A stretch of 59,165 nt of DNA. Origin: Diplocarpon mali. Lineage: Eukaryota; Ascomycota; Leotiomycetes; Helotiales; Drepanopezizaceae. The translations under genes and the position numbers were made by a program. The stretch covers positions 1-59,165 of the forward strand of contig JAENRP010000175.1 of the NCBI GenBank assembly GCA_024741835.1, in the 5' to 3' direction. Shown here one piece after another: positions 1 through 59,165 of this stretch (positions within the stretch are counted from its first letter, which is position 1; each line of letters begins with the position of its first letter). The notes below the pieces were generated by a model that did no database searches, had not been told where the DNA came from, and saw only the letters and a list, made by a program, of their open reading frames with translations.

Positions 1-49
1 ACTATAATCATCTATACCACTTTCTTAAGCCTTTAGCTAAGCTTATAGG

Positions 50-1500
50 TTCTAAGGTGGTCCTGGCTTTATAGGATTAGTCTAATAAAAGTCGCGAATC
101 TTATATAAGGATCTTGCAAAATTTAAAGCGCGATACTAACTTAAATTAGGATTATAACTAGTCCATTTGACCTAATACTCTAGCTTTCCTTAAGATAGGC
201 ATACACCTAGTATCTTAGATACTTTATACTCTTCTTACTTAGTAATCTTTTCTATAATAGGCTAGGGTTATTCCTGACCTAGCAAAGGGTTCTGCAAATC
301 TTTGAATAGTAGCTTTAGCGTAAAGATATTATATATTATAGAACTTATAAGCAGCTTGATCTAATATAAATTGCCTACCTTCTTAAGAACCTCGAAAGGA
401 CTATCCTATTAATTGGCCAGTTTCCTACTAAGGCGGTAGTTCTTAAGATTTTTTATTAAAAGGTAGACTATATCTTTAGGTTTTTAATTAATCTCCCTTT
501 AGTATTGATTTATAAACTTATGCATTTTCTCCTAGGTACGTTCTATATTACCTTTCGCTACTTCCTAAGCTGCGTACATCCTCTCTACTACTAGCTTAGC
601 TTCTGCCTAGTTTAATTTCTCTTATAGGCTGGACGTTTTTAAAGAGATCTAGTCCCAACTTATCTAAGGCGCAACTCTATACTTAAGCTAATATAAGGTT
701 ATACCGATCGAAGCGTAAGGTAGAGTCGATTGCATATAATCTATTAATGGAATTAGTTTACTCTAATTATCTTAATAGTAATTAATAAAAGGCCTTAGCC
801 TTAAATCAATATACTTATTTATGATCTCCGTTTAGCCGTTAGTCTCCTTATAATACGCTATAGAGAGTTTAATCTTAATACTAATAATATGGCAGAACTC
901 TTTCTAAAATGAGGAGACGAATTAGGGGCCTTGGTCTAAGGTAATTGTCTCCGGAGTATAGCCGAATCGATATATCTACTAAACGAATAATCGGGCAGTT
1001 CCTTAAGCGTCGATATCTTTTTAATAAGGAATTATAATAGCGCTCTTATTAAGTCGGTCTATAAAAACTAGGATTCGATTAAAACTATGCTTATTAGGAG
1101 GGAAATCCTTAAAATCTATATATAAGTACTGTATAAGATAATTAGGAATAGGAAGAGGCTGTAAGAGGCCTTGTTATTTAGTGGTCTTCGAATGTAAGAA
1201 TTGATAAGGTCTATAATTTATAATAAATCTTTTATAATCCGAACTCATCCTGACCTAATAGTACTTAGGAGTAAGTAGCTAGTAGGTCTTTAAGCTATTA
1301 GGGTGCGCGCTTAAAGGTTGGTTATAAGCTTCCTAAATTAGATAAGTATATAAGGGAGTATTACAACGTATATAGAGACGCTTCTTAAAGTAAAGCAATC
1401 TGTCTTTTAAGGAGTAGTTTTTAAAGAGGTTGGCGCGAATCTCTTAAAAGGATTCGCAGTTATTTTAATAAAGCTTCTTAATCAAATTAAAGGAATCCTT
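50..1500 (-). pseudogene. Integrase with C-terminal chromodomain, relic of the chromovirus
   Basis: On the minus strand 960-790 reads as the second half of a Ty3 integrase core, including DQGP-x-FVSSF-x-KEFC and a YYKETNG-x-TEIINKYID block (family YHPETDGQTE). These carry the second catalytic Asp and the Glu of the DDE triad. Near 300-100 the frame gives VKWTSYNP and, further on, TNPIKPGPP. This resembles the chromodomain and tail of fungal chromoviruses (VKWxGY...NPxKPGPP), which steer integration to heterochromatin in known families. Multiple RIP-type stops are present. The end of the gene is close to base 1. Confidence 0.82.
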
Positions 1501-1739
1501 AAGTCGATTCGGGGTCGAATTAGGATTATCAGTTGATATTAGGGCGAGGGTGCCTTCGGCAGATTCGGCGAGAAATTTGTCAGCCAGTTTGGTATTAATT
1601 CAAAGGTCTAATTAGGCTAGGGAAATTAAAACCTAAGATCGGCTATCTAGCTTCGCTTGCTTATAAACCGGCATATCCTACTCTTAGCGGCTAAGAATAT
1701 CGGCCTTCCGGTTGTCTTTACTAAGAGTATATACGATTC

Positions 1740-3150
1740 GAAAATTGAAGTCGGATAGGAATTCTATCTATTAGTACTATTTTATAGTTAGAACCTTAGT
1801 AGTTATAAAGTACTTAAGGGAGCAGTGATCTAAGTAAATATCAACTCGCTCCTTAAGTGATATAAGCTTAAGTCTCTATTTATAGTAGGATTTAATAATA
1901 GTAAAGAGTTCCTTATTATATATTTCCTAATTAGGTTTATAGCTAGAGAGTATATGCGAATAGAAGCCAATTGGGTACTATTGCTTATTAGAGTATTGCT
2001 AAGAAAGTACTCTAGCGATAATGCTATTAAAAGTATTAGTTTCCAGCTTTATAAGCAAGTCGGGGTCAAAATAGTAAATTCGCTAAATCGAGAGTAGCTG
2101 TTTGCAAAGCTCTTTAAAAGCGATTCGGCACTCTTCTATCTAATTCTAAGGTACTATCGGTTGGGTCAGAACCGAGAGGGATTTAGCGATTAGCCTGAAG
2201 TTGCAAATGAATTATTAGTAGAACCTGCAAAATCTTAGGTAGGACTTTACTTTAGTAATAGTTTTTAAGTACCTTTAGTTGCGCAGTAGTTCGACCTTTT
2301 TAAGGTCTGGTTCGATCCTAGTTATTATTAGAATATATCTGAGATATTGAGTTTGAGTAATGTAGAACTTGTACTTCTTAATATCTGCTTAAAGGCCAGC
2401 CTTTAAGAGTTGTTTTAGTACCTTTTCAATATAACCCTAGTGCTCTTTAACGTTCTTTAAGTAAATTAAAATATCGTTTAAATATACTATATAAAAATCA
2501 TTTAAGTAATTTAAAAGAACGTTATTCATATACTACTAATAAGTACTAGGTCTATTATAAAGGCTGAATAGGAGAACCTTGCATTTATAGGATCTGTACT
2601 TTATTTAAAAGGTAGTATATTCCTTTGATTTAAGGTCTATTCGTATCCGATTGAAAGCGGCCCGAATATCTAGTTTTATAAAAATCTTAGCTTTGGATAC
2701 TTGCCTTAAAAGCTCGTCTATCCTTAGAATCGGGTAAGCGTCTTTCTGAGTTAGTATATTTAGCTTCTGGTAGTCTATGCAAAATCGGAGGCTACTGTCG
2801 GCCTTCTTTATAAATAGTACTAGCAAAGTAAAGGGGCTAGTACTTATTTTAATAAAGCCTTTATTTAAATTCTTAAGTAAGTACTCCTTTATAACCTTAA
2901 GCTCCTTAGTAGATTGATAATAGAAGGGCGAATAGGCATTAGGCAAGGGCTCTTCCAGCTATATCTTATAATTATAGTACCGATAGGGAGGGAGGGTATT
3001 TGTATCCCTTTTTAAGAAAGCTAGTCTTAAAGATCGGTACTGTTTTAGGAGTCGATTATTAATTAGCTTTTCAATATTAGGATTCTTAGGCTTATATCTT
3101 TCCTTTAGAATCCTATCTACTTTATAAATACTAGTTTAAAAGAACTCTAT
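1740..3150 (-). pseudogene. Reverse transcriptase plus RNase H relic of the chromovirus
   Basis: The open piece 2946-2605 (minus) contains the Ty3 RT finger and palm blocks: LRFCIDYQKLN, DAYPILRIDELL and IKLDIRAAFNRIRI. After a few stops the catalytic box reads YLNDILIY near 2470, where the family has YLDDILIY; one Asp has become Asn. RNase H follows with a LETNTFNSIIARVLS block (family ETDAS...GVLSQ) and NKELFTIIK near 2000-1850. Together these convert element RNA to cDNA. RT is about the usual length. Mutation of the active-site Asp and many Gln/Trp-to-stop changes show it is inactive. Confidence 0.88.
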
Positions 3151-3239
3151 CTCCTTACGCTTTATATTATAATAAAAGGCGTTAGCACTAATTTCGCAAA
3201 TAGGAACTGTAGCTTTAGGGCATTTGCAAATAGGGTTAG

Positions 3240-3933
3240 ATTATAGTTGATTCGTATTAGACTGTTTTCCTAAATCTAGCTTAATCATAAGCAAGGGCGC
3301 TAGCCTAGTAATAGTAATAGGGATCTTACGCTTAGCTAAAGCTACTAAATTGACGTAGGACTATCTTCTATTAATCTATTAAGCTTTATCTATAGCTATT
3401 TCTCATTCTCTGCAATTAACGTCGACTTAATAATCAGATCGGATCCAAAGTCCTTTAAAAAGGAGAAGACGAATGACGATTTCCTTTGCGAATTAGGAAG
3501 ATAGGAGGTAATACAAAGGCTATAAGAATCGGTTTTCCTTCGGGTTAAGTTTAAGTTAGAATTAGCGTATCCATTTGACTTTAATAATAGCATTACGCTA
3601 GCTAAGGTTAAGAATAACTTAAGGGCAGTTGTAAATACGCCTTCTATCAATTGTTAAGTAAAAGCGCATATAGTGCGTAGCTTATATACAAATGGTATTT
3701 TAAAATCCATAGATAGGAATAGGGGCTAAAAGAGGAAGAATTTTAAAGCCAATTGCTCTTGAAAGATATATAAAAAGGGAACGATTTAAAAATAGGTAAT
3801 TAAAGGCTCTAGTATCTGCTAAAGCTAATAATAATACTTTAAGTCTATTTATACTAATAGTATAAGAGGTTAGGAATTGCTTCCCTTCTATTAAAGAGTT
3901 AAGATCTAGCTTTAATAAGTTGCACTTTCGCAA
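3240..3933 (-). pseudogene. Retroviral-type aspartic protease relic of the chromovirus
   Basis: The 77-codon open stretch 3933-3700 (minus) carries LADTRAFNYLFLNRSL. This corresponds to the fungal Ty3 protease signature DTGA-x-GY-x-FI-x-RSL, with the catalytic-loop Gly changed to Arg and Asp to Asn downstream. It is followed by LPLLAPIPIYGF, a known conserved block of this protease type. A second open piece (3650-3396) lies in another frame and probably holds the protease C-terminus, so there is at least one frameshift. The protease would process Gag-Pol in the particle. It is clearly dead. Confidence 0.72.
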
Positions 3934-3999
3934 GCTTAAGTAAAAGTCTTTTCTTAGGCCTCTTTATTTTCCTAATCTTCCTCTATTTTAACCCTATTT

Positions 4000-5560
4000 T
4001 TAATTAAGTCTAAAGTTAGATTAGCTTCCTTTATATCTTCTAAGGTATTAATCTTACCTATAGAAGGGCACTTAGTCTTATAATAACTAGTTTTACTATA
4101 GGTCTAGTAGGTAGCTTACTTAAAAGGCAAAGTAAGAGAACTAGCCTTAGCTAGCGTATCTTAATAAAAAGGGGTAGTCGGCTTTAAGGCTAATATCCTA
4201 GAAGCTTAAGTGGTACTTCTAGCGCTTAGACTATAAGCGGTCTTATTAAAGAGCGAACCGGATATCTTCTAGTATAATACTAGAGTTGCCTTGCTTCTAA
4301 TCGAAGGGTTGAGAAGTTAGTTACTTTAGCATTCGGCATTAAAGGCGTTCAATTAGTTAACTATAATAGTATAGTCCTTTCCTTAAGAGGCCTTAGCTAA
4401 AGTGCAAGTAGATTTAAGCTAAGGGGTAATCTTATTTTATATAAAGAAGAATCACTCAGATCTTAAGACCTCTCCTTAGATCGCAGCGGATTGGAATCGG
4501 GCCTGAAATTAAGGAAAAGTTTCTTTAGAATAACTGGCTTCCCTTATATAGAGGTAGTGGAAAGTAGATCGGAATAGGTCTACCTCTTAGCTAATTAAAA
4601 AGTAACTGCTTAGCAGTTCTACTATTTCTTAATAGTTTTAAAAGGGATTAATCTCTAAGAGGTACTAAGGTTCAAGGTACGTTTAGGCTTATCCTATAGT
4701 AGATCTTTAAATAAGGGCTTAGCGAGCTCGCTTATTTAAGTATAGGTCGGCGTTGACTTGCAATCGGTCTTGGACTAAAGCTAACTACTACTTATATATT
4801 AAAGAGGTTCTATTATTAAAGGGAGTGATCTTTTCGATTAGCTGAATTTTTAGCCATTTTATATCTATATCAACTTCTAAAGGAGGCTAAGTCTTACTTT
4901 ATTAAAGGTAGGTAGATTCTCGCTTAGTAGTCTAATATATACGCTAAGCCGTTTCTTAGCTTTAATAAGCTAGGGTCTTTAGGCTAAAGATAGCCTAAGC
5001 AATCCTACTAATCTCACTTTATAGTTATTAATTAGATTAATCTTAGCATTATAAGGATTCCTTTAAACCTAAGACTATTCCTTATAAGACGTTTAGGTTC
5101 GAAAAGTCTTATTTATCTTAATTGGCTTAGCTATAGCGTTATAGTCTCTTGCCCTTGGCAGCGGAGGAAGGTCCAGCCTTAAGGGCTAGGGTAAGGGTAC
5201 TTCCTATAAAAGCTAGTTCCTTAAATGAATTAGGTATATTTTATATCTGCTGACTTTTGGCTAATAGGAAATTCATTTTACTGATTTTAGTTTCGATAGT
5301 GATTCGGTTAAAAAGGGGTTCTATAGAAAAAGGGTTTTAGTAGCGTAGTACTCTCTTAACTTTTACCTATAGCGCTTTTATAAAAGGAGTAGTTAAGAAA
5401 ATCCGGCTAATAAAAGCGTTCCTTAATTATATTAGTTAATAAGCTATACTTAAGCTCCCAATTTGTCTAAAAGATCTCTAGGATCCTAACTCTATTGAAA
5501 GTCGAAATAACCGCAAATCGATTTTCCAAAAGGGTAGGATATTATTAAAAGCCGTCCTTA
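4000..5560 (-). pseudogene. gag (capsid/nucleocapsid) relic of the chromovirus
   Basis: Gag is the structural polyprotein that forms the virus-like particle. The diagnostic part is the nucleocapsid zinc knuckle at 4109-4068 (minus). The expected C-x2-C-x4-H-x4-C reads Y-x2-Y-x4-Y-x4-C, so two Cys and the His have each become Tyr by single G-to-A or C-to-T changes. One Gln inside it is a stop. The rest is AT-rich with many in-frame TAA/TAG and cannot be delimited well. It runs into the protease on the same strand. Confidence 0.6.
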
Positions 5561-5599
5561 ATAGAGAAGAACTTCTTTATTTAATATAATAATATAGAA

Positions 5600-5870
5600 C
5601 CGCTAAAGTGCAAGATCAAGTATAGGAGTAAGAAGTAGTGCAAAAGGCGTATTCTATAGGTCTAATACGAAGGAAACGAAGAAGTTAGAGAACCCTCCTT
5701 AGGGGAGAGCCCTTCTTCCTTATATATATAGCAGCTAGGAGCTCTATTGCCCGCTTATATAATATTATATAAAAATATCCTTTTATACCTTTAGGGTCGA
5801 TTCAAGAAAACCCTATATTAAATCGAGATTGCAAAACCTTAAAACGCTATACTCCCAGGTAATTGCACTA
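5600..5870 (-). repeat. Probable 5' LTR/leader of the chromovirus
   Basis: This stretch separates the gag relic from G1 gene X. On the minus strand it has a run of TATATATATA near 5721-5731 followed by a purine-rich stretch, a plausible LTR promoter. The right limit is set where homology to the plus-strand G1 copy starts, near 5875. The left limit is a guess, since the partner LTR lies outside the window. Confidence 0.45.
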
Positions 5871-5874
5871 AGTG

Positions 5875-8590
5875 GAGGTGCAGCCGTTATACTACTTGCA
5901 TTAATCTATCAAAGTACTAGAGGTTGCTTTAAAGCAAAGACTAAAAAGATAAAATCGGAGATTCAAGTCTTATTTTCCAAGGTGTTCTTATTAAAGACGG
6001 CCGTATAGTTATTGCAAAAGGCTATAAAACCACTAGTCCTATAAGAATTATCTAAAAGCATTTTAAGAAGGTATCCCTATTTTATTATTACTATAATTAG
6101 ACTACTATTATCAGTAATAGGTCGCAAGATCTCCTTTTGCTTTAACTTTGCAATCATTTAAGCTAATTAAGATTTTGAACTAAGTGCTTAAGAAGTCTAT
6201 CGACTTATCTTCTTTATAAATAGAATGAGTTTTATAATCGACTAAGAGCCGACCTACCTATTAAGGCTTTTAGAAGCTAGCCCTTATCCGATTAATAGGA
6301 TCTAATAATCTAAGACTTACTTTCTAATAAAATTAACTCGTAGGCCAGGACCGCAAGTGAAAATCGGAATTTCTTTATTAGTAGTACTTATATCTCTCTT
6401 TATCAAAATGACTTAATTATAAAAACTAAGGCCAATCAATTAAAAAGGTTCAAGGTAGGCCATAAGCTAATAGGCTCCTCTACTTTTCGCTATTATAGCT
6501 AAGAGGTAGAGTCTATAATGCATCCAAAGGACTTATTAAGTAAGGCTAAATATCATATTATAAAGAAAATAAAAAGGTATAAAGGTCGCATTATTTATAA
6601 AGTAGAAGTAATAAAGGTATATTTCTACTTCTTATCTTATAATAGAGAGGAATATACTTATAAAAGCACTATTATTAGTAGTAAAATTGTCGGTTAAGAA
6701 GCAGCATCCGAAGGGTTTAGGCATCACAATTGACCCTTCTTCCTCTATTTCCTCTTACTATTTATTGCTTAATAATATCGAAAAGAAAGAATTATTCCAT
6801 TTAATCAGCTCCAATGCCTTTAAAACTTTAGGATCAGCCCTGAATTTTATAATACCTAAAGATGCCTCTATTATCAATAGATTGGATTTGCATATCCTTA
6901 AAGAGATAAAGAACTAATTATCAAAGTAGATTAGAAAAAGATCAATATCTTCTATTATATAAAGAAGTTTAAGGTATTTAATAGTTTTATCAATATCAAA
7001 TCCTTTATAATTAAGACTATAGTAAACCGAAAGAGAGCGAATATAAAGGTCGCAAAGTCTTCTCCCTTCGATTCTTATGCTAAGAAGATACTATCGAAAG
7101 CGAGTCTTTATTATAAAGGATACCTAAATATTATATCGTTCTCTAAGCTTAAGGTTAAGAATAACCGATTGAAGCATATTGCTATAATTATAAATATCTT
7201 AATTAATAGATTCCTCTTTGCGTTCTCTTTCTTATAAGATAAAATAGTTTCGCTTAGCATTTAAAAGACTAAGTTCTGGACTTTTATAATTATTAAAGAA
7301 TTAAATAATATCTATAAAGGCAAACTCATTTAAGATAAGCTATTAAATCTATTTAATAGCTCTCCTAGTCATCTTTAAAGCAATAGGAATAGGGTCTTCC
7401 CTTATATTATCGTTTTTAAAATAGTTATATATAAATATAAAGAAGTCAAGAACTAGCTCCTTTAAGTTATTAAAGAAGGAGTTTAAGCGAGCGCGCAATC
7501 CTTTAGTTTTAAATTGCAAATCAGCTAAGGTAGCTATCGAACGATCTATCCTTTTTAAAGGTTAAGCTAAAATAGGTCGTTTAGCTAAAGGAGAGTCCTT
7601 TAAAGATTCCGAAAATTCTAAAGAGGCTGCGCTAAGCATTTAGGCAGTTTATTCAATAGCAGTTTCTAAAATCATTTTAGCAAAAGGCAGGTTAGGTCCA
7701 GTTTTAAAATTCTTATTTTTAACTCTTAGTCTAAGACCGCGAGTTAAATCATATAGTTTAGCACTTATTATATCTTTAAGTTAAGAAGCGAATTTTAAAG
7801 CAGGCTTAATTATAAATAACCAATTCCCTTCTTTATTATTAAAGAAATCTTATCTAAACCTTATTATAAGAGTCTAATTCTCTTTTAAAATAAGTAAACT
7901 ATAAGCAAAAGCACAAAGCCTTAGTATATTAATAATAGTACTATTAGATAAGGTAATATCTATAGCTTAATTTGATCTTTTTATAGCCCTATTAGCTACT
8001 ATAAGTACTGTATTAAATAGGCTTATAAATCTGCGACTGTGAATTCGATTGCCTCAGAATTTTACTACTCCTTCTTAAATAATAAAGAAATTAAGAATCT
8101 AAATAGCTTTAGTAATAGGAGTGTTTTCCTTAAGAATTTTTAATAATACTTGTCTTCTATTATTAAAATCAATATTTATTAAAAAGTGCAAACAAAATAG
8201 GAATCCTCTCTTATTAATAGCTAAATTATCTAATCGTCGAATAGATTCTTCTCTTTTATCTTAATCTATTTTAAAAGTATTAGCTAAGGTTATATATTAA
8301 TCTGCGTCAGCTAAGAATTCCTCTCTAGAGATTCCCTTTAGTCTTAATTCTTTAATTAGAAAGTCGTTAAATTAAAGAATTCCAAAGGCCACCTAGGTTG
8401 AAAGATTGCTAATAGCATTCGCATAAGCTAAAAGGAGTTTTTATTACTTTATATTTCCTAAGGCTGCGTAGGTCGATTTAAAGCTCTTTAATAATATAAT
8501 AGCTCTACTATCCTAAGAGAAGTTTATAACTAGTACTTATTTATCTCTTATCGCAGTAGATAAAACCATTTATAAGTTCTTTAAAGGCAT
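5875..8590 (-). pseudogene. Gene X of G1 copy 1 (unrecognised protein), truncated
   Basis: This is the inverted counterpart of gene X at 53882-57253. The start codon aligns with the CAT at 8588-8590, about 315 bp after the pol relic ends, the same spacing as in the plus copy. Palindromes at 7721-7745 and 6335-6359 match those at 54727 and 56113. The last quarter is missing because the chromovirus abuts near 5875. I do not recognise the protein; see the plus-strand copy for a description. In-frame stops are at Gln/Trp positions. Confidence 0.7.
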
Positions 8591-8903
8591 ATTACTTATA
8601 AAAGATAAGTAGTATAAATAAGAGAGTTCAATAAGGTACAAGAATTAAAAGGGCATATAAGCTGCAATAGGTTTATTATATATATATTAAGGAAATTGGA
8701 CTTTTTATTTATTATTTAAGGAAAGTAATAGGAATATTATAATTAAAGGCTAATATTAAAAATGCAAAATAAGTCAAAGTAAGTAAGAATTTAAAGTAAT
8801 CTTAAAAGATTTATATCCTAAATAATAAAAGAGGCGACCTTACTGAAAATATAAAAATAAGGATTAGAGGAAGGTAAGATAATTAATAGATTAGGAAATC
8901 GTT

Positions 8904-11900
8904 TAGTATTCCCGCTTACGTTCTTTAGATATTTTAAGAATAATAACTTAAGGTCGCGATTAATTAGGTATTTTAATATTCTTTACTCGCAGGACCGGCT
9001 TATAGGTTAAATTAGAAAAATCTTAGTCTTTATCTAAGGGTTCAAAATTGCTTATATTGCCGTCGGTTCCTATAGAGGATTCAGAGGTTATATCAATTTC
9101 TAATTCGTCTTCTAAAGGAAATAAGGTCTAATTGCGTCGATAAAAGCGCTTTAGTCAGTTGGCTGCAAAGGTTCCTTTAATATTGACTCTATTAAGTTCC
9201 TAAAGAGAATAGTATCCCTTTTCTTTCTACTCAGATTTAACCTTAAATAGATTAAGCCATTAATAATTAAGTTTAATATTTGCTAATATATTAATACTTC
9301 TTATAATATTATAAACTAAGATAAGATCATCTTTTCGAATAGGATGCATTTTAAGTACTTTAGAAGCAGCCTACGCTTCCTTAGCTTTTTCCTAATATCG
9401 TTTCTTTTATAGAATGATTTCCTTTATATCTATATCTTAAAGCTTAAGTTATCGGCATCTTATTATAAGCAAATCGGAACGGTTCCGAATTTGACTATAG
9501 TTGAATAATCTTTAAATAGGCTATTAGAATTTAAAAGGGAGCTATATCTCTCTACTATAGATAAGGAAGAATAGTATAACTCCAGTCGGTTTATAAATTA
9601 TCATTCGATAAGTAAAGAGTATTTTATAAAAGCGTTTTATTTAATCCTTAAATCCTTTATAAGTAACTTTAGATAAACTATTAAGAATATTATAGTATCT
9701 TTATTCTATTACTCTATTAGCTTTCGAGTTATACGCTAAGATTTGAACCCATTTAATACTATATTTTCATAAGAAAGCTTTAACTACTCCTTTATTTTCA
9801 AGGCCTCTATTAATAATTAATCTATTAAAAAGTTTATAGCAATAGACTATATCTTCCCAAAGGAACTTTGCAATAAATTCAGAGTTAGCAGATCTTAAAG
9901 GTCATCTTTTAGGCTATTTTAATAGGTCTTCCTTTGCTAAAATAAAATATATTATCCTATTCTTAGTAGTTAGTACTTGTATAATATCAAAGCTAACTTT
10001 ATAAAAAAGGCCTAATAGCTAGGTTAAGAATAAAGGATTTTCCTTATAACTAGGTTTTTATTTCTAATAAGGGATGCAACTCTTTATAAAAGCTTTATAA
10101 TCTTTAAAAGAGCCTTTCTAAAAGAATTTTCTTAAGAGTTAGTAGTAAATAGACTTAGCTCCTTAGTGGCCAGTTTCCTTATAAATATCCTAGATAGCCT
10201 TAGCCCTTAGTTTTTCATTATTTAAGCAGAGTCGTATAAGGAATAAGTTATTACTCCTTTTAAATAATCGTCTTCTTTATATTAAATAAATCAAAGCTTT
10301 AGCTTTAAATTTCTGAAAATCCTTAGGAGCAACTGTCTTTAATTATTTAAGTATAATTAAAAACTTTGCGATTTCTTCAGAGTCACCTAAGTAATTAAGT
10401 GATAAAATTCTCTTATTTAACTTATAAGCTGGGCTTGCAAGTCAAATCCCTTTGAGGTAATATATTAATAGATAACTAACTTCGTTTTCTACCTACTTAT
10501 TAATATCTATTTCATCTTCTTTAATTAAATCAAAGGGGTAGGGCTAAGTTCTTTTTAAAAGGCCGTTAGCAGTAGTGTTTTTCATTCTTAAAATATATTT
10601 GACTTTAAAGTCTATTAGTCTTATCTAAGCAATCCATTTTATTAGCAAGGCTCTTGGTAGGTCGCTTGCAGCTCTATTCAATTGTTCTATTAGCACTTTA
10701 GCATCAGTTTCGAGAATGAAGTAAGTATTATAAAGGTCGCTTCTTATCTTTTTCATTGCTTTTAAAGTGCCTTTGCATTCCTATTTAATAGTATTATACT
10801 TTGTCTTCGCTAGATTCCAAAGACCACTTTTAAAGCGAGCTAGATGTCTTTTCTATTAGTTATTAGCTTATTAAAGGATAGTACCTTATCCGATTAAGCT
10901 TACGTTAACTATTAGTATAATTGGCCTAGCGTTAGCTCTATAGTCTATTTTAATCAGATAAAGCACCTTAAGCAACGCTTGCTTTAGTTGTTTTATAGCC
11001 TCTATTTAAGGTTTCTCCTATTGAAACTTAGCCCCTTTCTAAAATAAGGAGTAAATAAGTACTGCCTTTTTAGCAAAATCCTTAATCTAAATGCGATAGT
11101 ATACTATAACTTTAATAAATGCGCAAGCTTCTGCCATATTATCATACCTCTTCTATTCGTCGATTTTAAGTACTTTAGCCCTCTAAGGACTTCGGCTATT
11201 AGAATTAGTAATAAAATTAATAATTTCTATTAATAGGAGATAGTATTATAACTTCGGACTAACTGTTGCTCTTGCTTTTTCAAATCGTATAAGCACCTAG
11301 TCTAGGTTCTAAATGTATTCTATTATAAATCGTTATATGCTAAGGAGAACTTCTTTATAGTTATAAAATGATCTTAATCCTTTTACTCCTATATCGTCTA
11401 TATAAGGGAGCGCAATATTAAGTATGCAATCTACTAGTATCTTATAGATTACTTAGATAAATTAAGCGATCGAATTTGTAGCCCTTTAAAGTAATCTTAT
11501 TATCCAAAGTAGCCTAAGAGGGGTTTGAATTGCTATTATATCTCTTGATTTAATATTAAAAATGAATTAATTATATTTAAAGAAGAAGTTAATAAGAGAG
11601 CTATAGGTTAATCCTATAAATTCATTTAAGAACTCATCTATATTTAAAGGAACGTTAGCGTCTTTAATAGTTACTTAGTTTATCTCTACTACTACTATTA
11701 TTAGTTTATAAGTTCCCTTCTCCTTCTTAGCAACTAGGAACCATTTATTCTTATAAAGGCTATTACAAAACTCAAGAATACCTTGCTTTAGCCTATCCTT
11801 TAATATTTCGATTACCTTTTCTTAAAGAGCTTTAAGGACCTCGAATGTTTTCTCTTATTAGGCTTTATAAGGTATTATCTTAATCTTAATATAAGGCGTA

Positions 11901-12730
11901 ACCTCTTTTTAAATCTGGCTAAGTTCCATTTAATCAAAAGCTAAGGCGTCCTTTCGATTTATTAAGGTTTTATAAAGTAGTTCGCATTCTTACTCTATCA
12001 AGTCTTCTTTAATTTTTAATATATTAAAACATTCTTTTATTAATTAATATCCGATAGGTTTATTAAAAAATCTGCTTATAATAAACTTATCGAATTTGCC
12101 ACCCGGCTTTAGAGGTCGAAGCTTCTTATCTTATTTAAACCAATCATCTAGTCCTCTAGGCTTTAAGCTATTAAAGATTCCCTAATCTACTAGTTGTACT
12201 TTATCGGCCTTACTTTTATATATAGTTCGAATATTAGCTAGTACTATACTTCTCTACTTCTTTCCTTTTTTATTAAATCCTATAAAACGATCCGAATTTT
12301 CCTTTTTAAAAATAAATAAAAGATTTTCTAAGTTATTAATTTAAAGTGCGTAAATAGAAATATTATTAGTAATTTTATTGTTTTTCACTCGCAAGTCTGG
12401 CTTATAAGTGGTTTTTAAGTTTTTTAAAATAATTAGTGAATTATTAAAATTTATAAAACGAACTCTCTTCTCTATCTTATTTTTCTTTTTTCTTAATTAT
12501 TAAGTTAATAAAACGCTAATTATACTATTTTTCAAAATTCTAGATTTGACTCCTAATCTAAGACTATAAGTCAAATCACTATTATTTAAAATCGATAAAC
12601 TCACCTTTCTTTTACTATAACTCCTCGCTAGGTGCCTTCCTTTACTAGCATTAAGCCTAGCCCTTATACTAGCTAATCGTTTCCTAAAACCTTATTTTAA
12701 AATTTGGCTATATCTCTTGCGATAACCATT
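8904..12730 (-). pseudogene. G1 copy 1 pol: RT, RNase H and integrase relic
   Basis: Minus-strand counterpart of pol at about 49750-53568. By alignment to that copy, RT lies at about 11900-11370, RNase H at about 10990-10570 and integrase at about 10380-8904. Palindromes sit in the linkers before RT (12549 and 12386), between RNase H and IN (10420) and at the IN tail (8984). Frame relative to the protease is shifted as in the plus copy: the distance between the protease GAT codon start and the linker palindrome is 272 nt in both, i.e. 2 modulo 3. Stops are RIP-like. Confidence 0.85.
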
Positions 12731-15420
12731 TATCCTTTTAAAGATCGATCCGTATTCTAAAGGCTAGCTTTTATAAGCCTATCTTTAAGATAATTAAATA
12801 TTAGCTGAGATTCTAAAATAAAAAGCATTTTTAAAAGAATATCATTTAAAGAATTCTCTATTATTAGAAAGTTAGTATAATTAATAATTCCTTTAACTTT
12901 AACCTTTACGTTTTTCACTTATCTATTAAAATTGTATTTCGATCCAGAGATAGTCGAATAAATAAGGAGTCGATCGCTAACGATTATTAATTAAGCCATT
13001 TCCGCCACTTTTCTAATTATTATATTAACTTCTGAATTACAATCGATCAAAGCCTTTGCTTTAACTGATTCTTCTATTAAATAAATAACAATAGGGCTTT
13101 TTATTATAACTACTAAACAATTTCAATTAATATTCTAAAATATTAAAGCTATTACTATAATATTATAATACCTTTAGGTTCCTTCGTTTTCTATAATCTA
13201 AAGATATTTAATTAAGGCTAAGTGCTTCTTAAAGTTCTTTTATATCACAATTTCCATTTCCTTATTATTATTCAAATCTTTAAAGGCCACTAGGATATGC
13301 TTTCTTAGCACTTTATTAAAGCGTCTAATCAAATTAAATAGGTCTTTAAATGTAAGGTTAATTTACTAAGCTATGATATTCTCTATAGCTTTCTCTATTA
13401 TAATTAAACTAGCGTATTTATTAATGAATTTTTCCTATTTTAATATCTGTCTCTTTCGCTTAAGGTTAGGGGTCTATGCAATAACTTCAACTTCTTAATC
13501 TTTAAGCTTAAAGCCATCTTCGTTTATTATATCTCTGATCAATTTATCTACTATATCGGCTTTATCTTTATCTACTGCGGTTCCAGATTATTAGATATCT
13601 TTTAATATTTAAACTCTATATTAAGATTCCTAAGTTGCATATGCTGATTTTTAGACTTTAGCTGGTTTTATTAGTATTAATAGAGTGGAAGATCTAAAAG
13701 GACGCTAAGAATTCCAAGGGTTCTTAAATATAAAAGCAGTATTAATATTAGCTAAAATATTATTATTAACCTATCCTAAGATAAAGATGCCTTTAACTTC
13801 TATAGCTATTTGATCAGAAGCTAGGTCCTTAAGAACTCCCTTAAGTAGATTGCTAATTGGACTTATATATATATAAGTTGGGATTTTGGCATTTATATTT
13901 ATAATACGCTATCGTTCGACCAAATTCTCATCTTATTTCGTACTATATATCATTATTTAAATAGTCTATAACTATAAGCGATTCTAGTGCTTTTTAATAA
14001 GGATAGCTTCTGGCCTAAGATCCTTAATGCAAAGCATCCCATACTTATTAATATATATAACCCTAGTGTTAATAAAATAAAGGAAAAGAGGGCAATCGTT
14101 ATAATACTTATATAAAGCGTAATTAGGTTCTTCGTTATTGCAAAAGTTGTAGGTTAGTCGTCTTCTATTGCCATTTCCTTAGTATCCTATAGTATTAATA
14201 TTAGCAGAGTGCTGGTTAAGATTAATTCCTCCTTCTTTAGCCAGCTATTGCGTTCTTATATTAGCTGGTTATTCCGAATGATAAGAAGCAGGAGTCTAAT
14301 AATAGGAACTATTAGGTTGGCTTATAGTAGCTGAGTTTTATTTATTACTAAACTAAGGAATATGCTATTTTTCCTATAAGAGATTATTAATCCTAATTTC
14401 TAAGCTCTAGATTCGGAGTTTTATAAATTAGGTCTTAAGTTCTTTAATTCTAGGGTTAGATCTTACTCTTAAGTCGGGCCCGCGAGTGAAAGGTATAACT
14501 ATTAGGTTCTTCTTTACCTCTTTTATAACTTTTAAAGCTTTTAAGTATTCTTGGACCAGGCTCTTAAGGTCTTTAGTATAGGAGGGAATAGGGGCTTTTT
14601 CCTATTTTATAGTATTAATAGTTCTCTTACTAAGATCTGATTTTAAAGCAAAGGCCGAGAATTCCTTAAATAAGGCGAAGGTTATAAGGTCTTGCTTATC
14701 GATCTTAAAATGCTTAATAATCTTATTTTAAAGGCTAGTAGGTAATCCGAGTAAGAAAAGGCGGCCTCTTTCAACTTCGCTAAGTATTTTCTAGCTAATT
14801 AAGGTATTCGATATATAAGTAAAAGTCCAATAGTAGTTTTTAAATTCCTTAGGAGTATAAGTAATTAGAATAAATTCCTTTAAGAAAGCCAGGGTATTAT
14901 AAATCTACTATCTATCAAATTCTCAGAATTCAAACTTAAGAGCCTTAATAAGGAGTTCTTATAAACTATACGTTTTCCATTTAAGGAAGGATTTGATAAT
15001 ATCTTTATTTATATAATTATAATAGTAAGGAAGTCGAGAAATCATATCCTCTTATATAATACCAAAATCGTAATAAATTTCCTTATATTACTTAAGGAAA
15101 TCAGTAATATTAGCACTTATAAAGTAAGGAGTGCTAGGGGAACTAAGGAGAGGAAAGTGACTAGTAATAGCCTTAAATATAGCCATTATTATTTTATACT
15201 AACCGTCTAAGTTAATAGAATCTATAAAAGGTAAAAGGGAAGCTTCAATATTGCGAAATTGATTATTAAAAGGAGTATTTCGAAATTCAAAAGGGCTTAA
15301 AAAACGTTTAGAATCTGAGTCAATCTTAAAGTGACTAAAACGAATTTGAAAAGATTCAAATAAAGGGTTAGTAAAAAGTTTAAAATTGTTATTATTTTTA
15401 GTATTTTCTAATATTGATAT
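12680..15420 (-). pseudogene. G1 copy 1 gag-protease relic
   Basis: Gag begins at SILENTKN; its Met codon has become ATA (15420-15418), while the related gag-only element keeps ATG. The frame then runs through a capsid region (FPLLSSPSTPYFI, ITDFLK, RGRLFLLGLPTSL), a palindrome-encoded TRGPDLRV (14464-14487), a nucleocapsid knuckle near 14160-14100 and a protease around 13110-12740. Gag and PR share a frame; RT is in another. Stops are at Gln/Trp codons. Confidence 0.82.
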
Positions 15421-16168
15421 TAAAAAAGTAAGTAGCAGTCCTAAGTTGTTTAAGGATATCTTTTTATCCTCCTACTTATAAGCTAGGCCTAGGAGTAGAA
15501 TTCCGAATTCTGCTAAAAGTTTAATCTAAGTTTGCTAAAAGATTCTAAGTAGGTACTAAACAGCTAATAGAAGCATTGCAACTAATCGCAATAAGATAAG
15601 GTTTACTTAATTAAAGACTAATTTCTAAAATAAGATTTATATCTAAGATTCTTCTTAGCCTTTAGGTCAATTCCTATTAGTCCTTAGAATAAAGGGGTCT
15701 CTAGAGACGATTCTAAGGCAATTTTTAGAATTTTATTAAGCTAAAGCAGTTGAATTATCAGATTCAGATTTCTAAGGATTCTAAGGAGGCACTTCCAATT
15801 AGAGTTTGCGCTTAGTATTACTTAAGTATTCGAAACTACTACTATTTGAGATTGCTATTATAGGGTTTGCTAAACTTTTTATACTAGGAAGCCGAAAATT
15901 CCGAAAATCTCAGAGTTAAAGAAGAGAATAGGGATTTTCGAAGCAGAGCCGAAAAGGGAAAGTCTAAGGTTATTAATAATTGCTAAACGAAAATCGATAG
16001 TTCTAAATAACTAAGCAATTAAAGATAAGGGTTTTAGAGTTAATTAAAATACTATAAGTATTTCGAAGATGTATTTCAAAGGCCGGTCTCTTATCTACAA
16101 ACTAAAAGATTGATAAAATTATATAAGGACAGAAATCTTAAGAAATCGGTCCTTGCGTAGGTCACTAA
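15421..16168 (-). other. G1 copy 1 leader between PBS and gag
   Basis: This is about 750 bp without a coding frame. Its LTR-proximal edge carries the putative primer-binding site; near gag lies a palindrome copy (15473-15497) that is out of frame with gag. The same palindrome sits at the same place in every G1-like leader here (19278, 22266, 46974), so it was inserted before these copies diverged. Confidence 0.7.
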
Positions 16169-16415
16169 TATAAAACTTAAAGAGGAGATAATATAAGAAT
16201 AGGCCTAAGGGAAGACCTAAAAACAAAAGGAGGAAGCACTATAAGCGGGCTCTCTTAAATAAGATATTAGGGATAAGTCCTAAGTATAGGGTATATTCAG
16301 TACTATAGTAATACGCGCTATCTCTATATATAGAAAGTGGCCCTTTTATCCTCCTACCGGCCTGCGCCGATCATATGATATATATTATAAGACCTATCTA
16401 TCTCAGGTCTCTATA
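16169..16415 (-). repeat. G1 5' LTR of copy 1 (247 bp)
   Basis: On the minus strand it begins TATAGAGACC (TG decayed to TA) and ends TTTTATA (CA decayed to TA). It aligns end to end with the LTRs at 19978-20225, 42871-43116 and 46055-46299. On its internal side lies TAGTGACCTACGC, a primer-binding site that would have begun TGGTGACC. Compared with the solo LTR at 42871 it shows many CA-to-TA and TG-to-TA changes. Confidence 0.85.
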
Positions 16416-16477
16416 CTACCGGCCTGCGCCGATCATATGATATATATCATAAGACCTATCCATCTCAGGTCTCCATA
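16416..16477 (-). repeat. 62-bp fragment of a further G1 LTR
   Basis: It repeats the first 62 bp (minus-strand sense) of the neighbouring G1 LTR and ends ggtctccata, so the LTR 5' terminus is duplicated side by side. It separates copy 1 from copy 2. The simplest reading is that a G1 LTR had already inserted in copy 2 and copy 1 then inserted into that LTR. A local duplication is the alternative. Confidence 0.75.
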
Positions 16478-19230
16478 CTAATCGTTTCCTAAAACCTTAT
16501 TCTAAAATTCGACTATATCTCCTATAATAACTATCTATCCTTTTAAAGATCGATCTATATTCTAAAGACTAGCTTTTATAAGACTATCTTTAAGATAGTT
16601 AAATATTAGCTAAGATTTTAAAATAAAGGGCATTCTTAAAAGAATATTATTTAAAGAATTCTCTATTATTAGAAAGTCGGTATAATTAATAATCCTTTTA
16701 ACTTTAACTTTTACGTTTTTCACCTATCTATTAAAATTATATTTCGATCTAGAGATAGTCGAATATATAAGAAGTCGATCGCTAACAATTATTAATTAAG
16801 CTATTTCTGCTACTTTTCTAATTATTATATTAACTTTTGAACTACAATCGATTAGAGCCTTTACTTTAACTGATTCTTCTATTAAACAAATAATAATAGG
16901 GCTTTTTATCGCAACTGCTGAATAATTTTAATTAATATTCTAAGATATTAAGACTATCGCTATAATATTATAATAACTTTAGGTTCCTTTATCTTCTATA
17001 ATCTAAAGATATTTAATTAAGGCTAAGTGCTTCTTAAAGTTCTTTTATATTACAATTTTCATTTCCTTATTATTATTCAAATCTTTAAAGGCAACTAGGA
17101 TATACTTTCTTAGCACTTTATTAAAGCGTCTAATTAAATTAAATAGGTCTTTAAATATAAGGTTAATTTGCTAGGCTATGATATTCTCTATAGCTTTCTC
17201 TATTGCGGTTGAATTAGCGTATTTATTAACGAATTTTTCCTATTCTAATATTTATCTCTTTCGCTTAAAGTCAAAGGTCTGCGTAATAACTTCAACTTCT
17301 TAATCTTTAATCTTAAAGCCATCTTTATCTATTATATCTCTGATTAATTTATCTATTATATCGGCTTTATCTTTATCTATTATAGTTTCAAACTATTAAG
17401 TGTCTTTTAATATTTGGACTCTATATTAAGATTCCTAAGTTGCATATACTAATTTCTGGACTTTAGCTAGTTTTATTAGTATTAGTAAAGTAGAAGATTT
17501 AAAAGGACGCTAAGAATTCTAAGGGTTCTTAGATATAGAAGTAGCATTAATATCAGCTGAAATATTATTATTAACCTATCCTAAGACAGAGATGCCTTTA
17601 ACTTCTATAGCTGTTTAATTAGAAGCTAGGTCCTTAAGAACTCCCTTAGGTAGATTGCTAATTAGACCTATATATATATAAGTTGGAATTTTAGCATTTA
17701 TATCTATAATATACTATCGTTCGACCAAATTCTCATCCTATTTTATACTATATATTATCGTTCGAATAGTCTATAATCATAAGCGATTCTAGTGCTTTTT
17801 AATAAGGATAGCTTTTAGCCTAAAATCTTTAATATAAAGCATCCTATACTTATTAATATATATAACCCTTATATTAATAAAACATTAGAAAAGAGGATAT
17901 TTATTATAATACTTATATAAAGGGCAATTGGATTCCTTATTATTATAAAAGTTGTAGGTTAGTCTTCTTCTATTGCTATTTCCTTAATACCTTATAGTAT
18001 TAATATTAGCAAAGTGCTGGTTAAGATTAATTTCTCCTTTTTTAATCAACTATTGCATTCTTATATTAGCTGGTTATTTTAAATAATAAAAAGGAGGAGT
18101 CTGGTAATAGGAACTACTAGGTTGGCTTATAGTAGCTGAGTCTTACCTATTACCAAACTAAGGAATATGCTATTTTTCCTATAAGAGATCATTAATCTTA
18201 GTTTCTAAGCTTTAGATTCAAAGTTCTATAAATTAAGTCTTAAGTTCCTTAATTCTAGGGTTAGATCTTACTCTTAGGTCGGGCCTATAAGTGAAAGGTA
18301 TAACTATTAAGTTCTTCTTTACCTCCTTTATAACTTCTAAAGCCTTTGAGTATTCTTGGACCAAGCTCTTAAGGTCTTTAGTATAAGAGGGAGTAGGGGC
18401 TTTTTCCTATTCTATAGCATTAATAGTTCTCTTATTAAGATCTGATTTTAAAGCAAAGGCTAAGAATTCCTTAAATAAGGCAAAGGTTATAAGGTCTTGC
18501 TTATTAATCCTAAAATGCTTAATAATCTTATTTCAAAGGCTAATAGGTAATCCAAGTAAGAAAAGGCGGCCTCTTTCAACTTCGCTAAGTATTTTCTAGC
18601 TAATTAAGGTATTTGATATATAAGTAAAAGTCTGATAGTAGTTCTTAAGTTCCTTAGGAGTCTAAGTGATTAAAATAAATTCCTTTAAGAAAGCCAGAGT
18701 ATTGCGAATCTACTATCTATTAAATTTATAGAATTCAGACTTAAGAGCCTTAATAAGGAGTTCTTATAGACTATGCGTTTTCTATTTAAGAAGGGATTTG
18801 ATAATATCTTTACTTATATAATTATAATAGTAAAGGAGCTGAGAAATTATATCCACTTATAAAATACTAAAATTATAATAAGTTTCCTTATATTACTTAA
18901 GGAAATCAGTGATATTAGCTCTTATAAAGTGAGAAGCACTAAGGGAATTAAGGAGGGGAAAGTGGCTAATAATAGCCTTAAATATAGCTATTATCATTTT
19001 ATACTAACTATCTAGGTTAATAGAATCTATAAGAGGCAAAGGAAAAGCTTTAATATTATAAGATTAATTGCTAAAAGGAGTACTTTAAAATTCAAAAGGG
19101 CTTAAAGAACGCTTAGAATCCGAGTTAATCTTAAAGTGACTAGGACGAGTTTGAAAAGATTTAAATAAAGGGTTAATAAAAAGTTTAAAATTGTTATTAT
19201 TTTAAGTATTTTCTAATATTAATATTAAAA
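16478..19230 (-). pseudogene. G1 copy 2 gag-protease relic
   Basis: Near-duplicate of the gag-PR of copy 1, with independent extra RIP changes. The gag start region lies around 19225 and the gag palindrome (18269-18293) decays to give TYRPDLRV in the gag frame. The protease end is cut at 16478. Both copies keep the same conserved blocks (for example RGRLFLLGLP), which supports this frame as the coding one. Confidence 0.78.
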
Positions 19231-19977
19231 AAGTAGGTAGTAATCTTAAGTTATTTAAGGATATCTTTTTATCCTCTTACTTATAGGCTAAGCCTAAGAG
19301 TGAAATTCCGGATTCTATTAAAAGTTTAATCCGAGTTTGCTAAGAGATTTTAAGTAGATGCTAAATAGCTAATAAGAGTATTGCAACTAATCGCAGTAAG
19401 ATAAGGTTTACCTAATTAAGGATCAATTTCTAAGATAAGGTTTATATATAAGAGTCTTCTTAGCCTTTAAGCTAATTCCTATTAGTTCTTAAAATAAAGG
19501 GGTCTTTAAAGATAATTCTAAGGCAAATTTTAAAGTTCTATTAAACTAAGGCAGCTAAATTATCAAATCCGGATTTCTAAAGAAACTAAGGATATACTTC
19601 CGATTAGAGTTTACGCTTAATATTACTTAAGTACTTAAAACCACTGCTATTTAAGATTGCTATTATAAGGTTTGCTAAACTTTTTATATTAGAAAGCTGA
19701 AAATTCCAAGAATCTTAAAGTTAAGGAGAAAAATAGGGGTTTTTCAAAGTGGAGCCGAAAAGGGAAATTCTAAAGTTATTAATAATTGCTAAACGAAAAT
19801 CGATAGTTCTAAGTAATTAAACAATTAAGGATAAGGTTTTTAAAGTTGATCAAAATGCTATAAGTATTTTAAAGATATATTTTTCAAAAGGCCAGTCTCT
19901 TATTTACAAATCAAAAGATTAATAAGGTTATATAAGGATAGAAATCTTAAGAAATCAGTCCTTGCGTAAGTCACTGA

Positions 19978-20225
19978 TATAAAGCAAAGGGGAGACAATA
20001 TAAGAATAGGCCTAAGGGAAGACTTAAAAACAAAAGGAGGAAGCACTATAAGCAGGCTCTCTTAAACAAGATATTAAGAACAAGTCCTAAGTATAGGGTA
20101 TATTCAGTACTTATAGCAATGCGCGCTTGTCTCTATATATAGAAAAGGCCCCTTTTATCCTCCTATCGGCCCTGCCCTATCATATGACTTTTGTCACGTG
20201 ATTCATCCATACCCAGGTCTCCATA
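19978..20225 (-). repeat. G1 5' LTR of copy 2 (248 bp)
   Basis: Minus-strand start TATGGAGACC, end CTTTATA; aligned with the other G1 LTRs. The internal flank carries the decayed PBS (gtcactga on the plus strand). The outer flank at 20226 is copia C3 protease-region sequence. Confidence 0.85.
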
Positions 20226-20256
20226 TTAAAAGCATTATAAAAGTTGATAGACTTAT
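20226..20256 (-). pseudogene. 31-bp continuation of the copia C3 protease region
   Basis: This short piece lies between G1 copy 2 and the gag-only element. With the latter removed (cut at TTAT), the minus-strand frame continues …VFKYKSINFYNAF from 23253 into 20256, as expected for this copia family after the protease. Confidence 0.7.
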
Positions 20257-20504
20257 TATAAGAGAAAGCAGGAACAATACCTGAGAATAGGCCTACGTAA
20301 AGACCAAAGACAAAGAGGGAGGAAGCACTATAAGCGGGCTCTCTAAAGACAGAACTAGGATAAATTACTCGTTAAGGGTAGAATAGGTAGTTGGCATTGC
20401 GCGCTATCTCTAAGTATAATAGTAGTCCTATATATACCCCTTTCTTAGTCCTCATTTGACTATATGACCTATATTATAAGATCCTCCACTTCCAGGTCTT
20501 TATA
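20257..20504 (-). repeat. 3' LTR of the gag-only element (248 bp)
   Basis: It pairs with 23005-23252 and has the same ends (minus strand TATAAAGACC ... CTCTTATA). TSD TTAT is immediately outside. Confidence 0.88.
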
Positions 20505-21130
20505 TATGCCCTAATTAACTTAAGTAGCGGCCCCTGCTACTATTAGCAAAGAATATAAGACTCTTGCAAGTCGAGAATACCAATCCCTATTTGTAAGAAT
20601 AATAAGTGCAAGTAGAGTTAGTACCTAAAGTTGTAAAGATAGGGAAGAGGAGAGAGGGTTTTTTTNNNNNNNNNNNNNNNNNNNNNNNNNNNNNNNNNNN
20701 NNNNNNNNNNTAACTCGCGGGTCAGGCCCGCGAGTAGATTTTAAAGAAATATATAAAGGGAGAAAGGGAAGGGGGGAAGTGCGGTAGTAAACGTATAAAA
20801 TAATAAAAACTCCTTTTTCCTCCTTTAGTAATACGACTCCCAGTCTAAGACCGCGAGTTAAAAGCTCGAAGTTATTAAAGCTATTAAATCGCAATTTTAA
20901 GGAAAATTCGAAGACAATTTCAAGTAATCCTAAGTATATATGCTCTAACCAACTTAAGAGGCGTCCTTATTAAAGAAAATTCAAGCTTCATATAAAATTC
21001 GACTGACAATTTAGGAATTCCTTTAATATAGACGTTTATTAAGCCTTTCTAAAGTAGCAACTCGCTTATTTAACCTAAGGGAAGCTGGATTTGGGTATTT
21101 AGAATTCGCATGCTAGTTTTTACCTTCTAA
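20505..21130 (-). other. 3' non-coding part of the gag-only element, with a 45-N gap
   Basis: No coding frame is seen between gag and the 3' LTR. The stretch contains two palindrome copies (20712-20735, among the best preserved, and 20835-20858), a short inverted repeat AGTAGC...GCTACT (20523-20541) and an assembly gap of 45 Ns (20666-20710) starting after a T run and ending right next to the palindrome. An open frame through the gap is an artefact. Confidence 0.75.
20712..20735. repeat. Palindromic element, near-perfect copy in the gag-only element
   Basis: ACTCGCGGGTC, A, GGCCCGCGAGT: one mismatch (C-to-T). Non-coding context, next to the 45-N gap. Confidence 0.92.
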
Positions 21131-22246
21131 AGCCTATCAATTTCTAAACTAAGGGGCGTAATGAGTTTTCTAAAGAAGGCCTTCGATTGAGGTTTCTAAA
21201 CGTTAGATGCAGAGTTTAAAAAACTAAGCTTTGAGTTCCTTGATTTTTAAGGCAGATTTCACTCTTAGGCTAAGACTGCAAGTAAAGGGAATTACCACTA
21301 GATTTCTCTTTGCCTCCTCTATAACTTTTAAAGCCTTTGAGTGTTCTTGAACTAAGCTCTTAAGGTCTTTAGTATAAGAGGGAGTAGGGGCTTTTTCCTA
21401 TTCTATAATATCAATAGTTCTCTTACTAAGATCTGATTTCAAAGCAAAGGCCGAGAACTCCTTAAATAAGGCGAAGGTTATAGGGTCTTATTCATCGATC
21501 TTAAAATTCTTAATAATCTTATTATAAAGGCTAGTAGGTAATCCGAGTAAGAAAAGGCGGCCTCTTTCAACTTCGCTAAGTATTTTCTAATCGATTAAGG
21601 TATTCGACACTCGAGTGAAGGTCTAACAGTAGTTTTTAAATTCCTTAGGAGTGCGAGTAATAAGAATAAACTCCTTTAGAAAGGCCAGAGTGTCGCGAAT
21701 CTGCTATCTATCAAATTCCTAAAATTCAACTTTAAAAGCCTTAATAAGTAGTTCCTAGGACTCGCAAAGCTTCTACTTAAGCAGAGATTTAATAATATCT
21801 TTACTAATTTAGTTGCAGTAGCGGGGAAGTCGATTGATTATTTCATTATATCTAATGCCGAAATTATAATAAGTCTCCTTATATTGTTTAAGGAAATCAG
21901 TAATATTAGCTCTAATGAAATAAGGAGCGCTAGGGGAACTAAAGAGGGGAAAATGATTAGTGATAGCTTTAAAGGCGGCTATTATCGCTTTATTCGTTTC
22001 GATAGGAGGGGAGTTAGGTCGAATATAAGTCCTAAGGTGTTCCGAGGAGTTTTCAGAATCCGAGTCAATCTCAGAGTGACTAGGGCGAGCTTGAAAAGAT
22101 TCGGGCAAAGGGTCGGAAGGAGGTTTAAAATTGATATTTTTAGTATTTTCAAGTATCGACATTAAGAAAGCAGGTGCAGTTATCAAAGGGGAAGGTGTCG
22201 AAGGAGAAGGTATAGAAGGGGAAGGTAAAGAACTTAAGTTATACAA
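21130..22246 (-). pseudogene. Gag of the non-autonomous element (mildly decayed)
   Basis: An open frame of 145 codons (22246-21809, minus) continues with few stops to about 21130. The likely start is the ATG at 22162-22160, giving MSILENTKNINFKPP, which is the G1 gag start; an upstream Met at 22246 adds a Pro/Ser-rich leader of 28 residues. Conserved blocks shared with G1 are SAPYFIRANITDFLK, GRLFLLGLPTSL and a KSLVQEH region. A palindrome copy (21260-21283) is in frame as TCSLSLRV in the linker after the capsid region, at the same place as in G1. No nucleocapsid knuckle or protease is evident. Fewer stops than G1 copies suggest a later insertion. Confidence 0.75.
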
Positions 22247-23004
22247 AATTGCATTTTTAGATTCCTACTTGCGGGCCTGGCCTAAGAGTGAAAATCCAGC
22301 TTTTGCAAAAAGTTTATTTATACTTTGCCAAGACTTCTTTAATAGGTATAAAGCAACAAATAAAGGTACTGCAATCACTAGCAGTAAGAAAAGGTTTATT
22401 AAGTTAAAGACTAATTTCTAAGATAAAGTTTTTAAGAAAGATTCATCTTAGCTTTTAGGACAATTCCCATTAGTCCTTAGAATAAAGGGGTCTCCGGAGA
22501 CGATTCCAGGGCAGTTTTCAGAGTTCTATTAAGTGGAGGCGGCTAAAGTATCCGATTTAGCTTTTTAAGGAAGCTGAGGAGACACTCCCGATTAGAGCTT
22601 TCATTTAATATTGTATAAATACTTAAAACTACTATTATTTAAAGTAGCCATTATAGCTAATCAAACTTCTTTATATTAGAAAGGCTAGGAATCCGACAAT
22701 CGTACTAATAAGCTGACAATTCAAGCTTTATCGGATCAGAGGTAGGAGAGTCGGAATAGGGGCCGAAATAGGAAAATCTAAGGCTATTGATAGTAGAGAG
22801 TAGCAATCGACAGTTCTAAATAACTAAGTGATTGCAAAGTCGACAATAGAGGAATAACAACTGATAGTTCTAAATAACTAAATGATTGTTATCTTAAGAG
22901 GGTTTTTCAAAGGGTTGATCTCTTATCTACAAACTAAGAGAATCAAAAGGAGAAGTCGTATAAAGACGAAATCTCAAAGGAATCGTCCTTGCGTAGGTCA
23001 CTAA
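22247..23004 (-). other. Leader of the gag-only element
   Basis: About 750 bp collinear with the G1 leaders. It carries the PBS at its LTR edge and a palindrome at 22266-22290, not in the gag frame. Shared leader and PBS suggest it uses the same primer tRNA and packaging signals as G1. Confidence 0.65.
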
Positions 23005-23252
23005 TATAAGAGAAAGCAGGAATAACACCTGAGAATAGGCCTACGTAAAGACTAAAGACAAAGAGGGAGGAAGCACCATAAGCGGGCTCTCCGAAGACAG
23101 AACTAGGACAAATCACTCGTTAGAGGTAGAATAGGTAGTTGGCATTGCGCGCTATCTCTAAGTATAATAGTAGTCCTATATATACCCCTTTCTTAGTCCT
23201 TATCTGACTATATGACCTATATCACGAGATCCTCCACTTCCAGGTCTCTATA
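23005..23252 (-). repeat. 5' LTR of the gag-only element (248 bp)
   Basis: Minus-strand start TATAGAGACC (TG to TA), end CTCTTATA. It pairs with 20257-20504; TSD TTAT follows at 23253-23256. Confidence 0.88.
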
Positions 23253-26200
23253 TTATATTTAAATACTATAACGTTCAACCTATGCTCTAGCTACTTTATA
23301 ATAATATTATTATCTACTATACCCCTTTAAAGCGTCGCGTCTAAGCTTATATACTATACCTTAGCCTTCTTTAAAAGAGGCTTTAAGATAATATTAATAT
23401 TAAACCTATCTATAAGCGCTACGTTCCTAAGCTCTAAGTCTCTTCTATTAGCAAGAACCCCTTTTATCAGACGTATACCCCTCCTCCTTATTAGCAGACT
23501 CGAGCTCCCTGCCTTTATATAGTCCTAAGGATATGCGATCTTCAATAATCCAGGAACTAGAAGCTCCTTTCGATTAATAAAGTGCGTCGCAGCGCAATTA
23601 TTAAATAGGGTTATATTTAAAAGAGCGTAAGGAGCTCTAAGGGTAGAGTATATTCTTAAGGTAAAGTCTTTAAAGAGAGTTGGATTTAAAAGGGCGGCTA
23701 TAATCTTAGATTTGCTGCTCCTTAAAGCTTTAGTAGATATTCTTTCCTTAAATTAATCTATAGGAGCGTATTTGATATAGGAGAGCTTAGCTTAAAGCTC
23801 TCTCTATTCTAAGGAAGTAAGGTTTTTACGCATTCTTTTAACCTTATTATAGCTAAGGAGGTTTCGAAGCGTACCTTCCTTAGTGCTAGTTAAGGCATAT
23901 TTCAGCTTAGTACACTCCTTTAGGTTTTAGAAGTGATTTTTAGCCTAAGGGTAAGGGCACTTTTTAATACTCCCCTTAAGAGTCTTCTTCGCCTTACCTT
24001 TACTTAATGCTCTTAGATTAGTATAATCGCCTACTCCTTTAAGCGAGGCGTATACTCTAAAGGTTACCTTTAATAAAGAGCTTGCAAGGCTTCGCTCTAT
24101 TAAGCTTAAGAACCAATTGATATAATAGACTATATCTTTTCTATACTTTAAGCCTAGCTCATTATCTCTAATAAGCTCTGCCTAGGTCTGCTAAGATCAA
24201 GTGAGAGCCTTGTAGTAAACTGACTATAGAAATTTTGTAATCGCAAAGGAGCCTTAAACCTCTAGGATTCTATACGTTTATACTTTCTAATAGATCTCCC
24301 TAAAGCTAGCAAGCTAGGTCTTCGGTTCTACTTTGCTACTCCTTATTTCAAAGAGCTTATTATTATAGTCTTTCCGAATTGACTCTATTATACTAACCTT
24401 AAAGGGGGCTAGTTCCTTGCGCAAGTGCTTTACAATCTATTAAATTGATAGTTTCTCTGCTTCCTTACAGTTATATTATACTGCTTAAAGCAGCATAGGG
24501 TGTACTATCTTAATAATCCAATAGTATAATTAAGTATAAGAGCTCCTATTCCTTTTCTACGCTTCTACTATAAGATTGTATTATATTACTGCCATTTTGT
24601 ACTCTAGCTCTACATCTTTAGCTATTATCTTCGCAGGTAGTGCTAGAGCTAGCGTTTATTAATCAGTAGCTTCTTACTATTAGTATAACTTATAGTAGCT
24701 TTATAATATTCTCTAGTCCTATCCTTCTACTATTTTTTCAAGCTATAGCAATTCTATTTCTAAATCTAGTAGGTATAGAGCTTCGTTCTTATAAAGCGGA
24801 GCTTGATTTCCTATCTCTATAGTATATAGTTTAGAGTTATTAACCTATCTTAGCTTCTTTATATGCTTCTAGAGCTATAGAAATTCGGCCTAAAACTCTA
24901 GCTTAGCGTACCAAATGCGCTATGACTTCTTATCCTAGAGTATAACTCTACTAGAGCTAAGCTCCTAAGCTTCTTTTTACTAGTATTCGCTTATATTAAC
25001 TAGGATAGTAGGGAGTATAGGTTCTATTAGTTGGCTAGGAGCGTTAGAACATCGAGTTAGGTCGTATAACGCGTATAAGCGAGAGAGAATAGATGAAAAT
25101 AGTAGTAAAACCTCTCTAAGAAGCCTTTAAATATAATGGATTTTTTGATCGTTTGCTCCTAAGAGTCGCGAATAGTGCTAATAACTATTATACTATATTT
25201 AAAGGTAGATTCCTAATAGTAGCAAAAGCTTATAAAATTCTACTCTAACTGTATATCTGAGCTCCCTTTATAAAAGTGCTCCGTAGTCACTTCAAGGGTA
25301 TATTACATAAGCCAGTCCTCAGAGGCCTCAGTGCCTGAGGCTCCTTATGGCGCAACACCCTTTATTATCAATCGCTCTATTAGATTCAATACTAGCTAAG
25401 GCGTAGCTTAATTACATTAGGTTGTACTTATATAAGGTTCCTATCTACTTATTAGTAATTATTTCCTCCTTTAAGCGAGTCGCCTAACTCGGATTAATCT
25501 TTATTGCAATTAAGTTTAAAAAGTCAATTACTCCCAGTTTCCCTTTGATCTTAAGAAGACTATATTGCTCTATTAGGCAGTATGCCTCCTACTACTCCTA
25601 GATCTACTGCTAAGTATTAGTTCTCTTAGTCTTGCCTTAGTATAGTATATCGCAGTACTAGAGCCTTATTTAAGACTGAATAGCCTTATTAGAAGGCGCA
25701 ATATCACGCTTTAAAATAGATACTAGGCCTTAGAGTAAGAGTTGCTAGTTTACCAAATTGGTATATAAGTCGTTAGCAATAGTTCCACTTATAAGAATAT
25801 CTCTATTAGGTATTAAGGAAGAGAGCTTCTTAGCTTAGATTTAAGCTTAAGCTATCGCAGAAGCTAAAAGCATTCTATTAACGGTCTTAAAGACTTATTT
25901 TAATAGTAGTTTATAGTATTTGCATTAGGTCTTCCAAGTCTCCTTACGCATAAGGTGCTCCTTTATTAGGATTTTATATTTATCCTTAATATCTTTATAA
26001 AAAGCCTATAAAAGGGGAGCTTTTAACAGATCTCCTAAGGGAAAGCGGGCGTAAATCTATTCGGCTGAAGTAGCTGCATACTCTTTATATAACCTCGCAT
26101 ATACTATATAAAGGTTGGCTATTTCCAATTCCTTTAGCTCCTATATAAAGGGAGCTTAAGGCTTAGTCTTTATAATTGACTTAAATAAGAGTCTTAGATT

Positions 26201-26330
26201 AGCAAAAATGGTAATATTATAAAGCTTAGCAAAGAATATATATTTACTAAACTACTTTACTTAAGAGGCAAAGGTATTAAAGCAAGGCTTAGAGATACTT
26301 AAAACGTTAGATATATTAAATAAAGTCTAA
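23253..26330 (-). pseudogene. Copia C3 gag-protease frame (long 5' extension)
   Basis: One minus-strand frame runs about 1,000 codons with stops almost only at Gln/Trp-type codons. From about 24900 down it matches fungal copia Gag (YKMAVIQYNLIVEAQKRN, then LARFRETYQKVQTYRILEV) with a knuckle-like KKCPYP...NHF...KEC near 23970-23930. The protease block is FNNCAATHFINRKELL (23620-23570), where the family has D at the first position of the active motif; the Asp is now Asn. The first 320 codons (26299-25340) lie upstream of recognisable Gag and I do not recognise them; a less mutated, TGA-containing patch (25250-25360) separates the two. Confidence 0.68.
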
Positions 26331-26507
26331 TGAAAAAGGTTAGGTATATAAATAGAGTTTGCAAATAAGGTTCGATCGGAAATGAAAAATTTATTAATTA
26401 AAAATAAAGGTCCTTTAAGTTATTATAAATACTTAAAAAGTCGGTCAAGAGCTTAAAGGGCCCTTTAACCGGTTGCATATAAAGAGAAAGCATATTAAAG
26501 TGCTTAT

Positions 26508-26520
26508 AGGGCTTATAACT
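26508..26520 (-). other. Primer-binding site of copia C3 (half-tRNA iMet type)
   Basis: The plus strand reads agggcttataact, close to AGGGCTCATAACC of the fungal initiator tRNA-Met anticodon arm. The minus strand is therefore complementary to the anticodon region rather than the 3' end, as in Drosophila copia. Confidence 0.65.
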
Positions 26521-26706
26521 ATAGTACGGTCAGCTGGAGGGCCTTTATTAGGTCGCTTAGGAGGCTTGCAAAAGTAGGGGAAGATAATTGATTATATTAT
26601 TTTTTTTAATATATATATAGTAAGGAGACTTCGGAAAGAAAAGGGAGAGTCTATGACTTAGCAGAGTCACGTGGAGGGTCTCCAGAATAAGTGGAGACTC
26701 CGCCCA
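26521..26706 (-). repeat. Probable 5' LTR of copia C3 (about 186 bp)
   Basis: On the minus strand it would begin TGGGCGGAGTCTCC and end just before the PBS. The right limit is where copia C1 integrase coding sequence resumes (ILHDKIQVPKDRL). Only one copy is in view, so both ends are inferred. Confidence 0.5.
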
Positions 26707-29630
26707 TTCTGCACGATAAGATCCAAGTACCGAAGGATCGTCTGGTATGCCGAATTTGCAAGCTAATAAAACTTCGAAATCGGATGTAAACTAAGCTTAG
26801 TCTATAGAAAGATTCGATACTAGTATTAATATCTATCGATACTGCTAAACTATTTATAACCTTAATTAAAGGAAATAATTGGTTTTCTTAAATAGTAGAT
26901 AACTCCATTTAGCAGATATAGACCATTAGCACTAGGACCAAATCTAAGCTTATAGAAAAGCTAGAAACTTGGAAAGTAATAGAAAAACGCTAGACCTAGT
27001 TAAAGCTAATAGCTATTAAGTCTGATAATATATTAAAGATTAAGGCAAAGCTTAATAAATAGGCAAAATAAGGAGTTTATTACAAACTAATTATAATATA
27101 TAAAAGTTCCTATTAGAATAGCATTACTAAGCAAAGCATCTAATAAGTAGAGACTAACTATTGCGCTTTACTATAAGATGCTAACTTGCTATTAGAATTC
27201 TAGGACCTTGCGATTAAGGCAGACGTATACTTATAAAATAGAATAGGTAATAGACTAATAGTTAATAGCACTTGAATATCGCTATATAAGGCATATTTTA
27301 AATAGAAACTAAGCTTAAACTATATCTGCGTCTTTAAAAGCGTCTACTACTCTTATATTAGCCTAAAGTCCTAGCTTATAAGTATAAAGAGTAAAAAGCT
27401 AATAGATTAAGGTAAAGAGTATATATTTATTAAGTATATTAAATAGATAATAAAGCAATAGATAGTATATATACTAGATTTAAGGCAAGTAATTATATCT
27501 TTAATAATTAAGTTCGATAAATCTTAAAATAAGGGGAAGCTATCTTTAAAGCTTTATATACCTTAAGATTCGCAAAGTATACTACTTAATAGTAATACTA
27601 TTAAACCGAATTAATAACCCCTTTCTCTTAACTTAGGTATATTAAGCGCACTTGCTAATCGACGACCTATTAATCGCCTAAAGGCCAAATAGACTATTCC
27701 TATTATCTGCGAACTACTTAAAGTATAGAATAACTTTAATATTAATATCCCTTTAATTAAAGCACTTATAATAAAGGATATTCCTAAAATAGGTATAAGT
27801 AATAATAAGCCTTTACTATTAGAAAACGGTTCCTTAAATAATAAGCCTATAGAACTTATAGCCGAACCTACGCCTTTAAAAAGGAATAGAGACCTAGAAT
27901 TAAAAGATACTTTAAATAAACGTAAGTTTAAGCGCATCTAAGCTATAATAGTATATAAGATCTATAAGCTTAAACTTTAATAGAGCTTTAATAAAGATAA
28001 TACGTTCTTAGCCGCTAAGAGGATAATGAAAATCTCTCTTTTAAAGATATATAATAAAGCTATTAATAACTTAGAGAATAGAGCAATATAAAATAAGGTA
28101 ATCTAAGAGGAGATAAGCTCTCTTATTATAAATAGTATATAAATAGAGGAACTGATATTAAAGGATATAAACCTAGTATTAATAAAGTGGGTCTTTATAA
28201 TTAAGATATATGTAAATAGGACTTTAAAACATTATAAGGTAAGGCTTATAGTTAAGGGCTTCTTCTAATAATATAGAAAAGACTACTTTAATACATTCGC
28301 GCCGATAGTTTACATAAATACCCTTTGTATATTTATAGTAATAGTAGCTGCTAAGAACTTTAAATATAAATAGTATAATATTAAAAATGCATTTACTAAA
28401 GCGATTATAAAGGAACGGATTTTTCTCTTTTAACCTAATAGTATTCCTATACGCGCTAGCCACTCTCTTTATATACTTTATAATATCTATAGGCTTAAAC
28501 AATCAGCCTATGATTAATACCTTTTATATAGCTTTACTCTAATGAAAATAAGATTCATTTAAAGCCTAGCTAACACTTATCTATTTACTTATATTAAGCG
28601 TAAAATCAAGTTGCTATTATATATTAATAATATTATTATAGCTATAGAAATAACTACTTAATTAGATTAGTTCTTTATAACTATTTAGAAACGTTTTAAT
28701 ACTAAAGATTTAAAAGGAATTTATAAGATCCTTAGCATCTGTATTATAAGGAACCGCTCTCTTTAAGAACTCTAGTTAGACTAAGAGTAATATATTAAGA
28801 AGATCCTAGATAAAATAGGACTTTCTACTTATACTCTTAACTTTAAGCTAAAGCGTACTCTAATTAAAGGAAAGTATAATAAATTAAAGCCTATTAATGA
28901 AAATAAATAGAAAGGAGATTTAAAGAAGTATTAATAGGATATTAAAGCGATTATATATACTATAGTATATATAAGATTAAATATTGCCTTTATTATTAAG
29001 CAACTTAATCAGAACTTAAAGGATCTAATGATTCGATATAAGAACGCAGTTAAGCGATTTAAAAGGTACCTTTAATTGATAATTATATAAAAGGTAAGAT
29101 ATAGACTAATAAAATATATAAGCGTAAAGCTTAAGGTATATACTAATGTTATTAAGGCAAATATAAAAGGTTAGAAAAGTATATTTAAAAGCGTAGTAGT
29201 ACTATATAATAGACCTATATTATAAGGAAGTAGAAAGTAGAAATCAATAGCTATCGCAAATACTAAGGCCAAATATATATTAATATTATTAAATTGCAAA
29301 TAAGGATTATAGATTGCTTAAGTTTTAAAAGATATAGGTTTTATTAAGTATATTAAATAAGATAGGAATTATATTAATCTTTAAGTAAATAATATAAAGG
29401 CAATTATACTTATAAAGAATCTATACTTATATAAGTAATTAAAATATATTAATATTACTTACTACTTTATTTATAACCTTATTATAAAGAATAAGTTATC
29501 AATTACCTATATCCTAATTAACTAAATAGTAGTAGATGGATTTATAAAGCTATTAAAGATAGTTGCAAAGTTTAAAGCATTTAAAGATATACTAAGATTG
29601 CAAAAGATAGTAAGGGCTTAATAGACTTAA
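26707..29630 (+). pseudogene. Copia C1 copy a pol: integrase, RT and RNase H relic
   Basis: Integrase begins near the HHCC finger (VCRICKLIKLRNRM at 26740-26780) and continues through IAIKSDN and ALL...ANLLLEF...LAIKADVYL. RT has FLQQYGKDYF-like and FNTFAPIV blocks with NIKNAFTKA (28380), SLYILYNIYRLKQSAYD and the box LLLYINNI (28612), where the two catalytic Asp are both Asn. RNase H ends with KYINITYYFIYNLI and VVDGFIKLLK. In-frame TAA/TAG replace Gln and Trp. Minus-strand open frames here (27611-27937, 28224-28502) are antisense shadows. Confidence 0.88.
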
Positions 29631-29931
29631 GGACGACTCCTAGGCTTGCCTTACGAGTTAAGGTATATAGTCTTATAAAGGAAAGTTTTTTTTTTTTAAA
29701 TTAACTCTTAGGCCTAGACCGCGAGTTAAATTATATAGTCTTATAAAGGAACGCTTTTAGGAAAATTGACTCCTAGTCCTACCCTATAAGTAGAGTTTAG
29801 TAATTTTAATAGAGGTTGCTATTAATTAATTGTTTTTTAATTTAAAGAGATACTTAAGAGTTGGATTAGTATAAAAGGATAGTTGTTATTTTCCTAACTG
29901 TAGGTTAATCGGAGTAAGGTCTAAGTAGGGG

Positions 29932-30126
29932 TATTAAAATAGGTAATATAGCTATTACTCTAATATATTATTATATGACCTTACTACTTAGTTAGTAGGA
30001 TATTAATATATATATAACTATAGGAAAGAAAGGGGTAACCTTCCTTCCTTAACTCTTACTAATATATCGACTATCGACCTTTAGAAGTTTCTATTACCTA
30101 TTGCGCCGACTTACTTAAGCTTAATA
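29932..30126 (+). repeat. Copia C1 3' LTR (195 bp)
   Basis: Starts TATTAAAATAGG, ends AAGCTTAATA; equal in length to the C1 LTRs at 36021-36215, 41964-42158 and 44495-44689. It is preceded by GTAGGGG, a short polypurine tract. Confidence 0.9.
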
Positions 30127-31989
30127 AATAATTAAGTTTAACGAATCTCGAAGAAGGATGAAGCTATCTTTAAAGCTTTAAATACTTAAAGATTCGCAAG
30201 GTATACTACTTAATAGTAATACTATTAAGCTAAACTAATAACCCTTTTCTTTTAGCCTAAGTATATTAAGCGCATTTGCTAATCAACGACCTATTAGTCG
30301 CTTAAAGGCCGAATAGACTATTCCTATCGTTTGCGAACTACTTAAAGTATAGAATAACTTTAATATCATTATCCCTTTAATTAAAGTACTTATAATAAAG
30401 GATATTCCTAAAATAGGTATAAGTAACGATAAGCCTTTACTATTAAAAAGCGATTCTTTAAATAATAAGCCTATAGAACCTATAGTTAAACCTACGCCTT
30501 TAAAGAGGAATAGAGACCTAGAACTAGAAGATACTTTAAACGAACGCAAGTCTAAGCGTATTTAAGCTATAATAGCGCATAAGATCTATAAGCTTAAACT
30601 TTAATAAAGCTTTAATAAAGATAATGCGTTCTTAGCCGCTAAGGAGATAATGAAAATCTCTCTTTTAAAGACGTATAATAAAGCTATTAATAACTTAAAG
30701 AATAAACTAGTATAGAATAAGGCAATCTAAGAGGAGATAAGCTCTCTTATTACAAATAGTATATAGATAGAAGAACCGACGCTAAAGGACGTAAACCTAG
30801 TATTAATAAAGTAGGTCTTTATAATTAAGATATATATAAATAAGACCCTAAAGCATTATAAGGCAAGACTTATAACTAAGGGCTTCTCTTAATAATATAA
30901 AGAAGACTACTTTGATATATTTGCGCTAATAGTTCGCATAGATACCCTTTATATATTTATAATAATAATAGCCGCTAAAGACCTTAAATGCAAATAGTAT
31001 AATATTAAAAATACATTTATTAAAGCAACTATAAAGGAACGGATTTTTCTCTTTCGACCTAATAGTATTCCTATATGCGCTAGCCACTCTCTTTATATAC
31101 TTTATAGTATCTATAAGCTTAAGCAATCAGCTTAAGATTAGAACCTCTTATATAGCTTTACTTTAATAGAAATGAGATTTTTTTAAAGCTTAGCTAACCC
31201 TTATCTATTTACTTAAGCTAAGCGTAGAATTAAGTTACTATTATATATCGACAATATTACTATAACTGCGAAAACAATTACTCAATTAGATTAGTTCTTT
31301 ATAACTATTTGAAAACGTTTTAATATTAAGGATCTAAAGGGAATTTATAAGATCCTTAGCATCTGCGTTATAAGGAACCGCTCTATTTAAAAACTCTAGT
31401 TAAATTAAAAGCAATATATTAAAAAGATCCTAGATTAAATAAGACTCTCTACTTATACTCTTAACTTTAAGCTAAAGTATACTCCAATCGAAGGAAAGTA
31501 TAATAAGTTAGAGCCTATTAATAAAAATAAGCAAAAGGGAGATCTAAAGAAGTACTAATAGAATATTAAAGTAATTATATATACTATAGTATATATAAGA
31601 CTAGATATCGCCTTTATTATTAAGTAACTTAGTCAGAACTTAAAGGATCTAACGATTTAATATAAAAATATAGTTAAGCGATTTAAAAGGTACCTTCGAT
31701 TAACAATTATATAAAAGGTAAGATACGGACTAATAAAATATATAAGCGCAAAGCTTAAGGTATATATCGATTCCAATTAGGCAAATATAAAAGGTTAGAA
31801 AAGTATATTTAAAAGTATAATAATACTATATAGCAGACCTATATTATAAGAAAGTAGGAAGTAGAAATCAATAGCTACTATAAGTATTAAGGCCAAATAT
31901 ATATTAATATCATTAAATTGTAAATAAGGATTATAGATCGCTTAAGTTTTAAAAGATATAAGTTTCGCTAAGTATATTAAATAAGATAA
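30127..31989 (+). mobile_element. Copia C1 copy b (plus), left part; resumes at 43940-44689
   Basis: It starts in the integrase tail and reads through RT into RNase H, then is cut by copia C2 with TSD GAACT (31990-31994 / 43935-43939). With C2 removed, the RNase H frame continues. The 5' part presumably lies to the left of copy a, outside the window. Confidence 0.88.
30127..31989 (+). pseudogene. Copia C1 copy b pol relic (IN tail, RT, RNase H)
   Basis: Collinear with 27500-29370. RT blocks: ARLITKGFSQQYKEDYF (30865-30915), NIKNTFIKA, LLLYIDNITITAKT (31230-31275) with the second catalytic Asp changed to Asn, and TKDL-equivalent IKDLKGIYKIL. RNase H follows and stops at 31989 at the C2 insertion. 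Premature stops are all RIP-type. Minus-strand frames 30283-30549 and 30926-31126 are antisense shadows conserved only because the copies are homologous. Confidence 0.87.
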
Positions 31990-31994
31990 GAACT

Positions 31995-32241
31995 TATTAC
32001 AGGTATGCCTGTCACATGTTTATCATATGATCTATCATATGATACATCATATATATAATATATCATATGACTTACCATATGACTTAGCGGCTTTATTAAG
32101 AAGCCCGCTTACCTTAAATAGCTCTTAGTTAAAGAGCTCTTATAAATCAAGATATCTAATATCGTCGTTTGCACCTTATACTTCTTCGTACCCTCTTTTA
32201 GTTTACTATCAAGTTTACTATTAGAGAACCTCCTTACTATA
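31995..32241 (+). repeat. Copia C2 5' LTR (247 bp)
   Basis: Starts TATTACAGG and ends CTTACTATA (TG...CA decayed to TA...TA). It contains repeated catatgat/atcatatga blocks. The 3' LTR shows the same blocks as cacatgat, so this copy has extra CA-to-TA changes. Confidence 0.92.
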
Positions 32242-32254
32242 GGTTATAAGCCCC
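32242..32254 (+). other. Primer-binding site of copia C2 (half-tRNA iMet type)
   Basis: GGTTATAAGCCCC directly abuts the LTR. It is complementary, bar one G-to-A, to the anticodon arm of initiator tRNA-Met (GGGCTCATAACC), the internal priming mode known for Drosophila copia. Confidence 0.8.
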
Positions 32255-32559
32255 GTATGCTTATAAATAGCATTCGATAAATTCCATCGATCAAAGTCTC
32301 CCTTACAAATAAAAAGGCTGATCGATATTTTGAGTTTTACTTAATTAATAACGTATAATAGCGTTATTTCAATAATAAAACAGTGGCTACTTCCCTTCTG
32401 AAGCGCTATGCAATAATCTAAGCTTACGTAAGATTCGTTACTGTAGCTGAATCATTAGGACTGATAGCTAAGATTACTAGCTTAATTGCTAAAAGTACTC
32501 TACTGCCTAAATCACCTAATCTCATAAGGACTAATATATAGTACCTTAAACTCGAATAC

Positions 32560-34150
32560 AACAGTTTATCTCCTCCTCCTCTTCCTTCTTCTCCTTTCGA
32601 TAACTCTATATATATATATATAAATAAGATATCGTTATCTTTAGCTGCCCTTAGCCTCCTTAAGTCTCAAAAGCTTAAAGGCGCAAAGGACTATAGCTAG
32701 TAGAGGAATAAGGTTTTAAACTTTGCAAAGTCAAACGCTTTAATAATATATCTTTATATAAAAGCTAAAATATATACTCTACTTAAGGTTGACTTATAGG
32801 ACTGTTCTATCACTCTTAAAGAAAGGGATAATTAGGTTAGATAGGAAGCTAAGGAATCTCAGATGAAGCTTACTATTATACTTAATTGCAAACTAGGCCT
32901 ACTAGCTTATATAAAAGGCGATAAATCTGCCTTAAATATATAAGAAGCTCTTTAAAAATAGTATAAAGGATCTGGAATAGTACTTAAATATAACGCTATC
33001 CAGACTTATATTACTATTAAATATAACGACTTCAACTCACTTAAAGCTTACGTCGTCGCCTTTAGGCTTTTAATTACTAAATTGGAAGCTCTCGACTCTG
33101 CCTCTCCCTCTTACTAGCACCCTATTATATTTATTACTAGCTATTCCAATAGATGGCCTATTTAGGTAGATCGATAACGCTTTAACCTTCGCTTAGCTAT
33201 AGTAGCTGGACGAAAATCAGAGATTACGCTTAAAGCTCTTATTAAAGATATTACTAATAAAGCTTAAGCCTTATAAAGTTTAAAAATAAATGGAACTGTT
33301 ATATATAATAACAAATCGGCTAGTAAGCCGCATTCCTTTAACTATAAGAAGTCAGAAAACAAAAGAGGTTTTAAAGACTTAAAGAAGAGCACCTTTAGGA
33401 ATACTACTACCTCCCTTAACTCCTCTTATCCTTATTACAAGCAACTAGAGCTATACTATAAGGCAGAAGATTGCTTTGCAATTAATAAATCGAAAAGAGA
33501 GGCCTAGAAGAAGGATTTAAAGAAGAAGTACGTATTCCGTTACCTTAAAGGCAAGGACGATAAGTCCTTGCTATTATTATTACTAAAAGGCAAGAAGCCT
33601 TTTAAGAAGATTCAAAAGGAAGATAAAGAGTCAGATAATAACCTCTTTAGGCATACTATACTATTACTAACCCTAGGGCCAATTCTCACTCGCAAGCTAG
33701 GCCTAAGAGTCAATTCCTTATTAAGAGGCGATTCCTCTTTAGGACCAATTTCCACTTGTAAGCCAGGCCTAGGAGTCAGTTCTTCTACCTCTTACTTCTT
33801 ATTAAAATTGAGGAATCATTAGCTATATAATATAAGTACTAGTAAGCATATCTTTAATAATCTCTCTAAGTTCACCTCCTATACTGCTTAAGACAATCTA
33901 CCCTCCTTAAGTATAGTTAATAGATCTATTCAACCTTTTAGCATTAGCACTTGCAAAGTCAACGCACTCAAATCTAATAGAAAGGTATATATTCTTAAGT
34001 TAATTAATACTCTTTATATACCTCAATTAGCTATCTGCCTATACTTAGGTAGTAAACTTAATAAAATCAAAGGCTTCTATCGAAATGGCAAGTTATTCCT
34101 ATTTAATAAGAAGGAAATTTGCACTATTAATAATAATATATATATTAATA
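32560..34150 (+). pseudogene. Copia C2 gag and protease relic
   Basis: Gag starts within about 32560-32640 and shows LKGAKDYSQ-type Gag N-terminal sequence, LNCKLGLLAYIKGDKSALNI and a long helical region to about 33250. A knuckle-like YPYY...YYKAEDCF (33430-33480) has Cys and His turned to Tyr. Two palindromes are in frame, reading TRKLGLRV (33687) and TCKPGLGV (33752), in the low-complexity linker after the knuckle. Protease follows: NISTSKHIFNN (33820-33850, family D-x-G-x-S-x-H), FTSYTA and LINTLYIPQLA. Asp and Gly of the catalytic motif are lost by G-to-A. Confidence 0.82.
33687..33776. repeat. Two palindromic elements in C2 gag
   Basis: Copies at 33687-33711 and 33752-33776, both in the gag frame (TRKLGLRV and TCKPGLGV), separated by a short SSLGP-containing spacer. 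Confidence 0.85.
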
Positions 34151-34219
34151 AGGATTAGCCTTCTACTAACTCCTTTAGTTATATAAGTAGATATACTCTC
34201 TTAGCTGCTATTAAGAATA

Positions 34220-35240
34220 GACCTCTTAATATTAAGCTCTGGCACTATCGATTAAGCTACGCTAGCTTATAAATAGTTAGAAAGACCTAATCTGCTATTA
34301 CTAATATATAAATTAAGGAAACAAAATCAAGGAAGATACGAATCTGCGCTCCTTATAAGAAAGGCAGACCTTTCTAATATATTAATAAACGTTTAGCTCG
34401 CCCTCAACCTATAAAGGCACTTGACGAGCTATATATTAATATAGTTTATCTAAAGCCAACTGGCCTTAATAGTTATAAATACGCCTCTATCTTTACTTGC
34501 TTAACTTTAATAGCTAAATAGGGATAGACCTATATAAATAAATTTAATGCCTTTAAGGCAAATAAGAAGATAATCAGCCTCTTATAAACTTAATACAATT
34601 ATATAATTAAGTAGTAGAGAACTAATAGAGGCAAGGAGTACTCTTTTATATAGATGCAAATACTTATAGAAAACCTTAGTATAATTTTAAAGGAATCTAC
34701 TTTATATACGCTAAAATAAGATAGTAGATCGGAACGATCAATTCGTATACTAATAGAAAAGTTGCAAATAGCTATAATTAATTAAAATATCCCCTCCTTT
34801 CTTTAGCCTTACCTCCTTCTCTCGGTAATATATATCACTAATCTTACCGCCTCTAATATTCTAAGTAGCAAGACTCTATATAAGGTCTTTTAGGACAATA
34901 TTAAGCCTAATAAGCCTTATACTCCTTTAATTAAGCATCTTAAAGTACTAGGCTATTACATTTATATGCTAATTGAGAAAGAAAAGAGAACTTAAAGTAA
35001 TAAACTCGCTTTAAAAGTAAAGGTAAGTACTCTTATTGGATTTAATAGTAGAAGTATTTATTAAATATATATACTATTATAAATAGGTAAAAAGATTATT
35101 CGATTATCTTACGTTCGATTTAATAAAAACGGCTTAATTATAAAGCTGCAATTGAAAAGTGATTTTACTCCTAGGCTAGGACTGCGAGTCAATTCTGACT
35201 CTTACGATAATTTCACTCCTAGGCTGGGACCGCGAGTCAA
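34220..35240 (+). pseudogene. Copia C2 integrase relic
   Basis: The N-terminal finger region begins LWHYRLSYASL (34240). The core has LDELYINIVYLKPTG (34417-34460) where family members have an Asp-led block, TNRGKEYSFI (34620-34655; second Asp lost) and SERSIRILIEKLQIAIINQNI. The tail reads GFNSRSIYQIYILL. Two palindromes in frame (35166 TPRLGLRV; 35213 TPRLGPRV) separated by a SDSYDN spacer form a direct duplication at the IN-RT linker. Same frame as gag. Confidence 0.85.
35166..35238. repeat. Two palindromic elements at the C2 IN-RT linker
   Basis: Copies at 35166-35190 and 35213-35238, 48 bp apart as in the C1 array, both in frame (TPRLGLRV, TPRLGPRV). The block including NSD was duplicated. 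Confidence 0.88.
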
Positions 35241-36020
35241 TTCTGATTTAAGAGAAGCTAATGAAGCTGATCTTTTAACTCTAAGAAAGAGAGGAAGACC
35301 TCTTAGTTTAAAGAATAAGGCTTACCCTTAGCCTTTTAAGATAAAAGCTACTCGCTTAACTTATGCTCTTAGATTCAAAGCTAATAACTCTAATAATAAG
35401 GAAGCCTATTTAGGCGCCTTCTATATAGCCTTACTCGACTCTCCTTATCCAAATGACCTGAAAACAGTCGAATAAGCCCTCTCTTATACTAACGCTGATA
35501 AATGGTGATCTGCGATCAACTCTAAGTATAATTCCCTCGCTTATAAGGATATATAAGTAGTAGTAAAACGCTTAGAACTCTTTAAAGATAATAGAGTACT
35601 TGGATTAAGGCTTGTCTTTAAAATAAAAAGAGACTAAAATAAGGAAATCTCTTAATAGAAGGTCAGATTTGTTATATAAGGCTATATGTAATAATAAGGT
35701 TAAGATTATAATTAAACCTTTGCTAGCGTTTGCAAATCTGCTATTTAGAAGATTGCAATTGCGCTTATAGCTCTCTACGACTTTAAGCTAAATTAATTTA
35801 ATATTAAAATAGCTTTCCTTAATTTAAAAGCTGACTCTAATATCTATATCAAGTTACCTCTTAGATATACTTAAGATAAGGTTATTCTTTTACCTTAAGA
35901 CTACTATCTTAAGCTTCTTAAGGCCTTATATAGCTTAAAGCAATCTCTACAATTATAGTAAGAAAAGCTACGGTCTAAGCTATAAAAGCTCGATTTTCAA
36001 CCTTTTAATACTAATAATTG
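35240..36020 (+). pseudogene. Copia C2 reverse transcriptase, N-terminal part
   Basis: The linker KRGRPLSLKNKAYP leads into RT: AINSKYNSLAYKDI, LGLRLVFKIKRD, GQDYNQTFASV (35690-35725), FNIKIAFLNLKADSNIYIKLP and LKALYSLKQSL. It is cut after NNC by C1 at 36020 (TSD AATTG) and resumes at 42159. Confidence 0.88.
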
Positions 36021-36215
36021 TATTGAGCTTAAGTAAGTCGGCGCAATAGGTAAAGGAGGCTTCTAAAGGTCGATGGTTGATATATTAGTAAGAGTTAAGG
36101 AAGGAAGGTTACCCCTTTCTTCCCTATAGCTATATATATATCAATATCCTATTGATTAAGTAATAGGGTCATATGATAATACATTAGAGTAATAGCTATA
36201 TTACCTATCTTAATA
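36021..36215 (-). repeat. Copia C1 copy c 3' LTR (195 bp)
   Basis: Plus-strand edges tattgagc ... cttaata; pairs with 41964-42158. Confidence 0.92.
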
Positions 36216-36520
36216 CCTCTACTTAAACCTTACTCTAATTGACTTATAATTAGGAAAATAACAACTATCCTTTTACGCTAATCTAACTCTTAAGTATCTC
36301 TTTAAATTAAAAATAATTAATTAATAATAACCTCTATTGAAATTACCAAACTCTACTTATAAGGCAGGACTAGGATTCAATTTTCCTAAAAGCGTTCCTT
36401 TATAAGACTATATAACTTGACTCGCGGTCTAGGCCTAGGAGTCGATTTAAAAACTTTCTTCTATAAAACTATATAACCTAACTCGCAAAGCAGGCCTAGG
36501 AGTTGTCCTTAAGCCTATTA
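36216..36520 (-). other. 3' non-coding region of copia C1 copy c with three palindromes
   Basis: Between the end of RNase H and the 3' LTR lie three palindromes (36353-36378, 36419-36443, 36480-36504), about 60-66 bp apart. The same triplet is at the same place in copies a (29635, 29703, 29768) and b (44204, 44264, 44331). Confidence 0.8.
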
Positions 36521-39500
36521 AGTCCTTACTATCTTCTATAACCTTAGCATATCTTTAAACGCTTCGAACTTTATAACTATCTTTAATAGCTTTATAAATC
36601 CATCTACTACTATTCGATTAGTTAAGATATAGGTAATTAATAACTTATTCTTTATAATAAGGTCGCAGATAAAGTAGTAAGTAATATTAATATATTTCAA
36701 TCGCTTATATAAGTATAGATTTTTTATAAGTGCAATCGCCCTTATATTATTTGCTTAAAGGTTAATATAATTCTTATCTTATTTAATATACTTAGCAAAA
36801 CCTATATCTTTTAAAACTTAAGCGATTTATAATCCTTACTTATAATTTAATAATATTAATATATATTTGGCCTTAATGCTTATAGTAGCTATTGATTTCT
36901 ACTTTCTACTTCCTTATAATATAGGTCTACTATATAGTACTATTATACTTCTAGATATACTTTTCCAACCTTTTATATTTGCTTAATTAGAATTAATATA
37001 TACCTTAAGCTTTACGCTTATATATTTTATTAGTCTATATCTTACCTTTTATATAATTATCAATTAAAGGTACCTTTTAAATCGCTTAATTATATTCTTA
37101 TATCAAATCATCGAATCCTTTAAGTTCTGATTAAGTTGCTTAATAATAAAGGCAATATCTGGTCTTATATATACTATAGTATATAAAATTGCTTTAATAT
37201 CCTATTAATACTTCTTTAAATCTCCTCTCTACTTATTTTTATTAATAGGCTCTAACTTATTATACTTTCCTTCGATTGGAGTACGCTTTAGCTTAAAGTT
37301 AGGAGTATAAGTAGAGAGTCCTATTTAATCTAGGATCTTTTTAATATACTGCTCTTAATCTAACTAAAGTTCTTAAATAGAGCAGTTCCTTATAATACAA
37401 ATGCTAAGGATCTTATAAATTCCCTTTAAATCCTTAGTATTAAAACGTTTTTAAATAGTTATAAAGAACTAATCCAATTAAATAATTGTTTTCGCAGCTA
37501 TAGCAATATCGTTAATATATAGTAGCAACTTGATTCTACACTTAATATAAGTAAATAAACAAGGGTTAGCTAGGCTTTAAATAAATCCTATTTTTACTAA
37601 AGTAGAGCTATATAAGAGGTTCTAATTATAAGCTGATTATTTAAGCCTATAGATACTGCAGAATATATAAAGAGAGTAGCTAGCATATATAAGAATACTA
37701 TTAGGTCGAGAGAGAAAAATCCGTTCCTTTATAATCGCTTTGGTAAATGCATTTTTAATATCGTACTATTTGTATTTAAGGTCCTTAGCGGCTATTATTA
37801 TTATAAATATATAAAGGGTATTTATACGAATTATTAGTATAAATATATTAAAGTAGTCTTTTCTATACTATTAAGAGAAGCCTTTAGCTATAAGCCTTGC
37901 CTTATAATATTCTAAGGTCCTATTTATATATATCTTAATTATAAAGACTTACTTTATTAATACTAGGTTTATATCCTTTAGTATCAGTTCCTTTATTTAT
38001 ATGCTATTTGTAATAAGAGAGCTTATCTCCTTTTAAATTGCCTTATTTTATATTGCTCTATTTTCTAAATTATTAATAGCTTTATTATATATCTTTAAAA
38101 AAGAGATTTTCATTATCCTTTTAATAGCTAGGAATATATTATCTTTATTAAAGCTCTATTAAAGTTTAAGCTTATAGATCCTATATACTATTATAGCTTA
38201 GATATACTTAGACTTACGTTCATTTAAGGTATCTTCTAATTCTAGGTCTCTATTCCTCTTTAAAGGCGTAGGTTCGGCTATAGGTTCTATAGGCTTATTA
38301 TCTAAGGAACTGCTTTCTAATAGTAAAGGCTTATTATTATTTATACCTATTTTAGGAATATCCTTTACTATAGGTGCTTTAATTAAAGGAATAATAATAT
38401 TAAAGTTGTTTTATACTTTAAGCAGTTTGCAGATAATAGGAATAGTTTATTCGGCCTTTAGGCGATTAGCAGGTTGTCGATTAGCAGGTGCACTTAATAT
38501 ACTTAAGCTAAAAGAAAGGGGTTATTAGTTTGACTTAATAGTATTACTATTAACTAGTATACCTTGCGAATCTTTAGGTATATAGAGCTTTAAAGATAGC
38601 TCCCTTTTATTTCGAGATTTATTGAACTTAACTACTAAGGATATAATTACTCGCCTTAGATCTAGTATATATACTATCTATTGCTTTATTATCTATTTAA
38701 TATACTTAATAAATATATACTCTCTACCTTAATCTATTAGTTTCTTACTCTTTATACCTATAGGCTAAGACTTCGGGCTAATATAGGAGTAGCAAACGCT
38801 TTTAAAGATATAGATATAGTTTAGGCTTAGTTTCTATCCGAAATATGCCTTATATAATAATATTCAAGTACTATTAACTATTAGTCTACTACCTATTCTA
38901 TTTCGCAGGTATATATCTGCCTTAATCGCAAGGTCCTAGAATTCTAATAGTAAGTTAATATCTTATAGTAAAGTGCGATAGTTAGTCTCTATTCGCTAGA
39001 TACTTCGCTTAGCGATGCTATTTTAATAAGAAGCTTTATATATTATAATTGGTTTATAATAAACTCTTTATTTTACCTATTTATTAAGCTTTACTTTAAT
39101 TTCTAATATATTATTAGACTTAATAACTATTAGCTTTAACTAAGTCTAGCGTTCCTTTATCACTTTCTAAGTTTCTAGCTTTTTTATAAGCTTAAATTTA
39201 ATCCTAGTATAAATAGTCTATATCTATTAAGTGGAATTATCTACTATTTAAGAAAACTAATTATTTCCTTTAATTAAAGTTATAAATAGTTTAATAGTAT
39301 TAATAGATATTAGCGCTAGTATTAAATCTTTTTATAAATTAAGCTTAATTTGCGTCCGATTTTAAAGTTTTATTAGCTTATAAATTCGGCATATTAAGCG
39401 ATCCTTTAGTACTTAGATCTTCTATTTTAGGATTAAGACCTTATATAGGCCCTTTAATTTCTTTAGCCTTAAATGCGCGAATCTTCTATATATTAGCTAA

Positions 39501-39580
39501 TACCTTAATAGACTTTCGGCTTCTAATAGCTTTAATAGCCTATTATCAGTTAATACTTTATTATTAGCGGCTAGAAAGGA
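36520..39580 (-). pseudogene. Copia C1 copy c pol: integrase, RT, RNase H relic
   Basis: Minus strand: IN begins YRRFAHLRLKKLKGLYKV (about 39510-39450) with a finger ICRIYKLIKL where CRVC-type Cys has become Tyr. RT lies about 38050-37100 with the box LLLYINDIAIAAKT (37530-37489), the first Asp now Asn. RNase H ends near 36520. Order and length equal those of the other C1 copies. Stops are RIP-type. Confidence 0.87.
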
Positions 39581-39613
39581 CTAGTAATAGCAGTTTAAGG
39601 TTTTGCAGTTTTC

Positions 39614-39947
39614 TAGTTGCAAGCCTGGCTTAGGAGTCGTTTCTAATAAAATTGCGAGATCTACTCGCGGTCCTAGCTTAGGAGTCGTTTCTGACGAATC
39701 CGCGAAGTTCACTCGCGGTCCTAGATTAAGAGTTATTTCTGCGAATTTCACTTGCGATTTTAGCTTAAGAGTTATTATTAGCGAATCTATAGAATCTACT
39801 TATAATCTTAGCTTAAGAGTTATTTCTATTAAATTCACTTATAATCCTAGCTTAAGAGTCATCTTTAAAGATACTTTATAATCTATCTATAGTCCTGGCT
39901 TAAGAGTTATTTTCGCAAATTTCATTTGCAATCCTAGCTTAAGAGTC
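39614..39947 (-). repeat. Array of eight palindrome copies at the PR-IN junction of C1
   Basis: Eight palindromes end at 39638, 39686, 39734, 39773, 39821, 39860, 39908 and 39947. Spacings are 48, 48, 39, 48, 39, 48 and 39 bp, all multiples of three, so the frame is kept through the array. On the minus strand the best-preserved units read SETTPKLGPRV followed by NFAD or DLAI. Decay increases toward higher coordinates. A ninth copy lies at 40012-40037. The plus-strand open frame 39603-39881 is the mirror reading, possible because the unit is a palindrome. Confidence 0.88.
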
Positions 39948-40189
39948 TATCTATTCTCCTTATCCTTGCTTAATTATATTAAGGTAAAGAGTGCACTTTC
40001 CTTAAAGGAATCTACTTATAGGTCTGGCCTAAGAGTCAATTTTTATAATATTACCTTTAAGATAATATAAAGTCCATCTTTAATTTTAGCTTTAAAGATC
40101 ACTTTATAGTTATTATTTATAAATTATATAAATTAATTATTAAAAACTCTTATATAATTTAACTTTATATAAATCTTGCAATTAAATAA

Positions 40190-40450
40190 AAGATTAATAC
40201 TTAAGCTAAGTATAAGGAGAATATTTTATAAAAGGAAAGAAACCCTAGCGATATTTATCTCTACTATACCTATTAAATCTATATATAACCTTTTACTATC
40301 AACTTTAATAAAGCGCCTTTTTATTTTAGTAAATAGGCCTTTAAATAGGTAGGATTTATTAATTATATATATTATATAACTAGTATTATTATACTAATTA
40401 GATTCAAAAATCTTATAAAGATCGGCTTTTAAAATGTAAGCATCTTTATT
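40190..40450 (-). pseudogene. Copia C1 copy c protease relic
   Basis: The minus-strand frame gives NKSYLFKGLFTKIKRRFIKV and GIVEINI, matching the copia protease after the active-site motif (family: ...LFxxLxPLKxxFIKVGGK...GTVEI). The active-site motif itself is too decayed to read with certainty. The frame continues toward the palindrome array. Confidence 0.6.
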
Positions 40451-41570
40451 ATAATTATTATTTAAATCATTAGAAGTGGATTTAGGTTTAGATAACCTAC
40501 TATTATTATTAAAGGTATCTATTAAAGTTTTGGCTAAATAGCCTTTTCCTTTGCCTTTCCTTAGTAATTGCAGCCTTTAATAGGATAAGGGCAGTTTGCT
40601 TCTTAACTTCTACTTCGATTGCTTCTTAATATTAAAGCTAGCGATTATATCAATTAGTTGCTTTCTAACTTTACAATTAGTAATATTATAAGTACTATTA
40701 TAAAAGTAGTATTCCTAATAAGCTTAAGGGCTTGTTCTACGCTCCTTCCTCTTCTTAGACTTATTATTGCCCTATAACGCAGCATTTGCCGATTTAAAGC
40801 GTTCTTTAAGGTCTTGCTTAATAGTTCAAAGGAGGTCGATCTTCTTATAAATCTTAAGGTTAAGTTAAATGAGAAGAGATTATTTTATAATAGCAAACTT
40901 AAAAGGAAGGCTATTAAATAGGAAATCAAAAAGCTAAGTTTCCTTAAAAGTCATAGCTATCTTAAGATTTGTAGCTCTTACTCTCCTTCTTACTTTATAT
41001 AATATAGATTAGGCAAAGTCTATATTTATATTTATATCCTTATTATCTTTATCTTTTTTATATTAAAATAAAGTGATCTACTATAGTAGATACTAGGTAT
41101 TAAAGGCAGTTATTTAAGAGTATTTTACCTTTAAAGTATCCTATCTTATCTTTATATTATTATAAACTCGAATAAAATCTCGGTCTTTATTGCTTAAACC
41201 TCTATTAATCTTAAGCTTACATTTAGCTAAGGCTAGCCTATACTCCTTCTCCTTTTCTATATTTAAAATCTACCTTTAGGATTCTCGGTTATTATCTACT
41301 AAAGCTTTTAAGCTAAGCTTATTTAATATATTTAGCAAATCCTTAGCAATTATATTAGCTATTAAAGTAGAAGTAGACGAATTAGTAAAGGGAGTATAAA
41401 GGGCTATTCTTACGTATTTAATAAGTGTCTTTTAAATCGCTATTTCGATACCTTTACTTTTAAAGTAAAGCTTTAAATTGTCGAACTATTATTGCCAGTT
41501 CTTTTAAGAGAGTTAGAGGTCTTTAGGTCTAGTGTTTCGATCGGAATTAGAAGCTATTGCTATTTCGAAT
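40450..41570 (-). pseudogene. Copia C1 copy c gag relic
   Basis: Minus-strand Gag with KNWQ near 41495, NLKLYFKSKGIEIAI (about 41480-41430), SLKALVDNN, EKEYRLALAKCKLKI and TLKVKYS. The nucleocapsid knuckle near 40720-40680 reads Y-YF-Y-NST-Y-NITN-C, i.e. C-x2-C-x3-H-x4-C with both leading Cys and the His turned to Tyr. Length is about 370 codons, normal for copia Gag. Premature stops are at Gln/Trp. Confidence 0.8.
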
Positions 41571-41950
41571 AGAATTGTGTTTAAAATCAAATAAATTAAA
41601 TGGTTAAGGGCACTCCTCCTATCGAAAAGTTGAAATGATTAAATAGCAGGTATTATAGAAGTATTAAATGGGGAGGAAGTCCTTTTGTCGAAAAGGGTTT
41701 TTAGGCTATAACGCAGGGAATCATACCTCCTACGAAATATAGTAAAGCAAGGAATTACACCTCTTATAGTACTAAAGGGGTTATAGAGCAAGGAATTATA
41801 CCTCTTGTAATATAGGTTAGCTGAATAGGGAATCATACCTCCTATTCGCCGATTGCTTACCTCTTACTATAAGTCTTATTCAACTTCTTACTAACAGTTG
41901 CGGCATAAGTGCTTTTCAAAGGAAGTTAATAATCTATTATTAGTTTAGCT
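41571..41950 (-). other. Leader of copia C1 copy c with a degenerate tandem repeat
   Basis: Between PBS and gag. Plus-strand 41700-41850 holds four related units (gcagggaatcatacctcc at 41706, gcaaggaattacacctc at 41749, gcaaggaattatacctc at 41790, agggaatcatacctcc at 41826) spaced roughly 36-43 bp. A 65-codon minus-strand frame (41836-41639) spans it in the gag frame but ends in a stop, so coding status is open. Confidence 0.6.
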
Positions 41951-41963
41951 AGGGCTTATAACC
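41951..41963 (-). other. Primer-binding site of copia C1 copy c (half-tRNA iMet type)
   Basis: The plus strand reads agggcttataacc, identical to the initiator tRNA-Met anticodon arm AGGGCTCATAACC except one C-to-T. It directly abuts the 5' LTR. Confidence 0.82.
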
Positions 41964-42158
41964 TATTGAGCTTAAGTAAGTCGGCGCAGTAGGTAAAGGA
42001 GGCTTCTAAAGGTCGATAGTTAATATATTAGTAAGAGTTAGGGAAGGAAGGTTACCCCTTTCTTCCTTATAGCTATATACGTATCAATATCTTACTGATT
42101 AAGCAGTAGGGTCATATGATAATACATCGGAGTGATAGCTATATCACCTATCTTAACA
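41964..42158 (-). repeat. Copia C1 copy c 5' LTR (195 bp)
   Basis: Minus-strand start TGTTAAGATAGG, end GCTCAATA. It pairs with 36021-36215 and keeps the original TG start. Confidence 0.92.
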
Positions 42159-42870
42159 AATTGCATATATATTAACCGCGCTTCTCGGATTCTCATTATC
42201 ACCTATATTAACGACTTCCTTATAGTAGTAAAGAAGGGTGATATATATAATAAGTTTAAAAGAGATCTTCGCAACCTTTTCGAAATCATAGGTAGCGAAC
42301 TAGCTAACTACTTCTTAAGAGTACGTATAGTTAAAGATCGATAAAATAAAACGATCTTACTTTATTAAAACGCTTATATTAATAAGGTTCTTAAACGTTT
42401 TTATATAACTAATTGCAAGAGCGTATTAACGCCTTTTGCTAATAGCTATAAAGTTTATATAGTCAAATTTGAAGGCTAAGCCACTCTATAGGAAGTGAAG
42501 CTATACTAAGAGATCTGCGGTTCATTATAATACCTTACGCACTATACGCATTAGGATATACTATACTACTGCTCCATTCTTAGCAAATTCCTTACTAACC
42601 CTTTGCTATAATATATAGTAGCTTTAAAATGAGTCTTACAATACTTACAAGGAACGCAATTCTATTATACTACCTTCGGAAGTAAAAGAACTGACCTAGA
42701 GCTTTAGAAATTGCATAGCTACTGCGATTCTGACTAGGTAGGTAATAGAGGAAGTAAAGCCTCCTATTCTAAGGCCGTCTTCTTCCTTAATAATATTATA
42801 ATTACCGCCTCCTTTAAGCGATAGACTATTATCGCTCTCTTATCTATAGAAGTAGAGTACGTCACTATAT
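42159..42870 (+). pseudogene. Copia C2 reverse transcriptase C-terminus and start of RNase H
   Basis: Resumes after the C1 insertion: YINRASRILIITYINDFLIV (catalytic YxDD now YIND) at about 42168-42230, IGSELANYFLRVRIVKDR, NKVLKRF, then the connection region and RNase H LELQKLHSYCDSDQVGN (family SDWAG) near 42700-42750. It reaches SIEVEYVTI at 42870, where the solo LTR sits. An open frame from 42132 begins inside the C1 LTR; its first residues are LTR-derived. Confidence 0.88.
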
Positions 42871-43116
42871 TATAAAACAGAGGGGAGACAACACAAGAAT
42901 AGGCCTAAGGGAAGACCTAAAAACAAGAGGAGGAAGCACCACAAGCGGGCTCTCCTAGACAAGGTATTAGAAACAAGTCCTAAGTATGGGGTATATTCAG
43001 TACTTATGGCGACGCGCGCTGTCTCTATGTACAGAGGAGGTCCCTTTTATCCTCCTGTCGTCCTGCGCCGATCATGTGATATATGTCACGAGACCCATCC
43101 ATCTCAGGTCTCTACA
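42871..43116 (-). repeat. Solo G1 LTR (246 bp), little mutated
   Basis: Minus-strand start TGTAGAGACC, end TTTTATA; TSD ATAT at 42867-42870 and 43117-43120. It interrupts C2 RNase H: …EVEYVTI | CKFA…EAS… reads on in frame when removed. It keeps CA and TG dinucleotides that are TA in other G1 LTRs (e.g. cacaagcggg versus tataagcggg), so it escaped most RIP. Small open frames across it (42986-43171 plus, 43072-43320 minus) are not genes. Confidence 0.93.
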
Positions 43117-43443
43117 ATATGCAAATTCGCATAAGAAGCCTCTTAGATACGCCAGGTACTTAAGGAAATAGGCTATAGCAGCGATAACGCTATTAAAGTT
43201 GAGATGATCTATGATAACTAAGGAGCCCTTTATCTTACTGAAAACCCCGAATATTACTAGAGAATGAAGCATATTAATATTAAGTTCTATTATATTCGGC
43301 AAGAGCTTCGGAAAGGCCATTTAAACCTTTAGTATACAAATACTAAAGATAATGCTGCCGATAGCCTTACTAAGAGCTTAAATAGCTCTAACTACGCCGC
43401 CTTTATCAAATTGTTAAATATGAAGGTTCTGCACCTCGATTAA
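43117..43443 (+). pseudogene. Copia C2 RNase H C-terminus
   Basis: ICKFA...EAS...IRQVLKEIGYSS, then IYDN...GALYLTENPEYY...MKHINIKFYYIR and AADSLTKSLN, the standard end of copia RNase H (family DNQGAI...NPxxHxRxKHIDxxxHFIR...ADxLTK). Three Gln/Trp stops. Ends at LLNMKVLHLD then TAA at about 43441. Confidence 0.88.
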
Positions 43444-43687
43444 GGGGTGATTTTTTTTGCACTTCTATTAAGGGGTGATTTTTTTTACTCCCGGGCCGGG
43501 CCTGCGAGTTGATTTTGACTTTTTTAAAAGGTGGATTTCCTACTCTAGAGTAGAGCGCGCTAGCGAACTCTACTCTATTTCCCATATCTGCAGGTTGATT
43601 TTTCATACAAAACTGTAAATTATAACAAAAGTTATAATGTTATATATATTACTAGCGAGTACCTTTAAAGGTCTCCCTAGAGGGGTG
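43444..43687 (+). other. Copia C2 3' UTR: direct repeat, palindrome, hairpin, polypurine tract
   Basis: Contains a tandem pair of a taaggggtgatttttttt unit (43441-43458 and about 43469-43486), a well-kept palindrome (43487-43510), an inverted repeat AGAGTAGAG / CTCTACTCT (43547-43576) and the purine tract AGAGGGGTG just before the 3' LTR (43679-43687), where plus-strand DNA synthesis would start. The region is less AT-rich than the coding part. An open minus frame 43406-43606 is a shadow. Confidence 0.75.
43487..43510. repeat. Palindromic element, well-kept copy in the C2 3' UTR
   Basis: ACTCCCGGGCC, G, GGCCTGCGAGT; two mismatched arm pairs. Non-coding. Confidence 0.88.
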
Positions 43688-43934
43688 TATTGCAAGTATG
43701 CCCGTCACATGTTTATCACATGATCTGTCACATGATATATCATACATATAATATATCATATGACTTGCTATATGACTTAGCGGCTTCACTAAGAAGCCCG
43801 CTTACCTTAAATAGCTCTTAGTTAGAGAGCTCTTATGAATCAAGACATCCAATATCGTCGTTTGCACCTCATACTTCTTCGTGCCCTCTTCTAGTTTACT
43901 ATCAAGTTTACTATCAGAGAACCTCCTTGCTACA
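43688..43934 (+). repeat. Copia C2 3' LTR (247 bp)
   Basis: Starts TATTGCAAG, ends CTTGCTACA. Same length as the 5' LTR but with fewer CA-to-TA changes (cacatgat retained). Confidence 0.92.
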
Positions 43935-43939
43935 GAACT

Positions 43940-44494
43940 ATATTAATCTTTAAGTAAATAATATAAAAGTAATTGTACTTATAAAGAATCCATACTTATA
44001 TAAGCAATCGAAATATATTAATATTATCTACTACTTGATCTATAACTTTATTATAAAAAACAAGTTATCTATTACTTATATCCTAACTAATCGAATAGTA
44101 GCAAATGGATTTATAAAGCTATTAAAGATAGTTGCAAAGTTTAAAGCGTTTAAGGATATATTAAGGTTATAGAAAATAGTAAGGGCTTAGTAGGCTTAAG
44201 GACGACTCCTAAGCCTACCTTATAAGTTAAGTCATATAGTCTTATAAAGGAAAGTTTTTAAATCAACTCCTAAGCCTAGACTATAAGTCAAGTTATATAA
44301 TCTTATAAAGGAACGCTTTTAGGAAAAATTGACTCCTAGTCCTACCTTATAAGTAGAGTTTAGTAATTTTAATAGAAGTTGCTGTTAATTGATTATTTTT
44401 AATTTAAAGAGATACTTAAGAGTTAGATTAGCGTAAAAGGATAGTTATTATTTTTCCTAACTATAGGTTAATTAGAATAAGGTTTAAGTAAGAG
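43940..44494 (+). pseudogene. Copia C1 copy b: RNase H tail and 3' UTR after the C2 insertion
   Basis: NNIKVIVLIKNPYLYK...KYINI and KLLKIVAKFKAFKDIL match 29390-29600 of copy a. The 3' UTR carries the C1 palindrome triplet (44204, 44264, 44331). Confidence 0.87.
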
Positions 44495-44689
44495 TATTAA
44501 GATAGGTAATATAGCTATTACTCTAATGTATTATCATATAACCCTACTGCTTAGTTAATAGGATATTAATACGTATATAGCTATAGGGAAGAAAGGGGTA
44601 ACCTTCCTTCCTTAACTCTTACTAATATATCGACCATCGACCTCTAGAAGCCTCCTTTACCTACTACGCCGACTTACTTAAGCTAAATA
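44495..44689 (+). repeat. Copia C1 copy b 3' LTR (195 bp)
   Basis: Starts TATTAAGATAGG, ends AAGCTAAATA; same 195 bp as other C1 LTRs. Followed directly by another C1 fragment. Confidence 0.9.
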
Positions 44690-45866
44690 ATAGTAAAGGA
44701 TATTCTTAAAATAAGTATAAGTAATAATAAGCCTCTACTATTAGAAAGCAGTTCCTTAGATAATAAGCCTATAGAACCTATAGCTAAGCCTACGCCTTTA
44801 AAGAGGAATAGAGACTAAGAATTAAAAGACACTTTAAATAAACGTAAGTCTAAGTATATTTAGGCTATAATTGCGCATAGGATCTATAAGCTCAAACTTT
44901 AATAGAGCTTTAATAAAGATAATACGTTCTTAGCCGCTAAGGGAATAATGAAAATCTCTCTTTTAAAGACGTATAATAAAGCTATTAATAACTTAAAGAA
45001 AAAAGCGATATAGAATAAGGCAATTTAAGAGGAGATAAGTTCTCTTATTACAAATGGAATATAGATAAAGGAATCGATACTAAAAGACGTAAACTTAGTA
45101 TTAATAAAGTGGGTCTTTATAATTAAAATATATATAAATAGGACCTTAAAGCGTTATAAAGCAAGACTTATAGCTAAAGGCTTCTCTTAATAGTATAAAG
45201 AAGACTACTTTAATACGTTTGCGCTAATAGTTCGTATAGATACCTTTTATATATTTATAGTAATAGTAGCTGCTAAGGACCTTAAATATAAATAGTATAA
45301 TATTAAAAATACATTTATTAAAGCAATTATAAAGGAACGGATTTTTCTCTTTTAACCTAACGGTATTCTTATACGCATTAGCCACTCTCTTTATATACTT
45401 TATAGTATCTATAGGCTTAAGTAATTAGCCTATAATTAAAACCTCTTATATAGCTCTACTTTAATAGAAATAGGATTCGTTTAAAGCTTAGCTAACCCTT
45501 ATCTATTTACTTATATTAAATATAGAATCAAGTTGCTACTATATATTAATAATATTACTATAACTGTGAAAACAACTATTCAATTGGATTAGTTCTTTAT
45601 AACTATTTAAAAACGTTTTAATACTAAGGATCTAAGGGGAATTTATAAGATCCTTAGTATCTGCGTTATAAGGAACCGCTTTACTTAAGAACTCTGGTTA
45701 GATTAAGAGCAGTATATTAAAAAGATCTTAAACTAAATAAGACTCTTTACTTATACTCTTAACTTTAAGCTAAAGCGTACTTCAATTAAAGGAAAGTATA
45801 ATAAGTTAGAGCCTACTAATGAAAATAAGTAGAAAGGAGATCTAAAGAAGTATTAATAGGATATTA
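44690..45866 (+). pseudogene. Copia C1 copy d fragment (IN-RT linker and RT)
   Basis: Collinear with 27770-28950 of copy a. It covers the IN-RT linker (KPTPLKRNRD), RT with SLLKTYNKAINNL, GFS...YKEDYFNTFALIV, NIKNTFIKA and LLLYINNITITVKT (both Asp to Asn). It begins and ends abruptly at C1 LTRs, consistent with being the host into which copy b (left) and a C1 LTR (right) inserted. Confidence 0.87.
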
Positions 45867-46054
45867 TATTAAGCTTAAGTGAGTCGGCGCAATAGGTAAT
45901 AGAAACTTCTAAAGGTCGATGGTCGATATATTGATAAGAGTTAAAGAAGGAAGGTTACCCCTTTCTTCCCTATAGCTATATATGTATTAATATCCTATTG
46001 ATTAAATAGTAGGGTTATATAATAATATATTAGAGTGATAGCTATATTACCTAT
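45867..46054 (-). repeat. Copia C1 solo LTR (minus), last 7 bp missing
   Basis: 188 of 195 bp of a C1 LTR in minus orientation. The outer end (…cctat) is cut where the G1 LTR begins at 46055, so G1 inserted into this LTR. Confidence 0.85.
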
Positions 46055-46299
46055 TGTGGAGACCTGAGATGGATAGGTCTTGTGATATATATTATATGAT
46101 TGGTGTAAGACGGCAGGAGGATAAAAGGGCCATCTTCTGTATATAGAGATAGCGCGTGTCGCTATAGTACTAAATATACCCTATACTTAGGACTTATTCC
46201 TAATATCTTATTTAAAAGAGCCTGCTTATAGTGCTTCCTCCTTTTGTTTTTAAGTCTTCCCTTAGGCCTATTCTTATATTATCTCCCCTCAGTTTTATA
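46055..46299 (+). repeat. G1 5' LTR, plus copy (245 bp)
   Basis: Starts TGTGGAGACC, ends AGTTTTATA; aligned with the other G1 LTRs. It contains aggataaaag (near 46127), a possible TATA-like promoter element. Confidence 0.88.
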
Positions 46300-46300
46300 T

Positions 46301-46317
46301 TAATAACCTACGCAGGG
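46301..46317 (+). other. Putative primer-binding site of G1
   Basis: TAATAACCTACGCAGGG here corresponds to TAGTGACCTACGCAAGG in the other G1 leaders; restoring the TGG start gives TGGTGACCTACGC, the expected form of a site complementary to a tRNA 3' end with CCA. I cannot name the tRNA. The gag-only element shares it. Confidence 0.6.
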
Positions 46318-47050
46318 ACTGATTTCTTAAGATTTCCGTCCCTATACGACCTTATCGATCTCTTAGTTCATAGATAAGAGACCGGCCTTTTAAAGAATAT
46401 ATCTTTAAAATACTTATAGCATTTTAATCGACTTTAAAACCCTTATCCTTAATCGCTTAGTTACTTAGAACTGTCGATTTTCGTTTAGCAACTATTAATA
46501 ACCTTAGATTTTCCCTTTTTGGCTCTACTTTAAAAACCCCTATTTTCTTCCTTAACTCTAAGATTTTCGGAATTTTCGGCTTCTTAGTATGAAAAGTTTG
46601 GCAAACCCTATAATAGCAATCTCAAATAGCAGTAGTTTCGAGTACTTAAGTAATACTAAGCGCAAACTCTAATTAGAAGTGCCTTTTTAGAATCTTTAAA
46701 AATCCGAATCCGATAATTCAGCCGCCTTAGCTTAATAGAACTCTAAAAATTGCCCTAGAATCGTCTCCAAAGACCCCTTTATTCTAAGGACTAATAGGAA
46801 TTAGCTTAAAGGCTAAGAAGAATCTTAAATATAAACCTTATCTTAGAAATTGGTCTTTAATTAAGTAAACCTTATCTTATTGCGATTAGTTGCAACGCTC
46901 CTATTAGCTATTTAACACCTACTTAAAATCTCTTAGCAAACTCGGATTAAACTTTTAATAGAATCCGGAATTCTACTCCTAAGCCTAGCCTATAAGTAGG
47001 AAGATAAAAAGATATCTTTAAACAACTTAAGACTACTACCTACTTTTTTA
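46318..47050 (+). other. G1 leader, plus copy
   Basis: Non-coding, collinear with 15421-16168; carries the leader palindrome at 46974-46999, out of the gag frame. Confidence 0.7.
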
Positions 47051-49800
47051 ATATTAATATTAGAAAATACTAAAAATAATAACAATTTTGAACTTTTCAC
47101 TAACCCTTTATTTAAATCTTTTCAAACTCGTCTTAATCACTTTAAGATTGACTCAGATTCTAAACATTCTTTAAGCCCTTTTGAATTTCGAAGTACTCCT
47201 TTTAGTAATTAATCTCGCAATATCAAAGCTTTCCCTTTGCCCTTTATAGATTCTATTAACCTAGATAGTTAATATAAAACGATAATAGCCGCATTTAGGG
47301 CTATTATTAGTCACTTTCCCCTTCTTAGTTCCCTTAGCGCTCCTTACTTTATAGGCGCCAATATTACTAATTTCCTTAAGTAATATAAGGAAACTTATTA
47401 CAATTTTAGTATTATATAAGAGGATATGATTTCTCGACTTCCTTGCTACTATAATTATATAAGTAAGGATATTATCAAGTCCCTCTCCGAATGGAAAACT
47501 TATAGTTTATAGGAACTCCTTATTAAGGCCCTTAAATCTGAATTTCGCGAATTTAATAAATAGCAGATTTGTAATACCCTGGCTTTTTTAAAGGAATTTA
47601 TTCTAATCACTTATACTCTTAAGGAACTTAAGAACTACTATCGGACTTTTACTTATATATTAAATACTTTAATTAGCTAGAAAATACTTAGCGAAGTTAA
47701 AAGAGGCCGCCTTTTCTTGCTTAGATTACCTATTGGACTCTGAAATAAGATTATTAAGCATTTTAAAATTAATAAGCAAGACCCTATAACCTTTGCCTTA
47801 TTTGAGGAATTCGCGGCCTTTGCTTTGAAATCAGATCTTAGTAAGAGAACTATTGATGCTATAGAGTAGGAAAAAGCCCTTACTCCCTCTTATACTAAAG
47901 ACCTTAAAAGCCTGGTCCAAGAACACTTAAAGGCTTTGGAAGTTATAGAAGAGGCAAAGAAGAACCTAGTAGTTATACCTTTCACTTATAAGCCTAACCT
48001 AGGAGTGAAATCCAACCTTAAAATTAAGGAACTTAAGACTTAATTTGCAAAACTCCGAATCTAGAGCTTGGAAACTAGGATTAATAATCTCTTATAAGAA
48101 AAATAGCATATTCCCTAATTTAGTAATAGGCAAAACTCGGCTACTATAAGCTAATATAATAGTTCCTATTACCAGACTCTTGCTTCTTATTATTTAGAAT
48201 AACCTGCTAATATAAGAACTCAACAGTTGATTAAAGAAGGAGAAATTAATCCTAACTAGCACTCTGCTAATATTAATGCTATAAGGTACTAAAGGAATAG
48301 TAATAGAAGACGATTAACCTGCAACTTTTGCAATAATAAAGAACCTAATTGCGCTTTATATAAGTATTGCAACAATTGCCTTCTTTTCCTTCGTTTTATT
48401 AATACTAGGGTTATATATATTAATAAGTATAGGATGCTTTGCATTAGAGATCCTAGGCCAGAAGCTATCCCTATTAAAAAGCACCAGAATCGCTTATAGT
48501 TATAGACTATTTAAATAATAATATATAGTACGAAATAAGACGAGAATTTGGTCGAACGATAGTATATTATAGATATAAATGTTAAAATTCCAACTTATAT
48601 ATATATAAGTCCAACTAGCAACCTACTTAAAGGAGTTCTTAAGGACCCGGCTTCTAACTAAATAGCTATAGAAGTTAGAGGCATCTCTGTCTTAGGGTAG
48701 GTTAATAATAATATATCTGCTAATATTAATACTGCTTCTGTGTTTAGAAACCCTTAGAATACTTAATGCCCTTCTAGATCTACCACTCCCTTAATACTAA
48801 TAAAACTAGCCAAAGTCCAGAAATTAATATATACAACTTAGGAATCTTAATATAGAGTCCAAATACTAAAAGATACTTAATAATCTGGAACCGCAGTAGA
48901 TAAGGATGAAGCTAATATAGCAGACGAATTGATTAGAGATATAATAGATAAAGATGGCTTTAAGCTTAAAGATTAAGAAGTCGAAGTTATTACGCAGACC
49001 CTTAACCTTAAGCGAAAGAGACAGATATTAAAATAGGAGAAATTTGTTAATAAATACGCTAGTTCAACTATAATAGAGAAAGCCGTAGAGAATGTTATAG
49101 CTTAGCAAATTAACCTTACATTTAAAGACCTATTTAGTTTAACTAAACGCTTTAATAAAGTGCTAGGAAAGTATATCCTAATTACCTTTAAAGATTTAAA
49201 TAATAATAAGGAAATGGAAATTGTAACGCAGAAGAACTCTAAAAAGCACTTAGCCTTAATCAAATATCTTTAAATTGCAAAAGATAAAGGAACCTAAAGG
49301 TATTACAATATTATAGTAATAGCTTTAATATCTTAGAATATCAATTGAAATTGTTTAGCAGTTGCGATAAAAAGCCCTATTATTATTTATTTAATAAAAG
49401 AATTAGTTAAAGTAAAGGCTCTGATCAATTGTAGTTCAAAAGTTAATGCAATAATTAGAAAGGTAGTAGAAATAGCTCAATTAACAATTGTTAGCGATCG
49501 ACTTCTTATTTATTCGACTGTCTCTAGATCGAAATACAATTTTAATAGATAGGTAAAAAACGTAAAGGTTAAAGTTAAAGGAATCGTTAATTATACTAAC
49601 TTTCTAGTAATAGAGAATTCTTTAAATGATATTCTTTTAAAAATGCCCTTTATTTTAAAATCTTAGCTAATATTTAACTATCCTAAAGATAGGCTTATAA
49701 AAGCTAGCCTTTAAAATATAGATCGATCCTTAAAAGGATAAATAGTTATCGCAAGAGATATAGCTGAATTCTAGAATAAGGTTTTAAGAAACGATTAGCT
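47051..49800 (+). pseudogene. G1 gag-protease relic, plus copy
   Basis: The frame starts at ATA (was ATG) then LILENTKN. Capsid region: FPLLSSLSAPYF-like block (47310-47350), ITNFLK, then GRLFLLRLPIGL (47700-47740), LVQEHLKALEVIEEAKKNLVV. A palindrome (47982-48008) is in frame as TYKPNLGV. A nucleocapsid CNFC...LYKYCNNC lies at 48320-48379. Protease: LINCSSKVNAI (49421, family ALIDSGAE-x-NAI) and NDILLKMPFIL (49628, family DILLGMPFL). Gag and PR share frame; pol is in the -1 frame. Confidence 0.85.
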
Positions 49801-52800
49801 AGCATAAGGGCTAAGCTTAATACTAGTAAAGGAAGGCACTTAATAAGGAGTTATAGCAAAAGAAAGGTGAGTTTGCCAATTTTAAATAATAGCGATTTAA
49901 CTTGCGGTCCTAGACTAAGAGTCAAATCGCGAATTTTAAAAAATAGTGCAATCGGCGTTTTATCGGCTTAACAATTAAGAAAAAAGAAAAATAAGGTAGA
50001 GAAGAGAGTTCGTTTTACAAATTTCGATAATTCATTAATCATTTTGAAAAACCTAAAAACCACTTATAAGCTAGACCTGCGAGTGAAAAATAATAAAATT
50101 ACTAATAACATTTCTATCTATATACTTTAAATTGACGACTTAAAAAATCTTTTATTTATTTTTAAAAAGGAAGATTCAGACCGTTTTATAAGATTTAATA
50201 AAAAAGGAAAAAAGCAGAGAAGTATAGTACTAGCTAATATTCGAACTATATATAAAAGCAAAGCTAATAAAGTATAACTAATAGATTAGGGAATCTCTAA
50301 CGGCTTAAAGCTTAAAGGACTAGACAATTGGTTTGAATAAGATGAAAAGCTTTAACCTCTAAAGCTAGGTGGCAAATTCGATAAGTTTATTATAAGCAGA
50401 TTTTCTAATAAACCCATCGGATATCAGCTAATAAAAGAACATTTCAATATATTAAAAATTAGAGATAACTTAATAAAATAAGAATGCGAACTACTTTATA
50501 AAACCTTAATAAATCGAAAGGACGCCTTAGCTTTTAATTAGATAGAACTTAGCTAGATTTAAAAAGAGGTCATACCTTATATTAAGATTAAGATAATACC
50601 TTATAAAGCCTAGTAAGAGAAAATATTCAAGGTCCCTAAAGCTCTTTAAGAAAAGGTAATCGAAATATTAAAGGATAGGCTAAAGTAAGGTATTCTTAAG
50701 TTTTATAATAGCCCTTATAAGAACAAATAGTTCCTAATTGCTAAGAAAGAGAAGGGAACTTATAGACTAATAATAGCAGTAGTAGAGATAAACCGAGTAA
50801 CTGTTAAAGATACTAACGTTCCTCCGAATATAGATGAATTCTTAAATGAATTTGTAGGATTAACCTATAGCTCTCTTATTAACTTCTTCTCTAGATATAA
50901 CCAATTTATTCTTAATATTAAATCGAGAGATATAATAGTAATTCAAACCCCTCTTAAGCTACTTCAGATAATAAGATTACCTTAAAGGGCTATAAATTCA
51001 ATCGCTCAATTTGTTTAAGTAATCTATAAGATACTAGTAGATTGCATACCTAATATTGCGCTCCCTTATATAGATAATATAAGAGTAAAAGGATTAAGAT
51101 CATTCTATAACTATAAAGAAGTTCTCCTTAATATATAATAATTTATAATAAAACACATTCAAAACCTAGATTAAGTGCTTATACAATTCGAAAGGATAAG
51201 AGCAACAGTTAGTCTAAAGTTATAATACTATCTCTTATCAATGGAAATTATTAGTTTTATTATTAATTCCAATAGCCGAAGTCCTTAGAGGGCTAAAGTA
51301 TTCAAAATCGATAAATAGAAGAGGTATAATAATATAGCAAAAGCTCGCGCGTTCATTAGAGTTATAGTATACTATCGCATTTAGATTAAGGATTTCGCTA
51401 AAAAGGCAGTACCTATTTACTCCTTATTTTAGAAAAGGGCTGAGTTTCAATAGGAGGAACCCTAAATAGAGGCTATAAGATAACTAAAGCAAGCGTTACT
51501 TAAAGCGCTATATCTGATTAAAATAGACTATAGAGCCGACGCTAGGCCAATTATACTAATAGTTAATATAAGCTTAATCAAATAGGGTACCGTCCTTTAA
51601 TAAACTAACAGCTAGTAGAAAAGACATCTAGCTTGCTTTGAAAGTAGTCTTTAGAATCTAGTAGAGATAAAGTATAATACTATTAAATAGGAATGCAAAG
51701 GCGCTTTAAAGGTAATGAAAAAGATGAAAAGCGACCTTTATAGTATTTACTTCATCTTTAAAACTAATGCTAAAGTGCTAATGGAATAATTGAATAGAGC
51801 TGCAAGCGACCTACTAAGAGCCTTGCTAATAAAATAGATTGCTTAAATAAGATTAATAGACTTTAAAGTCAAATATATTCTAAGAATGAAAAACACTACC
51901 GCCGATGGCCTTTTAAGAAGAACTTATCCTTACCTTTTTAATTTAATTAAAGAAGATGAAATAGATATTAATAAATGGGTAAAGAACGAAGTTGGTTATC
52001 TATTAATATATTGCCTTAAAGGGACTCGACTCGCGAGCCTGGCCCGCGAGTCAAGTAAGAGAATTTTATCACCTAACTACTTAGGTAACTCTGAAGAAAT
52101 CGCAAAATTTTTAATTATACTTAAATAACTAAAGACAGTTGCTTTTAAAGATTTTCAGAAATTCAAAGCTAAAGCTCTGATTTATCTAATATAAGAAAGA
52201 CGATTATTTAAAAGGAGCGATAACTCATTCCTTATACGACTTTACTTAAACGATGAAAAACTAAAGGCTAAGGCTATCTAAGATATTTATAAGGAAACTG
52301 GCTACTAAGGAGCTAAGTCCACTTACTACCGACTCTTAAGGAAATTCTTTTAGAAAGGTTCTTTTAAGGATTATAAAGCCTTTGTGAAAAGTTGCATCCC
52401 TTATTAGAAACGAAAACCTGGTTATAAAGAGAATCCCCTATTCCTAACCTGGCTATTAGGCCTTTTCTATAAAGTCAGTCTTAATATTATATAAGTACTA
52501 ATAACCGAAAATAGGATTATATATTTTATTTTAGTAAAAGAAGACCTATTAGGATGGCTTAAAGGACGACCTTTAAGATCTGCTAACTTTGAATCTATTG
52601 CAAAGTTCCTCTAGGAAGATATAGTCTATTGCTATAGACTTTTTAATAAACTAACTATTAATAGAGGCCTTGAAAATAAAGGAATAGTTAAAGCTTTTTT
52701 GCGAAAATATAATATTAAATAGGTTCAAATCTTAGCGTATAACTCGAAAGCTAATAGAGTAGTAGAGTGAGGATATTACGATATTTTTAATAGGCTATCT

Positions 52801-53568
52801 AAAGTTACCTATAGAGGATTTAAAAATTAGATAAAACACTTTTATAAAATACTCTTTACTTATCAAATGATAATTTATAAACTAATTGGAGTTATACCAT
52901 TTTTCCTTATCTATAGTAGAGAGGCATAGCTCCCTTTTAAATCCTAATAGCCTATTTGAAGATTATTTGACTATAGTCAAATTTAAAACTATTTTAATTT
53001 GCTAGTAATAAGATGCCGATAACTTAAGCTTTAAGATATAGATATAAAGGAAATCATTTTGCAAAAGAAATAATATTAGGAAAAAGCTAAGGAAGCGTAG
53101 GCTGCTTCTAAAGTACTTAAAACGTACCCTATTTAAAAAGATGATCTTATCTTAATCTATAACGTTATAAGAAGTATAGATATATCCGCAGATACTAAAC
53201 TTAACTATTAATAGCTTAGTTTATTTAAGGTTAAGTCTAAGTAAGAAGAAAAGGGATACTATTCTCTTTAAGAACTTAATAGAGTTAATATTAAAGGAAC
53301 CTTTGCAGCCAACCGACTAAAGCGCTTTTATTAATACAACCAGACCTTATTCCCCTTAGAAGACGAATTAGAAATTGATATAACCTCCGAATCTTCTATA
53401 GGAACCGACGGCGATATAAGCAATTTTAAACCCTTAGATAAAGACTAAGATTTTTCCAATTTGACCTATAAGCCAGTCCCGCGGGTAAAGAATATTAAAA
53501 TACCTAACTAATTGCGACCTTAAGTCATTATTCCTAAAATATCCGAAGAACGCAAGCGGGAATATTAA
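49750..53568 (+). pseudogene. G1 pol relic, plus copy: RT, RNase H, integrase
   Basis: A linker with two in-frame palindromes (49899 TCGPRLRV; 50061 TYKLDLRV) leads to RT: KGTYRLIIAVVEINRVTV, LPYIDNIRVKG (51061, family F-x-DDIGVKG) and a SLINFFSRYNQ block. RNase H: IDYRADARPIILIVN, YNTIK...ECKGALKVMKKM, then KNTTADGLLRRTYP (51886-51930). A palindrome (52028) sits between RNase H and IN in another phase. IN: YKETGY, AKSTYYRLLRKFF, NKLTINRGLENKG and RVVE with the final Glu region. The IN tail palindrome (53464) reads TYKPVPRV. Stop near 53568. Confidence 0.88.
52028..52052. repeat. Palindromic element, near-perfect copy
   Basis: GACTCGCGAGCC, one base, GGCCCGCGAGTC: a single mismatched arm pair (G-to-A). 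It lies between RNase H and IN of G1; the matching site in copy 1 is 10420-10442, decayed. Phase here differs from most copies (reads ASLARES). Confidence 0.92.
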
Positions 53569-53881
53569 ACGATTTCCTAGCTTATTAATTATCTTACCTT
53601 CCTTTAATCCTTATTTTTACATTTTTAATAAGGTCGCCTCCTTTATTATTTAAGATATAGATCTTTTAGGATTACCTTAAATTCTTGCCTACTTTGACTT
53701 ATTTTATATTCTTAATATTAGTCTTTAATTATAACATTCCTATTACTTTCCTTAAATAATAAATAAAAAAGTCCAATTTCCTTAATATATATATAGTAAA
53801 CCTATTATAGCTTATATGCCCTTTTAATTCTTATACCCTATTAAACTCTCTTATTTATACTCCCTATCTTTTATAAGTAAT
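53569..53881 (+). promoter_or_regulatory. Spacer between G1 pol and gene X, pyrimidine-rich
   Basis: About 310 bp, T/C-rich on the plus strand, with no frame. Pyrimidine-rich stretches just upstream of start codons are common in filamentous-fungal promoters, so X may have been transcribed separately (inference). The same spacer is in copy 1 (8591-8903). Confidence 0.4.
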
Positions 53882-56800
53882 ATGCCTTTAAAGAACTTAT
53901 AAATGGTTTTATCTACTGCAATAGGGGATAAATAAGCACTAGTTACAAACTTCTCTTAGGATAGTAGAGCTATTGCATTATTAGAGAGCTTTAAATCGAC
54001 CTACGCAGCCTTAGGAGATATAGAGTAATAAAAACTCCTTTTAGCTTATGCGAATGCTATTAGCAACCTTTTAACCTAAGTAGCCCCTGGAATTCTCTAA
54101 TTTGATAACTTCCTAATTAAAGAATTAAGACTAAAGGGAATCTTCAGAAAGGAATTCTTAGCTAACGCAGATTAATATATAACCTTAGCTAATACTTTCA
54201 AAATAGACTAAGATAAAAGGAAAGAATCTATTCGACAACTGGATAATTTAGCTACTAATAAGAGAGGACTCCTATTTTATTCACATTTCCTAATAAATAT
54301 TGATTCTAATAATAGAAGGCGAGTGTTATTAAAAATTCTTAAGGAAAATACTCCTATAGCTAAAGCTATTTAAATTCTCAATTTCTTTATCATTTAAAAA
54401 GGAGTAGTAAAATTCTAAGGCAATCGAATTCGCAGTTGCAGATTTATAGGCCTATTTAATATAGTACTTATAGCAGCTGATAGAGCTATAAAAAGATCAA
54501 ATTAGGCTGCAGATATTACCTTACTTAATAGTACTATTATTAATATGCTAGGGCTCTGCGCTTCTACTTATAGGTTGCTTATTTTAAAAGAAAACTGGAC
54601 TTTTATACTAGAGTTTAAATAAGATTTCTTTAATAATAAAAAAGAGAATTGGTTATTTATAATTAAGCCTGCCTTGAAATTCGCCTCTTAGCCTAAAGAT
54701 TCGATAAGCGCTAAACTATATAATTTAACTTACGGTCCTAGACTAGGAGTTAGAAACGAGAATTTTAAAACTGGACTTAACCTGCCTCTTGCTAAAATGA
54801 TTCTAGAAACTGCTGCCGAATAGACTGCTTAAACGCTTAGCGCAGCCTCTTTAGAATTTTTAGAATCTTTAAAGGACTCTCCTTTAGTTGAACGACCAAT
54901 TTTAGCTTAACCTTTAAAAAGGATAGATCGTTTAATAGCTACTTTAATTGATTTGTAATTTGAAACCAAAGGATTGCGCGCTTGCTTAGACTCCTTCTTT
55001 AATAACTTAAAGGAGCTAGTTCTTAACTTCTTTATATTTATATGCAACCGTTTTAAAAACGATAATATAAGAGAAGACCTTATTCCAACTGCTTTAAAGA
55101 CGACTAAGAGAGCTATTAGATAGATTTAATAGCTTATCTTAAACGAGTTCGCCCCTATAGATATTATTTAATTCTTTAATAATTATAGAAGTTAAGAACC
55201 TAGTCTCTCAGATGCTGAATAAGACTATTTTATCTTGCGAGAAAGAGAACGCAAAGAGGAATCTATTGATTAAGATATTTGTAATTATAATAACGTGCCT
55301 CAATCGGTCATTTTCAACCTTGAGCTTAGAGAACGATATAACATTTAAGTGTCCTTTATAATAAAGACTCGCTTTCGGCAGTATCTCCTTAGTATAGGAA
55401 TCGAAGGGAAAAGACTTTGCGACCTTTATATTCGCTTTCTTTCGGTTTATTATAGTCTTAATTATAAAGGATTTGATATTAATAAAACTATTAAATACCT
55501 CGAACTTCTCTATATGGCAAAAGATATTAATCTTTTTCTAATCCACTTTAATAATTAGTTCTTTATCTCTTTAAGGATACGCAAATCCAACCTATTAATA
55601 ATAGAAGCATCTTTAAGTGCTATAAAATTTAAGGCTGATCCTAAAGCCTTAAAAGCGTTAGAGCCGATTGAATGGAACAATTCCTTCTTATTGATATTAT
55701 TAAGTAATAAATAGCAAAAGGGAATAAAGGAAGAAGGGTCAATTGTAATGCCTAAGCCCTTCGGATGCCGCTTCTTAACCGACAATTTTACTACTGATAA
55801 TAGTGCTTTTATAAGTACATTCCTCTCTATTATAAGATAAGAAGCAGAGATATATCTTTATCACTTCCGCCTTATAGATAGTGCGACTTCTATACCTTCT
55901 TGTTTTCTCTATAATATAATGTTCAATCTTACTTAATAAGTCCTTCGAATGCACTATAGACTCTACCTCTTAGCTATAATAGCAAGAAGTAAAGGAACCT
56001 ATTAGCTTATAGCCTACTTCGAACCTCCTTAATTAATTGGCCTTAGTCTTTATAATTAAGTCGTTTTAATAAAAAGAGATGCAAGTACTATTAATAAAGA
56101 AATTCCGATTTTTACTCGCGGTCCTGGCTTACGAGTCAATTTTATTAGAAAGTAAGTCTTAGATTATCAGATCCTACCGATCGGATAAGGGCCAGCTTCT
56201 AAAAGCCTTAATAGGTAGGTCGGCTCTTAATTAAATATAAAACTCACTCTATTTGCAAAGAAGATAAGTCAATAGACTTTCTAGGCACTCGGTTTAAAAT
56301 CTCAACTAGTTCAAATGACTATAAAATTAAAGCGAAAGGAGATCTTGCGACCTATTACTAATAATAGCAATCTAATTATAGTGATAATAAAATAGGGACA
56401 CCTTTTTAAAATACTTTCAAATAATCTTTATAAGACTAGTGGTTTTATAGCCTTTTGCAATAATTATATAGCTATTTGCAATAAGAACACCTTAGAAAAT
56501 AAGACTTAAATCTCCGATCTTGTCTTTTCAATCTTTACTCTAAAGTAACCTCTAGTACCTTAATAGATTAATACAAGCAGGACCACTGCACCTTTCAAGG
56601 CAGCTTTTCATCTTAAGAACTGCAGCAGCCTCTTTAAAGCCATTATTAGTCGACGCTCTTAAATAGATCCATTAGTTATAATCGAAGTATAAGAGTTGTT
56701 TCTTCTTAATAAAGACAAATTGAAAATCCACCTTATAAAATATAATCAGAAGCTCTTCAACGCCCTTATTAAGGCCTAGATAGACATTATAAACACTAAG

Positions 56801-57253
56801 TCGCTTCTTTATAGACTTAAGTCTTAGGGATAATGCGATAAAGTAAATACTATCCGAGAGCCTAATGCACTAATTGATAAAGGCATTATTGCAAGAAAAT
56901 TCGGAAAAGAGACGAACTAAGACGCTAGTATAGTATTAGACCTTGATTTAGGAACCAATCCCCTGTTTTTACCCTTAAGCTCAGAAACGCCAAGACTGAC
57001 TCGCGAGCCCGGCCCGCGAGTGAGGTTAAACTTAGCTAGCTTAAGCCTATAAGATAGTTCGGATAAACCTCAGTCACTAAATCTAAGGGTATTAATAGAA
57101 GATCCTTTAAGAGAGGTCCTTAAAGCTGAGAAATCGCTGAGAAATAAGAACTAATATAAGAGAAGAAGACTCTAAAGTGATAATAGAACTGACAATTGAG
57201 TCGACTTAAGCCTAGAGAATCAAGTCTACTACCCCCCTTTGAAAACCATTTAA
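53882..57253 (+). pseudogene. Gene X: unrecognised ~1,120-codon protein in envelope position of G1
   Basis: One frame runs from the ATG at 53882 to TAA at 57251-57253 with no frameshift; internal stops are TAA/TAG at likely Gln/Trp codons. The N-terminal 280 residues are mostly helical (STYAALGDIE, FDNFLIKELRLKGI, IQ-like ILNFFI...KGVVKF). Three palindromes are in frame: 54727 (TYGPRLGV, residue 283), 56113 (TRGPGLRV) and 56999 (TREPGPRV). No signal peptide or membrane segment is seen, so it does not look like an envelope protein despite its location. Near the C-terminus is a basic patch YKRRRL. The mirror gene in copy 1 covers the first three quarters. I do not recognise the family. Confidence 0.72.
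56999..57021. repeat. Palindromic element, near-perfect copy in gene X
   Basis: ACTCGCGAGCC, C, GGCCCGCGAGT: one mismatch. In frame as TREPGPRV. Confidence 0.92.
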
Positions 57254-57805
57254 AGAGATTGCGAATTAAAAGTTGAATTTTTTAGGGATTATCTACTTTC
57301 TATATACTTGCACCTCTTTATTCTTAACCTATTATTCTATTCTATGCATATTCTTTATTTACTTTACTCTTTATATAATTCATTCTTTAATTATTCCCTT
57401 TGTATGCAACTTTCTAACGCTCACCTTTGAAATGTCGTCCTTACCTTTAAAGAATTATCATTTACCAATTGTAGGTCCTTATATACGTCACACCCTACTT
57501 TTGTTCCTACTTCCAAGCTCATTATGCCTACTTTTCCTTTATACACTAGCGCGATTCCAAACTCTATAAATAAGCCTCTCCTTGCATAACGATTTTACTT
57601 TTTTTACTTTCTCTATAACCCTATCAGACCTATAATACTAGTACTACTACTATTGTCTTTCTATTATCAATCTTTTCTAATACAGGCCTCCTATATCGTT
57701 AATCTTTCTTAAATAATCATCTCTTTATTTAAAGCTACCCCTCCTACCGACTAATTTATTATAGTACTATTAAGCTTAAATAAGAAAGCCACACTTAAGA
57801 AGAAT
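57254..57805 (+). promoter_or_regulatory. Intergenic X-Y region, strongly pyrimidine-rich
   Basis: About 550 bp, dominated by T and C on the plus strand, which is why a 98-codon hydrophobic open frame (57273-57569) appears; I treat that as compositional. It ends shortly before the Y start codon and resembles a CT-rich fungal promoter and 5' UTR. Confidence 0.5.
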
Positions 57806-59165
57806 ATGTCAGTTGTTGCCTTAGGTAGCAAGTCAATAAATACTACTAGTAATAAGCTAATGTTGGAGGGTGGCTTTTTATAGGAGGGCAAGTCACTAAG
57901 ATTATTGGAAGATATAGTAAGCACTTATAGAACGTTAGGTGAAATAGAATAATAGGTATTCTTAAACTTATCTATTAAAGTATTAAACTATAGAATCTCT
58001 ACGGTCGAAGAAGGATTTTTAAGCTTTGATGATTTTCTTAAGAATAAGCTTAAGATAAAGGGAATCGATTATGAAAAATTCCTATAGGAATATCAAGGGT
58101 ATGCTAATTCAATCGATCTATTTCAAAAGAATCGAGATAAGAAAAATGAGTATATAAAAAGGTTATTGCAATTTATAGGTAGTACCTATAGTACACTTTT
58201 TCAAACATACTTTATAATTGATATTACTGCTAATAATGCCCTGCAGAGGTTTGGTAAAATTTTTAAGATATACCAACTAGTGGCAAAGGCTATATAGGTA
58301 TTAAATTATTTCACTATTTAAAAAGGTATAAAAAAGCTATAGGGAAATAGTACGTAAGGTAGAAAATTTATAGGTTTCTTAAGTACTATTATCCACTCCG
58401 CTATTCAGACTATAAAGGATAGCCCCTCCTAGTATAATAATATTACATTGCTAGACCAAATAGTTCTAAATACCCTTAGTTTGCAATAGTTATAATATAG
58501 TTTACTTATTATAAAGGAAAAGATAATCTATCTAGCTAAGTATACTATAAACTACTTTAATAATAAGACAGAAAGATAGGAGTTTATTATACCCGCCGCT
58601 TAGAAAATGCTACCACCTTTAGAAGATTCAACTAATAAGTAAAATTTAACTTATAGGCCTGGCCCACAGGTAGAAGTACTACGTAAGGAGGATATCCCTA
58701 AGCCAGAGGTACCTATAATACCTAGAACTCAAATAGCTAACTATTGCGATCACTAATCATTAGACTTAGACGAGTTTGATTTACTATCCTTAGAGATGTC
58801 CTAAACACTTAGAATACTAGTAGTAAAGAAGTTGACTTATAAGCCTAGCCTACGGGTTAGAATACGTAATAATATAGACTTTAAAGATGATCTGATAGAC
58901 AAAGAGAACAATCCTATTACTAATGTAATAGAAATTTTTAATAATATTAAAAAGGATATAGCCGATATTATACAAACCTTTTCCAAAGACTTATAAAAAT
59001 TTGTTTTGAAATTCTATAAGTTAATAATAAAGCATTTGAAAAAGGAAGGTCAAGGAGAAGTTTTACTAGTATAAGAAGCGATGGCAAGAGCTATTAAATA
59101 AATTATAAAGCTATAATAAGACGAATTTTCTATAGATAATATTATATATTTCTTTATTAAGCATA
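57806..59165 (+). pseudogene. Gene Y: paralogue of gene X, incomplete at window edge
   Basis: Starts ATG TCA GTT (57806) and stays in one frame to the window end (about 453 codons), with stops at Gln/Trp-type codons. It aligns with X: Y STYRTLGEIE with X STYAALGDIE; Y FDDFLKNKLKIKGI with X FDNFLIKELRLKGI; Y VLNYFTI...KGIKKL with X ILNFFII...KGVVKF; both then FIG. A palindrome-encoded TYRPGPQV begins at residue 282, against 283 in X, each preceded by NL. A second palindrome (58834) gives TYKPSLRV. Function unknown. X and Y differ widely outside these blocks, so they are old duplicates. Confidence 0.72.

What the first reader, a model, noticed from the sequence alone, without database searches (positions are those of the whole stretch)
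6335..58859. A dispersed 23-bp palindromic element shared by unrelated retrotransposon families
By eye I count at least 48 copies. Starts: 6335, 7721, 8984, 10420, 12386, 12549, 14464, 15473, 18269, 19278, 20712, 20835, 21260, 22266, 29635, 29703, 29768, 33687, 33752, 35166, 35213, 36353, 36419, 36480, 39614, 39662, 39710, 39749, 39797, 39836, 39884, 39923, 40012, 43487, 44204, 44264, 44331, 46974, 47982, 49899, 50061, 52028, 53464, 54727, 56113, 56999, 58649, 58834. The reconstructed unit is ACTCGCGGGCC, one base, then its reverse complement. It occurs in a gypsy family, a gag-only element and two copia families, which share no ancestry at these sites, so it must have spread on its own or by gene conversion. 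It is absent from the chromovirus (1-5870) and copia C3 (23253-26706). I know of no described fungal nuclear family like this; novelty is unproven.
Basis: partly seen in the sequence, partly recalled or inferred. Interest (0 to 1): 0.92.

Follow-up and report, generated by a model that had tools for sequence, protein, structure and literature searches.

The report
Tiny palindrome riding inside fungal retrotransposons
A 23-letter near-palindrome sits at many unrelated places in the retrotransposons of a plant-pathogenic fungus, often inside their protein-coding frames without breaking them, which looks like a minute mobile DNA element of a kind known so far from bacteria and mitochondria.

Summary
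The repeat is real and far beyond chance. The genome (49 Mb; Diplocarpon coronariae or close kin, by one protein match) holds 382 places within 2 mismatches of the core against 0 for the reversed pattern. The window's 48 listed copies reduce to at most about 21 separate sites, because whole elements are duplicated. The motif is longer than 23 bp: a purine stands at flank position +2 in 220 of 221 flanks. The core has no stop codon in any frame and lies in frame in linkers of copia- and gypsy-like polyproteins, in both orientations and more than one frame; one common context is probably non-coding. Span differences in two families are multiples of three in 77 of 78 matches. No empty site, target duplication or mobilising enzyme was found, in searches that were capped. 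Best reading: a mobile, coding-compatible palindrome, comparable to Rickettsia palindromic elements and mitochondrial GC clusters, but nuclear and seen only in repeated elements. How it enters new sites is not shown; a protein-binding site spread by recombination remains possible.

The parts
6336..6358 (.). palindrome copy, 10.5-kb family site 1 (same site as 56114)
   Evidence: little-mutated relatives L059, L072
7722..7744 (.). palindrome copy, 10.5-kb family site 2 (same as 54728)
8985..9007 (.). palindrome copy, 10.5-kb family site 3 (same as 53464)
10420..10442 (.). palindrome copy, 10.5-kb family site 4 (same as 52029)
   Evidence: little-mutated relatives L056, L062, L071
12387..12409 (.). 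palindrome copy, 10.5-kb family site 5 (same as 50062)
   Evidence: present in 30 of 30 fetched family copies
12549..12571 (.). palindrome copy, 10.5-kb family site 6 (same as 49900); flanks GATTTG/CAAATC extend the palindrome
   Evidence: 30 of 30 (below the cut-off)
14465..14487 (.). palindrome copy, 10.5-kb family site 7 (same as 47984, 18270; homologous to 21261)
   Evidence: 30 of 30
15474..15496 (.). palindrome copy, 10.5-kb family site 8 (same as 46975, 19279; homologous to 22267)
   Evidence: 30 of 30
18270..18292 (.). copy of site 7 in third family member
19279..19301 (.). copy of site 8 in third family member
20713..20735 (.). near-intact copy ACTCGCGGGTCAGGCCCGCGAGT
   Evidence: relatives L053, L068
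20836..20858 (.). palindrome copy
   Evidence: less mutated relative L021 2932
21261..21283 (.). palindrome copy, homologous to 14465
22267..22289 (.). palindrome copy, homologous to 15474
   Evidence: relatives L019, L021
29636..29791 (.). three copies (29636, 29704, 29769)
   Evidence: little-mutated relative L066
33688..33776 (+). two copies 66 bp apart in stop-free frame 33508-33822 (copia gag-protease linker)
   Evidence: less mutated relatives L003, L008
35167..35237 (+). two copies 48 bp apart in stop-free frame 35083-35331 (copia linker downstream of the SH3-like domain, compare L003 67)
36355..36503 (.). three copies, inverted relatives of 29636-29791
   Evidence: the first below the cut-off
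39615..39946 (+). tandem array of 8 copies, spacing 48 or 39 bp
   Evidence: three of the eight below the cut-off; stop-free frames 39591-39881 and 39581-39799
40014..40036 (.). palindrome copy
43487..43509 (.). near-intact copy in the T-run context (probably non-coding)
44205..44354 (.). three copies, relatives of 29636-29791
   Evidence: the last below the cut-off
46975..46997 (.). site 8 in inverted 10.5-kb copy
47984..48006 (.). site 7 in inverted 10.5-kb copy
49900..49922 (.). site 6 in inverted 10.5-kb copy
50062..50084 (.). site 5 in inverted 10.5-kb copy
52029..52051 (+). site 4, near intact, read in a second frame (LASLARE) in stop-free frame 51847-52128
53464..53486 (.). site 3 in inverted 10.5-kb copy
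54728..54750 (.). site 2 in inverted 10.5-kb copy
56114..56136 (.). site 1 in inverted 10.5-kb copy
56999..57021 (.). near-intact copy ACTCGCGAGCCCGGCCCGCGAGT
   Evidence: relatives L057, L060
58649..58671 (.). palindrome copy
   Evidence: likely relative L038 625
58835..58857 (.). palindrome copy
   Evidence: likely relative L038 811

Best explanation
The unit is a very small mobile palindromic DNA element (core 23 bp, ACTC-S-CGG-K-CC-N-GG-M-CCG-S-GAGT, with two unequal arms and symmetric RAWTYN/NRAWTY flanks). It has been copied into retrotransposons of at least two kinds, copia-like and gypsy-like. The core has no stop codon in any frame, so insertion into a linker between protein domains need not stop translation when the net change is a multiple of three; elements hit elsewhere or out of frame would tend to be lost. 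Once inside, it multiplied in two ways that are shown: by amplification of its host element, and by gain and loss of tandem units (45 bp and other lengths). How it enters a new site is inferred: most likely by a dimeric DNA-recognising enzyme acting on a symmetric A/T-rich target, less likely by copying between element RNAs at the hairpin. RIP-type mutation then blurs the copies.
For: 382 genome places against 0 for the reversed pattern; no exact core in the prokaryote genome and viral collections. 26 flank contexts sampled, about 21 without recognisable kinship. In frame in a copia linker before the protease (L003, L008), a copia linker after an SH3-like domain (L003 67; PF25597, E 6.6e-6, just under the curated cut-off), and gypsy-like linkers after the protease region (L075, L076) and after the RNase H region (L077) (gypsy domain names from recalled motifs). 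Frame 0 there, frame 1 at window 52029, and frame 2 in the longest stop-free frame of L021 1501, where two other frames are also open. Both orientations: TRGPGPGV in L008, TPGPGPRV in L076. One context, 20 of 44 near-intact copies, is probably non-coding. So the DNA rather than one peptide is kept. Span differences are multiples of three in 39 of 40 and 38 of 38 matches (4 split rows of 42 left out). Purine at +2 in 42 of 42 flanks of the 21 contexts and in 220 of 221 genome-wide.
Against: No empty site was found, so insertion as an event, and its length, are not shown; the genome searches behind this scored only the best 36 to 40 of 172 to 484 candidates. No target-site duplication: bases at -1 and +1 are equal in 6 of 26 contexts, 6.35 expected, and in 5 of 21, 5.5 expected. 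No Y1 (REP-type) transposase match. All 44 near-intact copies whose flanks I saw fall, sorted by eye, in 11 recurrent repeat contexts, so movement outside repeats is not seen. The flank rule fits a binding site as well as a target preference. Within one family the units show no lower transversion rate than the rest (2 of 92 columns against 27 of 3902). Copies of a family are not independent, which inflates all counts by copy.
Confidence: 0.5

Rival explanations
1. A functional cis-acting site: a symmetric binding site for a dimeric host or element protein (for example a zinc-cluster or zinc-finger protein), which several retrotransposon families acquired by recombination and keep because it helps transcription, packaging or integration.
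For: Position-specific degeneracy (S at 5 and 19, K/M at 9 and 15, N at 12 and +1) beside fixed positions, and a purine at +2 in 220 of 221 flanks, look like protein contacts. 30 of 30 fetched family copies keep the unit at four sites. It is kept at homologous sites of two families whose aligned pieces are 75-83% alike.
Against: Up to 8 sites per element, in coding linkers and elsewhere, is unusual for a packaging or promoter signal. RIP has blurred many copies. Within a family, transversion-variable columns are not rarer in the units (2 of 92) than outside (27 of 3902). No protein identified.
Confidence: 0.25
2. Copying during reverse transcription only: the RNA hairpin makes reverse transcriptase switch templates between co-packaged element RNAs and so transplants the hairpin; no dedicated enzyme exists.
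For: All 44 near-intact copies seen are in recurrent repeat contexts; strong hairpin for the perfect unit (-19 kcal/mol, z -4.6); 45-bp unit gains and losses; no target duplication; no Y1 transposase match.
Against: Random template switches would not give a purine at +2 on both sides in nearly every case. The three natural unequal-arm copies folded with their flanks do less well (-9.7 to -13.4 kcal/mol, z -1.6 to -2.5, 4 to 13 of 200 shuffles as good).
Confidence: 0.15
3. A protein-level feature: the peptide T[RP]GPGP[RG]V is selected as a flexible linker or cleavage site between polyprotein domains, and the DNA palindrome is a by-product.
For: Lies at several inter-domain linkers; degenerate positions -4, -1, 9, 12, 15, +1 and +4 are all third codon positions in frame 0; span differences are multiples of three.
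Against: Third positions 3, 6, 18 and 21 are fixed in the near-intact arms; the unit is read in another frame at window 52029 and probably in L021 1501; one common context is probably non-coding; both orientations occur.
Confidence: 0.07
4. Ordinary descent: all copies come from one ancestral array-bearing element by recombination and divergence, without any mobility of the unit.
For: Tandem arrays occur at several sites; two families share two sites by descent.
Against: About 21 contexts without recognisable kinship of flanks, in copia-like and gypsy-like elements.
Confidence: 0.03

Closest known systems
Rickettsia palindromic elements (RPE); passages of PMC10969869
   Same: Palindromic repeat inserted in frame into protein-coding genes, adding a conserved peptide.
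   Different: RPEs are about 150 bp, bacterial, and sit in unrelated metabolic genes; this unit is 23 bp, nuclear, fungal, and seen only in repeated contexts. RPE sequences were not compared.
Mitochondrial GC clusters of yeast (GC42); passages of PMC4478555
   Same: Short GC-rich palindrome in AT-rich DNA, dispersed; merging and shuffling of units.
   Different: Mitochondrial; 42 nt and other lengths; target nucleotides AG; absence sites documented. Here nuclear, no target duplication, no empty site found.
PARCEL palindromic repeat coding elements; abstract of PMC2996958
   Same: Tandem coding repeats whose DNA has dyad symmetry, in some taxa associated with mobile elements.
   Different: 25-residue amphipathic motif; here units of 13, 15, 16, 18 or 22 residues with a GPGP core in element polyproteins.
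Conserved Hairpin Site of fungal GalEa copia elements; passages of PMC5445492
   Same: A hairpin with a conserved mismatch, in some species shared between distant element families.
   Different: CHS is 9+9 bp with a loop directly after the 5' LTR, mostly CTGATCAGT or CTAATTAGT; this unit differs in sequence, has several copies per element, and is in copia-like and gypsy-like elements.
Bacterial REP/RAYT systems (recalled; no paper read here)
   Same: Dispersed short palindromes.
   Different: No match to the Y1 transposase family PF01797 in this genome.

Membership tests
Rickettsia palindromic elements | palindrome inserted in frame in protein-coding ORFs with a conserved peptide | tested here: met
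   in frame in linkers of L003, L008, L075, L076, L077; but also read in another frame and in a probably non-coding context
Rickettsia palindromic elements | length about 150 bp and in unrelated cellular genes of Rickettsia | tested here: not met
   core 23 bp (motif about 35 bp); 44 of 44 near-intact copies seen lie in recurrent repeats
mitochondrial GC clusters | GC-rich palindrome dispersed in AT-rich DNA | tested here: met
   window 25-37% GC in 2-kb steps; GC-rich core
mitochondrial GC clusters | located in mitochondrial DNA | tested here: not met
   382 places spread over a 49-Mb, 676-contig assembly; RIP-type mutated element families
mitochondrial GC clusters / MITEs | target-site duplication | tested here: not met
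   direct equality of the flanks adjoining the core is not above shuffled expectation (k 1 to 4, k 1); equal stretches further out were not tested
mitochondrial GC clusters / MITEs | presence/absence polymorphism at orthologous sites | tested here: inconclusive
   no empty site (capped candidate lists); other strains not held
PARCEL | 25-residue amphipathic tandem motif encoded by dyad-symmetric DNA | tested here: not met
   units of 13 to 22 residues with GPGP core; the dyad symmetry is met
REP/RAYT | Y1 transposase in the genome | tested here: not met
   PF01797: 0 matches in own genome; the control rings in 5 of 14 genomes
GalEa Conserved Hairpin Site | CTGATCAGT/CTAATTAGT hairpin directly after the 5' LTR | tested here: not met
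   core sequence differs; position relative to LTR ends was not mapped
known RNA families | match to any Rfam family in the window | tested here: not met
   0 matches at gathering scores

The most novel reading that the evidence does not exclude
A new class of nuclear mobile DNA: a 23-bp palindrome (about 35 bp with its symmetric flanks), with no recognised transposase, that moves between unrelated LTR retrotransposons, keeps two unequal arms, recognises a symmetric A/T-rich target, and persists because every reading frame through it is open, so that it adds a GPGP peptide to polyprotein linkers.
Probability: 0.3. Interest if true: 0.9.

Novelty: new variant of a known kind. Interest (0 to 1): 0.72.

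Why it matters
Palindromic elements inside coding genes are known from bacteria, and mobile GC-rich palindromes from mitochondria; a nuclear counterpart living in retrotransposons would show that retroelements can themselves host minute parasites. It can be tested directly, since several Diplocarpon assemblies exist for filled/empty comparison (named in passages of PMC11527701). The 45-bp arrays may also serve as strain markers.

Tried and rejected
Chance or composition: rejected. Known RNA family: none in the window. REP/RAYT transposase: no match. Target-site duplication next to the core: not above shuffles. Empty sites: searched in fetched loci (the filter was too loose and its list was not used; the one gap, L003 against L008, is a 54-bp tandem unit), by spans and by joined flanks: none with zero units among the candidates scored. 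A copy with 24 extra bases (L078) is a spacer duplication, not a new insertion. Relatives in other species: three protein searches gave one hit, a Diplocarpon coronariae hypothetical protein that covers only the part before the unit, and otherwise none. The alignment mixed orientations and was replaced. Literature: ten searches listed nothing that describes this unit in a fungal nuclear genome; the word 'palindrom' occurs 0 times in PMC11527701 and PMC12158172, the two Diplocarpon genome papers searched.
Full report
What was checked. They match, with starts mostly one base early. A scan that charges little for C>T and G>A changes found 43 places in the window, 42 of them on the list; six Markov-generated windows gave 0, 0, 0, 0, 0 and 1. 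With the exact unit, four places lie within three mismatches and none in 100 shuffles. In the whole genome (49,369,952 bases, 676 contigs; the window is contig 175) 382 places lie within two mismatches on each strand and none for the reversed pattern; 208 lie within one mismatch of the refined core, again with none in the control. The refined core has no exact match in the prokaryote genome collection or the viral contigs.

How many independent sites. The window holds a 10.5-kb stretch twice in opposite directions (5895-16411 and 56577-46059, 88% alike) and a third partial copy (16478-20187). Eight sites of this family account for 18 of the 48 copies. A trio of sites occurs three times (9 copies), and eight more copies form one tandem array at 39615-39946. 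I count at most about 21 separate sites in the window. Two sites of the 10.5-kb family are homologous to two sites of the element at 20.2-23.2 kb, so part of the sharing is by descent. Of 38 genome matches to window 12001-16000 (36 of 484 candidates were scored), 30 were fetched, and all 30 carry the unit at all four sites tested. These insertions are older than the family's spread.

What the unit looks like when little mutated. RIP-type mutation explains the blurred copies: in 30 aligned family members 919 of 935 two-letter variable columns are transitions; 108 of 112 CpA sites and 133 of 148 CpR sites are variable, but only 116 of 272 CpT sites. In the same alignment transversion-variable columns are not rarer inside the units (2 of 92) than outside (27 of 3902). 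In 39 near-intact copies the arms are ACTCGCGGGCC (37 uses), ACTCCCGGGCC (21), ACTCGCGGTCC (8), ACTCCCGGTCC (6) and ACTCGCGAGCC (6). No copy among the 39 has two equal arms, and 37 have one ACTCGCGGGCC arm; many belong to one family, so this is weaker than it looks. In the genome list, 21 of 22 zero-mismatch places have one C arm and one G arm, and one has two C arms; none of the 25 distinct places is perfect.

The motif is longer than 23 bp. In 26 sampled contexts (52 flanks) the second base outside the core is a purine in 52, the third A in 39, the fourth A or T in 44, the fifth T in 34 and the sixth a pyrimidine in 43; the first is free. Five of the 26 are array neighbours or homologs of others; with them dropped, 21 contexts remain and the purine stands in 42 of 42. 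Genome-wide, exact-pattern searches gave 220 flanks with a purine at +2 and 1 with a pyrimidine; these count copies, not sites. The motif can be written RAWTYN-ACTCSCGGKCC-N-GGMCCGSGAGT-NRAWTY. Left and right flanks next to the core are not direct repeats beyond shuffled expectation.

Where it sits. The core has no stop codon in any frame. In frame 0 it reads T[RP]GPGP[RG]V on both strands. In less mutated copies it is in frame in a copia gag-protease linker (L003, L008...STRGPGPGVSSS... before WLYDTGASKHI; Pol_BBD weakly, E 0.0046), in a copia linker downstream of an SH3-like domain (L003 67; PF25597, E 6.6e-6, 0.6 bits under the curated cut-off), in a gypsy-like linker after the protease region (L075, L076) and in one after the RNase H region (L077) (gypsy domain names rest on recalled motifs). 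At window 52029 it is read in a second frame (LASLARE). In L021 1501 the longest stop-free frame, 184 residues, is the third one, but two other frames are open there too. It occurs in both orientations relative to the coding strand. In one abundant context (20 of the 44 near-intact copies whose flanks were seen) it stands beside a T-run, 6 to 15 bases long in 16 of the 17 copies measured. I take this to be non-coding because the frame is not kept; against that, some stop-free frame of 50 or more codons crosses the unit in 11 of these 17 copies, in differing frames and strands, 6 of them in the same one. On balance the DNA sequence, not one peptide, is what is shared.

Arrays. The unit is repeated in tandem with its neighbour sequence: 45-bp periods in L061, L063, L065, L075, L076 and L077, 54 bp in L054 and L003, 48 bp at window 35167, 66 bp at window 33688, 39 and 48 bp at 39615-39946. 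The spacings of the trio 29636/29704/29769 are not multiples of three. Across the family matches listed (40 scored of 180 and 186 candidates) the span differs from the query by 0, 2, 12, 15 or 45 bases (L076 family, 40 matches) and by -90, -45, 0, 18 or 45 (L077 family, 38 of 42 rows, four split rows left out): multiples of three in 39 of 40 and 38 of 38. Relatedness inflates these counts, but the different step sizes are separate changes. For the copia linker, the spans between flanks that I worked out by hand for part of the rows were 23 (the query's own copy), 71, 77, 89, 101 and 107 bases, differing by multiples of three. The copy with 101 has a 24-bp spacer duplication.

Movement. Copying between unrelated elements must have happened, because the flanks differ and the elements are of different kinds. 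But no site without the unit was found: not in fetched loci, not by spans, not with joined flanks (40 scored of 173 and 172 candidates). The insertion event, its length and its enzyme are therefore inferred. No Y1 transposase match was found. The 44 near-intact copies with known flanks lie, sorted by eye, in 11 recurrent contexts; none was seen in a single-copy gene, but host genes could not be scanned.

Organism. One protein search with a stop-free copia piece gave one hit, a Diplocarpon coronariae hypothetical protein, 82% identical over 89 residues. The genome is likely this apple-blotch fungus or a close relative; the assembly itself was not identified. A published genome of that species has 34% repeats, 21% of the genome being copia (passages of PMC11527701).

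Judgement. It works like a mobile palindromic element that tolerates coding DNA, as Rickettsia palindromic elements do, but it is not a member of that family (length, host, location). It resembles mitochondrial GC clusters but lacks their location and target duplication. The strongest alternative is a protein-binding site spread by recombination, for which the near-absolute flank rule speaks. I rate it a new variant of a known kind, with the categorically new reading open.

Noticed in passing
L001, L004, L006, L012, L018, L020 against L002, L005, L009, L010, L011 (30-40 bp from the 23-mer): A second short palindrome, CTACTCTAGAGTAG or a near form, is present in some copies of the T-run context and absent in others: a candidate filled/empty site of another small palindrome.
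   Followed up: no
window 6503-7237 (+) and 55208-55969 (-): Stop-free stretches on the strand opposite to the frame at 51847-52128 of the 10.5-kb family, lying between two palindrome sites; no Pfam match for the one piece tried.
   Followed up: partly
window 5895-16411 and 46059-56577: Two 10.5-kb copies of one family in opposite directions, 88% alike, about 30 kb apart.
   Followed up: partly
L076 position 460: A truncated arm, ACTCCCGTGGCC, stands directly after the two-unit array, perhaps a deletion remnant of a further unit.
   Followed up: no
G000:C94:18005-18029: The only place found with a pyrimidine at flank position +2.
   Followed up: no
L077 family (and L075/L076): 45-bp in-frame arrays: by span, 1 to 4 units in the L077 family and up to one unit more than the query in the L076 family; possible strain markers.
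   Followed up: partly
window 20666-20710: Assembly gap (run of N) directly before the near-intact copy at 20713.
   Followed up: no
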